Positions 1-64,000 of a stretch of DNA of 64,000 nt are shown one piece after another. Both the position numbers and the translations under genes were made by a program. Source of the stretch: Gaertneriomyces semiglobifer. Taxonomy: Eukaryota > Chytridiomycota > Chytridiomycetes > Spizellomycetales > Spizellomycetaceae. Positions within the stretch are counted from its first letter, which is position 1. Every line of letters begins with the position of its first letter. Location of the stretch: positions 62,001 to 126,000 of the forward strand of contig JAHLKF010000031.1 of NCBI GenBank assembly GCA_025558075.1, given 5' to 3'. The notes below the pieces were generated by a model. The model ran no database searches. It was not told the origin of the DNA and saw only the letters and a list, made by a program, of their open reading frames with translations.

Positions 1-272
1 GGTGGAGTATACGAGTGGGGTTGCGATTGAGATTGCATTGAGAGCCGTCTGTCGCGGTCGAAAGATGACTGGCGCGTAGGAGCTATTATTCAAGAATTCG
101 TCGAGTCGAATTAGTAATTATCATCCGTGGTTTCGACGAAAACGCGGTGCAATTATTCTGCTAACATCCTCACAAACTGACCCAACCACATATCAACACC
201 TTTTCCAGCTCGCGTCTCATCGTGGCGGTTCACGTGAAATCGAGATAAAAGAACTCAAGTGGAGAAACTCAC

Positions 273-789
273 CATTAGAAGACTCGGTGCTTGTGCTAGC
301 ACTCCCGGATCTCCGATCGCGATGTCCGGTCGAGCCGGGTGTGGTGATGCTGTTCTGATGCTGCTTGTACCGATCCAACAGGGTTGACACGGGCACGCTG
401 GATGAAGACGACTTGTCGCCGCGAGGGGTAATCACAGCAGGAGAAGAGAGGGTCGATGCGTCGCTGTTTCGTCTAATTGAATGATGGGTTTGTAACGGCG
501 GAGGAGGGTACTGTGCCTCATGTGGGTGCGGTTGTTGAGGGCGATAATTCGGATGTATATGCGTAGGTAGGTGTTGATGAGCCTGACGATGTGGTTGCTG
601 TTGCGGGTGGTGTTGTGGTTGTGGTTGATGATGATTGAGGGGATGATGATGGTGACGGTGATGAGCGGGCTGAATACTTTGCGGGTGTTGCTGCTGTGGA
701 TGAATTAATGGGCCAGATGAGGATGGAAGAGGGAGATGGTACTGTGGATGATCGTAATAGGAAGGATACTGCACTGAGCGTCTGCGCAT
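273..789 (-). CDS. N-terminal exon of a His/Gln/Pro-rich low-complexity protein (partial)
   Basis: This is the first exon of a gene that continues leftward out of the window. It starts with Met-Arg-Arg-Arg and runs through about 100 residues of His, Gln and Pro repeats, then a Ser-rich stretch. The frame meets a good splice donor (G|GTGAGT) at 272, so the stop further on at 217 is probably intronic. Exon 2 may begin near position 47, but I could not join it in phase. No domain is recognisable. Such tracts are common in fungal regulatory proteins, which is not enough to assign a function. Confidence 0.5.
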
Positions 790-1911
790 TGTTCCTCCTC
801 CTCCTACATATACATGCAGATATCATTCCCCTGAACAATCTGCTCCATGTACACTCTGCCCACTCTGCCAAGCTCCTCGATCGCCGATTGATGCAACGCC
901 TGCCCTCCCGGATCGTTGTTCTCCCTGTCGTTGCTGGCGTGCGCTGTCGCTGTCGCTGTCGCTGTCGTCGTCGTCGTCGCCCGTCCTCTGCCCGCCCGCT
1001 CGCTGAATGCAATCCCAAAATGCGCAAATGCAGCTGAGGGAAACCACGACGAGCGACGTGTGGCAAGTCAATATGCGTCACTGCAAAGTGACTTGAGCAC
1101 GTGTACTCAGGTGCCGCCACGTGAGAGACGTGACTTATCGAAGGGCGTGTGAGAACGTTACGGTGGGCAGACGTTCTGTGCAGCCGGACGTACCTTGCAA
1201 ATGGGAAAATGCTATCCTAACAACTTCTAGGTAACGGGAACAAGGTTCATTGTTATTGGGTGTTGGAATTAAGATGTCAACGCACGGGTTGTCCAAGTTT
1301 CAACCGGAAGAATTGTGATGCGAAAGTCACTGCGAACAGATTACATGCAATTACATGCAATTAGCGATATTCCCAACAACTGCCAATATAAACCTACAAC
1401 TTCATAACCATGCTGATTGTCGTCATAAATTGGTTGGCTTAATTAATGTGCCCCAGCTTTGTTTTACTGTTTTCAAGGATCATAATCATTGTTTCCAAAC
1501 AACTATGCGAATGGCAGGTCCTTGCAGAGCCTATGCATATGGGAACGCGGTACGCTTCGTTTGAACCCCAAGCATGTTACTCTGTGGTCGAAAATGTGAA
1601 AACGTCATGTGTCAGTTGCTGGGCACCAGCGTGAGCACCGTACATATATATATAGACAGTATTGATAGGCTGTGCAGTGACCACGGCGGACGCTGCGACG
1701 CTTCACAAACGTCAAACAACTGTTTGCAGAGCTTCGCTTCATGTTTATTTACTCTCCCACGCCTGTTGGCATGTCCAGATCCAGATCCAGATGAAAAATA
1801 CCACCGAGAGTGTGTTGTGACAGTCAATACATGTGATTTTCCTGCTTACTTTCCGGATGCTTCTCATACACTTACACCAACGACTCTGATGCGTACTCTA
1901 TGTATATTGGA
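790..1911. other. intergenic region, no gene seen
   Basis: There are no convincing coding frames here. A (GCTGTC)n/(GTC)n simple repeat lies at about 941-980. The short open frames that cross it are artefacts of that repeat. The region lies between the starts and ends of two leftward genes, so it should hold the promoter of the His/Gln-rich gene. Confidence 0.6.
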
Positions 1912-3176
1912 CTAAACATCATCCCGTTCTAACCCTGCCCGTGACGCAGTCCACATCTTTGATCGTTGCTTCAGTTCTAACTCGTCACGCACTTTCACGT
2001 ATCCATAAATATATATGGCTTTGCACGTCGATGCTGCAATAATGATAGACCGGATCGGGTAGACGTAGTTGACGCCTGCCATGCCTTCAGGACTTCGAAC
2101 TACAATAACCCAAATGATGATGGCAAGTTGCATGACACCAGAGACGTAGCCAGAGAACCGTGATACTCTGAGAGATTCTTCCAACTAGTGCGATACAGAG
2201 GTGAGAGTCTGAACGGATGGTGGGACAAAACACAAGGGAAAAATGTCCTTACCAAGCCAAGAATCGCTTCAATTTGTTGTCGTTGCATACTGGACCCATC
2301 GGCAGTGTCACTTTTTTCGTCATTCCCTCGACTGGTATTTGCGCGACTGAGAGTGTACGTTGGACCTCCTTTGTTACTAATCGTTCCAGCCATACTTGGT
2401 GCTGGTGGCAGACTCGTGGTAGATTGCTTCTCCGCATCTCTCTGTTTTACGCTACCCGCTCGCGTTACCGCGGCCTTGTAGGTTGAACCTTTGCCCATGG
2501 CCTGACCTAGCTCTTCAAAGTTCTGTACAAGGACAGCACGGAGCTTAACACATGCCCAAGCAAATAACCAGGTGAAAGTGGTAGTGAAAATCATGATGCC
2601 GACGTGAAACAACGTGTGGATCAACCAGACCCGATGTGCGTCGTCGCGTTTGTAGAACACTACGTGAGCGGTGACAACGGCGAGATTGAATGCGATACTT
2701 GTAAGGAGGATGATGAATTGGAGGTTGGAGAGGATGTCGAGAACAGAGGAAATCGCCGTGCTTGTGGCACTGTTGAGGTTCCTCAAGTGTTTGATGGGTG
2801 TGATCCACGCATACGAGGCGGCCACTTGGAACGCATTACCGGCATTGATCGCAAACCACCAACCGACGATGAGAAAAACTTCGGATCCTGGGGTGCCAAG
2901 GAGGGCGGCGACATATACCCACAAATATATAAAGTTTGTCAGATGTGCGGTGAGGATGGGTCGACACAGTTGTGTGTTGAGCCATTTTGGGTTCTTCTTG
3001 AAGTTGAAACGAATCAGATAAAACCCGCCGAGGACGGATACGAGAAATAGGACGAGGTTGATGCCGTAGAGCATCACACGCGGCCATGAGGCACCGCATT
3101 GGTTGGTGATGTACCATTCGTTGAGGACGGTTGTCGGAGCATAATCGAGGATAGATAAGCGGGGGCATTCAGGCAT
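1912..3176 (-). CDS. multi-pass (about seven-helix) membrane protein, two exons
   Basis: Exons are 3176-2253 and 2184-1912, joined in phase 0 (donor G|GTAAGG, acceptor CTAG), giving 398 residues. The first about 220 residues contain about six strongly hydrophobic segments, beginning near residue 33. A Ser/Thr-rich polar loop follows (residues about 235-305), then one more hydrophobic segment in exon 2 and a charged cytosolic tail. The single long polar loop before the last helix resembles receptor-like seven-helix proteins of zoosporic fungi, but I see no family signature. It is probably an integral membrane receptor or transporter; the ligand is unknown. Confidence 0.6.
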
Positions 3177-3851
3177 CCTTCATGTAGGTAGATATGGTCA
3201 GGATGAGGTATTGGAGTGTGTACGGAGGTCGGCCCAGTATTTTCGGTATCTACCTTGTGCTTTAAGCGCAGGGCTGCACATTGGGCCATGGAATTGCTTT
3301 TCAGTGTATTGTTAGATTCTTTTGATTGGTCGTGTGCGGGAGGCTGGTGGGCATCGTTGGGATTCCCAGCCGGTTTCCAACCCCCATTCATCCTGTTTAT
3401 TTGACAAGCAATCAACAAAGGGTTGTTGTGCTATTCCTAGCCATGAGCGTTGAAACCTACGCAAATCTAATGGAATCGCGGGCGTACTACGCCGTCATAG
3501 CACCGTTTCCAGACCGCTAACTGAGTTTCCCATACTGCAACCCTCTTCTCTTAACGTTGATGATGTGCGCTGTGGATGTTGCTCGACGAAGGTGGTCCTC
3601 GGTTCTTGTCGGTGTTCAACGCGATGCCACTTGTCATTCTTCCGCAACAGTAGTTCTCTGCGATTTCGCGTGATAGCACGTGAGATTAACCACGTGACAT
3701 GCGCGTAACGCGCGCGGACATCTCCGCGAAGTGTGAAATGAAATGGCAGAACAACAAAGGAGCAACTGGAATTTGGTAGGGGGGGAACTGAAAAGGTTAA
3801 ACCTGACGAACCATCATTGACGAAAAGCGAGAACGACAGGTCTGAATCAAG
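3177..3851. other. intergenic spacer between divergent genes
   Basis: This spacer separates the leftward membrane protein from a rightward gene starting at 3852 and should hold both promoters. It contains GC-rich CACGTGAC / CACGTGAG words near 3678-3700, which match the E-box type sites bound by fungal bHLH or bZIP factors. No coding frame is credible. Confidence 0.5.
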
Positions 3852-4636
3852 ATGAATTATTCGTACCAAAGTTCCTACAATCAACAGCCGCAATATCAAC
3901 ATCCACAACAGCAGCAAAGATCGCAGCATCAGCCACAAACGTCCGTTTCCTCAAGTACTCGGCTCAGTCAAGCGCTCGCGGACCTTATTACCATTGGCTG
4001 TCTCAAGGGTTTACGCTACGTCCGTTCTAATTTGCGCGGAAGAGAAGAATGTATTCTGCTCATCGGCAAGGACCTCCCATCATCACACACCCAATTTGAC
4101 GGTGGACTCACCGATCCGGAGTTGGCCGCACTACCACCTTCGGCGATGGCGTATTTGCTAGCCGTCTATGCGCGTTATCAGAGACCGTTTGCTTGGGTAG
4201 GGGGTCATTAACGTACACTGAATCGGAGTTTAAACCATTAAAGTCATTCTTGTGATGTATCCAGCTCCGATCATCCCCAAGCGCAGCTCACCATACACTC
4301 TCGAGCAACCCCGATCACCCCCTTTCACTCCCTATTACAGAGAACTGGATTGACGCTCCAGAAACACGCCTCGCCGACGTCCTTTCCTTTCTTATCACTC
4401 AATCCCTATCTCCTGCCACTACTGAAGCGGCTGGTGCTATCAACCCGTGGTCCGTCGATTTAGCCTACTTTGATACTCTTTCTACCAACCAAGAACGCAT
4501 CGTACGCATTTCAGCTATGCTTCTCTTCCTCCAAAATGTGCTGCCGCGCGCCCATCCAAAGGTCATGCCAAGTATTTTACAAGACGTAGAGGCTCTGCAG
4601 AAACGACTCACGCAAGCATACAAGATGTTATTGTAA
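3852..4636 (+). CDS. hypothetical 212-residue protein, two exons
   Basis: Exon 1 (3852-4196) encodes a Gln/Tyr-rich start of about 40 residues, then a folded-looking segment. The intron begins GTAGGG at 4197 and ends at AG 4341-4342. Exon 2 (4343-4636) continues in phase 0 with an Asn-Trp-Ile-Asp start and ends in a helical, Leu-rich C-terminus. The alternative of reading through the intron stops after three codons. The C-terminal two thirds look all-helical. I do not recognise the family. Confidence 0.6.
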
Positions 4637-4862
4637 TCCACATCTCAATAAATGTCAAGGTGAGCACCTTATTGAAACTGCAAAAGACAATGGACAATGC
4701 ACTGTTTCCGTTTTATTATCACATTCTATAACGTTTTATACCAAAACCACGTACTCTAACAAACAAAACGAATAAGAGCGCCCCCCTTTTCTGTGTTGTC
4801 TACATGAAGCTGTTCATATACACCTGCGATGCATACCCATGCATGTTTATTTCCCGCCTCTT

Positions 4863-7800
4863 TCAGCTTGTCCTCCATTCCAACCCTCCTGCCGAAGCAG
4901 TTGCAGCAGCAGTACTTCTTGGTCGTTCCTTCGCCCTCCTGCCATCCTCTCGCTTCCCAACTTCGTAAACATGACTGCTCTCCAAAGCAAGCCCTCCACT
5001 ACCTCCTTCAAACCGCTCCGGGCTGCCTATCCCTCGGACCACCACCCCATGCTCGTCACTCTCGCTATTCACGGCAAGCTCACGTGTCTGAAGCCCAGGA
5101 CCGGATTGTAGCACGGGGGAGACACTGTGCAACCCGTTGGGTGTAGCGAGGCCTGACCCAGTTGTGCTGCCGTTGAATGACTTGAGACCGGTAGAGGCCC
5201 GGCTAAGTTTGGGCGACGCTGCGTCTGTTGTGTAGATGTAGTGACCTACGATGACGCATAACAGTATAAGTCAAGGTTATAAATGAGGCTCGGTTGCGCT
5301 TGGGTATGGAAAGTTCGTGGGTATGTGTATGTGTGTGTGTATTTTGCAAGGGGAGGGGAAGGGGGCAGGGAAATGGATAATGCCAATGAATTGGCCAGCA
5401 ATTCATGTTTACATACCATACCCCTTCCTCTGCCCCGCAGGGGCGCCTGCACCAAACGATTGTTGAGGGGACTGGCCGGGTCGCTGCTGATGCTGTTGTT
5501 GATGTTGCGGGGAACTCATACTGCTCCCGGCCGAGGACCCTCCACTGCGAGAGGGAGAAGGCGCGTACGCACTTGACCGTGGGGACGGAGAATAAACCAA
5601 GGGGCGTGCAGGCGAGGTAGCTTTGCTACCAGCGTCGCTACCGCCGGTGTTCCCACCCAAATTGGGACTCTGTCGTGGACTGCTCGGCGCACTTATTTGT
5701 CCGCCCTTGTTCGCAAAAAACTTGCGACACTCTCTGATTGCGTTCATGATCTTCTTACGAGACCCAAACGTCGAGACCCCAATATCCTTGAGTTCATTCT
5801 CTTCCAACATCAATAGTGTCCCAAAATCCACCTCTTCTTGTGTAAATATTGGAATGAACTGCTCCAATTCCAAGGCCCGGAAAAATAGCTTGACCGGCTC
5901 GTAGGATTTGGGGTTCGACGCCTCAATATCAAACAGGTGGGTAATCATGGTAGGTGAAAAAGGACCATAATCTTCTTCTTCCGTGTCCGTTTCTACTTCA
6001 TCGCGCAGGTGTGAAGGTCCGGGTCCGGGCCTTGTATCTTGCATGAGCCGACTTCGAGATCGCTCATTGATAACACCCATGGACCGCGACAGTTTCAGGC
6101 CGCAGAATTTATCGTTGGGAACGCGCACGCCCAGCTGTCCCCCCGGACGTTCCGGGGCATCAATTGGTGACAACATACCCGCAAACCCCTTGAGAAGCTC
6201 TGGGTCCGTACTGGGATCCATATCATGTTCGAGGTCTTCATGACCGCCGGTAGCAATCGGGTCTGGGAGCTGTAATGGGGCACGTCGCGATGGTGGGTAG
6301 TTCTGGCCTTGGTGTGCACTCGGCCCCCACCCGCCTAATGGAAGCGAAGTCGGACCGAGGCTTGTTGCGGCAAGCGTAGCTGCCAAAATATTGGTATTGA
6401 CTTGATTGAGATCTGAGCTGCTTCGTTTCATCTCTCCGGGCATGTTATGGCTCGGCGTGACGGCACCTTGACGATCAGGACCGCCCACCTCTTCAAAGTG
6501 TCGTCTCAGATCCGGTGAGGAGTGAGCAAACTGGGTGTTGCGCGTCATCCCCGCGGAAACGACGTTGGAACTGGCAAATGCACCCTCGAAGAGCCCACCA
6601 AACCCAGAGGCAACGGCGTGATTGGGGGTGTCCGCTCCAGAGCTGACACCAGCCAAAAGTTTGCTGGGAAAATGTTGGGAAAAGTCGAACGAACGTTGAG
6701 GTTGTAAATTCTTATAGGAATCCGTTCGTGGAAGGCCACCTGGTTTCTGTAAAGGCACATTCTTCGAACCCAGGCATTCCATTATCATATTCTTTGCCGG
6801 CTCAACACCTTGGGCGAACGGGCGCACGAAAAACATCAAGAAGGTGCATTCACTAGGTCCAGTTTCCTCTAACGGCGTCATATGATAGTAAATGTCGATA
6901 CCCCATTCATGACCAATCCGATTGATGGCACTTTTCATCTCTGGTGACTGAATGGCCATCCAAGCTGCAGGCGTTGCTGGAATGCTGAACACTTCTACAT
7001 CAGGCACGAGGGAACGGAGGCGCTCCATGGCTGCCTGAACATTCGGTTCGGCACCCTGAATAGTAATATCATCTTTCCCACTCTCCTTTTCAGGAAGGGC
7101 CACTTCGACTTTAGTGACCTTCATGAGTTCATTCAAGAGCATTCCTCTGGGGCCCACAACTAAACGGTGCAATTGCCTGGGGATGGGCAAGGTCGTTGTA
7201 ACCTTGTTTTTCTCACCCATGACAATTAACTCCATGATGCTCTGCTTGAGCAAGTCCAAATTCGCAGAGTTCTTCATTGGAGTGCGGGCAATAACATTGT
7301 CCATGTTCTCAAAGTAGCCACCTAAATGAGCAAACTCCTCTGCATTCGAAAACTTGACGTACACCGCATACTTTTTCATAATGCGCTGGATGTTTTTCCC
7401 TCCCACGCCAATGATACGCTTATGAAAGGCTTCGGGAACGTAGAACGAGATCTCGGCTGGCATCTCGTCTTCAAGAAGAGCCAGTCCTTCTAGTGCTTTG
7501 GATGGAATGGTGTTGTAGAGGTCGATGAGCATGTTGTAATCGCTGAAATTCTCTTGAAATGTGACTTTGCATCCACTGGCTTTGACAATTTTGTTGATCT
7601 TGCCATTCTTCTTGCCGTTGATGAACTCCCGGTGTTCAAGGGCAAGTTCGAGCTGAAATTTGGTGTCGCGGATAGATAGGGTGCGGAGCGTGTCGAGGGT
7701 AGACACGGCCTGATAGGCGGACTTGACGGCGGCTTCTAAGCCGTATATCTCAATGTATTGTTTCTGAATAACTACTTCTGCGCGCGTTTGCTGGCTGATG

Positions 7801-9110
7801 CGACAGAGAGGGTTGATGAGATGCATCAACGGCGATAAAATAGGTGCTGGAGTGGGTTGGTTGATAGCAGGTGTGCCAAGTTGTATGCCAGCAACATAGA
7901 AGTCGCACACCTAACCCGTGAAGGATGAGAAAATAGTGTGAATGCAAGCAATGGGATTCTCAAGCTTACCATGTGCATAATGGCTCTACAGCTCCTCTCA
8001 AGGTATACCCGGTCATCCCCGACAATGACCAAATGATTGGTATTCGTTCCTAGCGGTGGTATACCGATGTATGTGGCGTTATCTCTCATTATTTTCCTCA
8101 ATGTTTGCTTGCAGTTCATCAGCATCCAGTCGAGCTTCCTCGGCAGAATGTTCAAACGCTTGCTTTGAACCATCGTAGACTATATAATTCATTAGAGTGA
8201 GCACACATCACTGTGGAGGGTGAAGTCAGCGTGGCCAAGTGAGAACATACCCTTTGTTGGCCCATGCGACTCAGGCGGTCGCGGGCGCTCATCACGCCCT
8301 CTGGGCGACCAGTGATCCAGATGGTGCGGGGATATGAAGCGTCAGCTCCGTATACAAACGGGGTTGGCATGTAAATATTGGTCATGGTATCATGCATGAC
8401 GGTCTCAAGAATGCAAGCCTTGCGGCCAGCGAGTAAGGGGTGCAGCTGCGGGTCAAGGTCAAATGGTTCTGCATGAAGGCCCGCCTGGAAGAAAGTCAAA
8501 TACATTGAGGTGAATGCCCAGTGGCAAAGCAAAGAACTGGTACAAACGCCCATACCATTTCATCCAAAAGAACCAGACTTGCCATTCTTGCTCTTTCGAC
8601 GTCTTCCCATCGTCCCACTACTTCGAGCTCAATACTCTCCTTTTGCAGGTCGCTGACTCCGCTGGCACCCGCTAAACCCGGCGGGGGCATGGGAGAACTG
8701 TTGTAATTTCCTCCAACACACGTAATTTGCGTTTTCGTTTGCTGCATGATGTTGTCTAGCTTTCGCTTGAGCTCGGGTCGCATTTCAGCGTTCGCGTCGA
8801 GCACTGTCAAGCGGGACGCTTTAATGGTGATCAGAGTATGAGACGGCATTTCCCGCAAGAGGGCGCCGCGCACTTTTGCTACGCCTTCGACAAGGCCAAC
8901 AACCCCAATACTGAGATCAACTTCAACCGGGCCCTGACTGCGAACCGTGGCTTCGGGCGGCACAACCATCACGTAGCAGCCATGTGCCGCGCCTGTTGCT
9001 TCGCACAGTCCGCGAATGTGCTCGACCACGGCATCCTGTGGGTTCTGTTGGCTGTGGTAAGTTCGGATGGGATAAGGGAACGTGACGGCGATGATTGTGG
9101 ATGGGTCCAT
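4863..9110 (-). CDS. Bicaudal-C-like RNA-binding protein (KH repeats and SAM domain)
   Basis: Five exons join in phase: 9110-8556, 8484-8251, 8179-7970, 7910-5417 and 5224-4863, giving about 1,284 residues. The long fourth exon shows two KH-type GxxG loops (GVGGKN near 7400; GPRG near 7150) within hydrophobic alternation, and the three upstream exons look like further degenerate KH folds. A SAM domain follows near 5730-5930 (pattern FFRALELEQFIPIF ... LKDIGVSTFGSRKKI). KH arrays plus a C-terminal SAM domain are the Bicaudal-C arrangement, known to bind mRNA 3' UTRs and to oligomerise through SAM. Between KH and SAM lies a long Ser/Pro/Gly-rich linker; the tail after SAM is also disordered. 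Last-exon joining (TAT-G|AC) keeps the frame and avoids an intronic stop. Confidence 0.8.
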
Positions 9111-11386
9111 GGCGATTCGGGTGACAGTACGGGGATGGGAGACTTTCGCACTTCTGTCGCTTGTGCGCTGACGGTATCAGGCGCAGCGTAACAGTAGGGA
9201 GGGTAACGGCCAACTTTTGCTGGCGGATATTGTTCTCCCCTCAACAGTAACGGTGTATCTTTACTAGCAAATTCAGGTTTACCAAAAACCTTTTGAAGCG
9301 AGCTGCCTTCGACGATGATATAAATAATTCTTCCCGGGAATCTTTGTAGCGGCTCCTCCAGCAGGTGAATGGAAGAGGCGTTAGGTATACTCAGACTCTT
9401 GGGTTGCACTCCCCCACAGCGACCAATGGCGACTCTCGTGCCAGAATTAGGGAGAGTTCCAACCGGAAATATTTCTAAAAACAGCACTTTGTCCCAGGGG
9501 GTGATGTTGAGGGTAAAAAGCGGAAGTTTACACTCGTTTCGCCGGGAATATCCCACTTTGCGCAAGATTCGCTGCCTTTTTAACTGTCCTCTGTGCGTTT
9601 CCCCCTACACTCGATGCCTCTTTACTCAAGCACCAGGTTCGCCGTAGGAAAAAGCCCTGGGTCTTATGCTCTTACACTTTGGTCGGGCGAATTGATTAAA
9701 ATGGATCGACGCTGCAGCATCATGGGCACACCATTCACCGCGGCGCCTCACAACAGTCCGTGGAGAGGAGTATATTCGGGTAGGTCGGTCCCGGGGAATA
9801 GGTAATCTGAAGATATAAATAGTAACGTAGTTTTGTCACGGGTGGCAGTTCTTGGGCACGACCCAGACCCCTTTCCTTCACACTGATCTATCGGCCCTTT
9901 TTGTTAGAGAAATGCTGTCCAGAGGAGTGGACCACCAATACTGGTTGGCTGAGGTATAACAGCTTGTTCGGTATACTTGAAAGCGAGTTTACAGCGTGCG
10001 TTCGGCTTGTTCTGGCCAAAGTGGTGGCCCTTTAACTCTTTCGTTGACAAAAAAAGTCCCCGGGGAATGATGTTACATAGGGTCCTTATAGTAGTGCTAT
10101 TGGATTTCTTAGTAGGGCCCGTTCAAGTGATGCGAAGCATGCTGTGGCGCTCCTCAAACACAGTCACAAAAAATACCGTCAAGACCCGGAGAATGGAATA
10201 GAGGGCGAGGACTACCCATCTGAGCTGCAGTTTGGTCGTTGGAACGCTTGCTTGCTGTGAAATGGCAGTTTATTGTGTTTTGTTATATGTCTTTCTGAGG
10301 GAAGTGCAAGCGATTAGGGTTACAAGCGACTGGGCGATTTCGCACCCCGAGGACCAACAATACAATTCCAGCGGAAAACGCTAAGTGGAAAAATCAAAAA
10401 GGCCCTGGGAACTGCTTTGGGGATCCAATGAATTCGGAAAATGGAAAGAATTTGTTCACTCTGTCGAAAACCGGACGCTGACAGGACCCCCATAACATTG
10501 ACAGCTCGCGTAGGCCGTCCAGGGTCCAAGGACCACACAAATCAAAAAAAACTGCTTCCAAAGAAGCAACCTGATTAGGGTGCCTTCCTTAACCTTACCC
10601 CCGCGCACTATCCCCCTCACACTCTCTGCCGTTCATCCAGCACTCGCATTAAAATCCTGCTCCTATTGACGTCCTATGAAAGAATCACGCTGTCGGAATG
10701 TATTACGTAATATTATGGCGGGCTCTTGTTCAAACTGACGGACACGCGATACGAAAAACCTTGTTCTTCCAGATCCAATGCAATGGTAAGTGATGATATC
10801 CTTTTGCCGGAGGAATTTCGGGCACCAATAAGCGGGTTTTCGTGATTACTATTTGATCAAGTTCGTGATGTACGCCGTCATTTACGTGCACTTCTATGCT
10901 ATGGATTTCGTGATTAAGGTCCGTTTCGGACACCGGATTCATCACCGGGTTCACTCTCATCTTCTAAATACTCCTCCGTCGCCTCCATTTCCTCTTCCTG
11001 TGGGTCATATCATAGAGTAATTACGGACACACCCTGCTAGTCGTCACGTAACCCACAACATAGCGATCACGAACATGTTGCCTTGTTCACGAAAGTGTAA
11101 CGTAAAGGCCACCAAAATCACGAAAATCCAATTGATGGTGCCCGTAATCCGTCCGGCAAAAGGATACTTTTATACAGTCCCATTATTAAAGACGCCCAAA
11201 GTCGCTGCAACACAGTCCAAGTACGAGCTGTCGGTCATTTAGTTCTCAAGAGGTTTTATGCATTTAGGTGGGCAGATTCATGTCTCCAGGTGAAGTGCAA
11301 GGTGTCAACATTGATCATAATAAAGATCTGTGATTGCACATTACAAGTGAACGGCATTCTTAATGTCAAGCAACTCGTTGCACGTC
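9111..11386. other. 2.3-kb region without a recognisable gene
   Basis: Both strands are broken into short frames with no domain or plausible exon chain. One leftward frame of 198 codons (9565-8969) overlaps the start of the KH/SAM gene but reads as unstructured sequence and is more likely 5' UTR or chance. The segment should include the KH/SAM promoter and the 3' flank of the calponin-type gene. Confidence 0.5.
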
Positions 11387-13383
11387 CTATTTAGTTCCTT
11401 TTTCCATTACCTTGCGCAGACTCGCTATATTCTGACAGAGCTACGCGAAATGACAGGTTTGAGTGTGCAATCGCCAACAGCTGCAAGGGTTCCTGACCAC
11501 ATACCAGATCCCCGCTCTTCGCGTCGCGGATATCTTCGGCGCTGACCATATATTGCTTTGGAATGCCTAATGACTGCGTCGCCGTGACATAGTTATTGAT
11601 GTTTTCCATTTTGGCAAAGACGAGCTTGCCGGTATTAATCTTAAGTTGTTGCGTAGGACGAAGAGCATTGAGCAAGCTGGAAAGAAACAGACAGTGTGAG
11701 AGACTTCCACATGCCAGTCCGAACATATGCAGCACTACCGAACGAGGATGACGCCATCCTTTGCGAGCTCTTGGATCGGTGTATCTGCAAACTTGCTCTG
11801 ATCATCCCCGACCGTTTTGGCAATCCAATTCTTGATTTCCACCTCATTGGTGTCTGCCTCGTTCAAGGCCGAGTCGTGACTGCCAGTCCTACTAAGAGAG
11901 GTGCTGCCAAGTTTTTTCAGGCCGGTAAGTATTGACGACCCTCCCACAGCGCCAAACGGGCTGACACCCCCAAACTTCTTTCTGACATCATCCGACGGGG
12001 TGGATTCAGCCTGTGGAGAGTTAAGGGTGCCACGCCCCACGCTTTTGGCTGGTGCCGCTCCCGGGCTTGCGGGCGCCGCCGTCTCGGGTGTCGCAGCCTT
12101 TACAGACGATTTGATCGGGCTCGGTACTCGCGGCGGCGCATTCTTTACAGGCGACGATGGCGTTTGATCAGGCGATGCAGCCCGGTTGAAAAGCGGTAAC
12201 TGGAACTTGCCCACTTTTGTTGGCGAGGGTGACTTATCTGATGGCTCAGGTTGCGCCGCTGAACCGGTTTTCTTTAATGATTCTGTCTTTTCCAATTTCG
12301 CCTCTGACCGCGAAACCTTCTGCGTAGTATCTGTTTCTCGTGCTTCGACGCTAGGTGTCTTCTCCACCATTCGCAGCCCAGCAGGTTTGACGGCATGCTC
12401 TGTTTTTTCAGACTTCTCTACCTTCTTCAAAGGCCCACCACTAATGTCCAGCGGCTGGGCTTTGTGTGTATTCGTCGTTCCAGGTACAGAATCGGCAGAA
12501 GCTTTCTTCAGTTTAACACTACTAATATCTAGCGGCATCTGTTTGGGAACTTCGGCTTCGAGTGTTGTTTCCTCTAACGATTTCTTAGCTTTCACTCCAA
12601 TCGGAACAAATTTTGACGAATCTTTCTCTGACGCCTTCGCCTCGTCGACCTTTTTTGTTGACCCAGACGCACGTTTTACACGGGGGTGCGGCCTCGCTCG
12701 TGTTGCATGACCCAGCGGTTTCCCTAGTGGTTGCAGATCAGGCAATGCCGGTTCGGCATCAGTTGAGGCCTCATGTTTCGGTTGCAGCTCATTTTCTTTC
12801 TCATTATTCGGTTGGTTCAAGCTCCTCTTCTTCTCCGCTATGTCCGTCAACACTTCCTCTGGTCTATCTGCATCGGCCGGAAGCTTGACGCCACCGGCCA
12901 AATCATCAACAGCAGCTGAAGTGTCCATAGATTGTCTCCTGATGATATCGCCCAATGCACTCAACGCCTCGTTTGCAAAGCTGGCTGATTCTGATGCTAG
13001 CAGCAGCTCGTTCTGCGTGACAGCAGCGTCTGCTACCACCTGCAAATCAGCCATACGCTCCTTTAGCTGTGCAATCTCTTCATCTGAATAACAGTACATG
13101 GTTAGCATATATGCATCAAGGGGACATTCTGATATGCAGACGGTAGACGCTTATTCTGCCTTCTTGGACACACCTTTCACGTCGGTGGCGCCAGAGTTAC
13201 TACTGCAAGGGGAGAAGATTCAGAAAATAACTCTATTGAAATTGCAGCAAGGGGGCGACTCGCCTACCTAGGATCATCTTTCAGAGGCGACGCAGGCCGC
13301 TGTACTCGTTGAACGCAAGGTCAGCGTGAACACATGGATATGACCGGCAGATCTCATGTACCAACCTCGGCATGAGATGACAT
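11387..13383 (-). CDS. calponin-homology (CH) domain protein with long disordered N-terminal region
   Basis: Six exons join in phase: 13383-13362, 13304-13268, 13202-13174, 13083-11739, 11676-11505 and 11440-11387, giving 552 residues. The protein opens MSSHAEV, then a helical segment, then about 300 Lys/Ser/Pro-rich residues with many SP motifs. The last about 110 residues form a single CH domain (IKNWIAKTVGDD ... GVILVRLLNALRP ... MENINNYV ... SAEDIRDAKSGDL). A single type-3 CH domain is the transgelin/calponin pattern, associated with actin binding or bundling; this is far longer than fungal Scp1-type proteins of about 200 residues. The last short exon replaces an apparent read-through of the donor GTATGT and restores a typical helical CH end. 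Micro-exons of 22, 37 and 29 bases are supported only by phase and splice sites. Confidence 0.75.
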
Positions 13384-14365
13384 TGTACACAACCAGGAAG
13401 AATCCCAACGCAGATACGAGAACACTGATACGATACCAACCGCTGTCGAGGTATATATGACTTTCAAAGAGGATGCACTGCGGGGGGCTTTTGCGTTTAC
13501 TTCACACGCCCAACGCGCCTTTTTCGTGAACTGAGGCATAGGCACAAAGCATTTACGGTTTAACGAATAATAAAGAGTGTCGCCACGGCATCATGGTGGT
13601 TAATCCTGCCTGCGAATCATGCTAGCTGCATTCATTGGGTCTCGCTTGTAAATGTGCTTCTGGGGACATTCTGCGTGAAAAAGTGCATGAATTCGTAACA
13701 GGTGAACCTCATTGGCAGTCGACGCAAGGTCGCTGATGGAAAAGGAGCACTTTTCATCGGCCAATGAACTAGTACTAACCATACCAAGCTGCCAACACCC
13801 ACTCTGCCGTTCGATATCCCGACCAACTCTGTGTGCTGTGCAGAGGGTAACGTGGCAGCCTGCTGCTCCATTGCGCACCTCAATATTTGGCGCCGCTGAG
13901 CGGGGTTCCTGAGCTTTCCATCCGTGATACGTTCTCAGAAGGCAATGCCGTTACTGCAAATGGGGCCTCTCGTCTGCTTGAATGTGAACGAAGCTTGGAA
14001 GTGTTCTGCATCGGAACGACTAAAAAAGGAGTCCAACCCTTGACATTTCAACATACACTTCCATGTCCATCCAGGAGTCTCTGGCCATCACCACCGAGCC
14101 ATTGATAACCTTTTCGATGCCCGGCTCACCGTTTTCTGCCTAAATTCCGCAATTCAAACCTAAAAGTGGTCGTGTGTCGGACTTTTGTTCAAAAAGTCGA
14201 AATAGGACGGCACCTTTCCATTTGCTCCCTGAACACTTACAATACCTTATAGACACTAATACGCTCTCATCAGAACGCAGCTGCATAGCAATCCATTGAG
14301 GAGTTTGAAGCAATTGAAGGGTGCAACCACTTCTCAAGAAAAAAAGTCTGTTAAAAACAACGGGA
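13384..14365. other. divergent promoter region
   Basis: This spacer separates the leftward CH-domain gene from the rightward Dot1 gene. No coding frame here has recognisable features. It should contain both promoters. Confidence 0.5.
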
Positions 14366-16218
14366 ATGAAAGAGCACGAGAGGGTTTACGACGCAGACAT
14401 CCGTCTGTCACCACCAAAGAGGTGCATATACGTCCCCGTCCATCCGCTTTCTCCCTCTCATCAGGACGATAACGAAGGTACAACACACGCAGAGTCAAAG
14501 CCGAACATGGGTGCCGCAGCAGCAGTCAACAAGGCGAGACTCGCTCAGTCGCTGCGGGATGATACACCAGAGTCGGTACTGTCGGAATCCACAAAGATGG
14601 ACGCTGAGCGAGCGAAATCAAGAACGATAGAGGATAATGAGAGGAGGCGACGGGCTGTCACGAAACCAGTATCGCCGGCGCCGTCGAGTGGTGCGTCACC
14701 GAATAAAACGAGCAGCGGGCGACATCCGTCTGTAGAACCGTTATCATCGCCTGTCAAGTTGACTGATGCTTTTATGGACATGGAGGAACGGAGGACTAGC
14801 AAGTCAGAAGAAAGCGATGAGAACAAGCTCAAGACCACGAAACGTAAAAGAAGTATAGAGGACGTAGCGTCCACTCCACGACGACCACCGGAACCATTGT
14901 CCGCCAACGGGAATAATCAGTTGGAGAAGAAAAAAGGAAAACGAAAGGATTACCGATACTTGTCAAAAAAGGCGCTGGAACCCTGTATTGATGCTGCTGA
15001 GATTGTAAAGCTGAATTTCAAACCGTATCATCAACTCGCATCCGATTCACCGGCAAAAATCAACGACTCTGAAGACATCGAAACGGTTGCTTTAGAGTAT
15101 CCCACTGATGGCGCCACCGAACTCTTTCCGCTTGTCGCCCTAGCAAAGAAATCGGTAGAGTACAACCCCACAGCCGACATCTACACTACAGTACAAATGA
15201 TTGCTGAGCATTGCGTCCCGGACTCGGCATCGCATGGCCTTGGGGATGTCCGGTCGGGGATTTTACGAAGTATACAAAAGGCGTGCCATAAGAAGCAGTC
15301 TGCTGACCTGCGCAGCGCGATAGTCCAATGGAACGAGGAGATGGCGTCGTTAAAGAGGCGCAATGTATTTGCGCAGTGCATGTCCGAAGGCCCAGCGGCA
15401 TCGTACCCGCTCGTAGCACATATTCTGGAGCAAGCCTATACACGAGCTGTGGCGCCGAATTCGCATCAACTGAACAATTACGAAGGGTTTTCGAATAATG
15501 TCTACGGCGAGGTGAGACACAACTTTGTGAACATGATGATCAATCAAGTGGGCATCAAGTCCAATCATATCTTTGTTGACATGGTAGGTACCCTTTGCCC
15601 GTGTATACGTGAGGAGGAGCCCGCACTGATAGTCTCGTTGGGTGTGATAGGGCAGTGGGATAGGAAATGTTGTGTTACAAGTGGCGGCTCAGACGCTGTG
15701 TAACGCTTTCGGTATTGAAATCATGGAGACACCGGCAAAATTGGCAGCGAAGCAGAAGAAAGAGTTTTGCTCTCGGATGCGTTATTATGCGAAACCTTGT
15801 GGGAGGATCACACTACAGCATGCGGATTTTTTGGAAAGCCCCGAAATGCACGAGGTAATCAAGAGGGCGGACGTTATCTTTGTCAATAAGTACGCAATTT
15901 GCCATCGTGAAAACTTGGGGATTCTGCCGATATTCAACCCGTTCTTCTTGTAGTTATGCATTCTCTGCTTCGCTTAATCAACAAATCCTTGCCAAGTTTC
16001 TCGACCTCAAAGAAGGCTGCGTGGTGGTGAGCTTACGGTCCTTTGTTCCCGTTGACCGACCGACTGCTCGAAGCGTACGTAGGTCGAACGCCATTGAAAG
16101 CATTTTTACCGCCAAAGAGCATATATTTGGGCGAGATTGTGTCAGTTGGATGAACGAGAGTGGAAGCTGGTTTGTTCACCGTGTAGATAGAGGACAGTTG
16201 CGGAAAGGTAAAAGATGA
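14366..16218 (+). CDS. DOT1: Dot1-family histone H3 lysine-79 methyltransferase
   Basis: Three exons: 14366-15583, 15651-15889 and 15954-16218, 573 residues, close to the length of yeast Dot1. The first about 200 residues are charged and Lys/Arg-rich, as expected for a nucleosome- and DNA-binding tail. The catalytic fold begins near residue 210. Joining exon 1 to exon 2 recreates the SAM-binding loop VDMGSGIGNVVLQVA, followed by GIEIMETPAKLAAKQ; joining exon 2 to exon 3 recreates the active-site VNNYAF loop, then the SLRSFVP motif. These are the Dot1 hallmarks, which supports both introns strongly. The product transfers methyl groups from SAM to H3K79 in nucleosomes. The start at 14366 is the first ATG in the frame. 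Confidence 0.92.
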
Positions 16219-16744
16219 GAAAGGCGAGGCTTATTTATGAAAATGGGGAATTTTGGATTGGAGAATCTGGGGTGGAACACTGCTACGGATCGGGGGAGAG
16301 CGATTATTGGTCATTGTCCTGTTTCTCCCTTTTGGTGTCGCTCAAAGCGCATGTATATGAAAGACAGATGTCCTTGCTATTAAATTAATTTCAAAAATGT
16401 CAATTGTATGTAACCGTCTAGACATTGTAGCTGATAAACCTGCTCTCATCGATCCAATGCTACGTCCTCCTCGCTGTCTGATTCATGTATTCGTTACTTC
16501 TCCTTAACAGTCGTTGTACGTAACTGCTTTCCGGCGCACAGTAGTTCCCCTCCGCGTCAATGACCCCCTGCCGTGGCGTATAACAGGTCACAGCGCAAGA
16601 CGTAGCGCCCCGCAGTGAGCTGAATCGAACACTACACAACACAATTTACCTACGAGTTCGTATATTTCATTTCGTTACTACTATAGTCTGTAACTAGTTT
16701 TGCTTGTGATTCCTTTTGCTTGAAATAGTCGACCCTGTCAAGTT
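16219..16744. other. spacer between DOT1 and the Rab7 gene
   Basis: AT-richer sequence with no credible coding frame. It contains the 3' flank of DOT1 and the promoter of the Rab7/Ypt7 gene. Confidence 0.5.
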
Positions 16745-17885
16745 ATGGCCAGCCGAAAGAAGTTATTGAAAGGTAAGGCTTGCGCGTTGAAGCCGCATGT
16801 GTTTGGTGCATGTGTTCAGAACAATGTTCGTTGACCGATACCCATATTTGTCACAGTGATTATCCTGGGTGACAGCGGGTAAGAAGCCATGTTGGGTGTG
16901 CACAAAGGAGGAAGTATCGGTGAACGAGAAGGTTGACTATTGTACGTTGGTTAGAGTCGGGAAGACGTCATTGATGAACCAGTATGTGAGCAAAAAGGTG
17001 CGAGTAGCAGCGTTGAATTGAGGATGGAAACCGTATGTTCATATCCCATGCGGCGGTCTATTTAGTTCAGCACCCAATACAAAGCGACGATTGGCGCCGA
17101 TTTCATGACGAAGGAAGTAATGGTAGACGATCGAGTGATCACCATGCAGGTACTTTTCGCCCATACTGCACGGTCCTACTCTACCTTCCAGCGACAAACT
17201 GACGCATTTTCTCTTTTTGAATTGTTTTGATGGGTAGATATGGGATACAGCAGGCCAGGAACGGTTTCAATCACTAGGTGTAGCATTCTACCGCGGCGCA
17301 GACTGCTGCGTCCTAGTTTACGACGTCAACAATGTGAAATCGTTCGAAACTCTGGATTCGTGGCGCGATGAGTTCTTGCTACAAGCATCCCCGAGAGATC
17401 CGGATAACTTCCCGTTTGTGGTTTTGGGAAACAAGGTGGACATGGAGGAATCAAAGCGACAGGTACTGTCACACTCCCCCTCGCCAATTCCCCTCGCCCC
17501 TTTTTCCGTTAGGCGAGCTGGCTGGATGTTCCCTCTTATTAACGGTTCTGTTCGTTTTCTCGCATCACAGGTATCGCAAAAACGGGCATTAACATGGTGT
17601 CAACAAAGAGGCGGTATCCCATACTTTCAAACAAGTGCCAAAGAAGCCATCAACGTAGAACAAGCGTTCCAGACGATTGCCAAGAACGCGTTGCAACAGG
17701 AAACAGACGTCGAGTTGTGCGTATCACGAGGCTTTATCTGTCGCTTTTCGGTCACTCCATCAATAGCGACTAAAACCATACTTCTCTTTTGATTGTGCGT
17801 TAATAGGTACAGCGACTTTCCTGACCCCATCAAGATCGATGGAGAGGCCGGCCGTTCAGGTGCTGAATCGGTTTGTGCCTGTTAG
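16745..17885 (+). CDS. YPT7: Rab7/Ypt7-type small GTPase
   Basis: Seven exons (16745-16772, 16857-16878, 16955-16997, 17066-17149, 17238-17462, 17571-17716, 17807-17885) give 208 residues, the usual Rab7 length. Motifs in order: P-loop ILGDSGVGKTS; switch [10 protein letters not shown]; switch [15 protein letters not shown]; guanine-binding GNKVDM; and SAK. The protein ends in Cys-Ala-Cys, a CxC geranylgeranylation signal. Rab7/Ypt7 directs late endosome-to-vacuole traffic and vacuole fusion through the HOPS complex. All introns are 57-109 bases with canonical ends, and every phase matches. Confidence 0.93.
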
Positions 17886-18464
17886 GGTTTGTAGAATGTC
17901 TATGTGGGGGGTTGCGAGGATTGAAATTTCCTGGGGTTCTCGCGGTGGTGGGAAGCTTGCATCACGTATAATACTTTCGTTTCTCTTTCCTCTTTTGCTA
18001 TGGTTATGAATTTACGCCTCATTGAACTGAAGGGATTACGTTGCGCACCGTGTTTATGAGAAAGCGCTTTCTCGGATGAGTTGTGGCACGGTACATAGCA
18101 AATGCCAAGAGCTTTTGCAATCATTTGTTGTCTTGCCACTGTCATTTATCCAATACATTACAAAATATTATCAAACGGGGAGAGACAAGAAAAACAACAA
18201 AGGACATTGTGGAGCCCCGAAACGCTGAAAAGCGCTTTCCGGCCCGGCATCTTTTCATCACGTGCCAGAAAGGTGCTCTAAACGTACGCAGATGCGCCAG
18301 AAGGTAAAAGAGGGGAGCGGGGCATTGACGGTTCAAACGCCCGATGTTGGCATGTCGTGCGCTTGAACGTAGGGTTGCGTGTGATGTGACAGACAATGTC
18401 ACCGACAAGAGCAGAGAAGTAATGGAAAGGAGAGACAGGTTGCGAGCTCCATCCACACCCTCCA
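17886..18464. other. convergent 3' spacer
   Basis: This segment separates the ends of the rightward Rab7 gene and the leftward bZIP gene. No coding frame or repeat stands out. Confidence 0.5.
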
Positions 18465-20031
18465 CTACTGGTCTGGTATATTCTGCGGTTGTTCGGGCGA
18501 CGGTGACGGCTCTCCTAGTGGTTGTTGTGCCTGTGATTGTGTTGTCGGGTCAGATGCTTGCGCAGGGTCCTCCGCCATTGGTGTTGATCCTGCTTTTGAA
18601 GCATTCTGTTGCATCTGTTGCTGAGCAAGTTGTTGGTGCTGTTGGGCCATGAGTATGAAGGGATTGGGTGCAGCACCGGTGGGTGTGCCAGGCATCGGGA
18701 AGGGAGAATTTGCGGTGAGTCCTTGAGGAAATTTTCCAGCCGCTGCGAGGGCGCTGGCGAGAATGGGAGGCATCTGGGCCATTTGTTGCTGCAGCTGAGG
18801 CGCCATGACGTTGAACGCACTTAGGTTCGGCATGCCGTTGACGACTGGGACACCAGTCCCGGGGAGACCGGCGACGGGCAGGGAAAATTGGTTGGCGATG
18901 AGCTGACTGAAAATCTGGTCCATGAAGCTGGGTGGTACCCCAGGTAGAGTGCCCGCTCCAAGCCCTTCGGCAGAAGATGGTAAGGCCATCCCCGCAGGGG
19001 CAACAGAGGGCTGCGGCGTCTGGGACACAGCACCACCTTGCGATGAAGCTACTGCAGCCAGGGGATGGTTGCTTACGCCGACAGAAGGTTTAACGGCTGT
19101 TGAGACCTGCCCGCTTGGAGAAGTTGCTTGTGGTACGGTTTGCGTAGCAATAGGGGGTGTGGCGGTCGGCCCGACCGGCATGGGAGGGAAAGCAACGCTA
19201 CGGTACAGCTGCTCGCGTTGTTCGTCCCAGTAACCGATTCGCTTCTTAAGATCCTGTACAAAAGCCTCTGTGGATTCCTGGTTCGAGTCATCTGCGTCCG
19301 TATTGGCGGCAGCGGTCGCCTTTTGGATGAGCTCTCCAAAAGAGAGATCACCCAGTCCTTCCGCTTTCCCAGCGGCGCCTCCCTCTGTCCTCCCTGGACC
19401 GGATTCTGATCCACTGCTGTTCCTTTGCGCAGCATCAGTAGAAACGGTTGATCCCGTGGGAATGCTTGCTTCGTCCATCATGCCGGCAGGACCAGTGGTG
19501 GCCCCAATCTCTTCATTATTCGCATCCGGCTTAGCTTCTCTCCAGAGGTTAAAGACAAGCTCTTTAAACTTTTCATTCTGCTTTTGCATAGAACCCATAT
19601 CTCTACGTAATGTCTCGACCAAACGAAAAACCTCCTCTCGTTCCCTCCACCACAGCTCACGTTCCTTAATGCGCACATCGCGTTCTCTTGTGAGTCGGTC
19701 TACCATGGAGCGTAATTCGCGGTGGCGGTTCTCAGCATCATTGAGCTGCTCGGTGCGCGTATCCAACAACGATGCCTTTACTTCTAGTTCTTTTATATAA
19801 CGTTGCTTTCTCTCGCGAAAAGCCCTTTGGGCGGCACGGTTTTGTTCTGCGCGTTTGGCGGATACTTTCCGTGAACCATCGGGGTTAGTAGCTGTTGGAG
19901 TGTAACCACCTGATGGGGAGACAGGACCGTCGTCATCCATGTGAGATGAAGAGCGGGGCGTCCCTGGCTGTTGCTGTTGGTGATCGAGTTGCAGTGGGTC
20001 ATGGGTTTGGTGATGTGATTGGGACTGTTGT

Positions 20032-20066
<35 letters not shown>

Positions 20067-20177
20067 TTGTTGGTGTGCTTGCTGCACGGCTCTTGCTAAC
20101 GCAGCATGGGCTACTGCCATTTGCCCAGGCGATGGTACGCCCGCATGCAACTGCGATTGCAATTGGGAGACATCCAT
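18465..20177 (-). CDS. fungal AP-1-like (Yap/Pap1) bZIP transcription factor
   Basis: A single exon of 570 residues. A poly-Gln tract occupies residues 36-51. The basic region at about 104-126 contains NRAAQRAFRERK, the NxxAQxxFR signature of the fungus-specific Yap/Pap1 class, followed by a leucine-zipper heptad series to about residue 175. The rest is Gly/Pro/Gln-rich with further poly-Gln. The cysteine-rich C-terminal domain that makes yeast Yap1 redox-sensitive is not visible, so an oxidative-stress role is uncertain. Likely a nuclear DNA-binding regulator that dimerises through the zipper. Confidence 0.88.
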
Positions 20178-20529
20178 CGATTAAGAGCGTGCTGTTTGTT
20201 GAGCAAAGCAAATGAGAACTGGAAAGGCGGGTGATTTTATTGTTGGGTAAATCTCGTTTTTCACTCACAATCCGTCTGTGTCTGACTACTCGGCACTCCC
20301 AGAATTCCTTCCGACACCCACCACAACGACCGACCGACCGTCCGTCCGTCCAAACCCGAACACAAACAAAAAAGGAGGGAAGAGAGAGGTAACAGGGGAG
20401 GGCAGCCCGAGAGAACGAGAGAGAAAGAGTATGTATTCCCCTGTGTAGACTTAAAATTGAAAGGAGGAAACACTTCGCAACTTAGCAGGCGACAACTGGA
20501 CAAGGGCGGGTCGTCATGTAAGCAATTGC
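20178..20529. other. upstream region of the bZIP gene
   Basis: Contains a short tetranucleotide-like run (CCGACCGACCGTCCGTCCGTCC) near 20325-20346 and purine-rich sequence near 20370-20430. These are probably 5' UTR or promoter. No gene is seen. Confidence 0.45.
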
Positions 20530-21140
20530 TTATGTAATCAGCACACGTGTGTCATCTATCGCGCTGGAGTCAGGGTTATTATCTAAACGGCTTATGTAAT
20601 GCACAAACGCGCTGAAAGTCCGATTTCGTGTCGAAAAGTCCCTTGCAAAAATATCATGGTGAATCAGGAATTGGGTTTTGGAAAGGATCTTGACCGCAAT
20701 GGAGGACGCCGACCGTTGGTTTCTGCCAAGTCTCATTTTCTGGAAGCCGGCGTCCCCTTCCTTTGCCACGCTGTCCGAGACGATCACTGATGTAACACCT
20801 CCAAGCAAGACATTCAACGCTTTACTTTGCACGGCATCATCCCAGTCTCCATGGGCCGTAGCGACCATGACAATGCCACGGTCAATGACTTCTTTAGCAG
20901 CAATGGCCTCTTGAAATTGGTAGAGCGGAGAAGTTAGACATCTGGGGTTGAGGCGTACACTGCTTGAATTCTACGCACTGTTCCTCCCCAAAACGGGTGA
21001 GAAACTTCTCCACTCCCACCGATTTCCCCGGACTTGTCGACCATTATGATAGGCGATGGAAACATGATCTCTGCGCCTTTCCGTATTACGTCTCGCAGCA
21101 AAGTAGTCTTCCCAACTTCCTCCAGAAAGGGGACGCACAC
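20530..21140 (-). pseudogene. broken SpoIIIAA/Ycf45-type (R3H-associated) P-loop ATPase
   Basis: Two leftward frames match one family. The upstream piece (21140-20934) has a degenerate P-loop (EEVGKTTLLRDVIRK) then VDKSGEIGGSG, as in the VVDTSNEIGGDG motif. The downstream piece (about 20915-20530) resumes in another frame with RGIVMVATAHG, as in the family's GV.LVATAHGN motif, then LLGGVTSVIVSD. The segment that should carry Walker B and the DEIG motif is missing between them, a stop (TAA) ends the first piece, and the first P-loop glycine is lost. No intron restores it. Hence a relic, not a working gene. Confidence 0.55.
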
Positions 21141-21170
21141 ACCTCAGCCCCAGATGTCTAACTTCTCCGC
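20925..21170. repeat. 29-bp inverted repeat flanking the ATPase P-loop fragment
   Basis: Arms at 20925-20953 and 21142-21170 are reverse complements with one mismatch (core GAAGTTAGACATCTGGGG). They lie exactly where the coding frame of the relic ATPase is interrupted on one side and begins on the other. This suggests a rearrangement, such as inversion or duplication, or a small foldback insertion. Confidence 0.7.
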
Positions 21171-21888
21171 CTCTAGATCTACCGATTTCCCATGGAGTGA
21201 TCACCTCAATCACTTGCACTGGAAGTAGGCGGAGCCTTGAAGGATGATACAGTGCGTCTTCTTAGTAGTACCAACTAACCGGACGCACTGTATCGCTGTT
21301 GCCTGGCGTCTTGGGGAGGTCGATCATAGGAGTAGACGTGTATCAAAAGGATGACGTTTTCCTAAGTCCTGTCATAGCTACCATCTTCTTGACCATTCCA
21401 TGTCGTTCTTAATGGCTTCCCGGCCATGCTGCTGTCCAAGTACTAGGTATATCTGAAGGAGAAGCAGTCTGTCGGAGGAACGAGGGACAGCTTTTATACC
21501 CGTCGCCTGCAACGCCAAGGCCAATGCTTCCCTCCGGTCATTTCCCTTTTGTTGACAGGGATTTGCAATTGACACTTTCATACCATCCGTTGGGTTTCGA
21601 CTGACAGACCGCTTACCATTTGACACGCTGAAGTTTTTAACACGTGCTGGGTGAACATGAACACTTCGTGCTAATGTCAGGCTTCATTGTGGTATGTCAG
21701 TACAATTGACGCTGCAAGCACTTTGAAAATGAACAGCTAAGAGAATCTCCATCCATTCCTTGGTGGATCTGGAGCGGTGCCATACAAAGTGTTCCGGACT
21801 ATGTACTTATGTTAAGAGTATAATTATACGTATATTAACATTATCACCACTATACAAAAACATTCACCATCCCGTCAGAATATTACCC
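21171..21888. other. non-genic region with a small palindrome
   Basis: No recognisable gene. A leftward frame of 82 codons (21626-21378) has no features. A 13-bp inverted repeat (GATACAGTGCGTC / GACGCACTGTATC, 21250-21298) is described separately. Confidence 0.4.
21250..21298. repeat. short hairpin with CACTGTATC-type end
   Basis: Inverted 13-mers GATACAGTGCGTC and GACGCACTGTATC are separated by about 23 bases. The arm tips resemble, but do not equal, the CACTGTGAC tips of the longer palindromes elsewhere in this window. Confidence 0.5.
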
Positions 21889-22351
21889 AGCGCCGCCGCC
21901 ACAGTCCTTGCAAAGCGTCCCTGTTGCACCCATGGTGCTCGAATCGAAGTTCCTCTACAGTCCTAGCATAGGAACCTCGAGAGCCGCTGTGCTCGCCCAT
22001 TCCCCTTCCCACCACAAGTCTTTGGCTCCAAGCACAGAGCAGACGCCACAGTCTTCGTCTACCGCCCCAACGGCACAGACTCCGTTGTTGGCATCTGGCG
22101 TTTCTCTTCCTCGCCGGAGAAAGCAGCACAGACTCCGTTGTTGGCATCTGGCGTTGGCTGCCAGAGTCCCAACGAGCGAACGCAGCGCTTCCTCGGCAGT
22201 CTTTGGACGTGGGGCAACGCTCACCTTGTGTGCAGATAGTCGCACTGCCGGCACCAACCGCACCCCCCGGGCCCAACGTCCAAAGACCACCATGCAGGCA
22301 GCACCTGCCTTCGGTGCAGTCGCTGCACTTGCGTTGCTTGCACCTGGACAT
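21889..22351 (-). pseudogene. remnant of a cysteine-rich CxxCGG repeat gene (leftward copy)
   Basis: On this strand the end of the segment reads TLCKDCGGGAG before a stop near 21889, matching the repeat of the rightward genes next door. The upstream part is frame-shifted and contains a duplicated block around 22078-22160 built on GCATCTGGCGTT words. Several frames each carry scattered Cys codons but none is continuous. It is read as a decayed paralogue. Confidence 0.35.
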
Positions 22352-22537
22352 GCTGACTGGTGTCTTTGATCTTGGCTGTTCGCATGCCTTGGAGATATAT
22401 ATTTCCTCGTTTGCTCGGCGGTTCTGCAGTGCTGCAGACGAGGGTCTTATATAATAGTCTTATGTGTCAGTCGAGACTCGCAGATCCAAACCCCCCGCGC
22501 GCGTCGCTCCCAGAGTATCCCAAGCCAATAACACGTC

Positions 22538-23290
22538 ATGTCTCTTGATAACGACGCACCGGCATCTGCAAACATGGCCGCAAGGACTGCGGAGGAGGAT
22601 TCATCTGCGAGCATCGCCGCCAACGCAGCTATTGCGGACAATGCGACGGCCGAAGCATCTGCGAGCACGTGCGCCAACGCAGCTATTGCAAAGAATGCGG
22701 CGGCGGGGGTCTTTGCGAACATGGGCGTCGCAGAGGAGACTGCGCCGACTGTGGAGGAAGCGCGATATGCGAACGCGGGAAGGTCAAGTACGATTGCAGG
22801 GACTGCGGTGACTCCAGCTTCTGCGAACATGGCCGGCGTCGCAGCGGCTGCAAGGAATGCGGGGGCGGAAGCATCTGTGAGCACGGGCGCATACGGAGCC
22901 AGTGCAAAGAATGCGGTGGCTCCAGCATCTGCGAGCACGGGCGCCAACGCAGCTATTGCAAAGAATGCCTTTGTGAACATGAGCGTCGTGTTTAACAGAG
23001 GAGACTGCGTCGAATGTGGAGGAAGCGAGATCTGTGAACCCAAACGTCGCCGATACCAGTGCAGGGAATGCGGGGGCGGAAGCATCTGCGAACATAGCCG
23101 CCGTCCCAGCGACTGCAAGGACTGCGGCGGTTCAGCAATCTGCGAACACGACCAGATCATGTATATACATGGGTTGAGTGTGGATCGAGGGAGCCCAATA
23201 TGCGAGCACAAACGGCACCGATACGTCTGCAAGGATTGCGGTGGGAAAGGAATTTATATATATATGTATCTGCCAACTGACTTCAGCTAG
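22538..23290 (+). pseudogene. cysteine-rich zinc-binding-like repeat gene, frameshifted (copy 1)
   Basis: From about 22567 one frame encodes tandem 18-residue repeats of the form C-x2-C-G-G-x-x-I-C-E-H-G-R-x-R-S-x, about nine units, ending in a stop at 22995. The ATG at 22538 (MSLDNDAP) is in another frame: the repeat frame has a TAA at 22549-22551 just before the repeats. After 22995 repeats resume in the ATG frame (CVECGGSEIC ... CRECGGGSIC ... CKDCGG). Two single-base shifts would therefore make one protein. The regular Cys/His spacing suggests metal binding. Reading the ATG frame throughout gives an Ala-rich shadow protein instead. Confidence 0.55.
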
Positions 23291-23672
23291 ATAGAGCCCG
23301 TTGCTGATCAAGAACAGCAATGCCTATTGACAACGAGGAGCACCGCCTTTGTCCTGTGAGTGTTCCCATCCATGTACCTTCCATGGGACTGTGTACTGAT
23401 TGTTACTCATAGGGTGCGTGTTCTGCAGGCGAACTCGCACGATTTACCGCCTACTACATCACTTGGATGCTCCAGTAGCCGCAGTTTCTCGTCTCAAGTG
23501 TTTAGGATTGCAAGTGATTGGCACACACCTGACATTGTTGTCTCTCAGTGTGGTGGACCAATCGTGCAAGAAGCGGCCGAACGATATGGGGTCGACGACC
23601 CAGCATTCGCAGAGTGGTTACGACAACGAGAAACCTTTGTGGTGCCCATCGGAACGCAAGTTTGTCGCGGTT

Positions 23673-23716
23673 GTCACAGTCCAGATAGTATCAATTGATA
23701 CTATCTGGACTGTGAC
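23673..23716. repeat. perfect 44-bp palindrome with GTCACAGT tips
   Basis: The sequence from 23673 to 23716 equals its own reverse complement, with centre AATT and tips GTCACAGTCC / GGACTGTGAC. It interrupts the decayed cysteine-rich repeat gene. Its tips match those of the palindromes at 32731 and 33888/58159, so it looks like a member of one small foldback family. Confidence 0.9.
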
Positions 23717-23929
23717 AGCGGTAGAACACAAAAGCGCAAATGTACCACTCTCACGGGACCAGGTCGATTGTCGCAACCCGCAAAAACCTTGAAAATGTCC
23801 GCACGGGAGGAACGAGTACCATTGCAAAGAATGCGGTGGCAAGGGCATTTTCCAACATGGACGTCGCCGAACACAGTGCGTCGACTGTGGCGGCGCATCT
23901 ACCTGTGAGCATGCCCGCCTACCGAGCCA

Positions 23930-24100
23930 GTGCAAGGAATGCAGTGGTTCAACAATGTGCGAGCATGGCCGCTAACGAAGCCAGTGCAAGGAATGCAGTG
24001 GTTCAACAATGTGCGAGCATGGCCGCTAACGAAGCCAGTGCAGGGAATGCAGTGGTTCAACAATGTGCGAGCATGGCCGCTAACGAAGCCAGTGCAGGGA
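23930..24100 (+). repeat. 54-bp tandem repeat (three near-identical units)
   Basis: Units beginning AAGCCAGTGCAAGGAATGC at about 23929, 23983 and 24037 differ by one or two bases. The period equals 18 codons, one structural repeat of the cysteine-rich protein. The near identity indicates recent amplification. Confidence 0.85.
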
Positions 24101-24258
24101 ATGCGGCGGAGGGAACATTTGTGAGCATGGACATCGCAGAGGAAAGTGCATCGACTGTGGAGGAAACGAGATTTGTGACCATGAACAGAGACGGCCAGAC
24201 TGTTCAGTATGTTTCAAAACGACGATCTGCGGTCAGAAAACTTTGCCAAGAGAACTAA

Positions 24259-25032
24259 TGAACACGTAAATAGCGGTTTCGCTGGTCAGAAGAGGCTTTA
24301 TCTAATGTTTTTGTGTGAGAGAAGAACCACCTGGTAGATAATTGGCGATCAGGTAAGGCCTAAAAATCAATCTATTACAGTGTACTTACTATTAGCGTTG
24401 TCCAGAGCCGCTCTCACATTATTTTATTGGTTATTGGTTCTTTAAACTACTACACAAGGCTGCCTGCGATCGGATCTTCTTGTACTCGTCACCTTGCATA
24501 TGGGGAATTGTGGAGGCGGAATGCTGAACGCAAACGCATCTGACATGGATAGTCGTCACTCAAGTTTCGCATGTGTTCATTTGCTGCATGATAACAAGGA
24601 AACGGCCCTGGAAGAAGGCTACTCAATTTGATTTATACAACGAATACATTGGGTATTGCGACGCCGGTGTCGGTGAACCGACCGAATCACTTTACATAAT
24701 GGGCGAAGATGGATTGAACAGGGATATGCACAAGTTACAGACCATGGACGGAGGCTTCAGGAGGCTGAAGACGGTGGCCACCAGAAGAAACACGCCTGGC
24801 TTTCATATAGTTAATAATGCAAGCTTGCACGGCGATGACTAGAGTACAGCCAAAGATGGCCCGTCGCTTGGCAAACCTAGAGGTTTTAGAGATCGGAGTT
24901 AGGTGTCTAGTTATCTCGAGACAACGAGGGCATTGCGAACAGCATGGTCAGACTGTTCTAAACTTCATTGTTTTTAGGCTCGAAAAAGTGTGGTCGGAAT
25001 GATATGAAGATTAGGATTAACAGAAGAATACA
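24259..25032. other. non-genic stretch
   Basis: AT-richer sequence. One 89-codon rightward frame (24573-24842) has no recognisable features and no neighbouring exons. No gene call is made. Confidence 0.4.
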
Positions 25033-26399
25033 TCAATAATCAACATCGTCTAATGGTAACCAGTCACGGATGGTCGGCGCACCATCTGTAGCATCCTCCT
25101 CCCCCGACAACAAGTTTTCTGCTTCTGCCAGTTGCTCAAGCCGTTGCTTAAGCAACCATCCAAGCTCCAAGTGCTTGATGATCGCACTGGTCATGGTTGG
25201 CGAAAATGCAACTTCCAATGTCGTAAGCTCGGTGGTGCCAACCCTCTGCGGAGCTGTGAGTCGGTGGCTACAAAGCGTCACCCTCTTGCCAATACCATGA
25301 ATGGTCAACACTTCAATTTTGTTGGCCTGATTGGCACTCTTCCTGGTGAAGCGACTCAGGCGGCCAACCAGTGCTTTCGTGGCTTCTTGGTCTAGCTTGA
25401 TGCTGTCATTGTGCGGATGGATTGCCTGCTGGCTCGTCGATGGTGGCCCCGAAATCTCCACCAACACAACATCACCTTGGCTCGCTTGGCTGGTACAGAT
25501 GATATCATGGTTTCGAGCCGCGCCTGTAGACACCACAGGTGTGGCGGCGTACGAGGAATTTCCTGCATTGGAGTTCCGTGAACTGGCCACATAGGTTGCC
25601 TCCTGGGCAGTGCTGCTCTGACGCTCGATCCACCTGATGGTGGCGACAGCGAACACCCTCTCCAGTGCCACAAACCCCGCTGACAGGTGTTCCACAATAT
25701 ATTGGCGTCAGAAGTCTGAACCGCAATGGCGCCGTTGTGGAATAGCGTGCCGTAGCTCACAAAGTGAGCTACCGCAAAGGCCGCAAACTCCCGATGCTTC
25801 CGGTCATGAGGATATCCCGGCTCATTGCAGATCGTGGCCACTGCCCCAGCAGCCGCAACACACAGTGGCGGCCATTGCTCTCGGTTTGCCGCCCTTATGG
25901 CCGTGACGGCACCGGCCACCATCCTATTCATCGCATCGGACCAGTCGTCACGCACCCGGACATGCACCACAAACCGTCTGCGCAAGCCCGACCCTTTGTA
26001 CGGGGTCACAAACGCGGCAGGCGTCCGTGATGTGGTCTCCGGTGTTGTCTCCCTGATGGGTTCCACCGGGGCTGCCGAGGCTGGCCATCGGAGTACCAGC
26101 CGGGCTGGCGCCAGCTTCCCACGCGGAAACAACAACGTAGCAGGCCTTTCCGCCGGCACGGTCTCCCTCTGCAAATGAAAAAGAAGGGCCGGGGCTTTCG
26201 CGCCCACTGGTACGCAGCAGCAAGTTGGGACAAGGCACGGGCATTTCTCCAAGACAGTAAGCGCGATCCGCATCAATACCATGTCCTGCCTGGCTTTCCA
26301 GGTCACCTTTACTGGTGAATGTGTGCTTGAGATGCTGGTCACAATTAAGGGAAACGACAGAATTCTATTAGCCCATACTCTACAGACATTTACAGACAT
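25033..26399 (-). pseudogene. two overlapping frames of one protein, probable frameshifted gene
   Basis: A leftward frame runs from 26399 and looks protein-like as far as about 25700 (AAFAVAHFVSYGTLF). A second frame then takes over at about 25695 (VEHLSAGFVALERVF) and continues to a stop at 25033, with a helical, Leu-rich, acidic C-terminus. The switch needs a one-base shift and no GT-AG intron fits cleanly. Either a decayed gene or an error in the sequence. I recognise no family. Confidence 0.35.
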
Positions 26400-26742
26400 T
26401 TCTCTCGATGTGACTGTCTCGGTAAGGCTTGGAGGTTTCCAAACGGGTTGCGGGCAACGAAGAAAGTCATCGTGCTACAAGTAACCCCAGAGTCAGAAGT
26501 CAGGATGACAATCCCAATCACTGCAGTCGTCACTCACGGGCAGTTGATGCAATAATTCACTTGCAAATTCAGGGGAGAAACTCTTGTACGTGTGTGTGTA
26601 TCAGCTGTGGGAAGCCCGAAGTCAGTACTCCAGACGCCAGCCCCATGCATGATATACGTACACGGACCTATATGAACCTCGGAAAGGGCGGTTCAGGGTA
26701 GGACTAAGAGACGAAAAAGAAGCCAGCCCACACATTCAAAGA
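26400..26742. other. spacer before tandem repeat array
   Basis: No gene is seen. It leads into the tandem array that starts at 26743. Confidence 0.4.
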
Positions 26743-27470
26743 TTCGGAGCCGGAAGTTTGCAATGATTCACACACCCGGGTGGCCATATCATTCCAAAGA
26801 ATGATTGACACGCACAGAGTGGCCATATCAATGCAACTGAACCTCTCCTAACGCCAAGAACGTGGGACTAACTCCCCCGTTCGGAGCCGGAAGTTTGCAA
26901 GGATTCACACACCCTGGTGGCCATATCACTCAAAAGAATGATTCACACACCCAGGTGGCCATATCAATGCAACTGAACCTCTCCTAGAAGCAAACAGAAA
27001 CCATCCCACACATTCAAAGGATTCGGAGCCGGAAGTTTGCAATGATTCACACACATAGAGTGGCCATATCATTCCAACTGAACCTCTCCTAACGCCAAGA
27101 ATGTGGGACTAGCTCCCCCGTTCGGAGCCGGAAGTTTGCAAGGATTCACACACCCGGGTGGCCATATCACTTAAAAGAATGATTCACACACCCAGGTGGC
27201 CATATCAATGCAACTGAACCTCTCCTAGAAGCAAACAGAAACTACCCCACACATTTAAAGGATTCGGAGCCGGAAGTTTGCAATGATTCACACACATAGA
27301 GTGGCCATATCATTGCAACTGAACCTCTCCTAACGCCAAGAATGTGGGACTAGCTCCCCCGTTCGGAGCCGGAAGTTTGCAAGGATTCACACACCCTGGT
27401 GGCCATATCACTCAAAAGAATGATTCACACACCCAGGTGGCCATATCAATGCAACTGAACCTCTCCTGAG
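26743..27470. repeat. tandem repeat array with about 240-bp higher-order unit
   Basis: The word TTCGGAGCCGGAAGTTTGCA starts at 26743, 26881, 27022, 27121, 27263 and 27362. Spacings of 138, 141, 99, 142 and 99 show an alternating long/short pattern, so the real unit is about 240 bp. Each unit also holds two or three copies of GGTGGCCATATCA preceded by GATTCACACAC. No coding frame crosses the array. It is satellite-like DNA. Confidence 0.85.
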
Positions 27471-28851
27471 AGCCGTGTCAGCTCCTGGTACATTGACCAA
27501 CACACTAGAACTAGAAGCTCAAGTGGGCCAGACTACGTTGCCAATAAGAGACATGTCCTCACGTGCCAAGACAGCCTGCGAAGTACACGCGACACGCGAG
27601 AAGCGAAGCAAACAGAAAGACAAACTTACCAAGCAGCCCCAGGGTACAACGACCATGGTCGGCCAGGTTCGAACACCTCATTGTCTTCTGGTGGTGGTGG
27701 AGCCACAGTGGTCCTCGCATCACTACATGTATGGAAGAATGTTGGTACGGTGTTACCCCGACACTCGCAACTGACCAAAGTACTCACACACTGATGGTAG
27801 TCTCATTGGCAGTCGTCACGAGGGTGGTCTCAATGGCGGTTGTCTCGCTATTCGCCTGAACTTGGGAGGCCCCACTGGGATAAACAGATCAGTAGACATT
27901 CGATAATCTATCACATTGAGTGCACAATGCTTACGCGGTTGTTCGGGTTCTTTTGGCCTTCTGTCCAGTCTCCGCCGCTTTCCATTGTCGTTTTACCTTC
28001 GAACCCATGCTGGTTGTCTCGCTCACTTTCGTACTTGTATAACCCAAATCGTCTCTGCTCTGTCGCTGTAGGTTGAGAGGTGCAACGGCGGCCCCGTCCG
28101 GAAGTGGGAACTGTTAGGGCCAGGGTTAAGATATTGGTAGGTCACATGTTCTCTGAACCATTGGCTGAGCACACTCCCATTGGATAAGCAAGCTTAGATA
28201 AGCGGCAATGTGCATCAACAATCGCGCCAATTTCTGGTTACGTATTTCATTACTCGGCCTCATTGAATTTACACCCTCCTGAGCATCTGTCGTAGGTGTC
28301 CAAGTTCCTGTGGGCTTCTGATGACCCCTCTTTGCACGGCTCACAGCGATGTGCCTTGAAGTGTCCACAGCACTTTGGCGGCTGATGACTACCCAACGTG
28401 AGAACGCAGCCGACGCCATCCTCATGCTAAGCGCTCACTGGCACCTGAAAACAGAACACAGTGAAATCTGCTGCCATTGCCAGCAACGGAATGCCAATCG
28501 CTGATTATGCCAAACCCGTTCAGGGGGTTTGAGAGTTAACTCTGGCTATGGCTCAGTTGCCTGCCTCGGTTGAGCCGTTTGGCAGCACCTAGAGCAATTT
28601 GACAGCACTAGCCGGCTTGCTGCTGAGACGAACAAAAGCTGCCACAATTTTTTCGAAGCCTATGGACGAGATCTGCTCATGGCCTTAGTTGCAAGTCAAG
28701 TATTGGCAGCTTCTGAGTATGTTTCGCTGCCTGGCCGTCGTATTGCCATATACGTTTTCAGCTTTTTCTGCAGCAAACTAGATCACCACCTACCCTTTCG
28801 AAGCGCTTCCAAGGGGCTTGCATACTTGATAGGTTTTGCTTCACGGTCTCC
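27471..28851. other. non-genic stretch
   Basis: No frame with recognisable features on either strand. It lies between the tandem array and the zinc-finger gene at 28852. Confidence 0.4.
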
Positions 28852-29544
28852 ATGTCTACTGGGACCGACCCGGAGTCCTTCGTGCAAGTAGGGGACGAGG
28901 GCGACCTCAAGAACCTGGAACCGCCTGTTACACTGCCAGACCAAGAGGCGGGACTATGCGCTCTGTGTCTCACAAAGACGGCCGTCTTCCGTTGCAAGAA
29001 ATGCGGCAGGTCCTTCTGCAACAATACGATGAGAAAAAGTCCTTCCGGAAGACGTGCGTTGTACGCCACATCCAAGGTGCCGCACAGGGCGCTAGCCCGC
29101 GCCGGCTTGCCCCTTCAATGTTCAACTCCCGGGTACCTCAAAGAAGACGTCATGCGTTTGGTTTTCAAACCCACTCACAAGATAAGCTGCGTTTTCCATG
29201 ACAAGACCTGCAGTTCCAAGCCACTGGTGAAGTGTTCTGCTGATCTACAATGTCCCGCTCCCATGCTCGGCGTCCAATTGCGCCCAATGCCGTGTACTGG
29301 TCGTCCATTGGACGGACAAGATTTTACGAATGTCATTAAGTATTTCGCTCTCATCCACATGGTCAATGCGGGGCATGCGACTGTAGAGGCCGCGGAAGCG
29401 GCGATGCAGCGCCATCGTGAACTTCAGTATTATGCAGGCGACCGGGTTGTCGCGACGTCATTTGAAGACATCCCTTCGCTTGCCGGCTGGTGGCGCCGCC
29501 AGCTGGACGCGGAAGCATCCTACTCCACCCGCCTCAGCACCTAA
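28852..29544 (+). CDS. small protein with treble-clef-type zinc finger
   Basis: 230 residues from the ATG at 28852. Residues 36-56 show C-x2-C-x8-C-x2-C-x4-C (CALCLTKTAVFRCKKCGRSFC), a HIT/MYND/B-box-like metal-binding pattern. The rest is mixed with no second domain; further Cys pairs lie near residues 118-145. Such fingers mediate protein-protein contacts. No introns are needed. A single copy in gene-poor DNA could be a host gene or an element-borne one. Confidence 0.45.
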   Translation: MSTGTDPESFVQVGDEGDLKNLEPPVTLPDQEAGLCALCLTKTAVFRCKKCGRSFCNNTMRKSPSGRRALYATSKVPHRALARAGLPLQCSTPGYLKEDVMRLVFKPTHKISCVFHDKTCSSKPLVKCSADLQCPAPMLGVQLRPMPCTGRPLDGQDFTNVIKYFALIHMVNAGHATVEAAEAAMQRHRELQYYAGDRVVATSFEDIPSLAGWWRRQLDAEASYSTRLST

Positions 29545-29739
29545 TGCTTTTTCGATGGTGTAGCCGGGGTGCTTCGTTCCCCTTTCGATCGGCGACGCTT
29601 CAGACCCTTGTCTTTGCGTCTGACGCTTTGCAACAGAGCAACCACTTTCTGGTGCATATCGATCATTCGGCTCTGAGAAACAAGGAGAGTTCACATATGA
29701 TTACGCCCAGGGATGGGTACGGGTACCTAACTTACCTTG

Positions 29740-30345
29740 AGCTCTGAGTAGGTTGTATTCCAGTATATCTGGGAACTGGCCGGCCATCTCATCCTTTCTG
29801 TCAGGGAGAGAGGCTTCGAAAATAACGTCCACCAGGTATAGCCCATCCTGGTCGCGAACCATCCGGAAGTGCTCAAGCTTCCGTTCTACTCCAAATGGAT
29901 CAGTATGCGACCGCTGACGTTGACAAGATTCGGATAGATACTCACGGTAGACGATACAGCCATGTGCCTCGACAACCCCCAGTTTGTCCTCCGTGACGCC
30001 CCGACACAACAACAAGTTCCGGATGTTGAATACAGCCAATTGCATTGCTGCAACGAATGATCATAAGTCGAGCCGCATTTTTCTGTTCAAAGAACGAGCC
30101 CTACGCTAACCTTTAAACGTTTTCGTCAGATCTTCCGAGTACTTCTGTTCATTGATCAAAGTGGGCGACCCGACCACCTCCAGAAAGTACAGGTGCCACC
30201 ATTGGCTCTCCAATTGGATGTCGATGATGGCATCGTGCTTCCACCCGTTCAGTCCTCGACGGTCACTCAACGCGCGGCCTTCGTTGAATTGTTGCCGCCG
30301 CTGCTGGTTGGTCCGCTCTCCCCTGCAATTGATCAGCATCAAAGC
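29740..30345 (-). CDS. possible effector/nuclease-like gene (Crinkler-type core), partial exon model
   Basis: Exon from about 30322 to 30115 joins 30056-29752 through an intron (G|GTTAGC ... GCAG) in phase. The join reads HDAIIDIQ ... WWHLYFLEVVGSP ... KYSEDLTKTFKAMQLAVF. A conserved acidic patch, then (F/L)xEVxGxP, then a Lys-rich helix recalls the restriction-nuclease-like cores of Crinkler-type and related proteins that are abundant in chytrids and Glomeromycota; this is by eye only. A donor (GTAAGT) at the end of exon 2 implies a further exon near 29694, and an earlier exon may lie at 31085-30912 (ends LNLELQ|GTGAGT). The full model is unresolved and may be broken. Confidence 0.35.
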
Positions 30346-32552
30346 AACGGGTACGTCGGGTAGAGAAAAGACGCCGTTCTACCTTTGGTATCTCAAAAAA
30401 AGGTGGAAAAGAACGGAAAAGAAACAAGAAAAAAATGGTCAGTAGATGAACACATGGGTATCGCAAAGGGTAGGTCTACGTAGTATTCGGCAGAGAGCGT
30501 AGTATGGCCGCCAAGATGGGATTGTCTGACGTAGAGGCCCAGACACGTCGCAGCCATACCGTCGTGGATTAACTCCCTAGCGATTCTGACAGCAATTGCC
30601 CAAGTCCGCACGGAGAGAGCAAGAACCGAGGAGAACCTACATAGGCACGTTTCGGCAAGCCACAGAGTGGGAGCGTAGTGAACGTTCAAAGGGGAGTCCT
30701 CTACTGCCCATAGTGTATATGTATGTATGCACACCCATATAATATGGTGGCACTGCCGCTTTCGCCGAGGCGCTGCCTGAAGGGGGTCCGGCCCATCGTT
30801 CCCCCTACCCGCGTCCTCACCCCTCATAGCCTCACGGAGGGATTCTCGGTGAGGTAGGCGTGGTGCCAACCTCGGCATAAGGCATTAGGTTTGAAAAGGG
30901 GGGAAACTCACCTGCAATTCCAAGTTCAAACGGTCCAAAGCCTGCAGATGCTTCTTGATGACTACCGATTTCTTCAAAAAAGCAAGATCATGGACGAGGG
31001 CATTCCGCGCCGCACGCTTGACAGCGTTGGTGGGAACTTCCAAAATCCAGGATCGATCCCATTCGTTGAGAGTCCACAGGTGCAACGGGCAAGAAACATA
31101 GGAAACTTGGAGGTAGATAGTGCTGATTCCATCCGGATTAAGAAGCGCAAAACTCTACATTAGCTCAAGTGCGAAAGTTTTGCAGTCTCGGAGACTGCTC
31201 ACCGCGACTCGCGGCGACCTGCTCAACGGATTGATCACCCAGTTGGCGACGCTCTTTGGTTCACCTATCAGCATTAAAGTGCCCCGCACTTACGCCTCGG
31301 ACATTGATTCTTGCGACTGCGACCTAACCAACAAAAACAAAAGCTGACTGTCATTTATACCGATCCATAGCGAACTCAATTTCGCGTGTAGGCACTGGGG
31401 TCGTCGTTCAGTCATTTTGGAAGGCGAAAGAATGGAACGGCCGTATGAAAAGCGCAAAACAAGTCTTATCCTCTTGCGAATTTATTCATTTCTGTTACAT
31501 TCTTTTAAACTGTCCAATACGGTGTACGTCTAGTCGTCCGACAAAAGCTTCACCACTAAAAGAATGGTAACCCCCTCGGCTAACCGTTTAATATAGCACT
31601 TCTTGTTATCATCCACGTATTTGAGCGTCGTCATCTGAAAAGCACGAGACATCACATATTGAGCATACCAGATAGTCGATTTTTTTTGGTTGCAAAACGC
31701 ACGTCGGGAAGAACTTGACAGCGAGACAAGCGAAGCCAAAATTAAAGTGTTCAAAACGCGTCGTCCGGAAGTTTCTGTCAGATCGGACAACGGCCCGGGC
31801 CACACTACTACCTACACTAGCGTCGGCTTCCACAGGTCTTCATCATGAGACAGCAACGATGGAGTTGAAGTTGGTGAGTCTGCTTGTGTAGAACACTCTT
31901 TCTCTGAACGCGCTGGGCCCTATCCCTTGGGTCTTTCGACCGTAAATGGGTCGGCACCCCCATTGGAATGCTTGGTTTGTCGAGGGAGTGAGTTCACCTC
32001 TGGCGCCCATTTACTGGACTAGAGTGTCAGTCTCATCCTCTGCAGACCAGAGTTCCCCCCGTGTGTGAACCCATCCCTTGGGTCTTTCGTCCGTTATGTA
32101 ACGGATTTTCTTCGCTCGTGCTGTGATGCGCCGAGCGAAATAAGATAAGATTGGCGCTTCCGGGATGACCGTGGGCTTTGTTTCTGTTTAATTTGGTTGC
32201 GGCAGAACGCGTGGGACTTAGCGTGTCTCGGATCCGTAAATGTGAGGATCCGCAGCGTATTGCGGTGAACCAAGTGTTGTAAGGGGGTCCCGGTGACATA
32301 CACGTCATAGGGATACCCTAACCAGGGCGCGCGCTATGACATGGGTTCTTATCCATATCAGCATACACACGTGTGTCATGTGCCCATGAGCACGTGTCCC
32401 ATGTGACTGGGTGCCCTAACACCCGACACGTGACCTTTTCGTCGGGTGGTTCTCATATGCCGGGCATTCAACTGTACTCTTAGAACCTTAGACTTGAATA
32501 CACATAAGCTTATTAGAAGGATCAGAGCATCAGCCGGATCCCTCTGCAACAA
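30346..32552. other. gene-poor stretch
   Basis: A leftward 66-codon frame (31085-30885) may be an upstream exon of the effector-like gene. Otherwise short frames only. A phrase CCCTTGGGTCTTTCG occurs twice (near 31925 and 32073), a short imperfect duplication. No RNA gene is recognised. Confidence 0.4.
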
Positions 32553-32727
32553 TATGGACGTTGTTGGGATATATGGACATTGTTGGGATATATGGACATT
32601 GTTGGTCGGGAATGGACATTGTTGGGATATATGGACATTGTTGGTCGGGAATGGACATTGTTGGGATATATGGACATTGTTGGTCGGGAATGGACGTTGT
32701 TGGGATATATGGACATTGTTGGTCGGG
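32553..32727. repeat. 39-bp minisatellite
   Basis: About four and a half copies of a 39-bp unit built from two half-units, ATGGACATTGTTGGGATAT and ATGGACATTGTTGGTCGGGA. The array ends directly at the hairpin at 32731. It lacks spacers and is not a CRISPR array. Confidence 0.9.
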
Positions 32728-32730
32728 TGT

Positions 32731-32775
32731 CACAGTGCAGTCGTGTTATGTGATACATAACACGACTGCACTGTG
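32731..32775. repeat. palindrome (21-bp arms, 3-base centre) abutting the left LTR
   Basis: Arms 32731-32751 and 32755-32775 pair perfectly; tips read (GT)CACAGTGCA / TGCACTGTG. The right tip overlaps the TG of the LTR that starts at 32774. In the other palindromes the tip continues GTGAC, so the LTR appears to have entered at this tip. Confidence 0.85.
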
Positions 32776-33231
32776 TAGCGGGTTTAGACTTCCGCTAGTA
32801 AAAAGTAGAAGTATATAGACGCGCTAGTACCAGGGTTAGAGTCATCTTAGTCAGCTAAGTCATGTGATGTAATTTCTGTTGACGCTTAGGTCAGCGGGGC
32901 CTATAAGAGGGCCGCGCGGACTTAAGCGACGAAGAGAAGGCAGACATAGATCTAGGAAGAATACAAGAGGTTCTACTCAGATCTATAAGTCCCGTCGCAT
33001 CTGAACGAGTAAGACATCCGGCAGTTCTAAGACCAGAGACTGATCATCCTGCTCCCTTAGATTCAGCGGTCTTATAAGTTCTCTGACGCCTCTCATCCCT
33101 AGCCCTGCAGGCAATAACACATCTATTATACCGCCGGCGGACTCGTGGACGTCCGGCTCTTAACAAAGGAGATCATTAGGAGCGGAGTAATCCTCTTGGA
33201 AACCCTACCGTCCGATCATAATCCTTCTACA
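32774..33231 (+). mobile_element. 458-bp LTR at the left tip of element A
   Basis: The repeat begins TGTAGCGGG and ends CCTTCTACA, giving TG...CA ends and a 5-bp inverted terminus (TGTAG/CTACA). A TATA-like CCTATAAGAGG lies about 125 bp inside. The same sequence, same length, lies in reverse at 58870-59327, where chromovirus-like DNA and a polypurine tract adjoin it. No internal retroelement sequence lies next to this left copy; instead the tip of element A follows at once. Confidence 0.7.
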
Positions 33232-33828
33232 ACTGTGGCAAGAACGGTTAAATGATTAGGGTTACCCTTAATGGTTACCCTTAAAATGTGCACATATATA
33301 TATATTTAACAGTTATACATTCACTTTATACATTCACTTTATACATCCACTTTATATCATAGCAAACGTTACATGCCCTAATGGCCTCTAACCCCTAAAT
33401 CAAATCCAACCGTTATCCCTGTAAACGTTAGTTAGCGCGTAACCGTTAACTGCTCGTAACGACTAAACACTCACCATCTTTTATCGAGCGGTTCTTTCTT
33501 GTTGACCATTCATCTCTCCATCATTTATCGAGCGGCACTGTGACAATAACGGTTAAATGATTAGGGTTACCCTTAATGGTTACCTTTAAAACGCGCACCT
33601 ATATATATTTAACAGTTGTATATTCACTTTATACATTCACTTTATATCATAGCAAACGTTACATATTCTTATACCCTCTAACCCCTAAATCAAATCCAAC
33701 GGTTATCGCTGTAAACGTTAGTTAGCGCGTAACCGCTAACTGCTCGTAACGATTAAAACACTCACCATCTTTTATCGAGCGATTCTTTCTTGTTGACCAT
33801 TCATCTCTCCATCATTTATCAAGCGGCA
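33232..33828. repeat. two tandem subterminal units (305-bp offset)
   Basis: Unit 1 (33232-33536) and unit 2 (33537-33828) share ACTGTGRCAAKAACGG, AGGGTTACCC, iterated ATACATTCACTTT words and TTTATCGAGCGG. Unit 1 has additional TACATTCACTTTA copies. The same pair lies inverted at 58261-58869. Each begins with the ACTGTG-type tip seen at the start of element B. Confidence 0.9.
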
Positions 33829-33887
33829 CGGCTGGTGCATTTGACCGTACAGTTGCTTCTTTCGCGCAGACCATTGACACCTTCGTT

Positions 33888-33942
33888 GTCACAGTGCACC
33901 ACAATCTGATGGTCTGACCACCAGATTGTGGTGCACTGTGAC
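33888..33942. repeat. 55-bp palindrome in left TIR
   Basis: Tips GTCACAGTGCACC / GGTGCACTGTGAC with 27-bp arms and one mismatch (A in the left arm, position about 33910). The right arm tip (33934 onward, CACTGTGACAGTGG) is exactly the point where homology to element B begins at 61055. Confidence 0.9.
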
Positions 33943-34164
33943 AGTGGCGTTGAACCCTAACACTTACCACCACTTGGTTGCCACCACCAAGCCGTTTGGC
34001 TGCCACCACCAAGCCGATAGAAGCGGTCACGTGACCTCACAGGACGTCATTGGAGCGTCATGTGGTCGTTCATACATCTTCACGACATCTTCTAATACAT
34101 CGATTGAAGAATCGTTGAAGAAACCGGCATACAGTATCTCTGCATCCTTCACGGCAGCGTTTTT

Positions 34165-34760
34165 GATCTCCTATTTTGTCAGAATTGGAAACTGTTGATA
34201 CAATATACTATCTGCAAGTTTCCAATCTTCAAAATAGGAGATCAATAAGCTTGATGGGATACTTTGAAAGAAACTTGGATAAGTACTCGAGAGGAAACTG
34301 ATATGTTTTCCCCACTTTTTGGAAACGTTCTACCCGGCTACAGCTTCTCGGTTAAGTGTCTAGTACAAAAGGCTACATAGGCTACAAGCGTCATACAACA
34401 TTCATGTAGCCCTTGTAGCCCTTGGAGTCTTCAGGCAAACGCGCTTCTCGTGTAGCCTCTCGACGACAACTTTGTCACCGTTCCTCAATATACATGTTGC
34501 CCGCGCTTCCCGTCGCGACACTGGATTTCCTCCTTACATCCTTTATGAACCGTCACAAAAAGTTTCCATTCGTCCTCGCAGTAGCTTTTCAGTCTTCCTT
34601 TTGAGGAAATTGGAAACTGTTGATACATATATACAATCAACAGTTTCCAAAAGTAAGATAAAGGGAGAAGAAAAAAGCTTGACGGGATACTTTCAAAGGA
34701 AACTTGGATAGATATCCGAGCGGAAACTGATATGTTTTCTCCACTTTTTGGAAACGTTCT
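34165..34760. promoter_or_regulatory. duplicated GGAAAC hairpin module, candidate replication origin
   Basis: Two modules, each with an inverted repeat (TTGGAAACTGTTGAT...ATCAACAGTTTCCAA in the inner one, 34611-34650; a nested GATCTCCTATTTTG...CAAAATAGGAGATC in the outer one, 34166-34245), then AAGCTTGAYGGGATACTTT, GGAAACTTGGATA and GAAACTGATATGTTTTCYCC plus TTTTTGGAAACGTTCT. The GGAAAC word recurs about six times per module. Such iterons near both ends, in an element with an origin-binding-type helicase, suggest origin function; this is inference. Confidence 0.4.
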
Positions 34761-34819
34761 TGGGTGGGTGCGTCCAAGTTTTTGTTATCTCTGATGTTTT
34801 CACCGATCTCATGTAAAAG

Positions 34820-35293
34820 ATGTTTCCATTGGAAATCCTTCACATGATCTTGAATGAAAGACATCGTCTCATGCATCATGAAGACTTTCAGAAACGACGG
34901 CAAGTTGTGAAGGCAAACCTCAAATTCCCATTGAGGTATTTTATGTCTCAACGCATTCGTTTCAACCCATCCGGGACGAACACGGAGCTTTATTACAGTG
35001 TGGGAGAGCATCACCAATGGGAAATTTTCCATCATAGTGGATACCATGAAAGCATCATCCGACATTCATTCATTAGTCAAAAACATTTTCGAAAGCGCCG
35101 CGTCTTAATTGTGTACGAAAACGATATTCATGTGAATGGTATGGGAGAGGAGTTTTTACATAACACCATGAATATCACGGACTTGAACAGAAGAGAAGGT
35201 CATATTCTCACACTCTCCTGTGACGCAGAACCTGATGATTGGGCATGGTCCTTAGGAATGTATTATAAAAGGAAACCACGTAAAACAAAATGA
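34820..35293 (+). CDS. hypothetical 157-residue protein at left end of element A
   Basis: Starts 60 bp inside the TIR boundary and runs toward the convergent fibre gene. Basic, with a His/Arg-rich N-terminus and a C-terminus ending RKPRKTK. An overlapping leftward frame (35065-34637) runs into the TIR and is less convincing. No family recognised; possibly an early gene driven from the TIR. Confidence 0.4.
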   Translation: MFPLEILHMILNERHRLMHHEDFQKRRQVVKANLKFPLRYFMSQRIRFNPSGTNTELYYSVGEHHQWEIFHHSGYHESIIRHSFISQKHFRKRRVLIVYENDIHVNGMGEEFLHNTMNITDLNRREGHILTLSCDAEPDDWAWSLGMYYKRKPRKTK

Positions 35294-35353
35294 TTTCTTC
35301 CACTTCAATGTTATCAAGCTTTCTCAATTTCTGAATTTGTAACCCAACAGAAT

Positions 35354-36673
35354 CTACAAAGGTGCAATATGATAGATGATCAACCGAGATGCCGGACTAC
35401 CTGTTATACCGCCAGAGGAACTTGCAGATGTGAAGCGAAGTATCAATTTGGTATCTGCTTCTACGACACGGCATATTGATGAACCTGTTACTCTGTGACC
35501 GGCAACCATACTGTGTTTTCTTACATGATAACCATCTTCGTAATACACGGTGCTACTAGGAACCATAAAACCAAAGTAGGAATTGATATTGCCTGAGGCA
35601 GACTGGAACACATCTAGATCAAATTCGATCTTGTATATTCCCGGTAATTTAATGACGATGTCTTGCGAATTCATTGAACAAGTAATTGTATCGCTTTCCA
35701 TACCAAAAGAGGGTGTCCATTTGGTTATTAACTGATAGACAGTACTATTCACAGAGAACGATTGACTCGAATGTAATTGAAACATTCCATACGCTGGAGC
35801 GGTCAAACTGAGACCATTCACCTTTGCAGATGGAGCATCTATGATCTTCTGTGTGGCATTGGATCCATAAAACGTCAGTTTCCCAATATGACCATATGTA
35901 CCAAAAATCAGGTTCCGAATGATGAACCTAAAGACTTTAAATTTCTTCGTAATGTAGTTCTTGAAGGGCACATACCGATTTACAGATGTTGAATTTTGAT
36001 GGATCGTATATGTCATTTTTCCAGAGTTGATCTCTGTCCAAGTGTTCCGATCATCAGATCCGCAAATAATGTAGTCTTTGGGAAATGAAGGCATTTCAGG
36101 TGTTCTAGCCTCAAATGAAAAAGCAGTAATCGCAATCGCTTCAGGCATCTCAAGTTCCACATATTCTCCCTTGATGTTTGTGCCATCTACAGAGGTTTGA
36201 ACGGTGCCCTGATAGAGGTTCTGTTCGCCACCACTATATGTTGATGCAGACCAATAAGAGTCATTGATTTGCAATGAGTTGGAGAAGGCTTTCCATCCTG
36301 CAGACGTTCCATTCAAGTTACTACTGGCATTGGCAATATACCCTTGAGTAGTTGCACCGGTCATGGGTATTTGGGGATATCTTATTGGACTGGCAATGTC
36401 ATCCTTGAATTCGACACTGTTGTCAATTGAGAGATCACCAAAGATTTTGTTAACTTTCAGGGCTTCAACATTCAAAACCTTCTTCAATGACCCACCTGTG
36501 TATTTCAGGGAATAGATCTGAGCATACTTTCCAGCCGATTCGCCTTGAATGGATCTAGTAATAAACCTGTACGACTTATGACTGACTCGAGTAGTTACTG
36601 GGACATTCAATTCACAAATGGAACCATTGCTTGGTGCGGTGCTCCAGTCCAGTGTACCAGAGGTGACTGTTTC
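35354..36673 (-). CDS. C-terminal part of the fibre, in frame after an amber codon
   Basis: This continues the frame of the fibre gene without interruption apart from a TAG at 36674-36676. It holds the second half of one discoidin (F5/8C)-like repeat, a third full repeat (about 36390-35850: YPQIPMTGATT ... GEYVELEMPEAI ... DYIICGSDD ... FKVFRFIIRN), then a C-terminal beta-rich head of about 140 residues resembling a C1q/TNF-type trimeric jelly roll. Without read-through the particle would lack this head. An internal ATG at 36610 could start a separate protein but would begin mid-domain. Confidence 0.65.
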   Translation of the reverse strand, partial: ETVTSGTLDWSTAPSNGSICELNVPVTTRVSHKSYRFITRSIQGESAGKYAQIYSLKYTGGSLKKVLNVEALKVNKIFGDLSIDNSVEFKDDIASPIRYPQIPMTGATTQGYIANASSNLNGTSAGWKAFSNSLQINDSYWSASTYSGGEQNLYQGTVQTSVDGTNIKGEYVELEMPEAIAITAFSFEARTPEMPSFPKDYIICGSDDRNTWTEINSGKMTYTIHQNSTSVNRYVPFKNYITKKFKVFRFIIRNLIFGTYGHIGKLTFYGSNATQKIIDAPSAKVNGLSLTAPAYGMFQLHSSQSFSVNSTVYQLITKWTPSFGMESDTITCSMNSQDIVIKLPGIYKIEFDLDVFQSASGNINSYFGFMVPSSTVYYEDGYHVRKHSMVAGHRVTGSSICRVVEADTKLILRFTSASSSGGITGSPASRLIIYHIAPL

Positions 36674-39600
36674 CTATGAAGAACCGTCACTACTCCCTGC
36701 AATGATAAACTCTTTGACATTATAGGAATCGCCTGATATTGGTTCTGCGATATAGAAGGACGTCAGAGCAATAGCAGTTTGCATGTCCAATTGTAGATAC
36801 TCCCCTAGAACGGCTGATCCATCCACTGTTGTGGAAACACTCCCAATATACAAGTACGGTGCTGTGCTTGAATAAACGCTTGCAGCAGAAAACCAAGTAT
36901 TGTTATTGTCCGGAGCGTAAGGATTGTAAACCTTCCAGCCCGTCCAAGTTCCCGAATATACCCTTGATGAAGTGGCAGTGTATTGTCCTGTTGTAGCGGC
37001 AGTCATGGGAATGTCAGGGTAAACGGAAGTGGTAGGGATGTCATCTTGCAAACCGAGACCATCCATCTGCACATCACCAGAACATATCAAGTTCTCGGTC
37101 AGGATCTCCTTTGTAGATAGCGTACCGTTGATCTGCACTGCTGTAGGAACGCCATTAAAAATCAATCTATAAACATCTGAGAACCCACCATTGTGGTGGA
37201 CGGATTGCACAATGAGTCGAAGTATTTTGAATGACTTGTTTGATGAAACTGTAAAAGATAAGGTTTGTTCTGCATCGGCACCCCATGTCGCTGTTGAAGA
37301 CATCAGCATTGTGAATGTGGTTCCATCGTTAGATCCGGCAAGTACAATGTCTTTGATAAAACGTGATTGTCGAATAGAAATGTCAAAAGAGGTCAATTTC
37401 ACATCAAGAGGCATTTCCAACTGCAACCACTCTCCACTTACACTTGTTGCATCAGCGACCGTAACAGCAGACCCAATGTAGTTATATGGTGCAGTTGTGC
37501 TGTATTTTGAGTTTGCCGACATCCATGCCCAGTTGGTAGCATTGACATTGGTAAAAGCCATATAAGGTAAATATCCATTATTTGAACTAGCACTGGCTGT
37601 ATACACACCATTCCCATATGGTCGAGCGGAAACTGTAGTCGCATTGCTTGTCAAATTTACAGGAGGAAATGCAACAATGTTGGTGTTGTTGGTTCCAACA
37701 GAGAGACGTTGAGAAATGTCTACGCTACCTGTATCATCAATCACAATACCGCCAGTTTCGGTCTTGGTTAGCAACCTCAATGCACCTGCATAACACTGAA
37801 TCGTTCCAGTATTAATCCCACCATACACTCCTCGACCAGCGCTGTTAATATGCAGGTATAAGCCCTGCGTACCACCAGCACGCAGGTGCAAAGAAGTACA
37901 TGAATTGGATGCTGCCGACTGGTTGTTCAACACATGGGCAAACGTAGTGTTTGCGTTCTTTGTTGCTGTAAACGTGCCTCCTATCGAAATATTCCCTGTT
38001 CCGGACATGTTTCCTCCAAATGAAATTCCTCCTACAGTCGCCAAAGAATCTACACTGACTGCTGGGTTCAATGACACCGTGTTTTCACTGAAGAGCAGCC
38101 CGCTTCCATAAGTGACGGTTGCTGGAACATTGATTAGATTAGTCGCATAATCGACCTTATCCTTGTAAGCCAATCCTTTAAGTGCTGTTTTTGTTTCGTA
38201 TACGGTTAAATCCAGTTTTCCTGAGACTTCAGTGATCCAAGATACGCTCGATTTTGAAGCGAGGGCGCCCAGTGTTGGTTTCGAAGTAATCTCAGTCCAA
38301 CTCAAAGAGTCCTTGTAAGCGAGAGCCTTGTGATTGCTCTTTACCTCGAAGGCACCGAGATCTGAACCCAGAGATATTGTGCTCCCCATTTTCACTAACC
38401 CTGTTCCTACAGTGATGTAGGAAATGCTGTCTACGTATGTCTTTGTTGTAAGATCGGTAGGCTTGTTTATGATATCTGTTCCATTCCAATCCAGTGTATT
38501 CTTGCTCGATAAGGTTCCAAGAGTCGGTCTAGAGGTCACTTCTGTCCAGGCAATGCTGTTCTTTGCTGCCAATGACCCAAGTGTAGGGCGTCCTGTCAAA
38601 TCATTGTATGCAAGAGTGTCCTTGAACGCAAGAGCCTTTAATGAACTTAGATCCTCACTCAGGGACAGTGTATTACCAGTCTTGACAAGCCCTTGTCCGA
38701 CATTGACGTAGTTGATGCTCTCAATATATGGAAGAATATAGGACTCGTACGCTTGATAGATCATTGCAAGGTTCGGAACAGTTGAAGGGTGTTCTTGAAG
38801 GATCCCGCCTTGATTGATGAATCCGCTTTGCAGGTGGCGGTCGTGTGTGAGGATGGCAGTAGAAACGCGATTATCATCTGTACGTCGTAGTATGATATCA
38901 AGGTGACCCGGTGTTGTGATAGGGATTCCATTCTGATCATACTCCAAGATAGACCGTGTGAATCCTTCCTCGGTAACCTCAGTTTGAATTTCCTCTGACC
39001 AACGACGGCCCCAGGAATCGACAAAAGTAGTGCGTTCTCCCCTGGAATCCCGGTTCTTAAGGATTGGAGGAACACCATTAAGGCATAATCCACCACCTCC
39101 ACCACCTCCTCCACCACCTCCACCACCTCCACCAATTTTACCAGTATTTGTGAGATTGGTCGGGTCGATGGGATCAGTGGGTGGTAATATCGGGTCTTCA
39201 AGGTCAGGTAGTCCTCCTGTCAATTCACCAGTTGTTCCTCCTCCTCCTCCCCCTCCTCCTCCACCGCCACCTTCACCATCTCCTCCCCCTCCTCCTCCCC
39301 CTCCTTCATCATCTCCACCATTGTACGTATCCTTCAAGGTACCCTCTGTTCCTTTGTTGGTTGGGTTGACTGGTGCAGTTGGTTTGGTCATGAGCGGAGC
39401 ACTTGTGTTTGTAATCGTCACAATTCCAGTAACGGGATCTTGAGCCGCGATTACACCGATTCCAACGACCCCACGAACAACTGGGAGAGACGCATAGGCT
39501 GTTACCACACTGTCGAGCCCAGTGACCTGCCCAGCCAATGATGTAGCGATTCCTTGCAAACTTGTTACATCGACCTTCATAACAGCATTCGCAACCTGAA

Positions 39601-41230
39601 TTGCAGATTGAGCAGTTTGGATTGTTCCAAGTAACTCAGTAGTGCCTGTCAAATCGGCTGCAAGGTTGATAAGGTCACCCCGCATTTGCTGTTTTGCAAT
39701 GTCCAAATTGTTGATGTTCGACCTGTTTAGATCAACACCATCTGAAAGAAGGTCGCTTTTTGTCTCTTGTTGCTGCACTCGACTCTCAACCGCATCGATC
39801 TTGTTATCCAGTCGTATATCCTCATTCTCTAAATCATTCAGTTTGTTATCTGTTTCCGTCTTGTTGTCGGTTACTTTGTCTTCAAGATCGTCCAATTGAG
39901 TTTGGTTGTTTGTGACTGAGATAGCATAGGAGAAGGGATTTGTCTGGGTAACAGTTACGTTCGAAGAAGCACTGAGAACTGTTTTCCCGATCACTTGATC
40001 GCCTTCACGTCTCAGACTACCTCCATATGTGAGTGAAGACGACACCACATTGTCGGCGATTGATATGCCATCTCCCCCAGTGTATGGATCAACACTCAAC
40101 TTGTTATTCACGGCTTTAACCAAAGTGCCGTCAACGAGGCTGCTGACATTAATACCGAGTCGATTGTTTTCGTCGATGGAGAGTGTCTCATCATGGTTGA
40201 CCTTGATCAACTTGCGTCCATTGACTACTTCGGAGATGTCAATACCGCTTCCTGCCTGCGATTGGTATAGTTGATGAACATAGCTGGCAGTTGGTAACTG
40301 TCGAGGTTCGGCGATGCTGTAGTCAACGGCTTCGGCCTTGAACCTTGGTGCCGTCAGAGTCGATAAGGTTTCATTGTAGGTAAAACGATTTGAGGAGTTA
40401 AATCCGCTAAGGCTTCCAAAAAAAGGGATTTCATTAAGACCTTTACTTCTTATCGCCAATCGTGAACCAGTCTGTTGAAAGTCATCAGAGACGTTCAACT
40501 TGACAAGGGTAGCATTTCCAATGTTCTCTTCCATGTCTACAGGCAAATCCGGAATGTCGATCCAATCCCCAACACCTGGGAGGATCTCGTCCATTGCTGA
40601 ATAAACACTTATTGCTCCGATGCCCTTCGACATCTCCTTCTGATCAACTCCCAATTTGCCATCCTTGACCATAAGTGGAGAGTCAATGTTCAGATGAATT
40701 TCATTGGCTTCATTCCTTTCCAAAGGAGTTTCGAACGTATCTCGAACTGAAGAAAGAATTCCTTCGCTTGTAACAACAAGCGAATCGTCTGTGAACAATG
40801 TCAGACCATCTTCCGTCACCCCCAAAGGATAAGCATTTTGTAATGAGAGAACAACCTCCCCCTCTTCATTTTCCTGGACACCCAGAGGGAATTCTGCCGC
40901 CATACGTTTCGAGGCAAGCGAGCCATCCTCCTTTATCAGCATCGTCGAATCGTCTATCTTTATTGAAACGTGTGAAAGCCCGTTTTCATCAGTGGATTTC
41001 AAAGGTTCTTCATAGATAGGTTGAATGGTTTCGATGGTATAGTGACCATCATCCTTATCCAAACGAATATGTGGATCTTCTGTATCCAAATCCAAAATAC
41101 TGACTATACCACTTCTATTTGATAACTCGTCACCATGAATAGTATCTGCTCTCACATTTCCGGCCTTGAGTTTGTCTACGACCTCAAAATTGCGACGTAC
41201 AGTGTACGAACCTTGAATCGAATTGGGCAT
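36674..41230 (-). CDS. giant modular fibre / receptor-binding protein
   Basis: 1,518 residues to a TAG, 1,958 codons if read through. Domains in order: short N-terminal anchor; residues about 70-300, repeats of the form PLGVTEDGLTLF / SPLMVKDGKLGV that resemble the triple-beta-spiral shaft of adenovirus-type fibres; about 440-510, a coiled coil; about 640-665 and 700-716, two poly-Gly tracts; about 850-1040, phage-fibre-like repeats (W-x-x-I-x-x-KPTLG-x-LA-x-K); about 1200-1360 and 1410 onward, discoidin-like repeats (WLQLEMP ... IVLAGSNDGTTF). A long trimeric virion spike that binds host surface glycans or proteins is the natural reading. Poly-Gly tracts are encoded by CCACCACCT-type minisatellites and may vary in length. 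Confidence 0.75.
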   Translation of the reverse strand: MPNSIQGSYTVRRNFEVVDKLKAGNVRADTIHGDELSNRSGIVSILDLDTEDPHIRLDKDDGHYTIETIQPIYEEPLKSTDENGLSHVSIKIDDSTMLIKEDGSLASKRMAAEFPLGVQENEEGEVVLSLQNAYPLGVTEDGLTLFTDDSLVVTSEGILSSVRDTFETPLERNEANEIHLNIDSPLMVKDGKLGVDQKEMSKGIGAISVYSAMDEILPGVGDWIDIPDLPVDMEENIGNATLVKLNVSDDFQQTGSRLAIRSKGLNEIPFFGSLSGFNSSNRFTYNETLSTLTAPRFKAEAVDYSIAEPRQLPTASYVHQLYQSQAGSGIDISEVVNGRKLIKVNHDETLSIDENNRLGINVSSLVDGTLVKAVNNKLSVDPYTGGDGISIADNVVSSSLTYGGSLRREGDQVIGKTVLSASSNVTVTQTNPFSYAISVTNNQTQLDDLEDKVTDNKTETDNKLNDLENEDIRLDNKIDAVESRVQQQETKSDLLSDGVDLNRSNINNLDIAKQQMRGDLINLAADLTGTTELLGTIQTAQSAIQVANAVMKVDVTSLQGIATSLAGQVTGLDSVVTAYASLPVVRGVVGIGVIAAQDPVTGIVTITNTSAPLMTKPTAPVNPTNKGTEGTLKDTYNGGDDEGGGGGGGGDGEGGGGGGGGGGGGTTGELTGGLPDLEDPILPPTDPIDPTNLTNTGKIGGGGGGGGGGGGGGGLCLNGVPPILKNRDSRGERTTFVDSWGRRWSEEIQTEVTEEGFTRSILEYDQNGIPITTPGHLDIILRRTDDNRVSTAILTHDRHLQSGFINQGGILQEHPSTVPNLAMIYQAYESYILPYIESINYVNVGQGLVKTGNTLSLSEDLSSLKALAFKDTLAYNDLTGRPTLGSLAAKNSIAWTEVTSRPTLGTLSSKNTLDWNGTDIINKPTDLTTKTYVDSISYITVGTGLVKMGSTISLGSDLGAFEVKSNHKALAYKDSLSWTEITSKPTLGALASKSSVSWITEVSGKLDLTVYETKTALKGLAYKDKVDYATNLINVPATVTYGSGLLFSENTVSLNPAVSVDSLATVGGISFGGNMSGTGNISIGGTFTATKNANTTFAHVLNNQSAASNSCTSLHLRAGGTQGLYLHINSAGRGVYGGINTGTIQCYAGALRLLTKTETGGIVIDDTGSVDISQRLSVGTNNTNIVAFPPVNLTSNATTVSARPYGNGVYTASASSNNGYLPYMAFTNVNATNWAWMSANSKYSTTAPYNYIGSAVTVADATSVSGEWLQLEMPLDVKLTSFDISIRQSRFIKDIVLAGSNDGTTFTMLMSSTATWGADAEQTLSFTVSSNKSFKILRLIVQSVHHNGGFSDVYRLIFNGVPTAVQINGTLSTKEILTENLICSGDVQMDGLGLQDDIPTTSVYPDIPMTAATTGQYTATSSRVYSGTWTGWKVYNPYAPDNNNTWFSAASVYSSTAPYLYIGSVSTTVDGSAVLGEYLQLDMQTAIALTSFYIAEPISGDSYNVKEFIIAGSSDGSS

Positions 41231-41278
41231 ATTTCTATATAGCTTACATTTTTCTTTTGGTGATGCGGCTTCGGAGAT

Positions 41279-42028
41279 TCAGATGATGTCATCCAAGAAG
41301 GAGCGTATATACCCCAGCCGGGATTGGTCGTTCAGCGACCGGCATGGTTGTGTTTTTGATACATCTGGTGACGATGTCTTCATAGAAGCCTTCATCGATG
41401 TTATCTTCTTCTTCTTCTTATTTTTCTCAGGGATGTAATCCTCATCCTTTTCTTCATAGGAATCATCGGAATCAGCTTCTTCATCGATGTCATAGTAGGC
41501 CCTTCGTCGAGGGATAGGAGTTGGTTTCCGTTTTCTGTTTTTGCTTGAGGTTGGCAGGGATACAGGTTGTTTCCCTGTTTTCCTAGTGATAGGTTTTTCA
41601 AGACGCATCATCTCTTTCAAGATACGTGCTTCGATGCTAAGTTCTTGTTGTCTTAGTTTTTCTGCTTCATGCAGGATACGTTCGTCTTCCATTCGTCTCT
41701 TCTCAGCCTCCTTTTCGGCTTTACGTTTTGCTGCTAACTCTTGACGTACCTGTAGAGCCTTCTCACGTGTTTTCTCCAGATGCGCTTTCTGCTTTTCTGA
41801 AGCGACTCTTTTCTTCTTTACTTCTTTTTCATCAGCAGAAGCAATTTGAGAAGACTCTTTGCTAGTGACCTTGCATGAATCGGCTCTACGCTCGGAGTAG
41901 CGATTCACGAGTTCTTGAATGTAGTCGTTTTCAGCACCCTCATCTTCACTCTCCTCATCTTCAGGATGAACCTCTTCAGATGAGTATTGTGGTTCTTCTT
42001 GCACTGGATGAGCCTTACGCGGTGGCAT
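41279..42028 (-). CDS. charged coiled-coil protein of element A
   Basis: 249 residues. An acidic N-terminus (residues 1-45) precedes a long Lys/Glu/Arg-rich single helix (about 75-150, EKQKAHLEKTREKALQV), a basic patch with KNRKRKP and PIPRRR, then an acidic stretch and a Lys run (KNKKKKK). It lies 48 bp upstream of the fibre gene in the same direction. It could be a scaffold, core or tegument-like protein; no family recognised. Confidence 0.55.
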   Translation of the reverse strand: MPPRKAHPVQEEPQYSSEEVHPEDEESEDEGAENDYIQELVNRYSERRADSCKVTSKESSQIASADEKEVKKKRVASEKQKAHLEKTREKALQVRQELAAKRKAEKEAEKRRMEDERILHEAEKLRQQELSIEARILKEMMRLEKPITRKTGKQPVSLPTSSKNRKRKPTPIPRRRAYYDIDEEADSDDSYEEKDEDYIPEKNKKKKKITSMKASMKTSSPDVSKTQPCRSLNDQSRLGYIRSFLDDII

Positions 42029-42066
42029 TTATAGCTGAAATAGAAAATAAAAATAGGCTCGTTCAT

Positions 42067-43044
42067 CTATTTGTTGATGTTAGTCCATTCTGGTAAAGGC
42101 TGATAACCATTTAACACCCAATCCCTATATACACTCTTGTACTTTCCTTTATGTTTAGGCATGTATTCCAGAGGATTTTCAACATCTAAGAATCGATTTC
42201 CGCGCCTCTTAAGCATAAGTTTGAAGCGTTGTTCGGGAGATAATAGATGTTCTTCTGTACGTTGTGCGGCTCCTTTTTCCGGGGTTCGAAAGGCCATGAC
42301 CTCTGCCAATGACTCACCACTTTCCAGAAAAGGATTGTTTTCAATGTCCATTATTGGCTTCATATCCTTGTAGTGGGTTGTGATACTGTTATATCCTTCA
42401 ATATCTGTACCAAAAGTACCCATCCCTGTAGGTTCAAGAAGAGATTCACCAGGGTTATAGATGCCAGCATGGTTACGGAATTTCTGAAGATGATCGTAAG
42501 CACCCCACGTTTTTCGGTGAGCGCTCTTTGAACGAGATTCCTTCATCAACGCCTCAGTCCGAGCCCTATCTTCGGTCATGGCGGCATCCTGCATGTTACG
42601 AATTCGGTCATTTAAGGAAATCTTGTTTAAGAAACCATTGCTACCAATCTGAAAAGGGTATCTTGTCTCCTGGGATGCTGTAGGTCGTTCATCAGTATAA
42701 TATCCTTTACGCATTTTTGCCAACTTGGAATCACTGAAGAGGCGATGAAATGTATCAGGATGTAATGAATTGCCTCGTTCGTCACGAAGATCACCCCACG
42801 GTGTATTGTCAATTTCAACATAGTAGGGATCATTCACAAACTGCGTTTCAACTCGTCCAAACAATCTGTATTGCTGAAAAATATCATTCTCAAAGAAGCC
42901 TGTAGGTAACTTTGAGTCAACCCACTTACGTTTCTCTCTCCAGTAAATATGCTTCTCCACTTCATCGTTATTGAAGGTTTGTACTTTATCATTGTTATGA
43001 AGTAGAACCTTCAGCGTTTCAATGACATTGTTCGGTTGAGCCAT
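42067..43044 (-). CDS. hypothetical structural protein of element A
   Basis: 325 residues from MAQPNNVIETLKV; a longer start at 43080 would run into the divergent gene. Mostly helical, with many Arg/Asn/Tyr and a C-terminal KHKGKYKSVYRDWVLNGYQPLPEW. Located among capsid genes and in the same direction as penton and fibre, so a minor capsid or packaging role is plausible. I do not recognise the family. Confidence 0.55.
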   Translation of the reverse strand: MAQPNNVIETLKVLLHNNDKVQTFNNDEVEKHIYWREKRKWVDSKLPTGFFENDIFQQYRLFGRVETQFVNDPYYVEIDNTPWGDLRDERGNSLHPDTFHRLFSDSKLAKMRKGYYTDERPTASQETRYPFQIGSNGFLNKISLNDRIRNMQDAAMTEDRARTEALMKESRSKSAHRKTWGAYDHLQKFRNHAGIYNPGESLLEPTGMGTFGTDIEGYNSITTHYKDMKPIMDIENNPFLESGESLAEVMAFRTPEKGAAQRTEEHLLSPEQRFKLMLKRRGNRFLDVENPLEYMPKHKGKYKSVYRDWVLNGYQPLPEWTNINK

Positions 43045-43068
43045 TTCATTAGTATGCATATAAAAAAG
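43045..43068. promoter_or_regulatory. 24-bp divergent start region with TATA-like box
   Basis: Start codons of two divergent genes are only 24 bases apart, and between them lies TATGCATATAAAAAAG. Either the promoters overlap the opposite gene or one of the starts lies further in. Confidence 0.4.
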
Positions 43069-43299
43069 ATGAGTAGCCAAGAACGTACCCAGAAGATTCG
43101 GGAACGCCTACGAAAGAAACTAAATGATCGGATTCAAAGTGCCATTGAGCCATCACCACCCCTTGATCAGTCTACATGTGAACTTGAGCCATTGACAACC
43201 AATGTCTTTACAAGAGATGACATCATTCCAGACGATGATCCAAATGATTTTGTGATCATTCCTGAAGAGGATGCCGGATGGGATACACTCTTAGCGTAA
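43069..43299 (+). CDS. small hypothetical protein of element A
   Basis: 76 residues from MSSQERTQK; an in-frame ATG 33 bases earlier is possible but overlaps the opposite gene. A basic helical N-terminus (RERLRKKLNDR) is followed by a Pro-rich and then strongly acidic C-terminus (DDDPNDFVIIPEEDAG). Its end overlaps the end of the convergent gene by 9 bases. Function unknown. Confidence 0.45.
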   Translation: MSSQERTQKIRERLRKKLNDRIQSAIEPSPPLDQSTCELEPLTTNVFTRDDIIPDDDPNDFVIIPEEDAGWDTLLA

Positions 43300-43602
43300 G
43301 TTCACAGGAAGTGACCTACGAAGTGCTTCATCAAAGTTTTGCTGCACTTGGTATCCCCTATTTAAACCTTTATGAAGTTGATCGATATACCCTGTCCCTC
43401 TTGAAACGGTTTCTCTAACCTTGACAGGAACCTCTGCATCATCAGCAATGTTGACGGCGAATCTATCATACACATTACGGGCTGTATCGGCATGTTTCAG
43501 AACCTGTCGTAGGCCGTGATTGACCGTGTTATAAGTGTTCAAAGCACGCATGCCAAAGTTCTTAGTCTTTGTGAAGAAATTCGAAAACTTGTTATGTAGC
43601 AT
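43291..43602 (-). CDS. small protein with amphipathic N-terminus, possible membrane-active minor capsid protein
   Basis: 103 residues. The first about 25 residues (MLHNKFSNFFTKTKNFGMRAL) can form an amphipathic helix, followed by a helical region and basic C-terminus. In Polintons and adenoviruses a small protein of this kind (pVI-like) sits next to the penton gene and perturbs host membranes during entry. The assignment rests on position and helix character only. Confidence 0.4.
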   Translation of the reverse strand: MLHNKFSNFFTKTKNFGMRALNTYNTVNHGLRQVLKHADTARNVYDRFAVNIADDAEVPVKVRETVSRGTGYIDQLHKGLNRGYQVQQNFDEALRRSLPVNLR

Positions 43603-43647
43603 TTACTACTATCAGCTCAAAAAAAAGTACATGATGTAAAGCCGTCA

Positions 43648-44325
43648 CTAGTCTACAAACCCGCTACTATGGCAATCTATCACAATGGTGAAACCTTTGC
43701 GTTGCAAGTCGATCGGTTGTAGAGTATCAGCATCTAGCAGACGTATGTCAATACTAGACACCAATCCGGTCTCAGTGTCAATAAAATCGGTATCAAAGTA
43801 ATTCTGCGTACAAAGAACTGTCTGGGTCTCTTGAGAGATGGGTATCTGGGCTATGATATTCAAATCTTCAACACCAGCAACAATTACATCATCCAATCGA
43901 ATAGTAGAGGAAGTTACTAGAACCATTTTTACACCTGTCAGATCAATAGGATGTTGCAATGTGACCGATGTAGAGGATGTAGTTGTTTGGGATAGACCTA
44001 TGATTTTTCCAGCCGTTGATTCTTTGAACGAAAACTTGAAATCTGACGGAGCAGTAACTGTCAGTTTACCTGTGATGTTAGAGTAATTTGCAGTGTACTG
44101 CTGACTGCCTACAGAGTTCATTCCAAGCGTAATAGCATCAACAAGGTCATCAGGACTATACACTCCTGTGGGTATGGTAAAAGTTCTCATCCCAGTGTCC
44201 CAGAATGCAATCTTGTTGTTGTTTTCAGATACGATGTTCCATGACTGGAAGAATGATGGAATTGTAGCGGATCTTGTTACACGCAATGGGCTCGGATAAT
44301 ATCCATCTAGGGGCATTCTTGTCAC
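43648..44325 (-). CDS. predicted penton (single jelly-roll minor capsid protein)
   Basis: 225 residues, almost entirely beta-strand-like. Typical features: an early FFQSWNIVSENNNKI strand pair, FTIPTGVYSPDDLVDAI (the G-x-Y-x-x-x-x-L helix seen in Polinton penton proteins), YSNITGKLTV, and a C-terminal IDIRLLDADTL...FTIVIDC strand. This order (strand, IPxGxY helix, YxxxTGK) is characteristic of Polinton/PLV minor capsid proteins to my knowledge. It sits back-to-back with the ATPase and MCP genes, as expected. Pentons close the five-fold vertices and carry the fibre. Confidence 0.65.
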   Translation of the reverse strand: MTRMPLDGYYPSPLRVTRSATIPSFFQSWNIVSENNNKIAFWDTGMRTFTIPTGVYSPDDLVDAITLGMNSVGSQQYTANYSNITGKLTVTAPSDFKFSFKESTAGKIIGLSQTTTSSTSVTLQHPIDLTGVKMVLVTSSTIRLDDVIVAGVEDLNIIAQIPISQETQTVLCTQNYFDTDFIDTETGLVSSIDIRLLDADTLQPIDLQRKGFTIVIDCHSSGFVD

Positions 44326-44416
44326 CGTTGCTAGAACGGTTGCTGGCTAAGATGAGTTTCTTCATGAGAGATGTCTTGTTAGTTAAGATAGAATAACTTA
44401 ACTACCTACAGTAATA
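44326..44416. promoter_or_regulatory. central divergent promoter region of element A
   Basis: Ninety bases separate the leftward structural arm (penton) from the rightward arm (packaging ATPase, capsid). The region is AT-rich with TTAGTTAAGATAG and TAACTTAACTACC words. No clear TATA box. Confidence 0.35.
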
Positions 44417-45109
44417 ATGAAGTCTGATAGAATGACAAGCGCTGAGATCAAGATCAAACCACTACCATCGCAACTCGCAGGGAAAACAAGAGATAATACT
44501 GACACACGGTTACCTAGAAAGTATGCTTTTGTTGTTTACAATGGCGCACGATTCTCAGGTAAGACGTTGAATATTGCTGTTATTACAAAGATGTTTCTCA
44601 AGAAGCAATATAGTAACATAATCATACTGACACCTAACCCACTCGATTCAAACTGGAATCCATTGCGGAAGAGTAGAAAGGTGCATATCTTTGATGATAT
44701 CAGTAATGACTTGCTAGAGTATATTCATGAGAGCCAAATGCAAGAGTTCGTTCAAACCAACAGGACAAAAGACCTTCTTCTCATCATAGATGACTTTAAC
44801 ATGCAAAAAGGACATAAGAAGACCCTAGATGTACTGGCTACAAGAGGCAGACATGCGGGCATTACCGTAATCCTTTCGAGTCAATACTTTCATCATAACA
44901 GTCCAGCAGTGCGTTCGAACGCAACCAACTGGATCATATTTAGACCATTGAAGAGCGAGTTGAAAAAAATGGTTGAAGCAGGATTATCTCTTGCACTACC
45001 TGTAGACGTTTTCGAAAAGTTCATCATGGAGAATACTAAGAAACCGTTCCATTTTGTACACATCAACTTACAAAGTAGCAAATGTCCTTTCAGGGTAGGG
45101 TTCTCGTAG
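44417..45109 (+). CDS. FtsK/HerA-type (A32-like) genome-packaging ATPase
   Basis: 230 residues. Walker A GARFSGKT at residues 43-50 (Lys49), Walker B LLLIIDDF at 120-127, and a following SSQ sensor motif (VILSSQYFH, about 152-159). The size, compact single domain and position directly upstream of the capsid gene match the packaging ATPases of Polintons, virophages and nucleocytoplasmic large DNA viruses. It should pump the linear genome into preformed capsids. A second Met at residue 6 could be the start. Confidence 0.85.
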   Translation: MKSDRMTSAEIKIKPLPSQLAGKTRDNTDTRLPRKYAFVVYNGARFSGKTLNIAVITKMFLKKQYSNIIILTPNPLDSNWNPLRKSRKVHIFDDISNDLLEYIHESQMQEFVQTNRTKDLLLIIDDFNMQKGHKKTLDVLATRGRHAGITVILSSQYFHHNSPAVRSNATNWIIFRPLKSELKKMVEAGLSLALPVDVFEKFIMENTKKPFHFVHINLQSSKCPFRVGFS

Positions 45110-45123
45110 TCTTTTTTTTTTTT
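45110..45123 (+). terminator. poly-T tract between ATPase and capsid genes
   Basis: A run of 12-13 T begins just after the ATPase stop, flanked by GTC and GAAAGAC that can pair weakly. It may mark 3' end formation of the ATPase transcript, or be part of the capsid promoter. Confidence 0.3.
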
Positions 45124-45147
45124 GAAAGACCATTGTAAAACATTCAT

Positions 45148-46494
45148 ATGTCACAAAGAAGCGTAATTGAAACGACTGAAGTTAGGAAGGTACCCAGTCC
45201 ATTTGTCTACAAGAGGAATGCTAGAAACGGAGTTGTACTGAACTTTCAACCTACTTCGCAAGTAAGGTTTGAACCGACGAACGGATCTTCAGACTGCCGT
45301 GCCGGAGGAAAAATTATGTTCAAGATTGCTGATGACAAGCGCTTTTGGTTAGTGAATGAAACAATTCACAGGTATCGAGTTGTAGGGTTGGATGCGAATG
45401 GTGCAGAGGTTGTCAGTGGTACCGCTAATCATAAACTAACACAGAGTGGAACGGATGCAGTATGGCAACGTATGTCAGTGTTGATGGATGGTAGAATCAT
45501 TGAAGATCTCAACCGTTATAATCTGTTTACAGCACATGAGAACGCGTTGACATCTTATGAAACCAAAGAGCACCTAGGCATTTGCGAGTATTACACTCCT
45601 GATGCTGTGGCAGCGCATAACAATTCTGCAAAAATTGCACAGACTCGTGCATATTCTGCCACAGCGTTGTCGCTTAGTTTCTTCCAGAATCCTATTGCAT
45701 TTCCTCTTTGCCTAGTCAAAGGTGGTGTTACCGTTGAGATGACCGCAGAGACTGACCTTGCATCTGTGTTCCCTGATGCTACAGGTATAACTTCATACAA
45801 AATTGTTGAAAACGAACTTATCTGTCAATTCGCTGAACCCGTCCCCGAATATTATGCAAAGATCCTTTCAATTATGGAGAGTGGTGAATCGCTTTCCATT
45901 CCTCTACAAGTTGTCTGGAACCAAGAATTTGCAGGTCAAGACTCTCGCGTACAGCAACTGAATGTAGTAACAGGCGAGCAATCATCAGTGTCAAGTCTCA
46001 TGTTAGTAACAATGAAGCATGGTGATGATACTGTGGACAAACTCAATTACTCCGATGATGCTGGAATTCGAACAGTCTCTATTCAAGTCGGTACATCGAG
46101 GTTCCCGGAAGGAAAGGCCATTTTCAATGGATCAAGTAATGGCGTACTAGACCCCGAAATGTACGCCTTGTCCCAACGCTACAAAGATTCAACAGATGTT
46201 TGCTATGCTCCTACAAGTGCTGATTTGACAGGATGGGCTTTGAATGGTAAATCGGTCAAGCACTGGTCATGGAGACAGAATTTCAAGCAATCTCAGGATA
46301 TGATTGGTGGAGGTTTACAAACTTTAGCAGATGGTCGTATTATGATTAATATCAGCCAATATCCCAACCCTCCTGAAACTACTCCAAACTTTGCACCAAA
46401 TACTACATTCAAGGACAAGACCTTCCATGTATTCTGGACAACCGATCACGAAATGCAGATCACCAGAGACGGTGTTAGATTAGTACCTGCATAA
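45148..46494 (+). CDS. predicted double jelly-roll major capsid protein
   Basis: 448 residues, beta-rich throughout, with no transmembrane segment or enzyme motif. It starts 38 bp after the ATPase and is the largest beta-sheet protein of the element other than the fibre. Strand-like blocks (GKIMFKIADDKRFWL ... HRYRVVGLD ... FPLCLVKGGVTVEMTAE ... LICQFAEPVPEYYAKIL) and the C-terminal WTTDHEMQITRDGVRLV resemble Polinton-like capsid proteins. Length lies at the lower end for this fold. The call depends on gene order and strand content; a structure prediction should settle it. Confidence 0.65.
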   Translation: MSQRSVIETTEVRKVPSPFVYKRNARNGVVLNFQPTSQVRFEPTNGSSDCRAGGKIMFKIADDKRFWLVNETIHRYRVVGLDANGAEVVSGTANHKLTQSGTDAVWQRMSVLMDGRIIEDLNRYNLFTAHENALTSYETKEHLGICEYYTPDAVAAHNNSAKIAQTRAYSATALSLSFFQNPIAFPLCLVKGGVTVEMTAETDLASVFPDATGITSYKIVENELICQFAEPVPEYYAKILSIMESGESLSIPLQVVWNQEFAGQDSRVQQLNVVTGEQSSVSSLMLVTMKHGDDTVDKLNYSDDAGIRTVSIQVGTSRFPEGKAIFNGSSNGVLDPEMYALSQRYKDSTDVCYAPTSADLTGWALNGKSVKHWSWRQNFKQSQDMIGGGLQTLADGRIMINISQYPNPPETTPNFAPNTTFKDKTFHVFWTTDHEMQITRDGVRLVPA

Positions 46495-46546
46495 GTCATA
46501 TTTTTTCCTAGACAATAGGTAGGAATCTCCTAATTGAATTGAATCA

Positions 46547-46699
46547 ATGGTTAAGCGAAAGAAGTTAGTCAACACGACAAACATGCCTCCAGGTTTGAAA
46601 AAGTACCATAACGCCCGAAACAAGCAGATTCGTGCCGCACGTAAGGCGGCGGGAAGTCGTAGGGCTGTTACTAAAGTTAATCGTGTAATCTATATTTAG
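46547..46699 (+). CDS. 50-residue very basic peptide, core-protein-like
   Basis: A short frame from ATG 46547 to TAG 46699, just downstream of the capsid gene. About 18 of 50 residues are Lys or Arg (MVKRKKLVN ... YHNARNKQIRAARKAAG), with MPPGLKK in the middle and a hydrophobic end (VIYI). Small basic genome-condensing peptides of this kind occur near capsid genes in adenoviruses (mu/pX) and some Polintons; this is analogy, not shown homology. The 52-base gap after the capsid stop suggests co-transcription or its own AT-rich promoter. Confidence 0.5.
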   Translation: MVKRKKLVNTTNMPPGLKKYHNARNKQIRAARKAAGSRRAVTKVNRVIYI

Positions 46700-47087
46700 T
46701 AACCTATTTGATCCTGCCCGGAAAAGAGCCTTCCATGGCGGCGGTTTGCCGCATCACCGGACGTGCGGCTCGCTGGGTCGGTTCTATCGGATAGCCGTAT
46801 AAGTAGGAATGCTACTCGGAGAGGGATGTCGCACCATCATTCACACTCAATAGCATCTGCTCCGCCGCCAAGTCAAAACAATCAACCCGGATAAGGAACA
46901 CCTCCGGTGTGACTCGTTCGATCAGAGATCGAACTCGAACCGCAAACTCGAACTCTGACCGCCAACTCTGAAACACGTATCACGACTCTGAAACACGAAA
47001 TCGCTAAATATAGTCAACTCTGAAACACAGATCGCAAGTCTGAAACACCGTCAACAACTCTGAGACAAATCTCATCTATTTTTAAGA
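46700..47087. promoter_or_regulatory. GC-rich structured block and CTCTGAAACAC repeats upstream of the basic/acidic gene
   Basis: Positions about 46730-46800 are strikingly GC-rich for this element and can form hairpins (GCGGCGGTTTGCCGC; GGAAAAGAGCCTTCC). Positions about 46960-47070 carry five variants of (A)CTCTGAAACAC. The gene at 47088 follows. A 22-codon His-rich frame (46828 onward) is too short to support. The block could be a long 5' leader, an operator array or a structured RNA. Confidence 0.4.
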
Positions 47088-47606
47088 ATGGGTAAGACTG
47101 GAGGCAGCAAGTCTCATGGAATGAAATATGCCCGTGGCCATCATGCTCTCGTAGTTCATCCGGCTACAGCATCACGTATAAAGGGAGAATTGATAGAGGA
47201 TGAAGAAGAGGGTCTCTGCTACAGGAAGCACATTACTCGAACTGTGTGTGAAGGTGCTAGAGAGGGAAAATGGTACCTTAGGAAGGTCGATAAACAGCTT
47301 AAACGGTTCAAACGTAGGAAAGCTAAGAGGGCTAAGGCTCTCGAAAAGGAAGAGGAGCGTACAAAGCGCTCCAGCGACGTTATCAAATCGATACCTAAAA
47401 TGGAAGTAAACATTTTAGATTATAACTCTGACAGTGATGGAAGCTCCTCTTCCGATGAGTCTGACAGTAGCACCACGGACAATGACAGTACCGATGATGG
47501 TAACAGTACCGATGATGGTAACAGCACGGATGGGGGCAAACCTGATGATGTCGAAAAGGAACAAGAAGCATCAGTACCATCCCCTGTGAAACGCAAGGCT
47601 AAGTAA
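47088..47606 (+). CDS. basic protein with Ser/Asp-rich acidic tail
   Basis: 172 residues. N-terminal half basic (GKTGGSKSHGMKYARGHH; KQLKRFKRRKAKRAKAL), then about 60 residues of Ser/Asp/Asn repeats (DSTDDGNSTDDGNSTDGG) and a basic end (VKRKAK). The 15-base STDDGN repeat is tandem. The charge layout suggests a nucleic-acid-binding or histone-chaperone-like core protein. No family recognised. Confidence 0.55.
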   Translation: MGKTGGSKSHGMKYARGHHALVVHPATASRIKGELIEDEEEGLCYRKHITRTVCEGAREGKWYLRKVDKQLKRFKRRKAKRAKALEKEEERTKRSSDVIKSIPKMEVNILDYNSDSDGSSSSDESDSSTTDNDSTDDGNSTDDGNSTDGGKPDDVEKEQEASVPSPVKRKAK

Positions 47607-47829
47607 GATTTCAGCATACTTCCTAACTCAGCACCACATGCCATGTGAACGAACATCAAAAAAATCATGTACATCTTTCAGTGCTTCTTAGCACTCAATC
47701 TTTGTTTATCGACACTCTAAAAAACGTGTTTCAAAACAACATAAAAAGTATAAAATTACATTTAAAGACAAAAAACAATTGTATTTGTAATTGTGATTGT
47801 AATCATTGTAATCAATAAAGTTCATTCAC

Positions 47830-48066
47830 ATGGCAAGAACACATGGTGCACTGCAGAAACTTTACAAGTGGCGACTCTATAAAAAGAACTCGGATGGCTC
47901 GGATACATTCGTAAGGGATTTCAAAACACAAAAGGACATATGTGAGTATATAGGGTACCCCAACAAGAACTATTTGAGTTATATCTACGACCATGCTAAG
48001 CAGCGTGAAGCATTTCTTAATACATATCGTGTTACAAAGATCACCGATGATGTGCTACGTCTATGA
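47830..48066 (+). CDS. small hypothetical protein (78 residues)
   Basis: Basic, Tyr/Lys-rich; contains WRLYKKNSDGSDTFVRDFKTQ and helical FKTQKDICEYIGYP, a pattern like small homeobox-type or helix-turn-helix virus proteins. It precedes the replicase in the same direction, 98 bp away, with its own TTTAAAG box upstream. Possibly an early regulator; low certainty. Confidence 0.45.
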   Translation: MARTHGALQKLYKWRLYKKNSDGSDTFVRDFKTQKDICEYIGYPNKNYLSYIYDHAKQREAFLNTYRVTKITDDVLRL

Positions 48067-48164
48067 GAACAGAGAAGAAGAAATGCGTTTAAAGATTGAA
48101 ATATTTAAGCTAAGGAATAACATAAGAACATAAGAATAGAAGATTCTCTAAACCATTAACAAAG

Positions 48165-51100
48165 ATGCCATTGATACTTGATCCTATCAATAACAAAAAT
48201 GTCCATGAGGGGTCAAAGCCTTACAAGACCCTCATGAACAAAGTTGCTAACGGAAATTTCAGTCGTAGGGGATGGAGTCGTTTACGTAAAGAAGCGCTTG
48301 AAGATATCATGATTGACCATCTACCATTATACCTTGCTGAACAGCAAGAAAAAAGAAAAACTGATGCCAAACGTGCCGCAGATGCTAGAACACCGGCTCA
48401 ACGTGCGGCAATCGCTCAAAGAGCCACTGCTACAAGGCAACAGAGGAAGGCTGATGAGGATGCTTGTATCGCTCTGGCTGTTCAAGAAAGGTTGCAAAAG
48501 GATAAAGAGGCAGCCGCTAAGAAGGCAGCCAAAACACGTAAGGCATCCCGATTACCACCACAGTCATGGTCATTACAATGGGTTCATCTTCTGTACTGGT
48601 GCGAATACAATGACAGGCCGTTTTATAGAGAGAGAAACTATACCGAAGGTGATCGTTTCGAGAAATCAAAAGATCATCGATACCATCAGGTGCAAGCAGT
48701 TCGTGCTGAAAAAGGATCAGAATGGATGCCAGCAATTGCAGAAAGACAAGATGATTTTGAGAATGAACGTGAGGATAACAAAGATGCTCACTTCCGTGAA
48801 TCACTCTCTGCCCAAAACCCTCATGTCTTTAACAACGTGAGAGGAAATATGACTACTGAAATGGCCAAGGCCCTCATTGACAAGCACAAAAGGGAGGAAG
48901 GAATGCTTTTTCATGCGGATTCAGATAAGTATACAAACGACTTTATTATTTTGGAAACATTTGTTTTATCATGTGTGAACATCTCGACAGGTACACCCTT
49001 AGAACATATGATGCTCTTTGATGAGGCTCAAGACGGTAAGGACATTCGGCCTGAGCACATACCTACTGGAAGATGTGCAGTCAATGCAGTTAGAGTGGCA
49101 TGGGGGTATGGCTTTGACCGTGCTCAGCGTAAAGGCTCGAAAGAGATACTTGATGATGCATGGTTGATTTCAACTTTAGGTTTGACCTCTCTTGATGAAG
49201 GCATGAATCTCTCTCATATCCAAACCTTATCCACAAAACTCGGTCGCATTGGTTTTGGTGCTCCATACTATTGTATTGACCTTGAAAAGGACTTTGTTGC
49301 TTGTCACTCATGTAGTGAAGATTGGCAAAAGAGAACAAGTATTAGGTGGGTTCTGCCTGCACTGTATGGCTTCATTTACAACAATCACTTTTCAATCATC
49401 ACGGATCAAGACCTTCAAAAGTCTCTTTGTGAGAGATCTAAATCTCACGAAATGAAAGCCGATAGTGTCGATACACTCTTTGCTCGAAAAAACGATGGCA
49501 AATGTGATGAAGAGGCAAAGGAACAGCAATATTTCGTAATGGTAACAACGAATCGATGGGATCTTGTCCTTGAAAAGATACTGGAGATGGACTCACATGA
49601 AACGAACTGCATTTTCATCTTGGAGGAATGTGATGAGTATCATCAACTCGAATCCTTGTTTCTGTCTTATGTCCAAACACACCGTAGAATTCCAGACATC
49701 AAGATTCATGTGACTAGCACTGGTGAAGCGCGGATACAATGTATCATGTTACCTAGCAAGAACCACATCACTTTGGATCAAGATTTCCAGACTCGGAGAA
49801 CCATATGTGAAAAACTCGATATTGACTTTAGGAATCAATCCAAACCATCAATATCTGCATTTGTATTCAATGAGTTCTATCCAAATTTGAAGAAGTCGAT
49901 GATGTCTCCAAAACTTATGGATCTTTTCAACACCTTTACGAAACCCAGTATCTTTTATGGCAATTTCATTGGTGCTACCCCTAGAGAAGTGTATCAAGAA
50001 ATGATTGCAAACAATGAACTGGTTGCTATCGACAAACCTAAATGTTATCAGTCAAGTTGGTACGAGATGCCTTTAGATTTCCCAGTGTTCTCCATATTTG
50101 ATGATACAGAACTATACTGTGCAGACAAGAGCAAGAATGGTACGGCTGCCGGTTGGTACTACATTGAAACAGAGAACGTTATCCCTTGCGAAGGGAATGG
50201 ATGGTACTCTAATGTGATACTCAAAAAATGCCGAGATGAGAAGATCCCACATGAAGTCACTCATATGATCATTGCCAGTCGACGAATCAAGCACGACTAC
50301 TTTCGCTCATACATTGACATGGTTGTCAGTAAAACCGGAAAAGATGCCAAAATTCTGATCAACAGTATGATTGGTTTGATAGGAAAGAGGTTCACTAAAG
50401 ATCATCTCTCCACGTTATTTGTTTCTGGAATAGATGAAGGCATTCATTACTTCAACAAATTCCAACTAGAGAAACAATGGATGCCGACAATTGCTCAAAA
50501 ATTCTCAAAGGATCTACATGGTGTCGATCTCTACCAAGTTACCGCAGCACGCACTGTCACCGACATGAATACTCATAGACCTATTCGTAAGCAAATTATT
50601 GATTATGCAAACTGCCTGCTTTACGACATGATCAAGAACACAGTAGGACATATTTCAAAGGTAGTTTCTGTGAAAACTGACTGTATCGTTGTGAAAAAGG
50701 GTGATGTCTTTATCGGGAATCTATACAAATACAGAATAGAAGACCGGTTGCCAGAAGTACACAAGCCCTTGAACCTGCCTCGAAGTACCCGAACGGTTGC
50801 AACCGACGATCCATTTCCAAACAGGGTTGAGTTGAAAATTCTCAAGGGTCAGGATGGTGCAAAGATGCTTCTAGATGCAGTCAAGGGACAATCTTGTAGA
50901 ATTCAAGCAGGAGCCGGACATGGAAAATCTCATCTGTTGAAAGGACTTAAAAGTCATTTAGAAGATCAACAGCGCGAGGTTCTGGTTCTTGCACCTACCA
51001 ATTGCGCCGCCTTCAATATCGATGGAAAGACCATTCACAAAGGCTTGAAGATCTCTCCTGATGATGACGTCTCTCATCTGAAGCATCGTAAAAGACCAGA

Positions 51101-52205
51101 TGACTTGCTTATTGATGAGATCTCACAAATCCCGTCTTATCTGTGGAATATGATTGCTGTCTACAAGCGAAAAGGATGTCGAGTGTTTCTCTTTGGTGAC
51201 TCTTATCAGTTACCTCCAGTGGAACCTACTGAAGATATATACTCCCAAGACTATCTCGAAACAAATGCGGTAAGTGACATTGCGGATGGCAACTTTGTTG
51301 TACTTACTGAAAACCATCGCTTCACTAGTGACCCATCTAACCGTATGCACGAAGTAGTAGACGCTATTCAAGCAAATGATTTCGAGAAGCATCTCTCTGA
51401 ACTCTATGTCGATGATGTTACATGGCGGTCATACAAGATGAACATTGCCTTCACCAACCGAATGTGTCATCACATTAACAAGTTGCACATGGAGCACGAT
51501 GGACAAATTGCTCAGAAAAACAGGAAGAAAATACTCTTTTCACCAAAGATCGAAAAGGATCGAAAGTCACAAGATTGCTCCTTTGTCAAAGGATCTCCTG
51601 TGATTGTTCGTAAAGGCTTCTCTTCAAAAGGTGTTAAGGTTATCAAGATGACACGATGGTATGTTGTTGACTGGGACGACAGAAATGTGAAATGTTGCAC
51701 CGATCATGGCTCAACATGTAGTGTCTCTCGCAAGAACTTTCAAAAGTTCTTCTTGTCAGGGTATTGCACTACAGTTCACAAAGCACAAGGTCAAACATTC
51801 AAACAACATTTTGTGATTCATAAAGTCTCCAAAATGACTAAGAAGATGTTGTACACTGCGGTAAGTAGGTCATCTCATAGTAAGTACGTCCATTTTTCAA
51901 AAATTCAGTTGAAGGATCAAATGAGTGATCCATCTTTCATTGCTTATCTCAGGCAACGGTTTGCACATGTTGAAGGTTGCACCTTTGAAGAGTTCCTCCG
52001 ATATATTCAAGATTCTTTGAACAAATCTCAATACTTAAAGGGTATGTCTTGGAACAACTACGGTTGGGACTTTGAAATTGATCACATTGTTCCACAAGCA
52101 GAAGGTGGATCAGATCACTACACAAACTTAGCACCTTTGGATATTTCCGAAAACAGACGAAAGCAAAAGCGACACGATGACGTGTTATTGAACAAGACTC
52201 TTTGA
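48165..52205 (+). CDS. replicase fusion: cysteine-protease-like region, family B polymerase, SF1 helicase, HNH nuclease
   Basis: 1,346 residues. Residues 1-180: charged helical region. About 300-420: protease-like pattern with Cys304 (TGRCAVNAV) and His408 (YNNHFSIITD), resembling OTU-type folds. About 610-850: polymerase motifs, A-like AIDKPKCYQSS (Asp623), B-like KILINSMIGLIGK (about 729), C-like VKTDCIVV (Asp839); motif C is degenerate compared with DTDS and no exonuclease motifs are obvious. About 910-1240: SF1B (Pif1/RecD-like) helicase with GAGHGKS, LLIDEIS, GDSYQLPPVE, VHKAQGQTF and TAVSRS. About 1300-1335: HNH nuclease, EIDHIVPQAEGG...NLAPL...N. Polymerase and helicase presumably copy the genome in cis. 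A TATTTAAG box lies near 48105. No frameshift. Confidence 0.75.
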   Translation: MPLILDPINNKNVHEGSKPYKTLMNKVANGNFSRRGWSRLRKEALEDIMIDHLPLYLAEQQEKRKTDAKRAADARTPAQRAAIAQRATATRQQRKADEDACIALAVQERLQKDKEAAAKKAAKTRKASRLPPQSWSLQWVHLLYWCEYNDRPFYRERNYTEGDRFEKSKDHRYHQVQAVRAEKGSEWMPAIAERQDDFENEREDNKDAHFRESLSAQNPHVFNNVRGNMTTEMAKALIDKHKREEGMLFHADSDKYTNDFIILETFVLSCVNISTGTPLEHMMLFDEAQDGKDIRPEHIPTGRCAVNAVRVAWGYGFDRAQRKGSKEILDDAWLISTLGLTSLDEGMNLSHIQTLSTKLGRIGFGAPYYCIDLEKDFVACHSCSEDWQKRTSIRWVLPALYGFIYNNHFSIITDQDLQKSLCERSKSHEMKADSVDTLFARKNDGKCDEEAKEQQYFVMVTTNRWDLVLEKILEMDSHETNCIFILEECDEYHQLESLFLSYVQTHRRIPDIKIHVTSTGEARIQCIMLPSKNHITLDQDFQTRRTICEKLDIDFRNQSKPSISAFVFNEFYPNLKKSMMSPKLMDLFNTFTKPSIFYGNFIGATPREVYQEMIANNELVAIDKPKCYQSSWYEMPLDFPVFSIFDDTELYCADKSKNGTAAGWYYIETENVIPCEGNGWYSNVILKKCRDEKIPHEVTHMIIASRRIKHDYFRSYIDMVVSKTGKDAKILINSMIGLIGKRFTKDHLSTLFVSGIDEGIHYFNKFQLEKQWMPTIAQKFSKDLHGVDLYQVTAARTVTDMNTHRPIRKQIIDYANCLLYDMIKNTVGHISKVVSVKTDCIVVKKGDVFIGNLYKYRIEDRLPEVHKPLNLPRSTRTVATDDPFPNRVELKILKGQDGAKMLLDAVKGQSCRIQAGAGHGKSHLLKGLKSHLEDQQREVLVLAPTNCAAFNIDGKTIHKGLKISPDDDVSHLKHRKRPDDLLIDEISQIPSYLWNMIAVYKRKGCRVFLFGDSYQLPPVEPTEDIYSQDYLETNAVSDIADGNFVVLTENHRFTSDPSNRMHEVVDAIQANDFEKHLSELYVDDVTWRSYKMNIAFTNRMCHHINKLHMEHDGQIAQKNRKKILFSPKIEKDRKSQDCSFVKGSPVIVRKGFSSKGVKVIKMTRWYVVDWDDRNVKCCTDHGSTCSVSRKNFQKFFLSGYCTTVHKAQGQTFKQHFVIHKVSKMTKKMLYTAVSRSSHSKYVHFSKIQLKDQMSDPSFIAYLRQRFAHVEGCTFEEFLRYIQDSLNKSQYLKGMSWNNYGWDFEIDHIVPQAEGGSDHYTNLAPLDISENRRKQKRHDDVLLNKTL

Positions 52206-52242
52206 ATCAGATCCTGCTTTTTTTGTAGATGCATAACAAAGA

Positions 52243-53394
52243 ATGGAAGAACTTCGCGCACTGTACTATTCGCCTGGGGCACCTTCTTCAGCAAGTGGGC
52301 TACAAAAGCTCTTGAAGAAGAAGAAAGGTGTCAATTTGACACTGACGACCATCAAAAAGTTTCTTGAAGGTGAAAGGTCGCATCAGATTCATCATAAGAA
52401 GAAGCGACTGAACCTGAATGTCACAAGAACATTTGCTCCATTCGATGTATGGGAAAGCGACTGCTTAGCACTGGGACAAGATGCTCACTCGAAACAAAAT
52501 CATGGTTTTGCACATATACTAGTCTGTGTTGACCGTTTCTCTAAAATGGTATGGACTCATCCCTTGAAACGTCTAGATGAACATAGTGTAACAAAAGCCA
52601 TGCAGACAATCCTAGATCAATCCCTTGAAACATATAAGATGCGTCCAAATCATTTAGTGACCGACGCTGGTGGTGCATACGTGTCAAAAACCTTCTCAAA
52701 TCTCATGAATGATTATGCTATTACCCACAAGATAACATATATGGCTCATCAAGCGGAACGTATGATCAAATCACTCAAGGGGGCTATCGGGCGAATTCTT
52801 ACACATCGAAAGGACAACAAGTGGAGTGATGTACTTCCCGACCTGACGGATACAGTCAATGATACAGATCATCGTGGGATTGGAATGTCATCAAAAGAGG
52901 CAATTGAGCAGCCACATAAAGCGCTTGAAAATCTCGGAAAATACTGGAAGAGCATACATCAAGTTGAGCCGGAAGTATTCTCGGCTGGTGATCATGTGAG
53001 AATTCGACATGAAGGAAATGTGTTCCGCAAACCCCATTGCGAGGTCTTCTCAAGCGATGTATACACCATCCAAAACGTGCTGAAACCTAGCAACGCTTTA
53101 CAATCGACAAAGTATGCCATCAAAGGTATACCGAACCGAGTTTTCAATTATAACGATCTCATTCGAACAGACGAGCCAGCAACTGTGATCTCAAGGAAAC
53201 CACAGATAGATCGGTTTCAAAAACAAGCCGCCCGCGAATTGGCGGATCTTTGTGACCTTGTTCGTCAGGATACTATCCTTCCCCAAAAGTTGAGGTCGCA
53301 GCGGAAGAGCAAGAAGATCTCGCTCAAACGCATTCGTCCTAAGAATCAATTCCTTTATGTGGACATTCCTGTGAAAAAGAAGATTCCGCGATAA
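52243..53394 (+). CDS. rve-family (retroviral-type DDE) integrase
   Basis: 383 residues. The N-terminus (LYYSPGAPSSASGLQKLL) is the helical segment typical of Polinton integrases. The catalytic core has Asp73 (WESD), Asp141 (VTDAGGAY) and Glu172 (AERMIKSLKGAIGR), followed by an SH3-like part (SAGDHVRIRHEG...YTIQNVL) and a basic tail. Only 30 residues separate the second Asp from Glu, not the usual 35; residues just before AER look deleted. This may weaken or reshape the active site. It would join element ends to host DNA. Confidence 0.85.
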   Translation: MEELRALYYSPGAPSSASGLQKLLKKKKGVNLTLTTIKKFLEGERSHQIHHKKKRLNLNVTRTFAPFDVWESDCLALGQDAHSKQNHGFAHILVCVDRFSKMVWTHPLKRLDEHSVTKAMQTILDQSLETYKMRPNHLVTDAGGAYVSKTFSNLMNDYAITHKITYMAHQAERMIKSLKGAIGRILTHRKDNKWSDVLPDLTDTVNDTDHRGIGMSSKEAIEQPHKALENLGKYWKSIHQVEPEVFSAGDHVRIRHEGNVFRKPHCEVFSSDVYTIQNVLKPSNALQSTKYAIKGIPNRVFNYNDLIRTDEPATVISRKPQIDRFQKQAARELADLCDLVRQDTILPQKLRSQRKSKKISLKRIRPKNQFLYVDIPVKKKIPR

Positions 53395-53591
53395 CGCACT
53401 TGCGGCGACTAGACGATGTAGGCAAAAGAAAAGCGGTAAGTGCGCGAGCTTTACATCCTCACCTTCTTATCAAGGGAATCCGACATTTCCATTCTCTATA
53501 TGCACCTAGTCCATAGGCAACAAAACGTGGCTATTTAAAGAAAAGGACATATCTAGTTTTTTAACACAAAGTTTACAAAGTTTGTAGTTTT
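53395..53591. promoter_or_regulatory. promoter region of the SF2 helicase
   Basis: Contains CTATTTAAAGAAAAGG at about 53532-53547, a TATA-like box about 50 bases before the ATG at 53592, followed by AT-rich sequence with ACAAAGTTTACAAAGTTTGTAG. Confidence 0.45.
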
Positions 53592-56084
53592 ATGGTTTTT
53601 CTCCAGCTCTCTACATCGCTCTACATAAATTCAAAATCCGATTTTTTCCGAAAATTGCCCATAGGAATAAGTAGGCAGAGAAAGCCTCCTGCTCGGCCGT
53701 TCTGGCACCCTCTGCAGCACTTGGAACTACCTGCTCCTGCCAAAAAGCGCAAGTACACCAGGAAAGACACTGCAAACGCGTCCAATTCAAAACCGAAGAA
53801 GAAAGTGGATGATTACATTATCGAGCTCCCGCGTATGGAATTAGAGTGTGCAGACGGCTTCTCTTACCATAAGGCGACACCGGATGAACAACTCCCTGCC
53901 ATGCCCAATCCTCCTCGGTACGACAAGTTTCAGTTATACCATACATACAATCGCCGAGTGCTCGCCTGGTGTAAGCACGTCGGTCTCACCTTTGAAGATT
54001 TCTGGGAGTGGTGCAAGCAAAAGGACGATAGCCCTGATCGAAAATCCAGGTACAGCCGCATATGGAAGGATGCGGATGTCGACAAGTACCCACCCAAGGA
54101 TAACTTTATGAAGGCATCGTTGGCAGTGGTGTACAAGAACATTCAAAAGCATCATCCGGTCAAGCAGATGCTCCAATCATTGAACAAGACATTTGACCTC
54201 GACATCAATCGTCGCTTCCTCCGTGTGGACGATCTGATTTCCCACCAGGATAAACGATGCATCCTCCTTCAACTCCCGACCGGTAGTGGAAAGTCACAGG
54301 CTGTTCTCGAGTTGCTGAAGTGGTACAGTGAGAAGAACCCCAACCATCGCATTCTTTGGTTGACATGTCGTATCACTTTGACCAACGACCAGAGGACACG
54401 TCTCAGAGATACTACGGCACTTCCTTGGATATTTTACTTGGATGCACATGGATCCGCCAAGAAGGAATTGATGAAGAAATCGAATCCTCAGCACTTTGTG
54501 TGCTCCGTCCAGTCTGCATACATGATAAACAAGCCTTATGATCTTGTCATCATGGATGAATCCGAAACACTATTGAGGAGTTTTGAAGGCGAAGCAAAAT
54601 GTCACAAACGTGGTTCAAAGGACCGACGTCTCCTTCACTGGAAAATCTTGGAGACGACCATTACAAACGCCAAACAGACCATCTGGATGGACGCTTTGTT
54701 GACCAATGCCAGTATCCCTCTTGCTCAAGATCTCTGCGGGGAGGTTTTCAAGATAGGTGCTCAACCATACCATGTCCCTCAACGTAACGCGATCCGGGTC
54801 AAGTCAGAGCCAGATTTCTTCAACAAAATCCAGGTAGCCTTGCAGAATGGTGAAAAGCTATTCATTTGTACGGGGAACAAGGGATCCACCACTCCTGACA
54901 GCGAATGCTTCCTATCTGTTGAAGGAATCTACTCGACCATCATGCGTATGTTCCCTAATTGGGAGTATGGGAAACAGATTTTGAGATATTATGCGGATCG
55001 CAAAGATGAAAAAGAAGGATTGCGAGAAGTCTTGTCTGCTTGGGGGCATCCTGATATACGTGTAGTGATTGGGAATTCATCACTCGCTGTGGGAGTCAAC
55101 TATGACCCAACGCCAGAACAACAAAAAGACTACAGGCTCTTTGACAAGGTATTGGTTGTACTTCAGCCGCCAGCTCTATCACCTCGGGACTCTACTCAAG
55201 TTGTGGGATGTGTGAGGAAAACCACAACCAACGAGATCTACTACCTTGCCACTCGCGGTACCACAGGAGCAGATTTCTATCACAATGATGGGCTTGCTGA
55301 TTCACTCTCTCAGCTGTCGCCTGCGTATGCCCACCTGAGGAAGAACATGAGGACAGAAACTTTGGTATCTTCATGCAAAGGATACATGACCATTGTCCGT
55401 GAGATGTTCCTCATGAACAATATTGTCATGGCAAAGGATGACATTGAAGCTATCATTGAAGAGGACGAAGAAGAAAAGGCAAACGAGTTCTGCAATACCG
55501 ACTTGAGTATGTACCGTTGGAAGAACATTGGAGACATTACCGAAGATGAAAAGAAAAAGATTCTTCAACTCGTGGTCTACCAGGATGCAACCATCACACA
55601 AATACTCAAACTATACAAGTACAATTTCTGGGAACGGTTTATACCCATTGAGGAGGACTTGTACGAACTGTACTGGGACAGGTTCAAACCATGTGCTGAT
55701 CAACTACACATGATAGGCATCACCAGACGCAAAGACAAAGATCTCCCTGAAGAACATCAATACAAGATGAAACTTGCAGCTCGACACTTGTGCAAGTTGT
55801 TCCAAGAGAATAATGTGGATATTATGAATCCGGACAAGTTCAAGATTACCAAGAACTTCAAGTGGAGTGTTCAACTGCATGAGATCAAACGTATCTTTGA
55901 CTTTTTATCGCGTCCGCCAACAACTCTTAGGATGGATCTGTTCGCCAAAGTCTTGAATACAGCGTTCGGGACCGAGTTAGTGTACAAAGACTTTCCCAAC
56001 GAAAAGAATCGAAAGTACTACGAATGGAAAACCAAATACTTTCCTTGTGATCCTCACCATATTCGATCTTTGGAAGAACTTTAG
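53592..56084 (+). CDS. SF2 helicase resembling origin-binding proteins
   Basis: 830 residues. A basic, Pro/Lys-rich N-terminus with a nuclear-localisation-like KKRKYTRK (about 51-58). Helicase motifs: I LPTGSGKS (Lys234), Ia ILWLTCRITLTNDQ, II VIMDESETLL (Asp322, DESE rather than DEAD), and VI-like VVGCVRKTTTNEIYY. DE(S/A)E with a long C-terminal domain is the arrangement of the herpesvirus UL9-type origin-binding helicases and relatives. It probably opens the replication origin or remodels ends. The C-terminal third recurs nearly unchanged in element B. Confidence 0.7.
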   Translation: MVFLQLSTSLYINSKSDFFRKLPIGISRQRKPPARPFWHPLQHLELPAPAKKRKYTRKDTANASNSKPKKKVDDYIIELPRMELECADGFSYHKATPDEQLPAMPNPPRYDKFQLYHTYNRRVLAWCKHVGLTFEDFWEWCKQKDDSPDRKSRYSRIWKDADVDKYPPKDNFMKASLAVVYKNIQKHHPVKQMLQSLNKTFDLDINRRFLRVDDLISHQDKRCILLQLPTGSGKSQAVLELLKWYSEKNPNHRILWLTCRITLTNDQRTRLRDTTALPWIFYLDAHGSAKKELMKKSNPQHFVCSVQSAYMINKPYDLVIMDESETLLRSFEGEAKCHKRGSKDRRLLHWKILETTITNAKQTIWMDALLTNASIPLAQDLCGEVFKIGAQPYHVPQRNAIRVKSEPDFFNKIQVALQNGEKLFICTGNKGSTTPDSECFLSVEGIYSTIMRMFPNWEYGKQILRYYADRKDEKEGLREVLSAWGHPDIRVVIGNSSLAVGVNYDPTPEQQKDYRLFDKVLVVLQPPALSPRDSTQVVGCVRKTTTNEIYYLATRGTTGADFYHNDGLADSLSQLSPAYAHLRKNMRTETLVSSCKGYMTIVREMFLMNNIVMAKDDIEAIIEEDEEEKANEFCNTDLSMYRWKNIGDITEDEKKKILQLVVYQDATITQILKLYKYNFWERFIPIEEDLYELYWDRFKPCADQLHMIGITRRKDKDLPEEHQYKMKLAARHLCKLFQENNVDIMNPDKFKITKNFKWSVQLHEIKRIFDFLSRPPTTLRMDLFAKVLNTAFGTELVYKDFPNEKNRKYYEWKTKYFPCDPHHIRSLEEL

Positions 56085-56227
56085 CACTTTTATCCATTGT
56101 TCGATCGATGAAAAAGGTTATTCGATTAAAGGTAAACGTCATATTTTTTTCAAAGCTTGTATATAAAGACAAATATATTTTCGCCTTCAGATTGTTGTCC
56201 ACCTCCATCCGTATCTCATTCTCCAAA

Positions 56228-57244
56228 ATGGACCGCGAAAGTATCAAAGGTATTCTCGAAGCCAATTTGAACGCGACTAGCGTCGAGATCAAGAAGCGCG
56301 CCAAGTACCTTTTAGCTATCCTCAATGAGGGTCTGCTTGACGATCTTTACAATGTGGAGGTGCAGGACTTGGCTAAGCGGTTGTTTGATCGGACGCAAGA
56401 TCCTCGCAAAGGTAGAAATTCAACCATGGAGAATGTCGTCAAGTCTCATCTAGGTTATGTTTGTACGCTGCTTTCTACTGACATTCCTGGATTCAAAGAC
56501 GACGAGGTACGTCAACAGTACGTTCTGAAAATCAGGTCATACCAGGATAGTTTCGCTCCAAAGCATCGCAAGGAGGGAAAGTTCTCCAACAAGGAGAAGG
56601 AGGCGTTGGACAATGCTGAAGTGGATATTGAGACATTTGAGAAACTGTTTGAAACAGTCAAGACACTTACTGAAGACATGCTCCAGATGCTGCAGAACAA
56701 TGTTTCTTTGGACAAAGAACAGTTGTTGAATCTGCAATTGGTTATCATATTGAATCTGCTGTTGAATGAACCAAATGTTCGTTTGAGTCCATATGCAAAG
56801 TTGAAATTTGATGGGAACTGTCTGGATGACAACATTATTGTTTTTGAAGGACATGAGATGGGTAAGATTGTACTGATCTTCAACACTGTCAAAACGGTGG
56901 GTGTCCCAATCATCCTTTCAGTGTCGAATGAACCGTTGAAAAAGATGATGCACGCGTACTTTGATCGCTACCGGAAAGACCACAAGGACCATAGATACTT
57001 GTTCCAGAAGAAGACCAAGCGTCCTTTTTCAGCTGATGAACTTCAAAAAGGAATCAATCAGTTGCTTCGTAAGCACTTTGCAGATGGATTGACTTCAAGG
57101 CTGATCCGTATTATCGAAACCATCACTTCCTATGAAACTGACAAGCAGTTCAGCTACCGCGAGTTGGAGATGATGTCCTTTGCACGCAATCACTCTATCA
57201 AAGAGGGACACTTGTATAATCGTACCAAGCGTAGCAATGTCTAG
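56228..57244 (+). CDS. predicted tyrosine recombinase
   Basis: 338 residues from MDRESIKG; a longer frame begins at 56108 but a TATATAAAG box lies at 56159-56167, inside that extension. The C-terminal half fits tyrosine recombinases: ILNLLLNEPNVRLSPYAKLKF (Arg185, compare PPRRxDY in viral members), FNTVKT (Lys222), YLF...PFSADEL, SRLIR (Arg294), and ARNHSIKEGHLYNR (His322, Tyr330; eight residues apart). It lies next to the right TIR. It could integrate or excise the element or resolve its ends, which is striking because an rve integrase is also present. Copy B differs at only a few residues. Confidence 0.55.
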   Translation: MDRESIKGILEANLNATSVEIKKRAKYLLAILNEGLLDDLYNVEVQDLAKRLFDRTQDPRKGRNSTMENVVKSHLGYVCTLLSTDIPGFKDDEVRQQYVLKIRSYQDSFAPKHRKEGKFSNKEKEALDNAEVDIETFEKLFETVKTLTEDMLQMLQNNVSLDKEQLLNLQLVIILNLLLNEPNVRLSPYAKLKFDGNCLDDNIIVFEGHEMGKIVLIFNTVKTVGVPIILSVSNEPLKKMMHAYFDRYRKDHKDHRYLFQKKTKRPFSADELQKGINQLLRKHFADGLTSRLIRIIETITSYETDKQFSYRELEMMSFARNHSIKEGHLYNRTKRSNV

Positions 57245-57340
57245 TTTCAGTCCTATTGTTTTGTATGTAAAGTTTGTTGTTTCGTCAAGTAATATGAGCT
57301 TTTGTTTTACATGATCTGCTGTCCAATGGCATCCCGCGCG

Positions 57341-58869
57341 AGAACGTTTCCAAAAAGTGGAGAAAACATATCAGTTTCCGCTCGGATATCTATCCAAGTT
57401 TCCTTTGAAAGTATCCCGTCAAGCTTTTTTCTTCTCCCTTTATCTTACTTTTGGAAACTGTTGATTGTATATATGTATCAACAGTTTCCAATTTCCTCAA
57501 AGGGGAGACTGAAAAGCTACTGCGAGGACGAATGGAAACGTTTTGTGACGGTTCATAAAGGATGTAAGGAGGAAATCCAGTGTCGCGACGGGAAGCGCGG
57601 GCAACATGTATATTGAGGAACGGTGACAAAGTTGTCGTCGAGAGGCTACACGGGAAGCGCGTTTGCCTGAAGACTCCAAGGGCTACAAGGGCTACATGAA
57701 TGTTGTATGACGCTTGTAGCCTATGTAGCCTTTTGTACTAGACACTTAACCGAGAAGCTGTAGCCAGGTAGAACGTTTCCAAAAAGTGGGGAAAACATAT
57801 CAGTTTCCTCTCGAGTACTTATCCAAGTTTCTTTCAAGGTATCCCGTCAAGCTTATTGATCTCCTATTTTAAAGATTGGAAACTTGCAGATAGTATATTG
57901 TATCAAAAGTTTCCAATTCTGACAAAATAGGAGATCAAAAACGCTGCCGTGAAGGATGCAGAGATACTGTATGACGGTTTCTTCAACGATTCTTCAATCG
58001 ATGTATTAGAAAATGTCGTGAAGATGTATGAACGACCACATGACGCTCCAATGACGTCCTGTGAGGTCACATGACCGCTTCTATCGGCTTGGTGGTGGCA
58101 GCCAAACGGCTTGGTGGTGGCAACCAAGTGGTGGTAAGTGTTAGGGTTCACTGCCACTGTCACAGTGCACCACAATCTGGTGGTCAGACCACCAGATTGT
58201 GGTGCACTGTGACAACGAAGGTGTCAATGGTCTGGGCGAAAGAAGCAACTGTACGATCAAATGCACCACCCGCGCCGCTCGATAAATGATGGAGAGATAA
58301 ATGGTCAACAAGAAAGAATCGCTCGATAAAAGATGGTGAGTGTTTTAATCGTTACGAGCAGTTAGCGGTTACGCGCTAACTAACGTTTACAGCGATAACC
58401 GTTGGATTTGATTTAGGGGTTAGAGGGTATAAGAATATGTAACGTTTGCTATGATATAAAGTGAATGTATAAAGTGAATATACAACTGTTAAATATATAT
58501 AGGTGCGCGTTTTAAAGGTAACCATTAAGGGTAACCCTAATCATTTAACCGTTATTGTCACAGTGCCACTCGATAAATGATGGAGAGATGAATGGTCAAC
58601 AAGAAAGAACCGCTCGATAAAAGATGGTGAGTGTTTAGTCGTTACGAGCAGTTAACGGTTACGCGCTAACTAACGTTTACAGGGATAACGGTTGGATTTG
58701 ATTTAGGGGTTAGAGGCCATTAGGGCATGTAACGTTTGCTATGATATAAAGTGGATGTATAAAGTGAATGTATAAAGTGAATGTATAACTGTTAAATATA
58801 TATATATGTGCACATTTTAAGGGTAACCATTAAGGGTAACCCTAATCATTTAACCGTTCTTGCCACAGT
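57341..58869. repeat. right terminal inverted repeat of element A
   Basis: Reverse complement of 33232-34760, same length. Contains the same order of parts mirrored: GGAAAC modules (about 57341-57497 and 57772-57925), 55-bp palindrome, two tandem subterminal units. The inner junction AGAACGTTTCC|GCGCGGGATGCC is shared with element B but not with the left end, so the left end lost or differs in the adjoining sequence. Confidence 0.95.
58159..58213. repeat. 55-bp palindrome in right TIR (perfect)
   Basis: Arms of 27 bp around one central base, tips GTCACAGTGCACC / GGTGCACTGTGAC. The left-TIR copy has one mismatch, so this copy is the better-preserved one. Confidence 0.92.
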
Positions 58870-59327
58870 TGTAGAAGGATTATGATCGGACGGTAGGGTT
58901 TCCAAGAGGATTACTCCGCTCCTAATGATCTCCTTTGTTAAGAGCCGGACGTCCACGAGTCCGCCGGCGGTATAATAGATGTGTTATTGCCTGCAGGGCT
59001 AGAGATGAGAGGCGTCGGAGAACTTATAAGACCGCTGAATCTAAGGGAGCAGGATGATCAGTCTCTGGTCTTAGAACTGCCGGATGTCTTACTCGTTCAG
59101 ATGCGACGGGACTTATAGATCTGAGTAGAACTTCTTGTATTCCTCCTAGATCTATGTCTGCCTTCTCTTCGTCGCTTAAGTCCGCGCGGCCCTCTTATAG
59201 GCCCCGCTGACCTAAGTGTCAACAGAAATTACATCACATGACTTAGCTGACTAAGATGACTCTAACCCTGGTACTAGCGCGTCTATATACTTCTACTTAT
59301 TACCAGCGGAAGTTTAAACCCGCTACA
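58870..59327 (-). mobile_element. 458-bp LTR at the right tip of element A (3' LTR of a chromovirus remnant)
   Basis: Reverse of the left LTR (TGTAGCGGG at 59327, CTACA at 58870). Immediately upstream in its own direction lies a purine tract (AGAAGGGGGGA, minus strand, 59328-59338), as expected for the polypurine primer next to a 3' LTR. A chromodomain relic lies further upstream on the same strand. So this copy belongs to a real retroelement, whereas its left partner stands alone. Confidence 0.75.
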
Positions 59328-59338
59328 TCCCCCCTTCT
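59328..59338 (-). other. polypurine tract next to the 3' LTR
   Basis: AGAAGGGGGGA on the minus strand directly abuts the LTR start (TGTAG). Polypurine tracts prime plus-strand DNA synthesis in LTR retroelements. Confidence 0.6.
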
Positions 59339-59370
59339 AAAGAAGCCGAAGGCAGGGGCTGCTAGAGCTC

Positions 59371-60114
59371 CTAGAGCAGGTGTAAGCCTTGCTGGTTAGT
59401 GGGCGGGATAACGGTATCCCAGTTGACGATAAAGAGGACGACCCATCGTTCGCCGATAGAACCGACGAAGTAAATAGCGTCGTCGGCGGCGAGTCCAGTG
59501 CTATGGGGGTCCAAGACTGCAACGGCTGTCAGGGTCCTGTGAACTTTGATGCCGAAGTTCGACCCGATGTGGTGATGGTCGTGGCGCGGGTGCCCCAAGG
59601 GGTAGTTGGCGGCCATAGCGCTGTGAAAGGCGTTAGAGGCGGCAATACACTTACGGGTGGTTACCAACACGTGGTTGGCGAACCGGATCATGTCGGTTGG
59701 CCAAGGAGTGTAGACAAACTGGTTCGGCTGAGCTCCCGTGGTAAGCTGCTGAACCGCGCCTTGTCGGATGGATCCGGCGGAGGGAGCAGGTCGTTGGTGT
59801 TGGCCCGCCTTGCTGACGTCCTTTACCAGTCCCATCCGGGCATTGAGGATGGATGGGGCTTCGTTGTTGGGATTAAGCAACAACAAATGCGGAGCGGTCC
59901 CAATTTCCGCGGGGGTTGGACCGTTGTAGTAAAACTGGAGTCCCGTGGGCGCGTAGTTGAACGGCTGGGCAGCTTGGGGGCCGGCTGTGTTGTGGGCGGC
60001 CTCAAGGGCCCAGGCGGCGATTTGAGCACCCAGATGTTCTTTACCAGCGTCGTCAATAAAGGAGGGACTGAAGGAATCCCAGACCATCTGAGCGGGAGCT
60101 GGTTGAGCAGCCAT
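59371..60114 (-). CDS. 247-residue protein encoded between chromovirus pol and 3' LTR
   Basis: Starts MAAQPAPAQMVWDSF and has a globular composition with Ala, Pro and His; ends GLHLL. An overlapping rightward frame of 246 codons covers the same DNA; this strand is preferred because it has the more protein-like sequence and a TATAAAAG box about 170 bases upstream (about 60280-60287). It does not look like Gag, protease, RT or integrase. Extra ORFs downstream of pol are known in some Ty3/gypsy elements; it might instead be a captured host gene. Confidence 0.45.
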   Translation of the reverse strand: MAAQPAPAQMVWDSFSPSFIDDAGKEHLGAQIAAWALEAAHNTAGPQAAQPFNYAPTGLQFYYNGPTPAEIGTAPHLLLLNPNNEAPSILNARMGLVKDVSKAGQHQRPAPSAGSIRQGAVQQLTTGAQPNQFVYTPWPTDMIRFANHVLVTTRKCIAASNAFHSAMAANYPLGHPRHDHHHIGSNFGIKVHRTLTAVAVLDPHSTGLAADDAIYFVGSIGERWVVLFIVNWDTVIPPTNQQGLHLL

Positions 60115-60860
60115 GGTGGGTGCCTTTGACTGGGGTGTTGAAGGGTACTAGAAGGTTTGACGGAGCGACAGAGAGGTCAAGGAGGTCAAGACGGTCTTGG
60201 GCTGCTTGGCGGTTTGCTAGTGCTGGCGAAGTTGTACGACGATACCAACCTTCCCCAGACAGCGTCAGTGAACCCTCTTTTATAAGCCGGAAGCCTGAAG
60301 GGCCAGCATACGTGTGCTTCTTTCTTCTTCTTCGTTTTGGGAAAGTACTTCCCCTATTGATACTCTGTCTTCAACCTCCTTCCCTCCGACCATCGTGTGT
60401 TTGCCGTTTATTGGGAAGTCGTTCAGATCTTGACAGGTGAAGTGCGTAGGGCCAGTTCACGTCTATAAATAGCTTGTACGTAAGCAAATCTCTGCAGCAT
60501 ACGCGAACGGGTAATTTTGACAGCTGTTGAACGAGCACTGCGCTTTTTTCTAGCTGACAAGCCGTTCCTCGTTGGTGGCGGCTGCCGCTTGCTGATTTTG
60601 GGCACGAGCCTCGGAAAAGACTGATCTGGATGGGTCCTGGTCGGCCTGGATGAGTCCTTTTCTCGGAGACGACTCCTGGGATCGTCGTGTCAGTGTGATT
60701 GCGACGAAGGACTCCCATGTTTTCGTTTCATTTGTAGGGTGGCTTGATTACCCCTAGAACACTCCTGATGCCAATCGAGGCTATCGCGGAGCGGCACAAT
60801 CGATGATGATCGACCGTGTCTATAAGTGGAATAGAAAGGCGGTGTCTGGAACTTGGGGTA
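60115..60860. other. region between the 247-residue gene and the chromodomain relic
   Basis: Contains TATA-like boxes (minus strand about 60280-60287; plus strand TCTATAAATAG near 60462). No coding frame is recognised. It probably represents the promoter/5' region of the 247-residue gene and decayed retroelement DNA. Confidence 0.4.
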
Positions 60861-61054
60861 ACCCCTTCCAGTACTCCTCGATGGCCTCCTTGGAGTTGGT
60901 GAGTTGCGACTCGGGCTCCCATGTGTCCTCCGAGTCGGCCCATCCTTTCCAGCGGACTTTGTATTGCCGCTGTTTCCGTCTTGATCATTTCTCCATCCTC
61001 TACCGAATACTCCGTTATATCCAGTGCTTGCATTCTCCTCTTGATATACTCCAG
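60861..61054 (-). pseudogene. chromodomain relic of a Ty3/gypsy (chromovirus) polyprotein
   Basis: On the minus strand the segment reads EYSVEDGEMIKT, then after a one-base shift QYKVRW, KGWADSEDTWEPESQL and EAIEEYW. That is the chromodomain pattern (Y.VRWKGW...TWEP...L...I.EY) found at the integrase C-terminus of chromoviruses. The frameshift shows it is dead. Everything upstream (rest of pol, gag, 5' LTR) is cut off at 61054 by element B. Confidence 0.7.
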
Positions 61055-61881
61055 CACTGTGACAGTGGCGGTGAACCCTAACACTTACCACCACTTGGTT
61101 GCCACCACCAAGCCATTTGGCTGCCACCACCAAGGCGATAGAAGCGGTCACGTGACCTCACAGGACGTCATTGGAGCGTCCTGTGGTCGTTCATACATCT
61201 TCACGACATCTTCTAATACATCGATTGAAGAATCGTTGAAGAAACCATCATACAGTATCTCTGCATCCTTCACGGCAGCGTTTTTGATCTCCTATTTTGT
61301 CAGAATTGGAAACTGTTGATACAATATACTATCTGCAAGTTTCCATTCTTCAAAATAGGAGATCAATAAGCTTGACGGGATACTTTGAAAGAAACTTGAA
61401 TAAGTACTCGAGAGGAAACTGATATGTTTTCCCCACTTTTTGGAAACGTTCTACCTGGCTACAGCTTCTCGGTTAAGTGTCTAGTACAAAAGGCTACATA
61501 GGCTACAAGCATCATACAACATTCATGTAGCCCTTGTAGCCCTTGGAGTCTTCAGGCAAACCCGCTTCCCGTGTAGCCTCTCGACGACAACTTGTCACCG
61601 TTCCTCAATATACATGTTGCCCGCGCTTCCCGTCGCGACACTGGATTTCCTCCTTACATCCTTTATGAACCGTCACAAAAAGTTTCCATTCGTCCTCGCA
61701 GTAGCTTTTCAGTCTCCCCTTTGAGAAAATTGGAAACTGTTGATACATATATACAATCAACAGTTTCCAAAAGTAAGATAAAGGGAGAAGAAAAAAGCTT
61801 GACGGGATACTTTCAAAGGAAACTGGGATAGATATCCGAGCGGAAACTGATATGTTTTCTCCACTTTTTGGAAACGTTCTC
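61055..61881. repeat. shortened TIR of element B
   Basis: Corresponds to 33934-34760 of the left TIR of A, including both GGAAAC hairpin modules (about 61287-61455 and 61731-61881). The inner junction is like the right end of A (CGCGCGGGATGCC). Confidence 0.9.
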
Positions 61882-61976
61882 GCGCGGGATGCCATTGGAC
61901 AGCAGATCATGTAAAACAAAAGCTCATATTACTTGACGAAACAACAAACTTTACATACAAAACAATAGGACTGAAA

Positions 61977-62993
61977 CTAGACATTGCTACGCTTGGTACG
62001 ATTATACAAGTGTCCCTCTTTGATAGAGTGATTGCGTGCAAAGGACATCATCTCCAACTCGCGGTAGCTGAACTGCTTGTCAGTTTCATAGGAAGTGATG
62101 GTTTCGATAATACGGATCAGCCTTGAAGTCAATCCATCTGCAAAGTGCTTACGAAGCAACTGATTGATTCCTTTTTGAAGTTCATCAGCTGAAAAAGGAC
62201 GCTTGGTCTTCTTCTGGAACAAGTATCTATGGTCCTTGTGGTCTTTCCGGTAGCGATCAAAGTACGTGTGCATCATCTTTTTCAACGGTTCATTCGACAC
62301 TGAAAGGATGATTGGGACACCCACCGTTTTGACAGTGTTGAAGATCAGTACAATCTTACCCATCTCATGTCCTTCAAAAACAATAATGTTGTCATCCAGA
62401 CAGTTCCCAACAAATTTCAACTTTGCATATGGACTCAAACGAACATTTGGTTCATTCAACAGCAGATTCAATATGATAACCAATTGCAGATTCAACAACT
62501 GTTCTTTGTCCAAAGAAACATTGTTCTGCAGCATCTGGAGCATGTCTTCAGTAAGTGTCTTGACTGTTTCAAACAGTTTCTCAAATGTCTCAATATCCAC
62601 TTCAGCATTGTCCAACGCCTCCTTCTCCTTGTTGGAGAACTTTCCCTCCTTGCGATGCTTTGGAGCGAAACTATCCTGGTATGACCTGATTTTCAGAACG
62701 TACTGTTGACGTACCTCGTCGTCTTTGAATCCAGGAATGTCAGCAGAAAGCAGCGTACGAACATAACCTAGATGAGACTTGACGACATTCTCCATGGTTG
62801 AATTTCTACCTTTGCGAGGATCTTGCGTCCGATCAAACAACCGCTTAGCCAAGTCCTGCACCTCCACATTGTAAAGATCGTCAAGCAGACCCTCATTGAG
62901 GATAGCTAAAAGGTACTTGGCGCGCTTCTTGATCTCGACGCTAGTCGCGTTCAAATTGGCTTCGAGAATACCTTTGATACTTTCGCGGTCCAT
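61977..62993 (-). CDS. predicted tyrosine recombinase (element B copy)
   Basis: 338 residues from MDRESIKG (start 62993), intact, ending in the same LYNRTKRSNV region. Compared with the element A copy I see Cys/Arg and Thr/Ala changes near residues 79-84, Asp/Val at about 196 and Ala/Thr at about 243; the candidate catalytic Arg, Lys, His and Tyr are all kept. Both copies being intact argues for recent activity or selection. Confidence 0.55.
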   Translation of the reverse strand: MDRESIKGILEANLNATSVEIKKRAKYLLAILNEGLLDDLYNVEVQDLAKRLFDRTQDPRKGRNSTMENVVKSHLGYVRTLLSADIPGFKDDEVRQQYVLKIRSYQDSFAPKHRKEGKFSNKEKEALDNAEVDIETFEKLFETVKTLTEDMLQMLQNNVSLDKEQLLNLQLVIILNLLLNEPNVRLSPYAKLKFVGNCLDDNIIVFEGHEMGKIVLIFNTVKTVGVPIILSVSNEPLKKMMHTYFDRYRKDHKDHRYLFQKKTKRPFSADELQKGINQLLRKHFADGLTSRLIRIIETITSYETDKQFSYRELEMMSFARNHSIKEGHLYNRTKRSNV

Positions 62994-63136
62994 TTTGAAG
63001 AATGAGATACGGATGGAGGTGGACAACAATCTGAAGGCGAAAATATATTTGTCTTTATATACAAGCTTTGAAAAAAATATGACGTTTACCTTTAATCGAA
63101 TAATCTTTTTCATCGATCGAACAATGGATAAAAGTG

Positions 63137-64000
63137 CTAAAGTTCTTCCAAAGATCGAATATGGCGAGGATCACAAGGAAAGTATTTGGTTTTCCATTCG
63201 TAGTACTTTCGATTCTTTTCATTGGGAAAGTCTTTGTACACTAACTCGGTTCCGAACGCTGTATTCAAGACTTTGGCGAACAGATCCATCCTAAGAGTTG
63301 TTGGCGGACGCGATAAAAAGTCAAAGATACGTTTGATCTCATGCAGTTGAACACTCCACTTGAAATTCTTGGTAATCTTGAACTTGTCCGGATTCATAAT
63401 ATCCACATTATTCTCTTGGAACAACTTGCACAAGTGTCGAGCTGCAAGTTTCATCTTGTATTGATGTTCTTCAGGGAGATCTTTGTCTTTGCGTCTGGTG
63501 ATGCCTATCATATGTAGTTGATCAGCACATGGTTTGAACCTGTCCCAGTACAGTTCGTACAAGTCCTCCTCAATGGGTATAAACCGTTCCCAGAAATTGT
63601 ACTTGTATAGTTTGAGTATTTGTGTGATGGTTGCATCCTGGTAGACCACGAGTTGAAGAATCTTTTTCTTTTCATCTTCGGTAATGTCTCCAATGTTCTT
63701 CCAACGGTACATACTCAAGTCGGTATTGCAGAACTCGTTTGCCTTTTCTTCTTCGTCCTCTTCAATGATAGCTTCAATGTCATCCTTTGCCATGACAATA
63801 TTGTTCATGAGGAACATCTCACGGACAATGGTCATGTATCCTTTGCATGAAGATACCAAAGTTTCTGTCCTCATGTTCTTCCTCAGGTGGGCATACACAG
63901 GCGACAGCTGAGAGAGTGAATCAGCAAGCCCATCATTGTGATAGAAATCTGCTCCTGTGGTACCGCGAGTGGCAAGGTAGTAGATCTCGTTGGTTGTGGT
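63137..64000 (-). CDS. SF2 origin-binding-type helicase, C-terminal part (element B copy, cut by window end)
   Basis: Corresponds to the last about 288 codons of the element A helicase and is open to the window edge, starting in the VRKTTTNEIYY region. One Ala-to-Val change near 63897 and one Tyr-His type change near the end are visible. The helicase core lies outside the window. Confidence 0.85.
   Translation of the reverse strand, partial: TTTNEIYYLATRGTTGADFYHNDGLADSLSQLSPVYAHLRKNMRTETLVSSCKGYMTIVREMFLMNNIVMAKDDIEAIIEEDEEEKANEFCNTDLSMYRWKNIGDITEDEKKKILQLVVYQDATITQILKLYKYNFWERFIPIEEDLYELYWDRFKPCADQLHMIGITRRKDKDLPEEHQYKMKLAARHLCKLFQENNVDIMNPDKFKITKNFKWSVQLHEIKRIFDFLSRPPTTLRMDLFAKVLNTAFGTELVYKDFPNEKNRKYYEWKTKYFPCDPRHIRSLEEL

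Follow-up and report, generated by a model that had tools for sequence, protein, structure and literature searches.

The element at positions 33,232–58,869 of the window (the whole stretch of 64,000 nucleotides of Gaertneriomyces semiglobifer DNA analysed here) is probably an integrated, partly decayed Polinton-like virus (PLV) of this chytrid, and a composite of two PLVs. It is called E1 below, and E2, E3 and E4 are other PLVs resident in G. semiglobifer. The initial annotation had described a complete-looking PLV in a fungal genome, with an unusual gene set marking a distinct lineage. The presence of a PLV is borne out by PLV genes found by homology, and the host is G. semiglobifer, but the gene set appears instead to be that of two PLVs combined. 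Nor is the element complete: an LTR fragment interrupts the helicase, the 225-aa ORF is missing its likely natural start, which is in another frame, and the fibre is split by a stop.

The virus proper extends from 33,887 to 58,214. At 24.3 kb, with TIRs of 882 nt at 98.0% identity, it lies within the 14–40 kb of PLVs, which also carry TIRs. Inverted repeats do occur where they had been reported (arms 32,774–34,768 and 57,333–59,327, 98%), but the extent originally given to the virus is corrected here to the terminal palindromes, because the related E3 and E4 also end there. A virus reaching 33,232 and 58,869 was rejected on the same grounds, E3 and E4 stopping at the palindromes, with target duplications. 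The flanking DNA beyond both palindromes is an inverted duplication, and the inverted repeat continues over an LTR to 32,774 and 59,327. GC content is 0.43 inside E1 as against 0.507 in positions 1–32,000 of the window, and Rfam and tRNA scans of the window gave no matches. The features are as follows.

33,232–33,886, no strand: left flank, outside the virus; made up of two roughly 300-nt units and a further 57 nt
33,887–33,943, no strand: left terminal palindrome of 57 nt, with a single mismatch between its arms
33,887–34,768, plus: left TIR
34,820–35,293, plus: 157-aa ORF adjoining the left TIR; E2, E3 and E4 have equally long ORFs in the corresponding position
35,357–36,610, minus: 418-aa ORF in the fibre frame behind the stop, encoding the fibre's C-terminal region, which is F5/8 type C-like
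36,677–41,230, minus: fibre-like protein, 1,518 aa, containing the proposed left recombination junction
41,282–42,028, minus: p249, lysine/glutamate-rich core protein; no relative found in E2–E4
42,070–43,080, minus: p337, core protein
43,294–43,602, minus: p103, core protein
43,651–44,325, minus: penton (minor capsid) candidate, 225-aa ORF, similar to a protein beside the ATPase in E2–E4
44,417–45,106, plus: A32-like packaging ATPase (Pox_A32, E 2.8e-8)
45,148–46,491, plus: major capsid candidate, 448 aa; relatives in Spizellomyces, Powellomyces and Geranomyces
47,088–47,603, plus: p172, acidic/serine-rich
48,165–52,202, plus: replicase fusion, 1,346 aa; PolB-like motifs (by eye), SF1 helicase of Pif1/RecD/Dda type, C-terminal HNH
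52,243–53,391, plus: rve (DDE) integrase (rve, E 3.3e-11)
53,437–53,719, plus: LTR, 3' half; an entire copy lies at C21:305709-306273
53,720–56,081, plus: origin-binding-type helicase of the E2/E3/E4 family, 5'-truncated
56,108–57,241, plus: p378, orphan; tyrosine-recombinase-like motifs by eye only
57,333–58,214, minus: right TIR
58,158–58,214, no strand: right terminal palindrome, 57 nt, perfect arms
58,215–58,869, no strand: right flank, outside the virus; the left flank repeated in inverse orientation

Several genes expected from the first description are confirmed: a giant fibre-like protein, the packaging ATPase of the A32/FtsK type found in PLVs (its Pox_A32 match lies above the cut-off), the rve integrase characteristic of Polintons/Mavericks, and helicase motifs, present both in the 1,346-aa protein and in a second helicase elsewhere in E1. 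A tblastn search with the ATPase against phages gave no match. The penton candidate has 31–35% identity to a 244-aa protein adjoining the ATPase in E2–E4; its natural start is probably in another frame, at 44,365, and the frame looks broken. Comparison by hhalign with an environmental candidate was not significant.

The 448-aa capsid candidate has one match within the G. semiglobifer genome, and its relatives in S. punctatus (SPPG_07208 at 72%, SPPG_05487 at 58%) may or may not be the published PLV of that species. It gave nothing significant in Pfam or PDB searches, including a PDB profile search with the capsid alignment (A1); hhalign of A1 against the E2/E3 capsid candidate gave a probability of 0.8% (A3 having only two distinct rows). 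Jelly-roll hits had been named as support for the initial reading. The best structural neighbours of its predicted structure are double-jelly-roll proteins, yet the model is poor (mean pLDDT 39.8) and the Z scores are low (5.3 and below). The list of neighbours is mixed: ranks 9–13 and many others are adhesins, transglutaminases and similar proteins, and no virophage, Polinton or PLV capsid is among the best 50 neighbours listed. As modelled, the protein leans towards a double jelly-roll. No relative of it, of the E2/E3-type capsid candidate or of the helicase was found in IMG/VR.

The proposed composite origin rests on the contrast between the ends and the core. Both ends of E1 (TIR and fibre C-terminus on the left; helicase, p378 and TIR on the right) have 99% DNA identity to E2, and the right end is 93% identical to E3 and E4, whereas the core genes are undetected in E2–E4 or reach at most 35%. 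The stretch of the 157-aa ORF has 89–99% DNA identity to E2, E3 and E4, and the helicase and putative second recombinase (p378) have counterparts there with 94–99% identical proteins. From its sequence relationships, the core (penton candidate, A32-like ATPase, capsid candidate, polymerase-helicase-HNH fusion and rve integrase) appears to belong to a lineage whose relatives occur in other chytrids: the fused replicase is found in four other named chytrids at 33–85% identity, an IMG/VR contig with a gene for an adenovirus-type protease has it at 24%, and the pol-integrase neighbourhood recurs in P0020. On this reading, the part of E1 that runs from within the fibre gene as far as the integrase would come from one PLV lineage and would have been set between the ends of another resident lineage.

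The left exchange would lie within homologous fibre sequence. The fibre ORF and the 418-aa ORF form a single frame interrupted by an in-frame stop, which E2 has at the matching place; as far as about 37,850 the fibre DNA and E2 are about 99% identical, beyond this point alignable blocks at 70–90% reach to about 40,700, and this graded divergence may reflect more than one exchange. The right join would be a piece of an LTR retrotransposon, the two LTR halves sitting at 32,273–32,554 and 53,437–53,719. This piece cuts the helicase, supplying about the first 43 codons of its 830-aa ORF; the protein has 1,017 aa in E3 and E4, and the E1 copy has lost about 230 residues. A clean virus–virus swap of the core, which was our first reading, was weakened once the LTR fragment had been found, and the join points to recombination between chromosomal proviruses rather than to a replicating chimera.

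A true chimeric virus, formed by recombination during co-infection or co-replication, then integrated, with the LTR fragment acquired before or after, is an unlikely alternative. Matching ends with both palindromes surround a nearly full core, and selection for one and the same host could account for a fibre tip common to co-resident PLVs; the retrotransposon piece and the loss from the helicase are, however, better explained by chromosomal exchange. We regard it as very unlikely that E1 was made by misassembly from its neighbour E2, which is only 2.8 kb away and has long repeats at 98–99% in common with it, since the left junction diverges gradually and the LTR piece at the right join has no match in the compared pieces of E2, E3 and E4. 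Part of the fibre, flank and junction details could still be assembly faults in this repeat-rich contig.

That E1 is a complete, distinct PLV lineage, with a fused replicase that evolved jointly with the extra helicase and the second recombinase, is hardly credible, even though the TIRs and palindromes of its two sides match each other and most of its ORFs are long and open. At its ends it matches, with 99% identity, a PLV whose core is different, the helicase ORF starts inside the LTR fragment, and p378 is confined to E1–E4 in the searches made, with no relative outside, in contrast to the wider distribution of the replicase. None of the three grounds on which a separate lineage had been proposed supports it. 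No Ulp1/adenain-type maturation protease was found among 11 E1 ORFs scanned against Pfam (p249, p172 and the 157-aa ORF left out), using a library that finds Peptidase_C5 in L089, but such a protease is typically absent from PLVs according to Yutin 2015 (PMC4642659). The fused replicase occurs in the four other chytrids, and the added helicase and putative recombinase make up the right-hand end of a different PLV family resident in G. semiglobifer, joined via the LTR fragment. The composite illustrates that a provirus judged solely by its genes can be mistaken for a new lineage, a pitfall when classification relies on gene sharing.

Near-perfect palindromes, detected at 45 sites and at 0 in the control, terminate PLVs of several G. 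semiglobifer lineages; they have a common tip, TGTCAYAGTSCR, and lineage-specific interiors. The palindrome of E1 also ends E3 on both sides and E2 and E4 on the right; at the left ends of E2 and E4 it is reduced. In the whole window, a scan for arms of at least 20 with at most one mismatch and a loop of 0–8 found only four palindromes, all of this family, and none in three shuffles. The single-arm motif, with one mismatch allowed, gave 236 matches against 73 in the control, and because it also matches the control often, it is the paired pattern that carries the argument. Arms are perfectly paired at 27 of 32 non-solo sites (E1's own two left out), whereas 10 of 12 solo palindromes have two or more arm mismatches. 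Exact 5-bp target duplications, read by eye, flank five of the eight elements with both junctions seen (CTCGT for E3, ACCGT for E4, CCGTG and AACGG at C21, ACGAT at C35); of the other three, one has a 4-bp duplication, and none is visible in E1 and E2. Half of the solo palindromes (6/12) also have exact 5-bp duplications, again by eye. Exact palindrome patterns had no matches in IMG/VR.

The terminal palindrome is able, by its sequence, to fold back, as in hairpin-ended linear genomes. We tentatively suggest that chytrid PLVs of several lineages may have linear genomes with hairpin telomeres, in which the tip, facing the integrase, is constant and the interior can change if pairing is kept. 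The capsid, penton and ATPase genes would, to judge from homology, make particles, and the rve integrase would join TG...CA ends to the target, leaving the 5-bp duplications that are observed. There is something approaching an even chance that each genome end folds back on itself through its palindrome; such a hairpin would solve the end-replication problem with no need of a protein-primed polymerase. A provirus whose two palindromes recombined would be deleted, leaving a solo palindrome between target duplications. An alternative, plausible though we are doubtful of it, is that the palindromes serve as paired integrase-binding sites, or are small palindromic transposons at PLV ends, instead of forming hairpins. 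The constant tip with its TG...CA ends resembles an integrase site, and solo copies do occur between 5-bp duplications, but the class-specific interiors are nearly perfectly paired over 49–66 nt, far beyond a binding site, and the arm mismatches are concentrated in the solo copies.

To our knowledge, it has yet to be settled by what means a PLV lacking a protein-primed polymerase replicates the termini of its linear genome. If the hairpin proposal is correct, these telomeres would give the viruses a way of replicating their ends that differs from the protein priming at the ends of Polintons. Elements whose genes are very different have a common palindrome tip and interiors that diverge yet stay paired, and this offers a direct and simple test of end replication. 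Solo palindromes would, likewise, be a fossil trace of hairpin-ended PLVs in the host genome, and a means of finding past integrations in fungal genomes. They resemble the solo LTRs of retrotransposons, where a single terminal repeat remains between target duplications, but here the repeat is a 46–65-nt palindrome of a DNA virus. Poxviruses are hairpin-ended linear replicons with long palindromes at the genome ends, and phage N15, with TelN, is described as another hairpin-ended linear replicon. The PLVs considered here are similar in their long terminal palindromes, and several palindrome-ended PLVs of G. semiglobifer have a D5-type primase-helicase; they differ in that the palindromes, which would form the hairpins, lie at the ends of integrated proviruses beside target duplications.

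E1 is like Polintons/Mavericks in its rve integrase, TIRs, capsid candidate and ATPase, but differs in that no protein-primed PolB was recognised (a PF03175 search of the genome listed no place within E1) and no protease was found; the 1,346-aa replicase has PolB-like motifs by eye (alignment A2), but no Pfam PolB match and no PDB polymerase match. PLVs, according to PMC4642659 and a 2025 paper on cryptophyte PLVs (PMC12220804), have a capsid, penton and ATPase module, TIRs and no protease, and part of them have an rve integrase with 5–6-bp target duplications. E1 departs from PLVs in general in being a composite, with a piece of an LTR where its parts meet on the right, and in its long terminal palindromes with a common tip; the term 'palindrom' is absent from both papers, and 'hairpin' from PMC12220804. 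Like E1, the PLV group of Spizellomyces punctatus (Bellas and Sommaruga 2021, PMC7805220) is integrated in a chytrid of the Spizellomycetales; neither term appears in the main text of that paper. Among the matches listed in a search that had subscription papers and preprints outside its scope, titles and abstract openings held no description of palindromic or hairpin PLV ends.

Palindromes of odd length differ at the central base (A or T), so that a hairpin flip-flop is possible, one base being too little to go on. p378 has no Pfam match to the tyrosine recombinase family (known active site R-K-H/R-H-Y), and a role for it on the palindromes of all the PLVs here was rejected because of its restriction to E1–E4; rve integrases occur in or near other elements besides these four.

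E1, the provirus in the window, is of an ordinary kind and has a misleading composition. Published work already describes Polinton-like viruses (PLVs) from Spizellomyces punctatus and reports PLV genes from Allomyces (PMC7805220); it is the termini of E1 that are worth following, because such ends were not found in the literature searched. The stem 'palindrom' is absent from the main texts of PMC7805220, Yutin 2015 (PMC4642659) and the 2025 cryptophyte survey (PMC12220804), and a literature search on palindromic or hairpin PLV ends gave no description among the matches listed.

The gene set of E1 is of the PLV type. The packaging ATPase, rve integrase, helicase and fibre named in the initial annotation were all recovered, the ATPase as A32-type, the helicase as SF1 and the fibre as a fibre-like protein, together with a ResIII-type helicase, and the long inverted repeats are present; the GC content is 0.43, as against 0.507 in the left surroundings. 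The core, from the fibre interior to the integrase, has relatives outside Gaertneriomyces semiglobifer. The 448-aa capsid candidate matched 12 proteins, itself included, nine of which are named as S. punctatus, Powellomyces hirtus or Geranomyces variabilis, and relatives of the replicase occur in Gaertneriomyces sp. JEL0708 (85%) and in S. punctatus, P. hirtus and G. variabilis (33-54%). A capsid relative (P0004) and a polymerase relative (P0017) are each listed with a longest contig of 10,796 bases and probably lie together on it; in P. hirtus the reading of the polymerase relative P0020 continues into the integrase N-terminus. Within the G. semiglobifer genome (20.9 Mb, 66 contigs searched) the capsid candidate has a single match, while the ATPase gave 35 matched stretches, or roughly 30 loci. 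An environmental virus contig, L089 (IMGVR_UViG_3300011339_000889), carries a PolB-like/SF1 helicase fusion, a capsid-like protein and an adenain-like protease, and would link the E1-type replicase to protease-bearing relatives. The N-terminal part of the replicase (48165-52202) has a conserved Cys (GRC) near residue 304 and a His (NHF) near residue 408, a pair that at the level of sequence recalls OTU/papain-like proteases.

Three related PLVs in the same genome (C plus a number denotes a contig; the window is C31:62,001-126,000) share their ends with E1:

E2, C31:123,054-146,922 (window start 61,054), PLV sharing ends with E1
E3, C38:38,781-62,205, PLV sharing ends with E1
E4, C11:376,481-399,824, PLV sharing ends with E1

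E3 and E4 each terminate where a palindrome of 57 nt has its outer edge, beyond which stand exact 5-bp target duplications (CTCGT and ACCGT, respectively); the left palindrome of E4 has collapsed to about 9 nt. For this reason E1 is taken to extend from 33,887 to 58,214. The stretch 33,232-58,869, originally assigned to the virus, does contain a PLV, but the virus ends at the palindromes and the remainder is flank.

Comparison with these elements separates the ends of E1 from its core. On the left, E1 and E2 are 99.1% identical over 33,232-37,582 and 98-100% identical on to about 37,850, past which identity is 70-90% in alignable blocks up to about 40,700, inside the fibre gene; on the right, they are 99.0% identical over 53,720-58,168, and the right end is 93% identical to those of E3 and E4. 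Within the core, relatives in E2-E4 were found at E 1e-3 only for the penton candidate (35%), the ATPase (26-27%) and the integrase (18-22%), and none for the capsid candidate, the polymerase, p103, p172, p249 or p337. The gene set of E2-E4 differs from the E1 core; E3 and E4 encode a D5-type primase-helicase, and E3 an rve integrase with a chromodomain. The orphan p378, beside the right inverted repeat, is confined to E1-E4 within this genome. A search of 5.8 billion proteins gave a single match to it, from G. semiglobifer itself and located on E4's contig. E2 begins 2.8 kb past E1 and carries another core; its helicase and fibre are broken across several frames.

At the right join, the 830-aa helicase ORF opens with 45 residues that match C21:305,703-305,837 (87%). 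Window positions 53,437-53,720 and 32,273-32,554, the latter to the left of E1, are adjoining halves of one 565-nt repeat on C21, which starts TGTTG, finishes GCAGCA and is preceded by a purine tract. It adjoins an ORF that gave no Pfam match and that we take to be a copia RNase H. Judged by these features and the neighbouring ORF, the piece ending at 53,719 that separates integrase from helicase in E1 is part of an LTR. It contributes roughly 43 codons to the start of the helicase ORF, and the protein is without some 230 residues that E3 and E4 have. An exchange between chromosomal copies would be the simplest account.

The description of E1 as complete-looking is too strong, since the fibre frame carries a stop and the likely penton start lies in another frame. 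The fibre (36,677-41,230) and the 418-aa ORF (35,357-36,610) are a single frame split by this stop, which has a counterpart at the corresponding position of E2. The 225-aa penton ORF begins at GTG; upstream, in another frame, a start at 44,365 reads MKKLILASNR, pointing to either a frameshift or an intron.

The terminal palindromes belong to a family found across the genome. TGTCACAGTGCA occurs 70 times, against 12 for the reversed control (236 against 73 with one mismatch allowed), and the paired pattern TGTCAYAGTSCR-N18-42-YGSACTRTGACA at 45 sites, against none. With flanks read by eye, 34 of these are classed as non-solo, C40:72,523 provisionally, and the other 11 as solo; C46:31,863, found by a looser pattern only, brings the solo set to 12. 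Arms are perfectly paired at 27 of 32 non-solo sites (E1's own two excluded), compared with two of 12 solo sites. Interiors differ by class (49, 52, 53, 56, 57 and 66 nt), and D5_N occurs within or close to elements belonging to several classes. All four window palindromes with arms of at least 20 are of this family, and three shuffles of the window gave none. We infer that the PLV termini may form hairpins serving replication, with the constant tip as the integrase end.

Target duplications, read by eye, are exact and of 5 bp in five of the eight elements with both junctions seen, counting the left duplication of the C35 element beyond its inverted flank copy; C6:678,337-702,586 has a four-base duplication, and none is visible at the junctions of E1 and E2. 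Exact 5-bp duplications enclose six of the 12 solo palindromes; over 100,000 re-pairings the mean number was 0.58 and the highest was 5. One perfect 46-nt solo palindrome of the family (23672-23717), between copies of GCGGT and about 10 kb from E1, is likely to be the scar of a lost provirus.

Outside E1, the inverted repeat comprises 57 nt followed by two ~300-nt units and an LTR, reaching 32,774 and 59,327. This flank is also present to the right of E2; apart from the LTR part, no other genome place was listed for this flank, the counts being lower bounds. A PLV at C35:89658-117148 (L052, L053, L054, L087) has at its left an inverted copy of a 1,943-nt span of its right flank, bordered on one side by half a palindrome and on the other by a whole palindrome, and the copies are 100% identical over the 1,444 nt compared on both sides; this is the same kind of oddity as at E1. 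Another palindrome of the family, at window 32728-33231 (interior GTCGTGTTATG...), is interrupted by a solo LTR (32774-33231) flanked by a 4-bp duplication, ACTG. In the mirror position across E1, an LTR with internal sequence of a retrotransposon that is present in many genome copies occupies 58870-60978.

Near-identical PLVs with a common flank lie at the contig ends of C19, C30, C34, C39 and C47. There the contig ends exactly 14,788 bases after the palindrome start (14,750 on C2), a shared distance that would fit either a subtelomeric position or a limit of the assembly. PolB genes (PF03175) occur at C47:30827-32395 and in similar places on C2, C19, C30, C34, C39 and C59, in the PLV flank at a distance of about 7 kb from the palindrome, and possibly represent another mobile element beside the PLVs.
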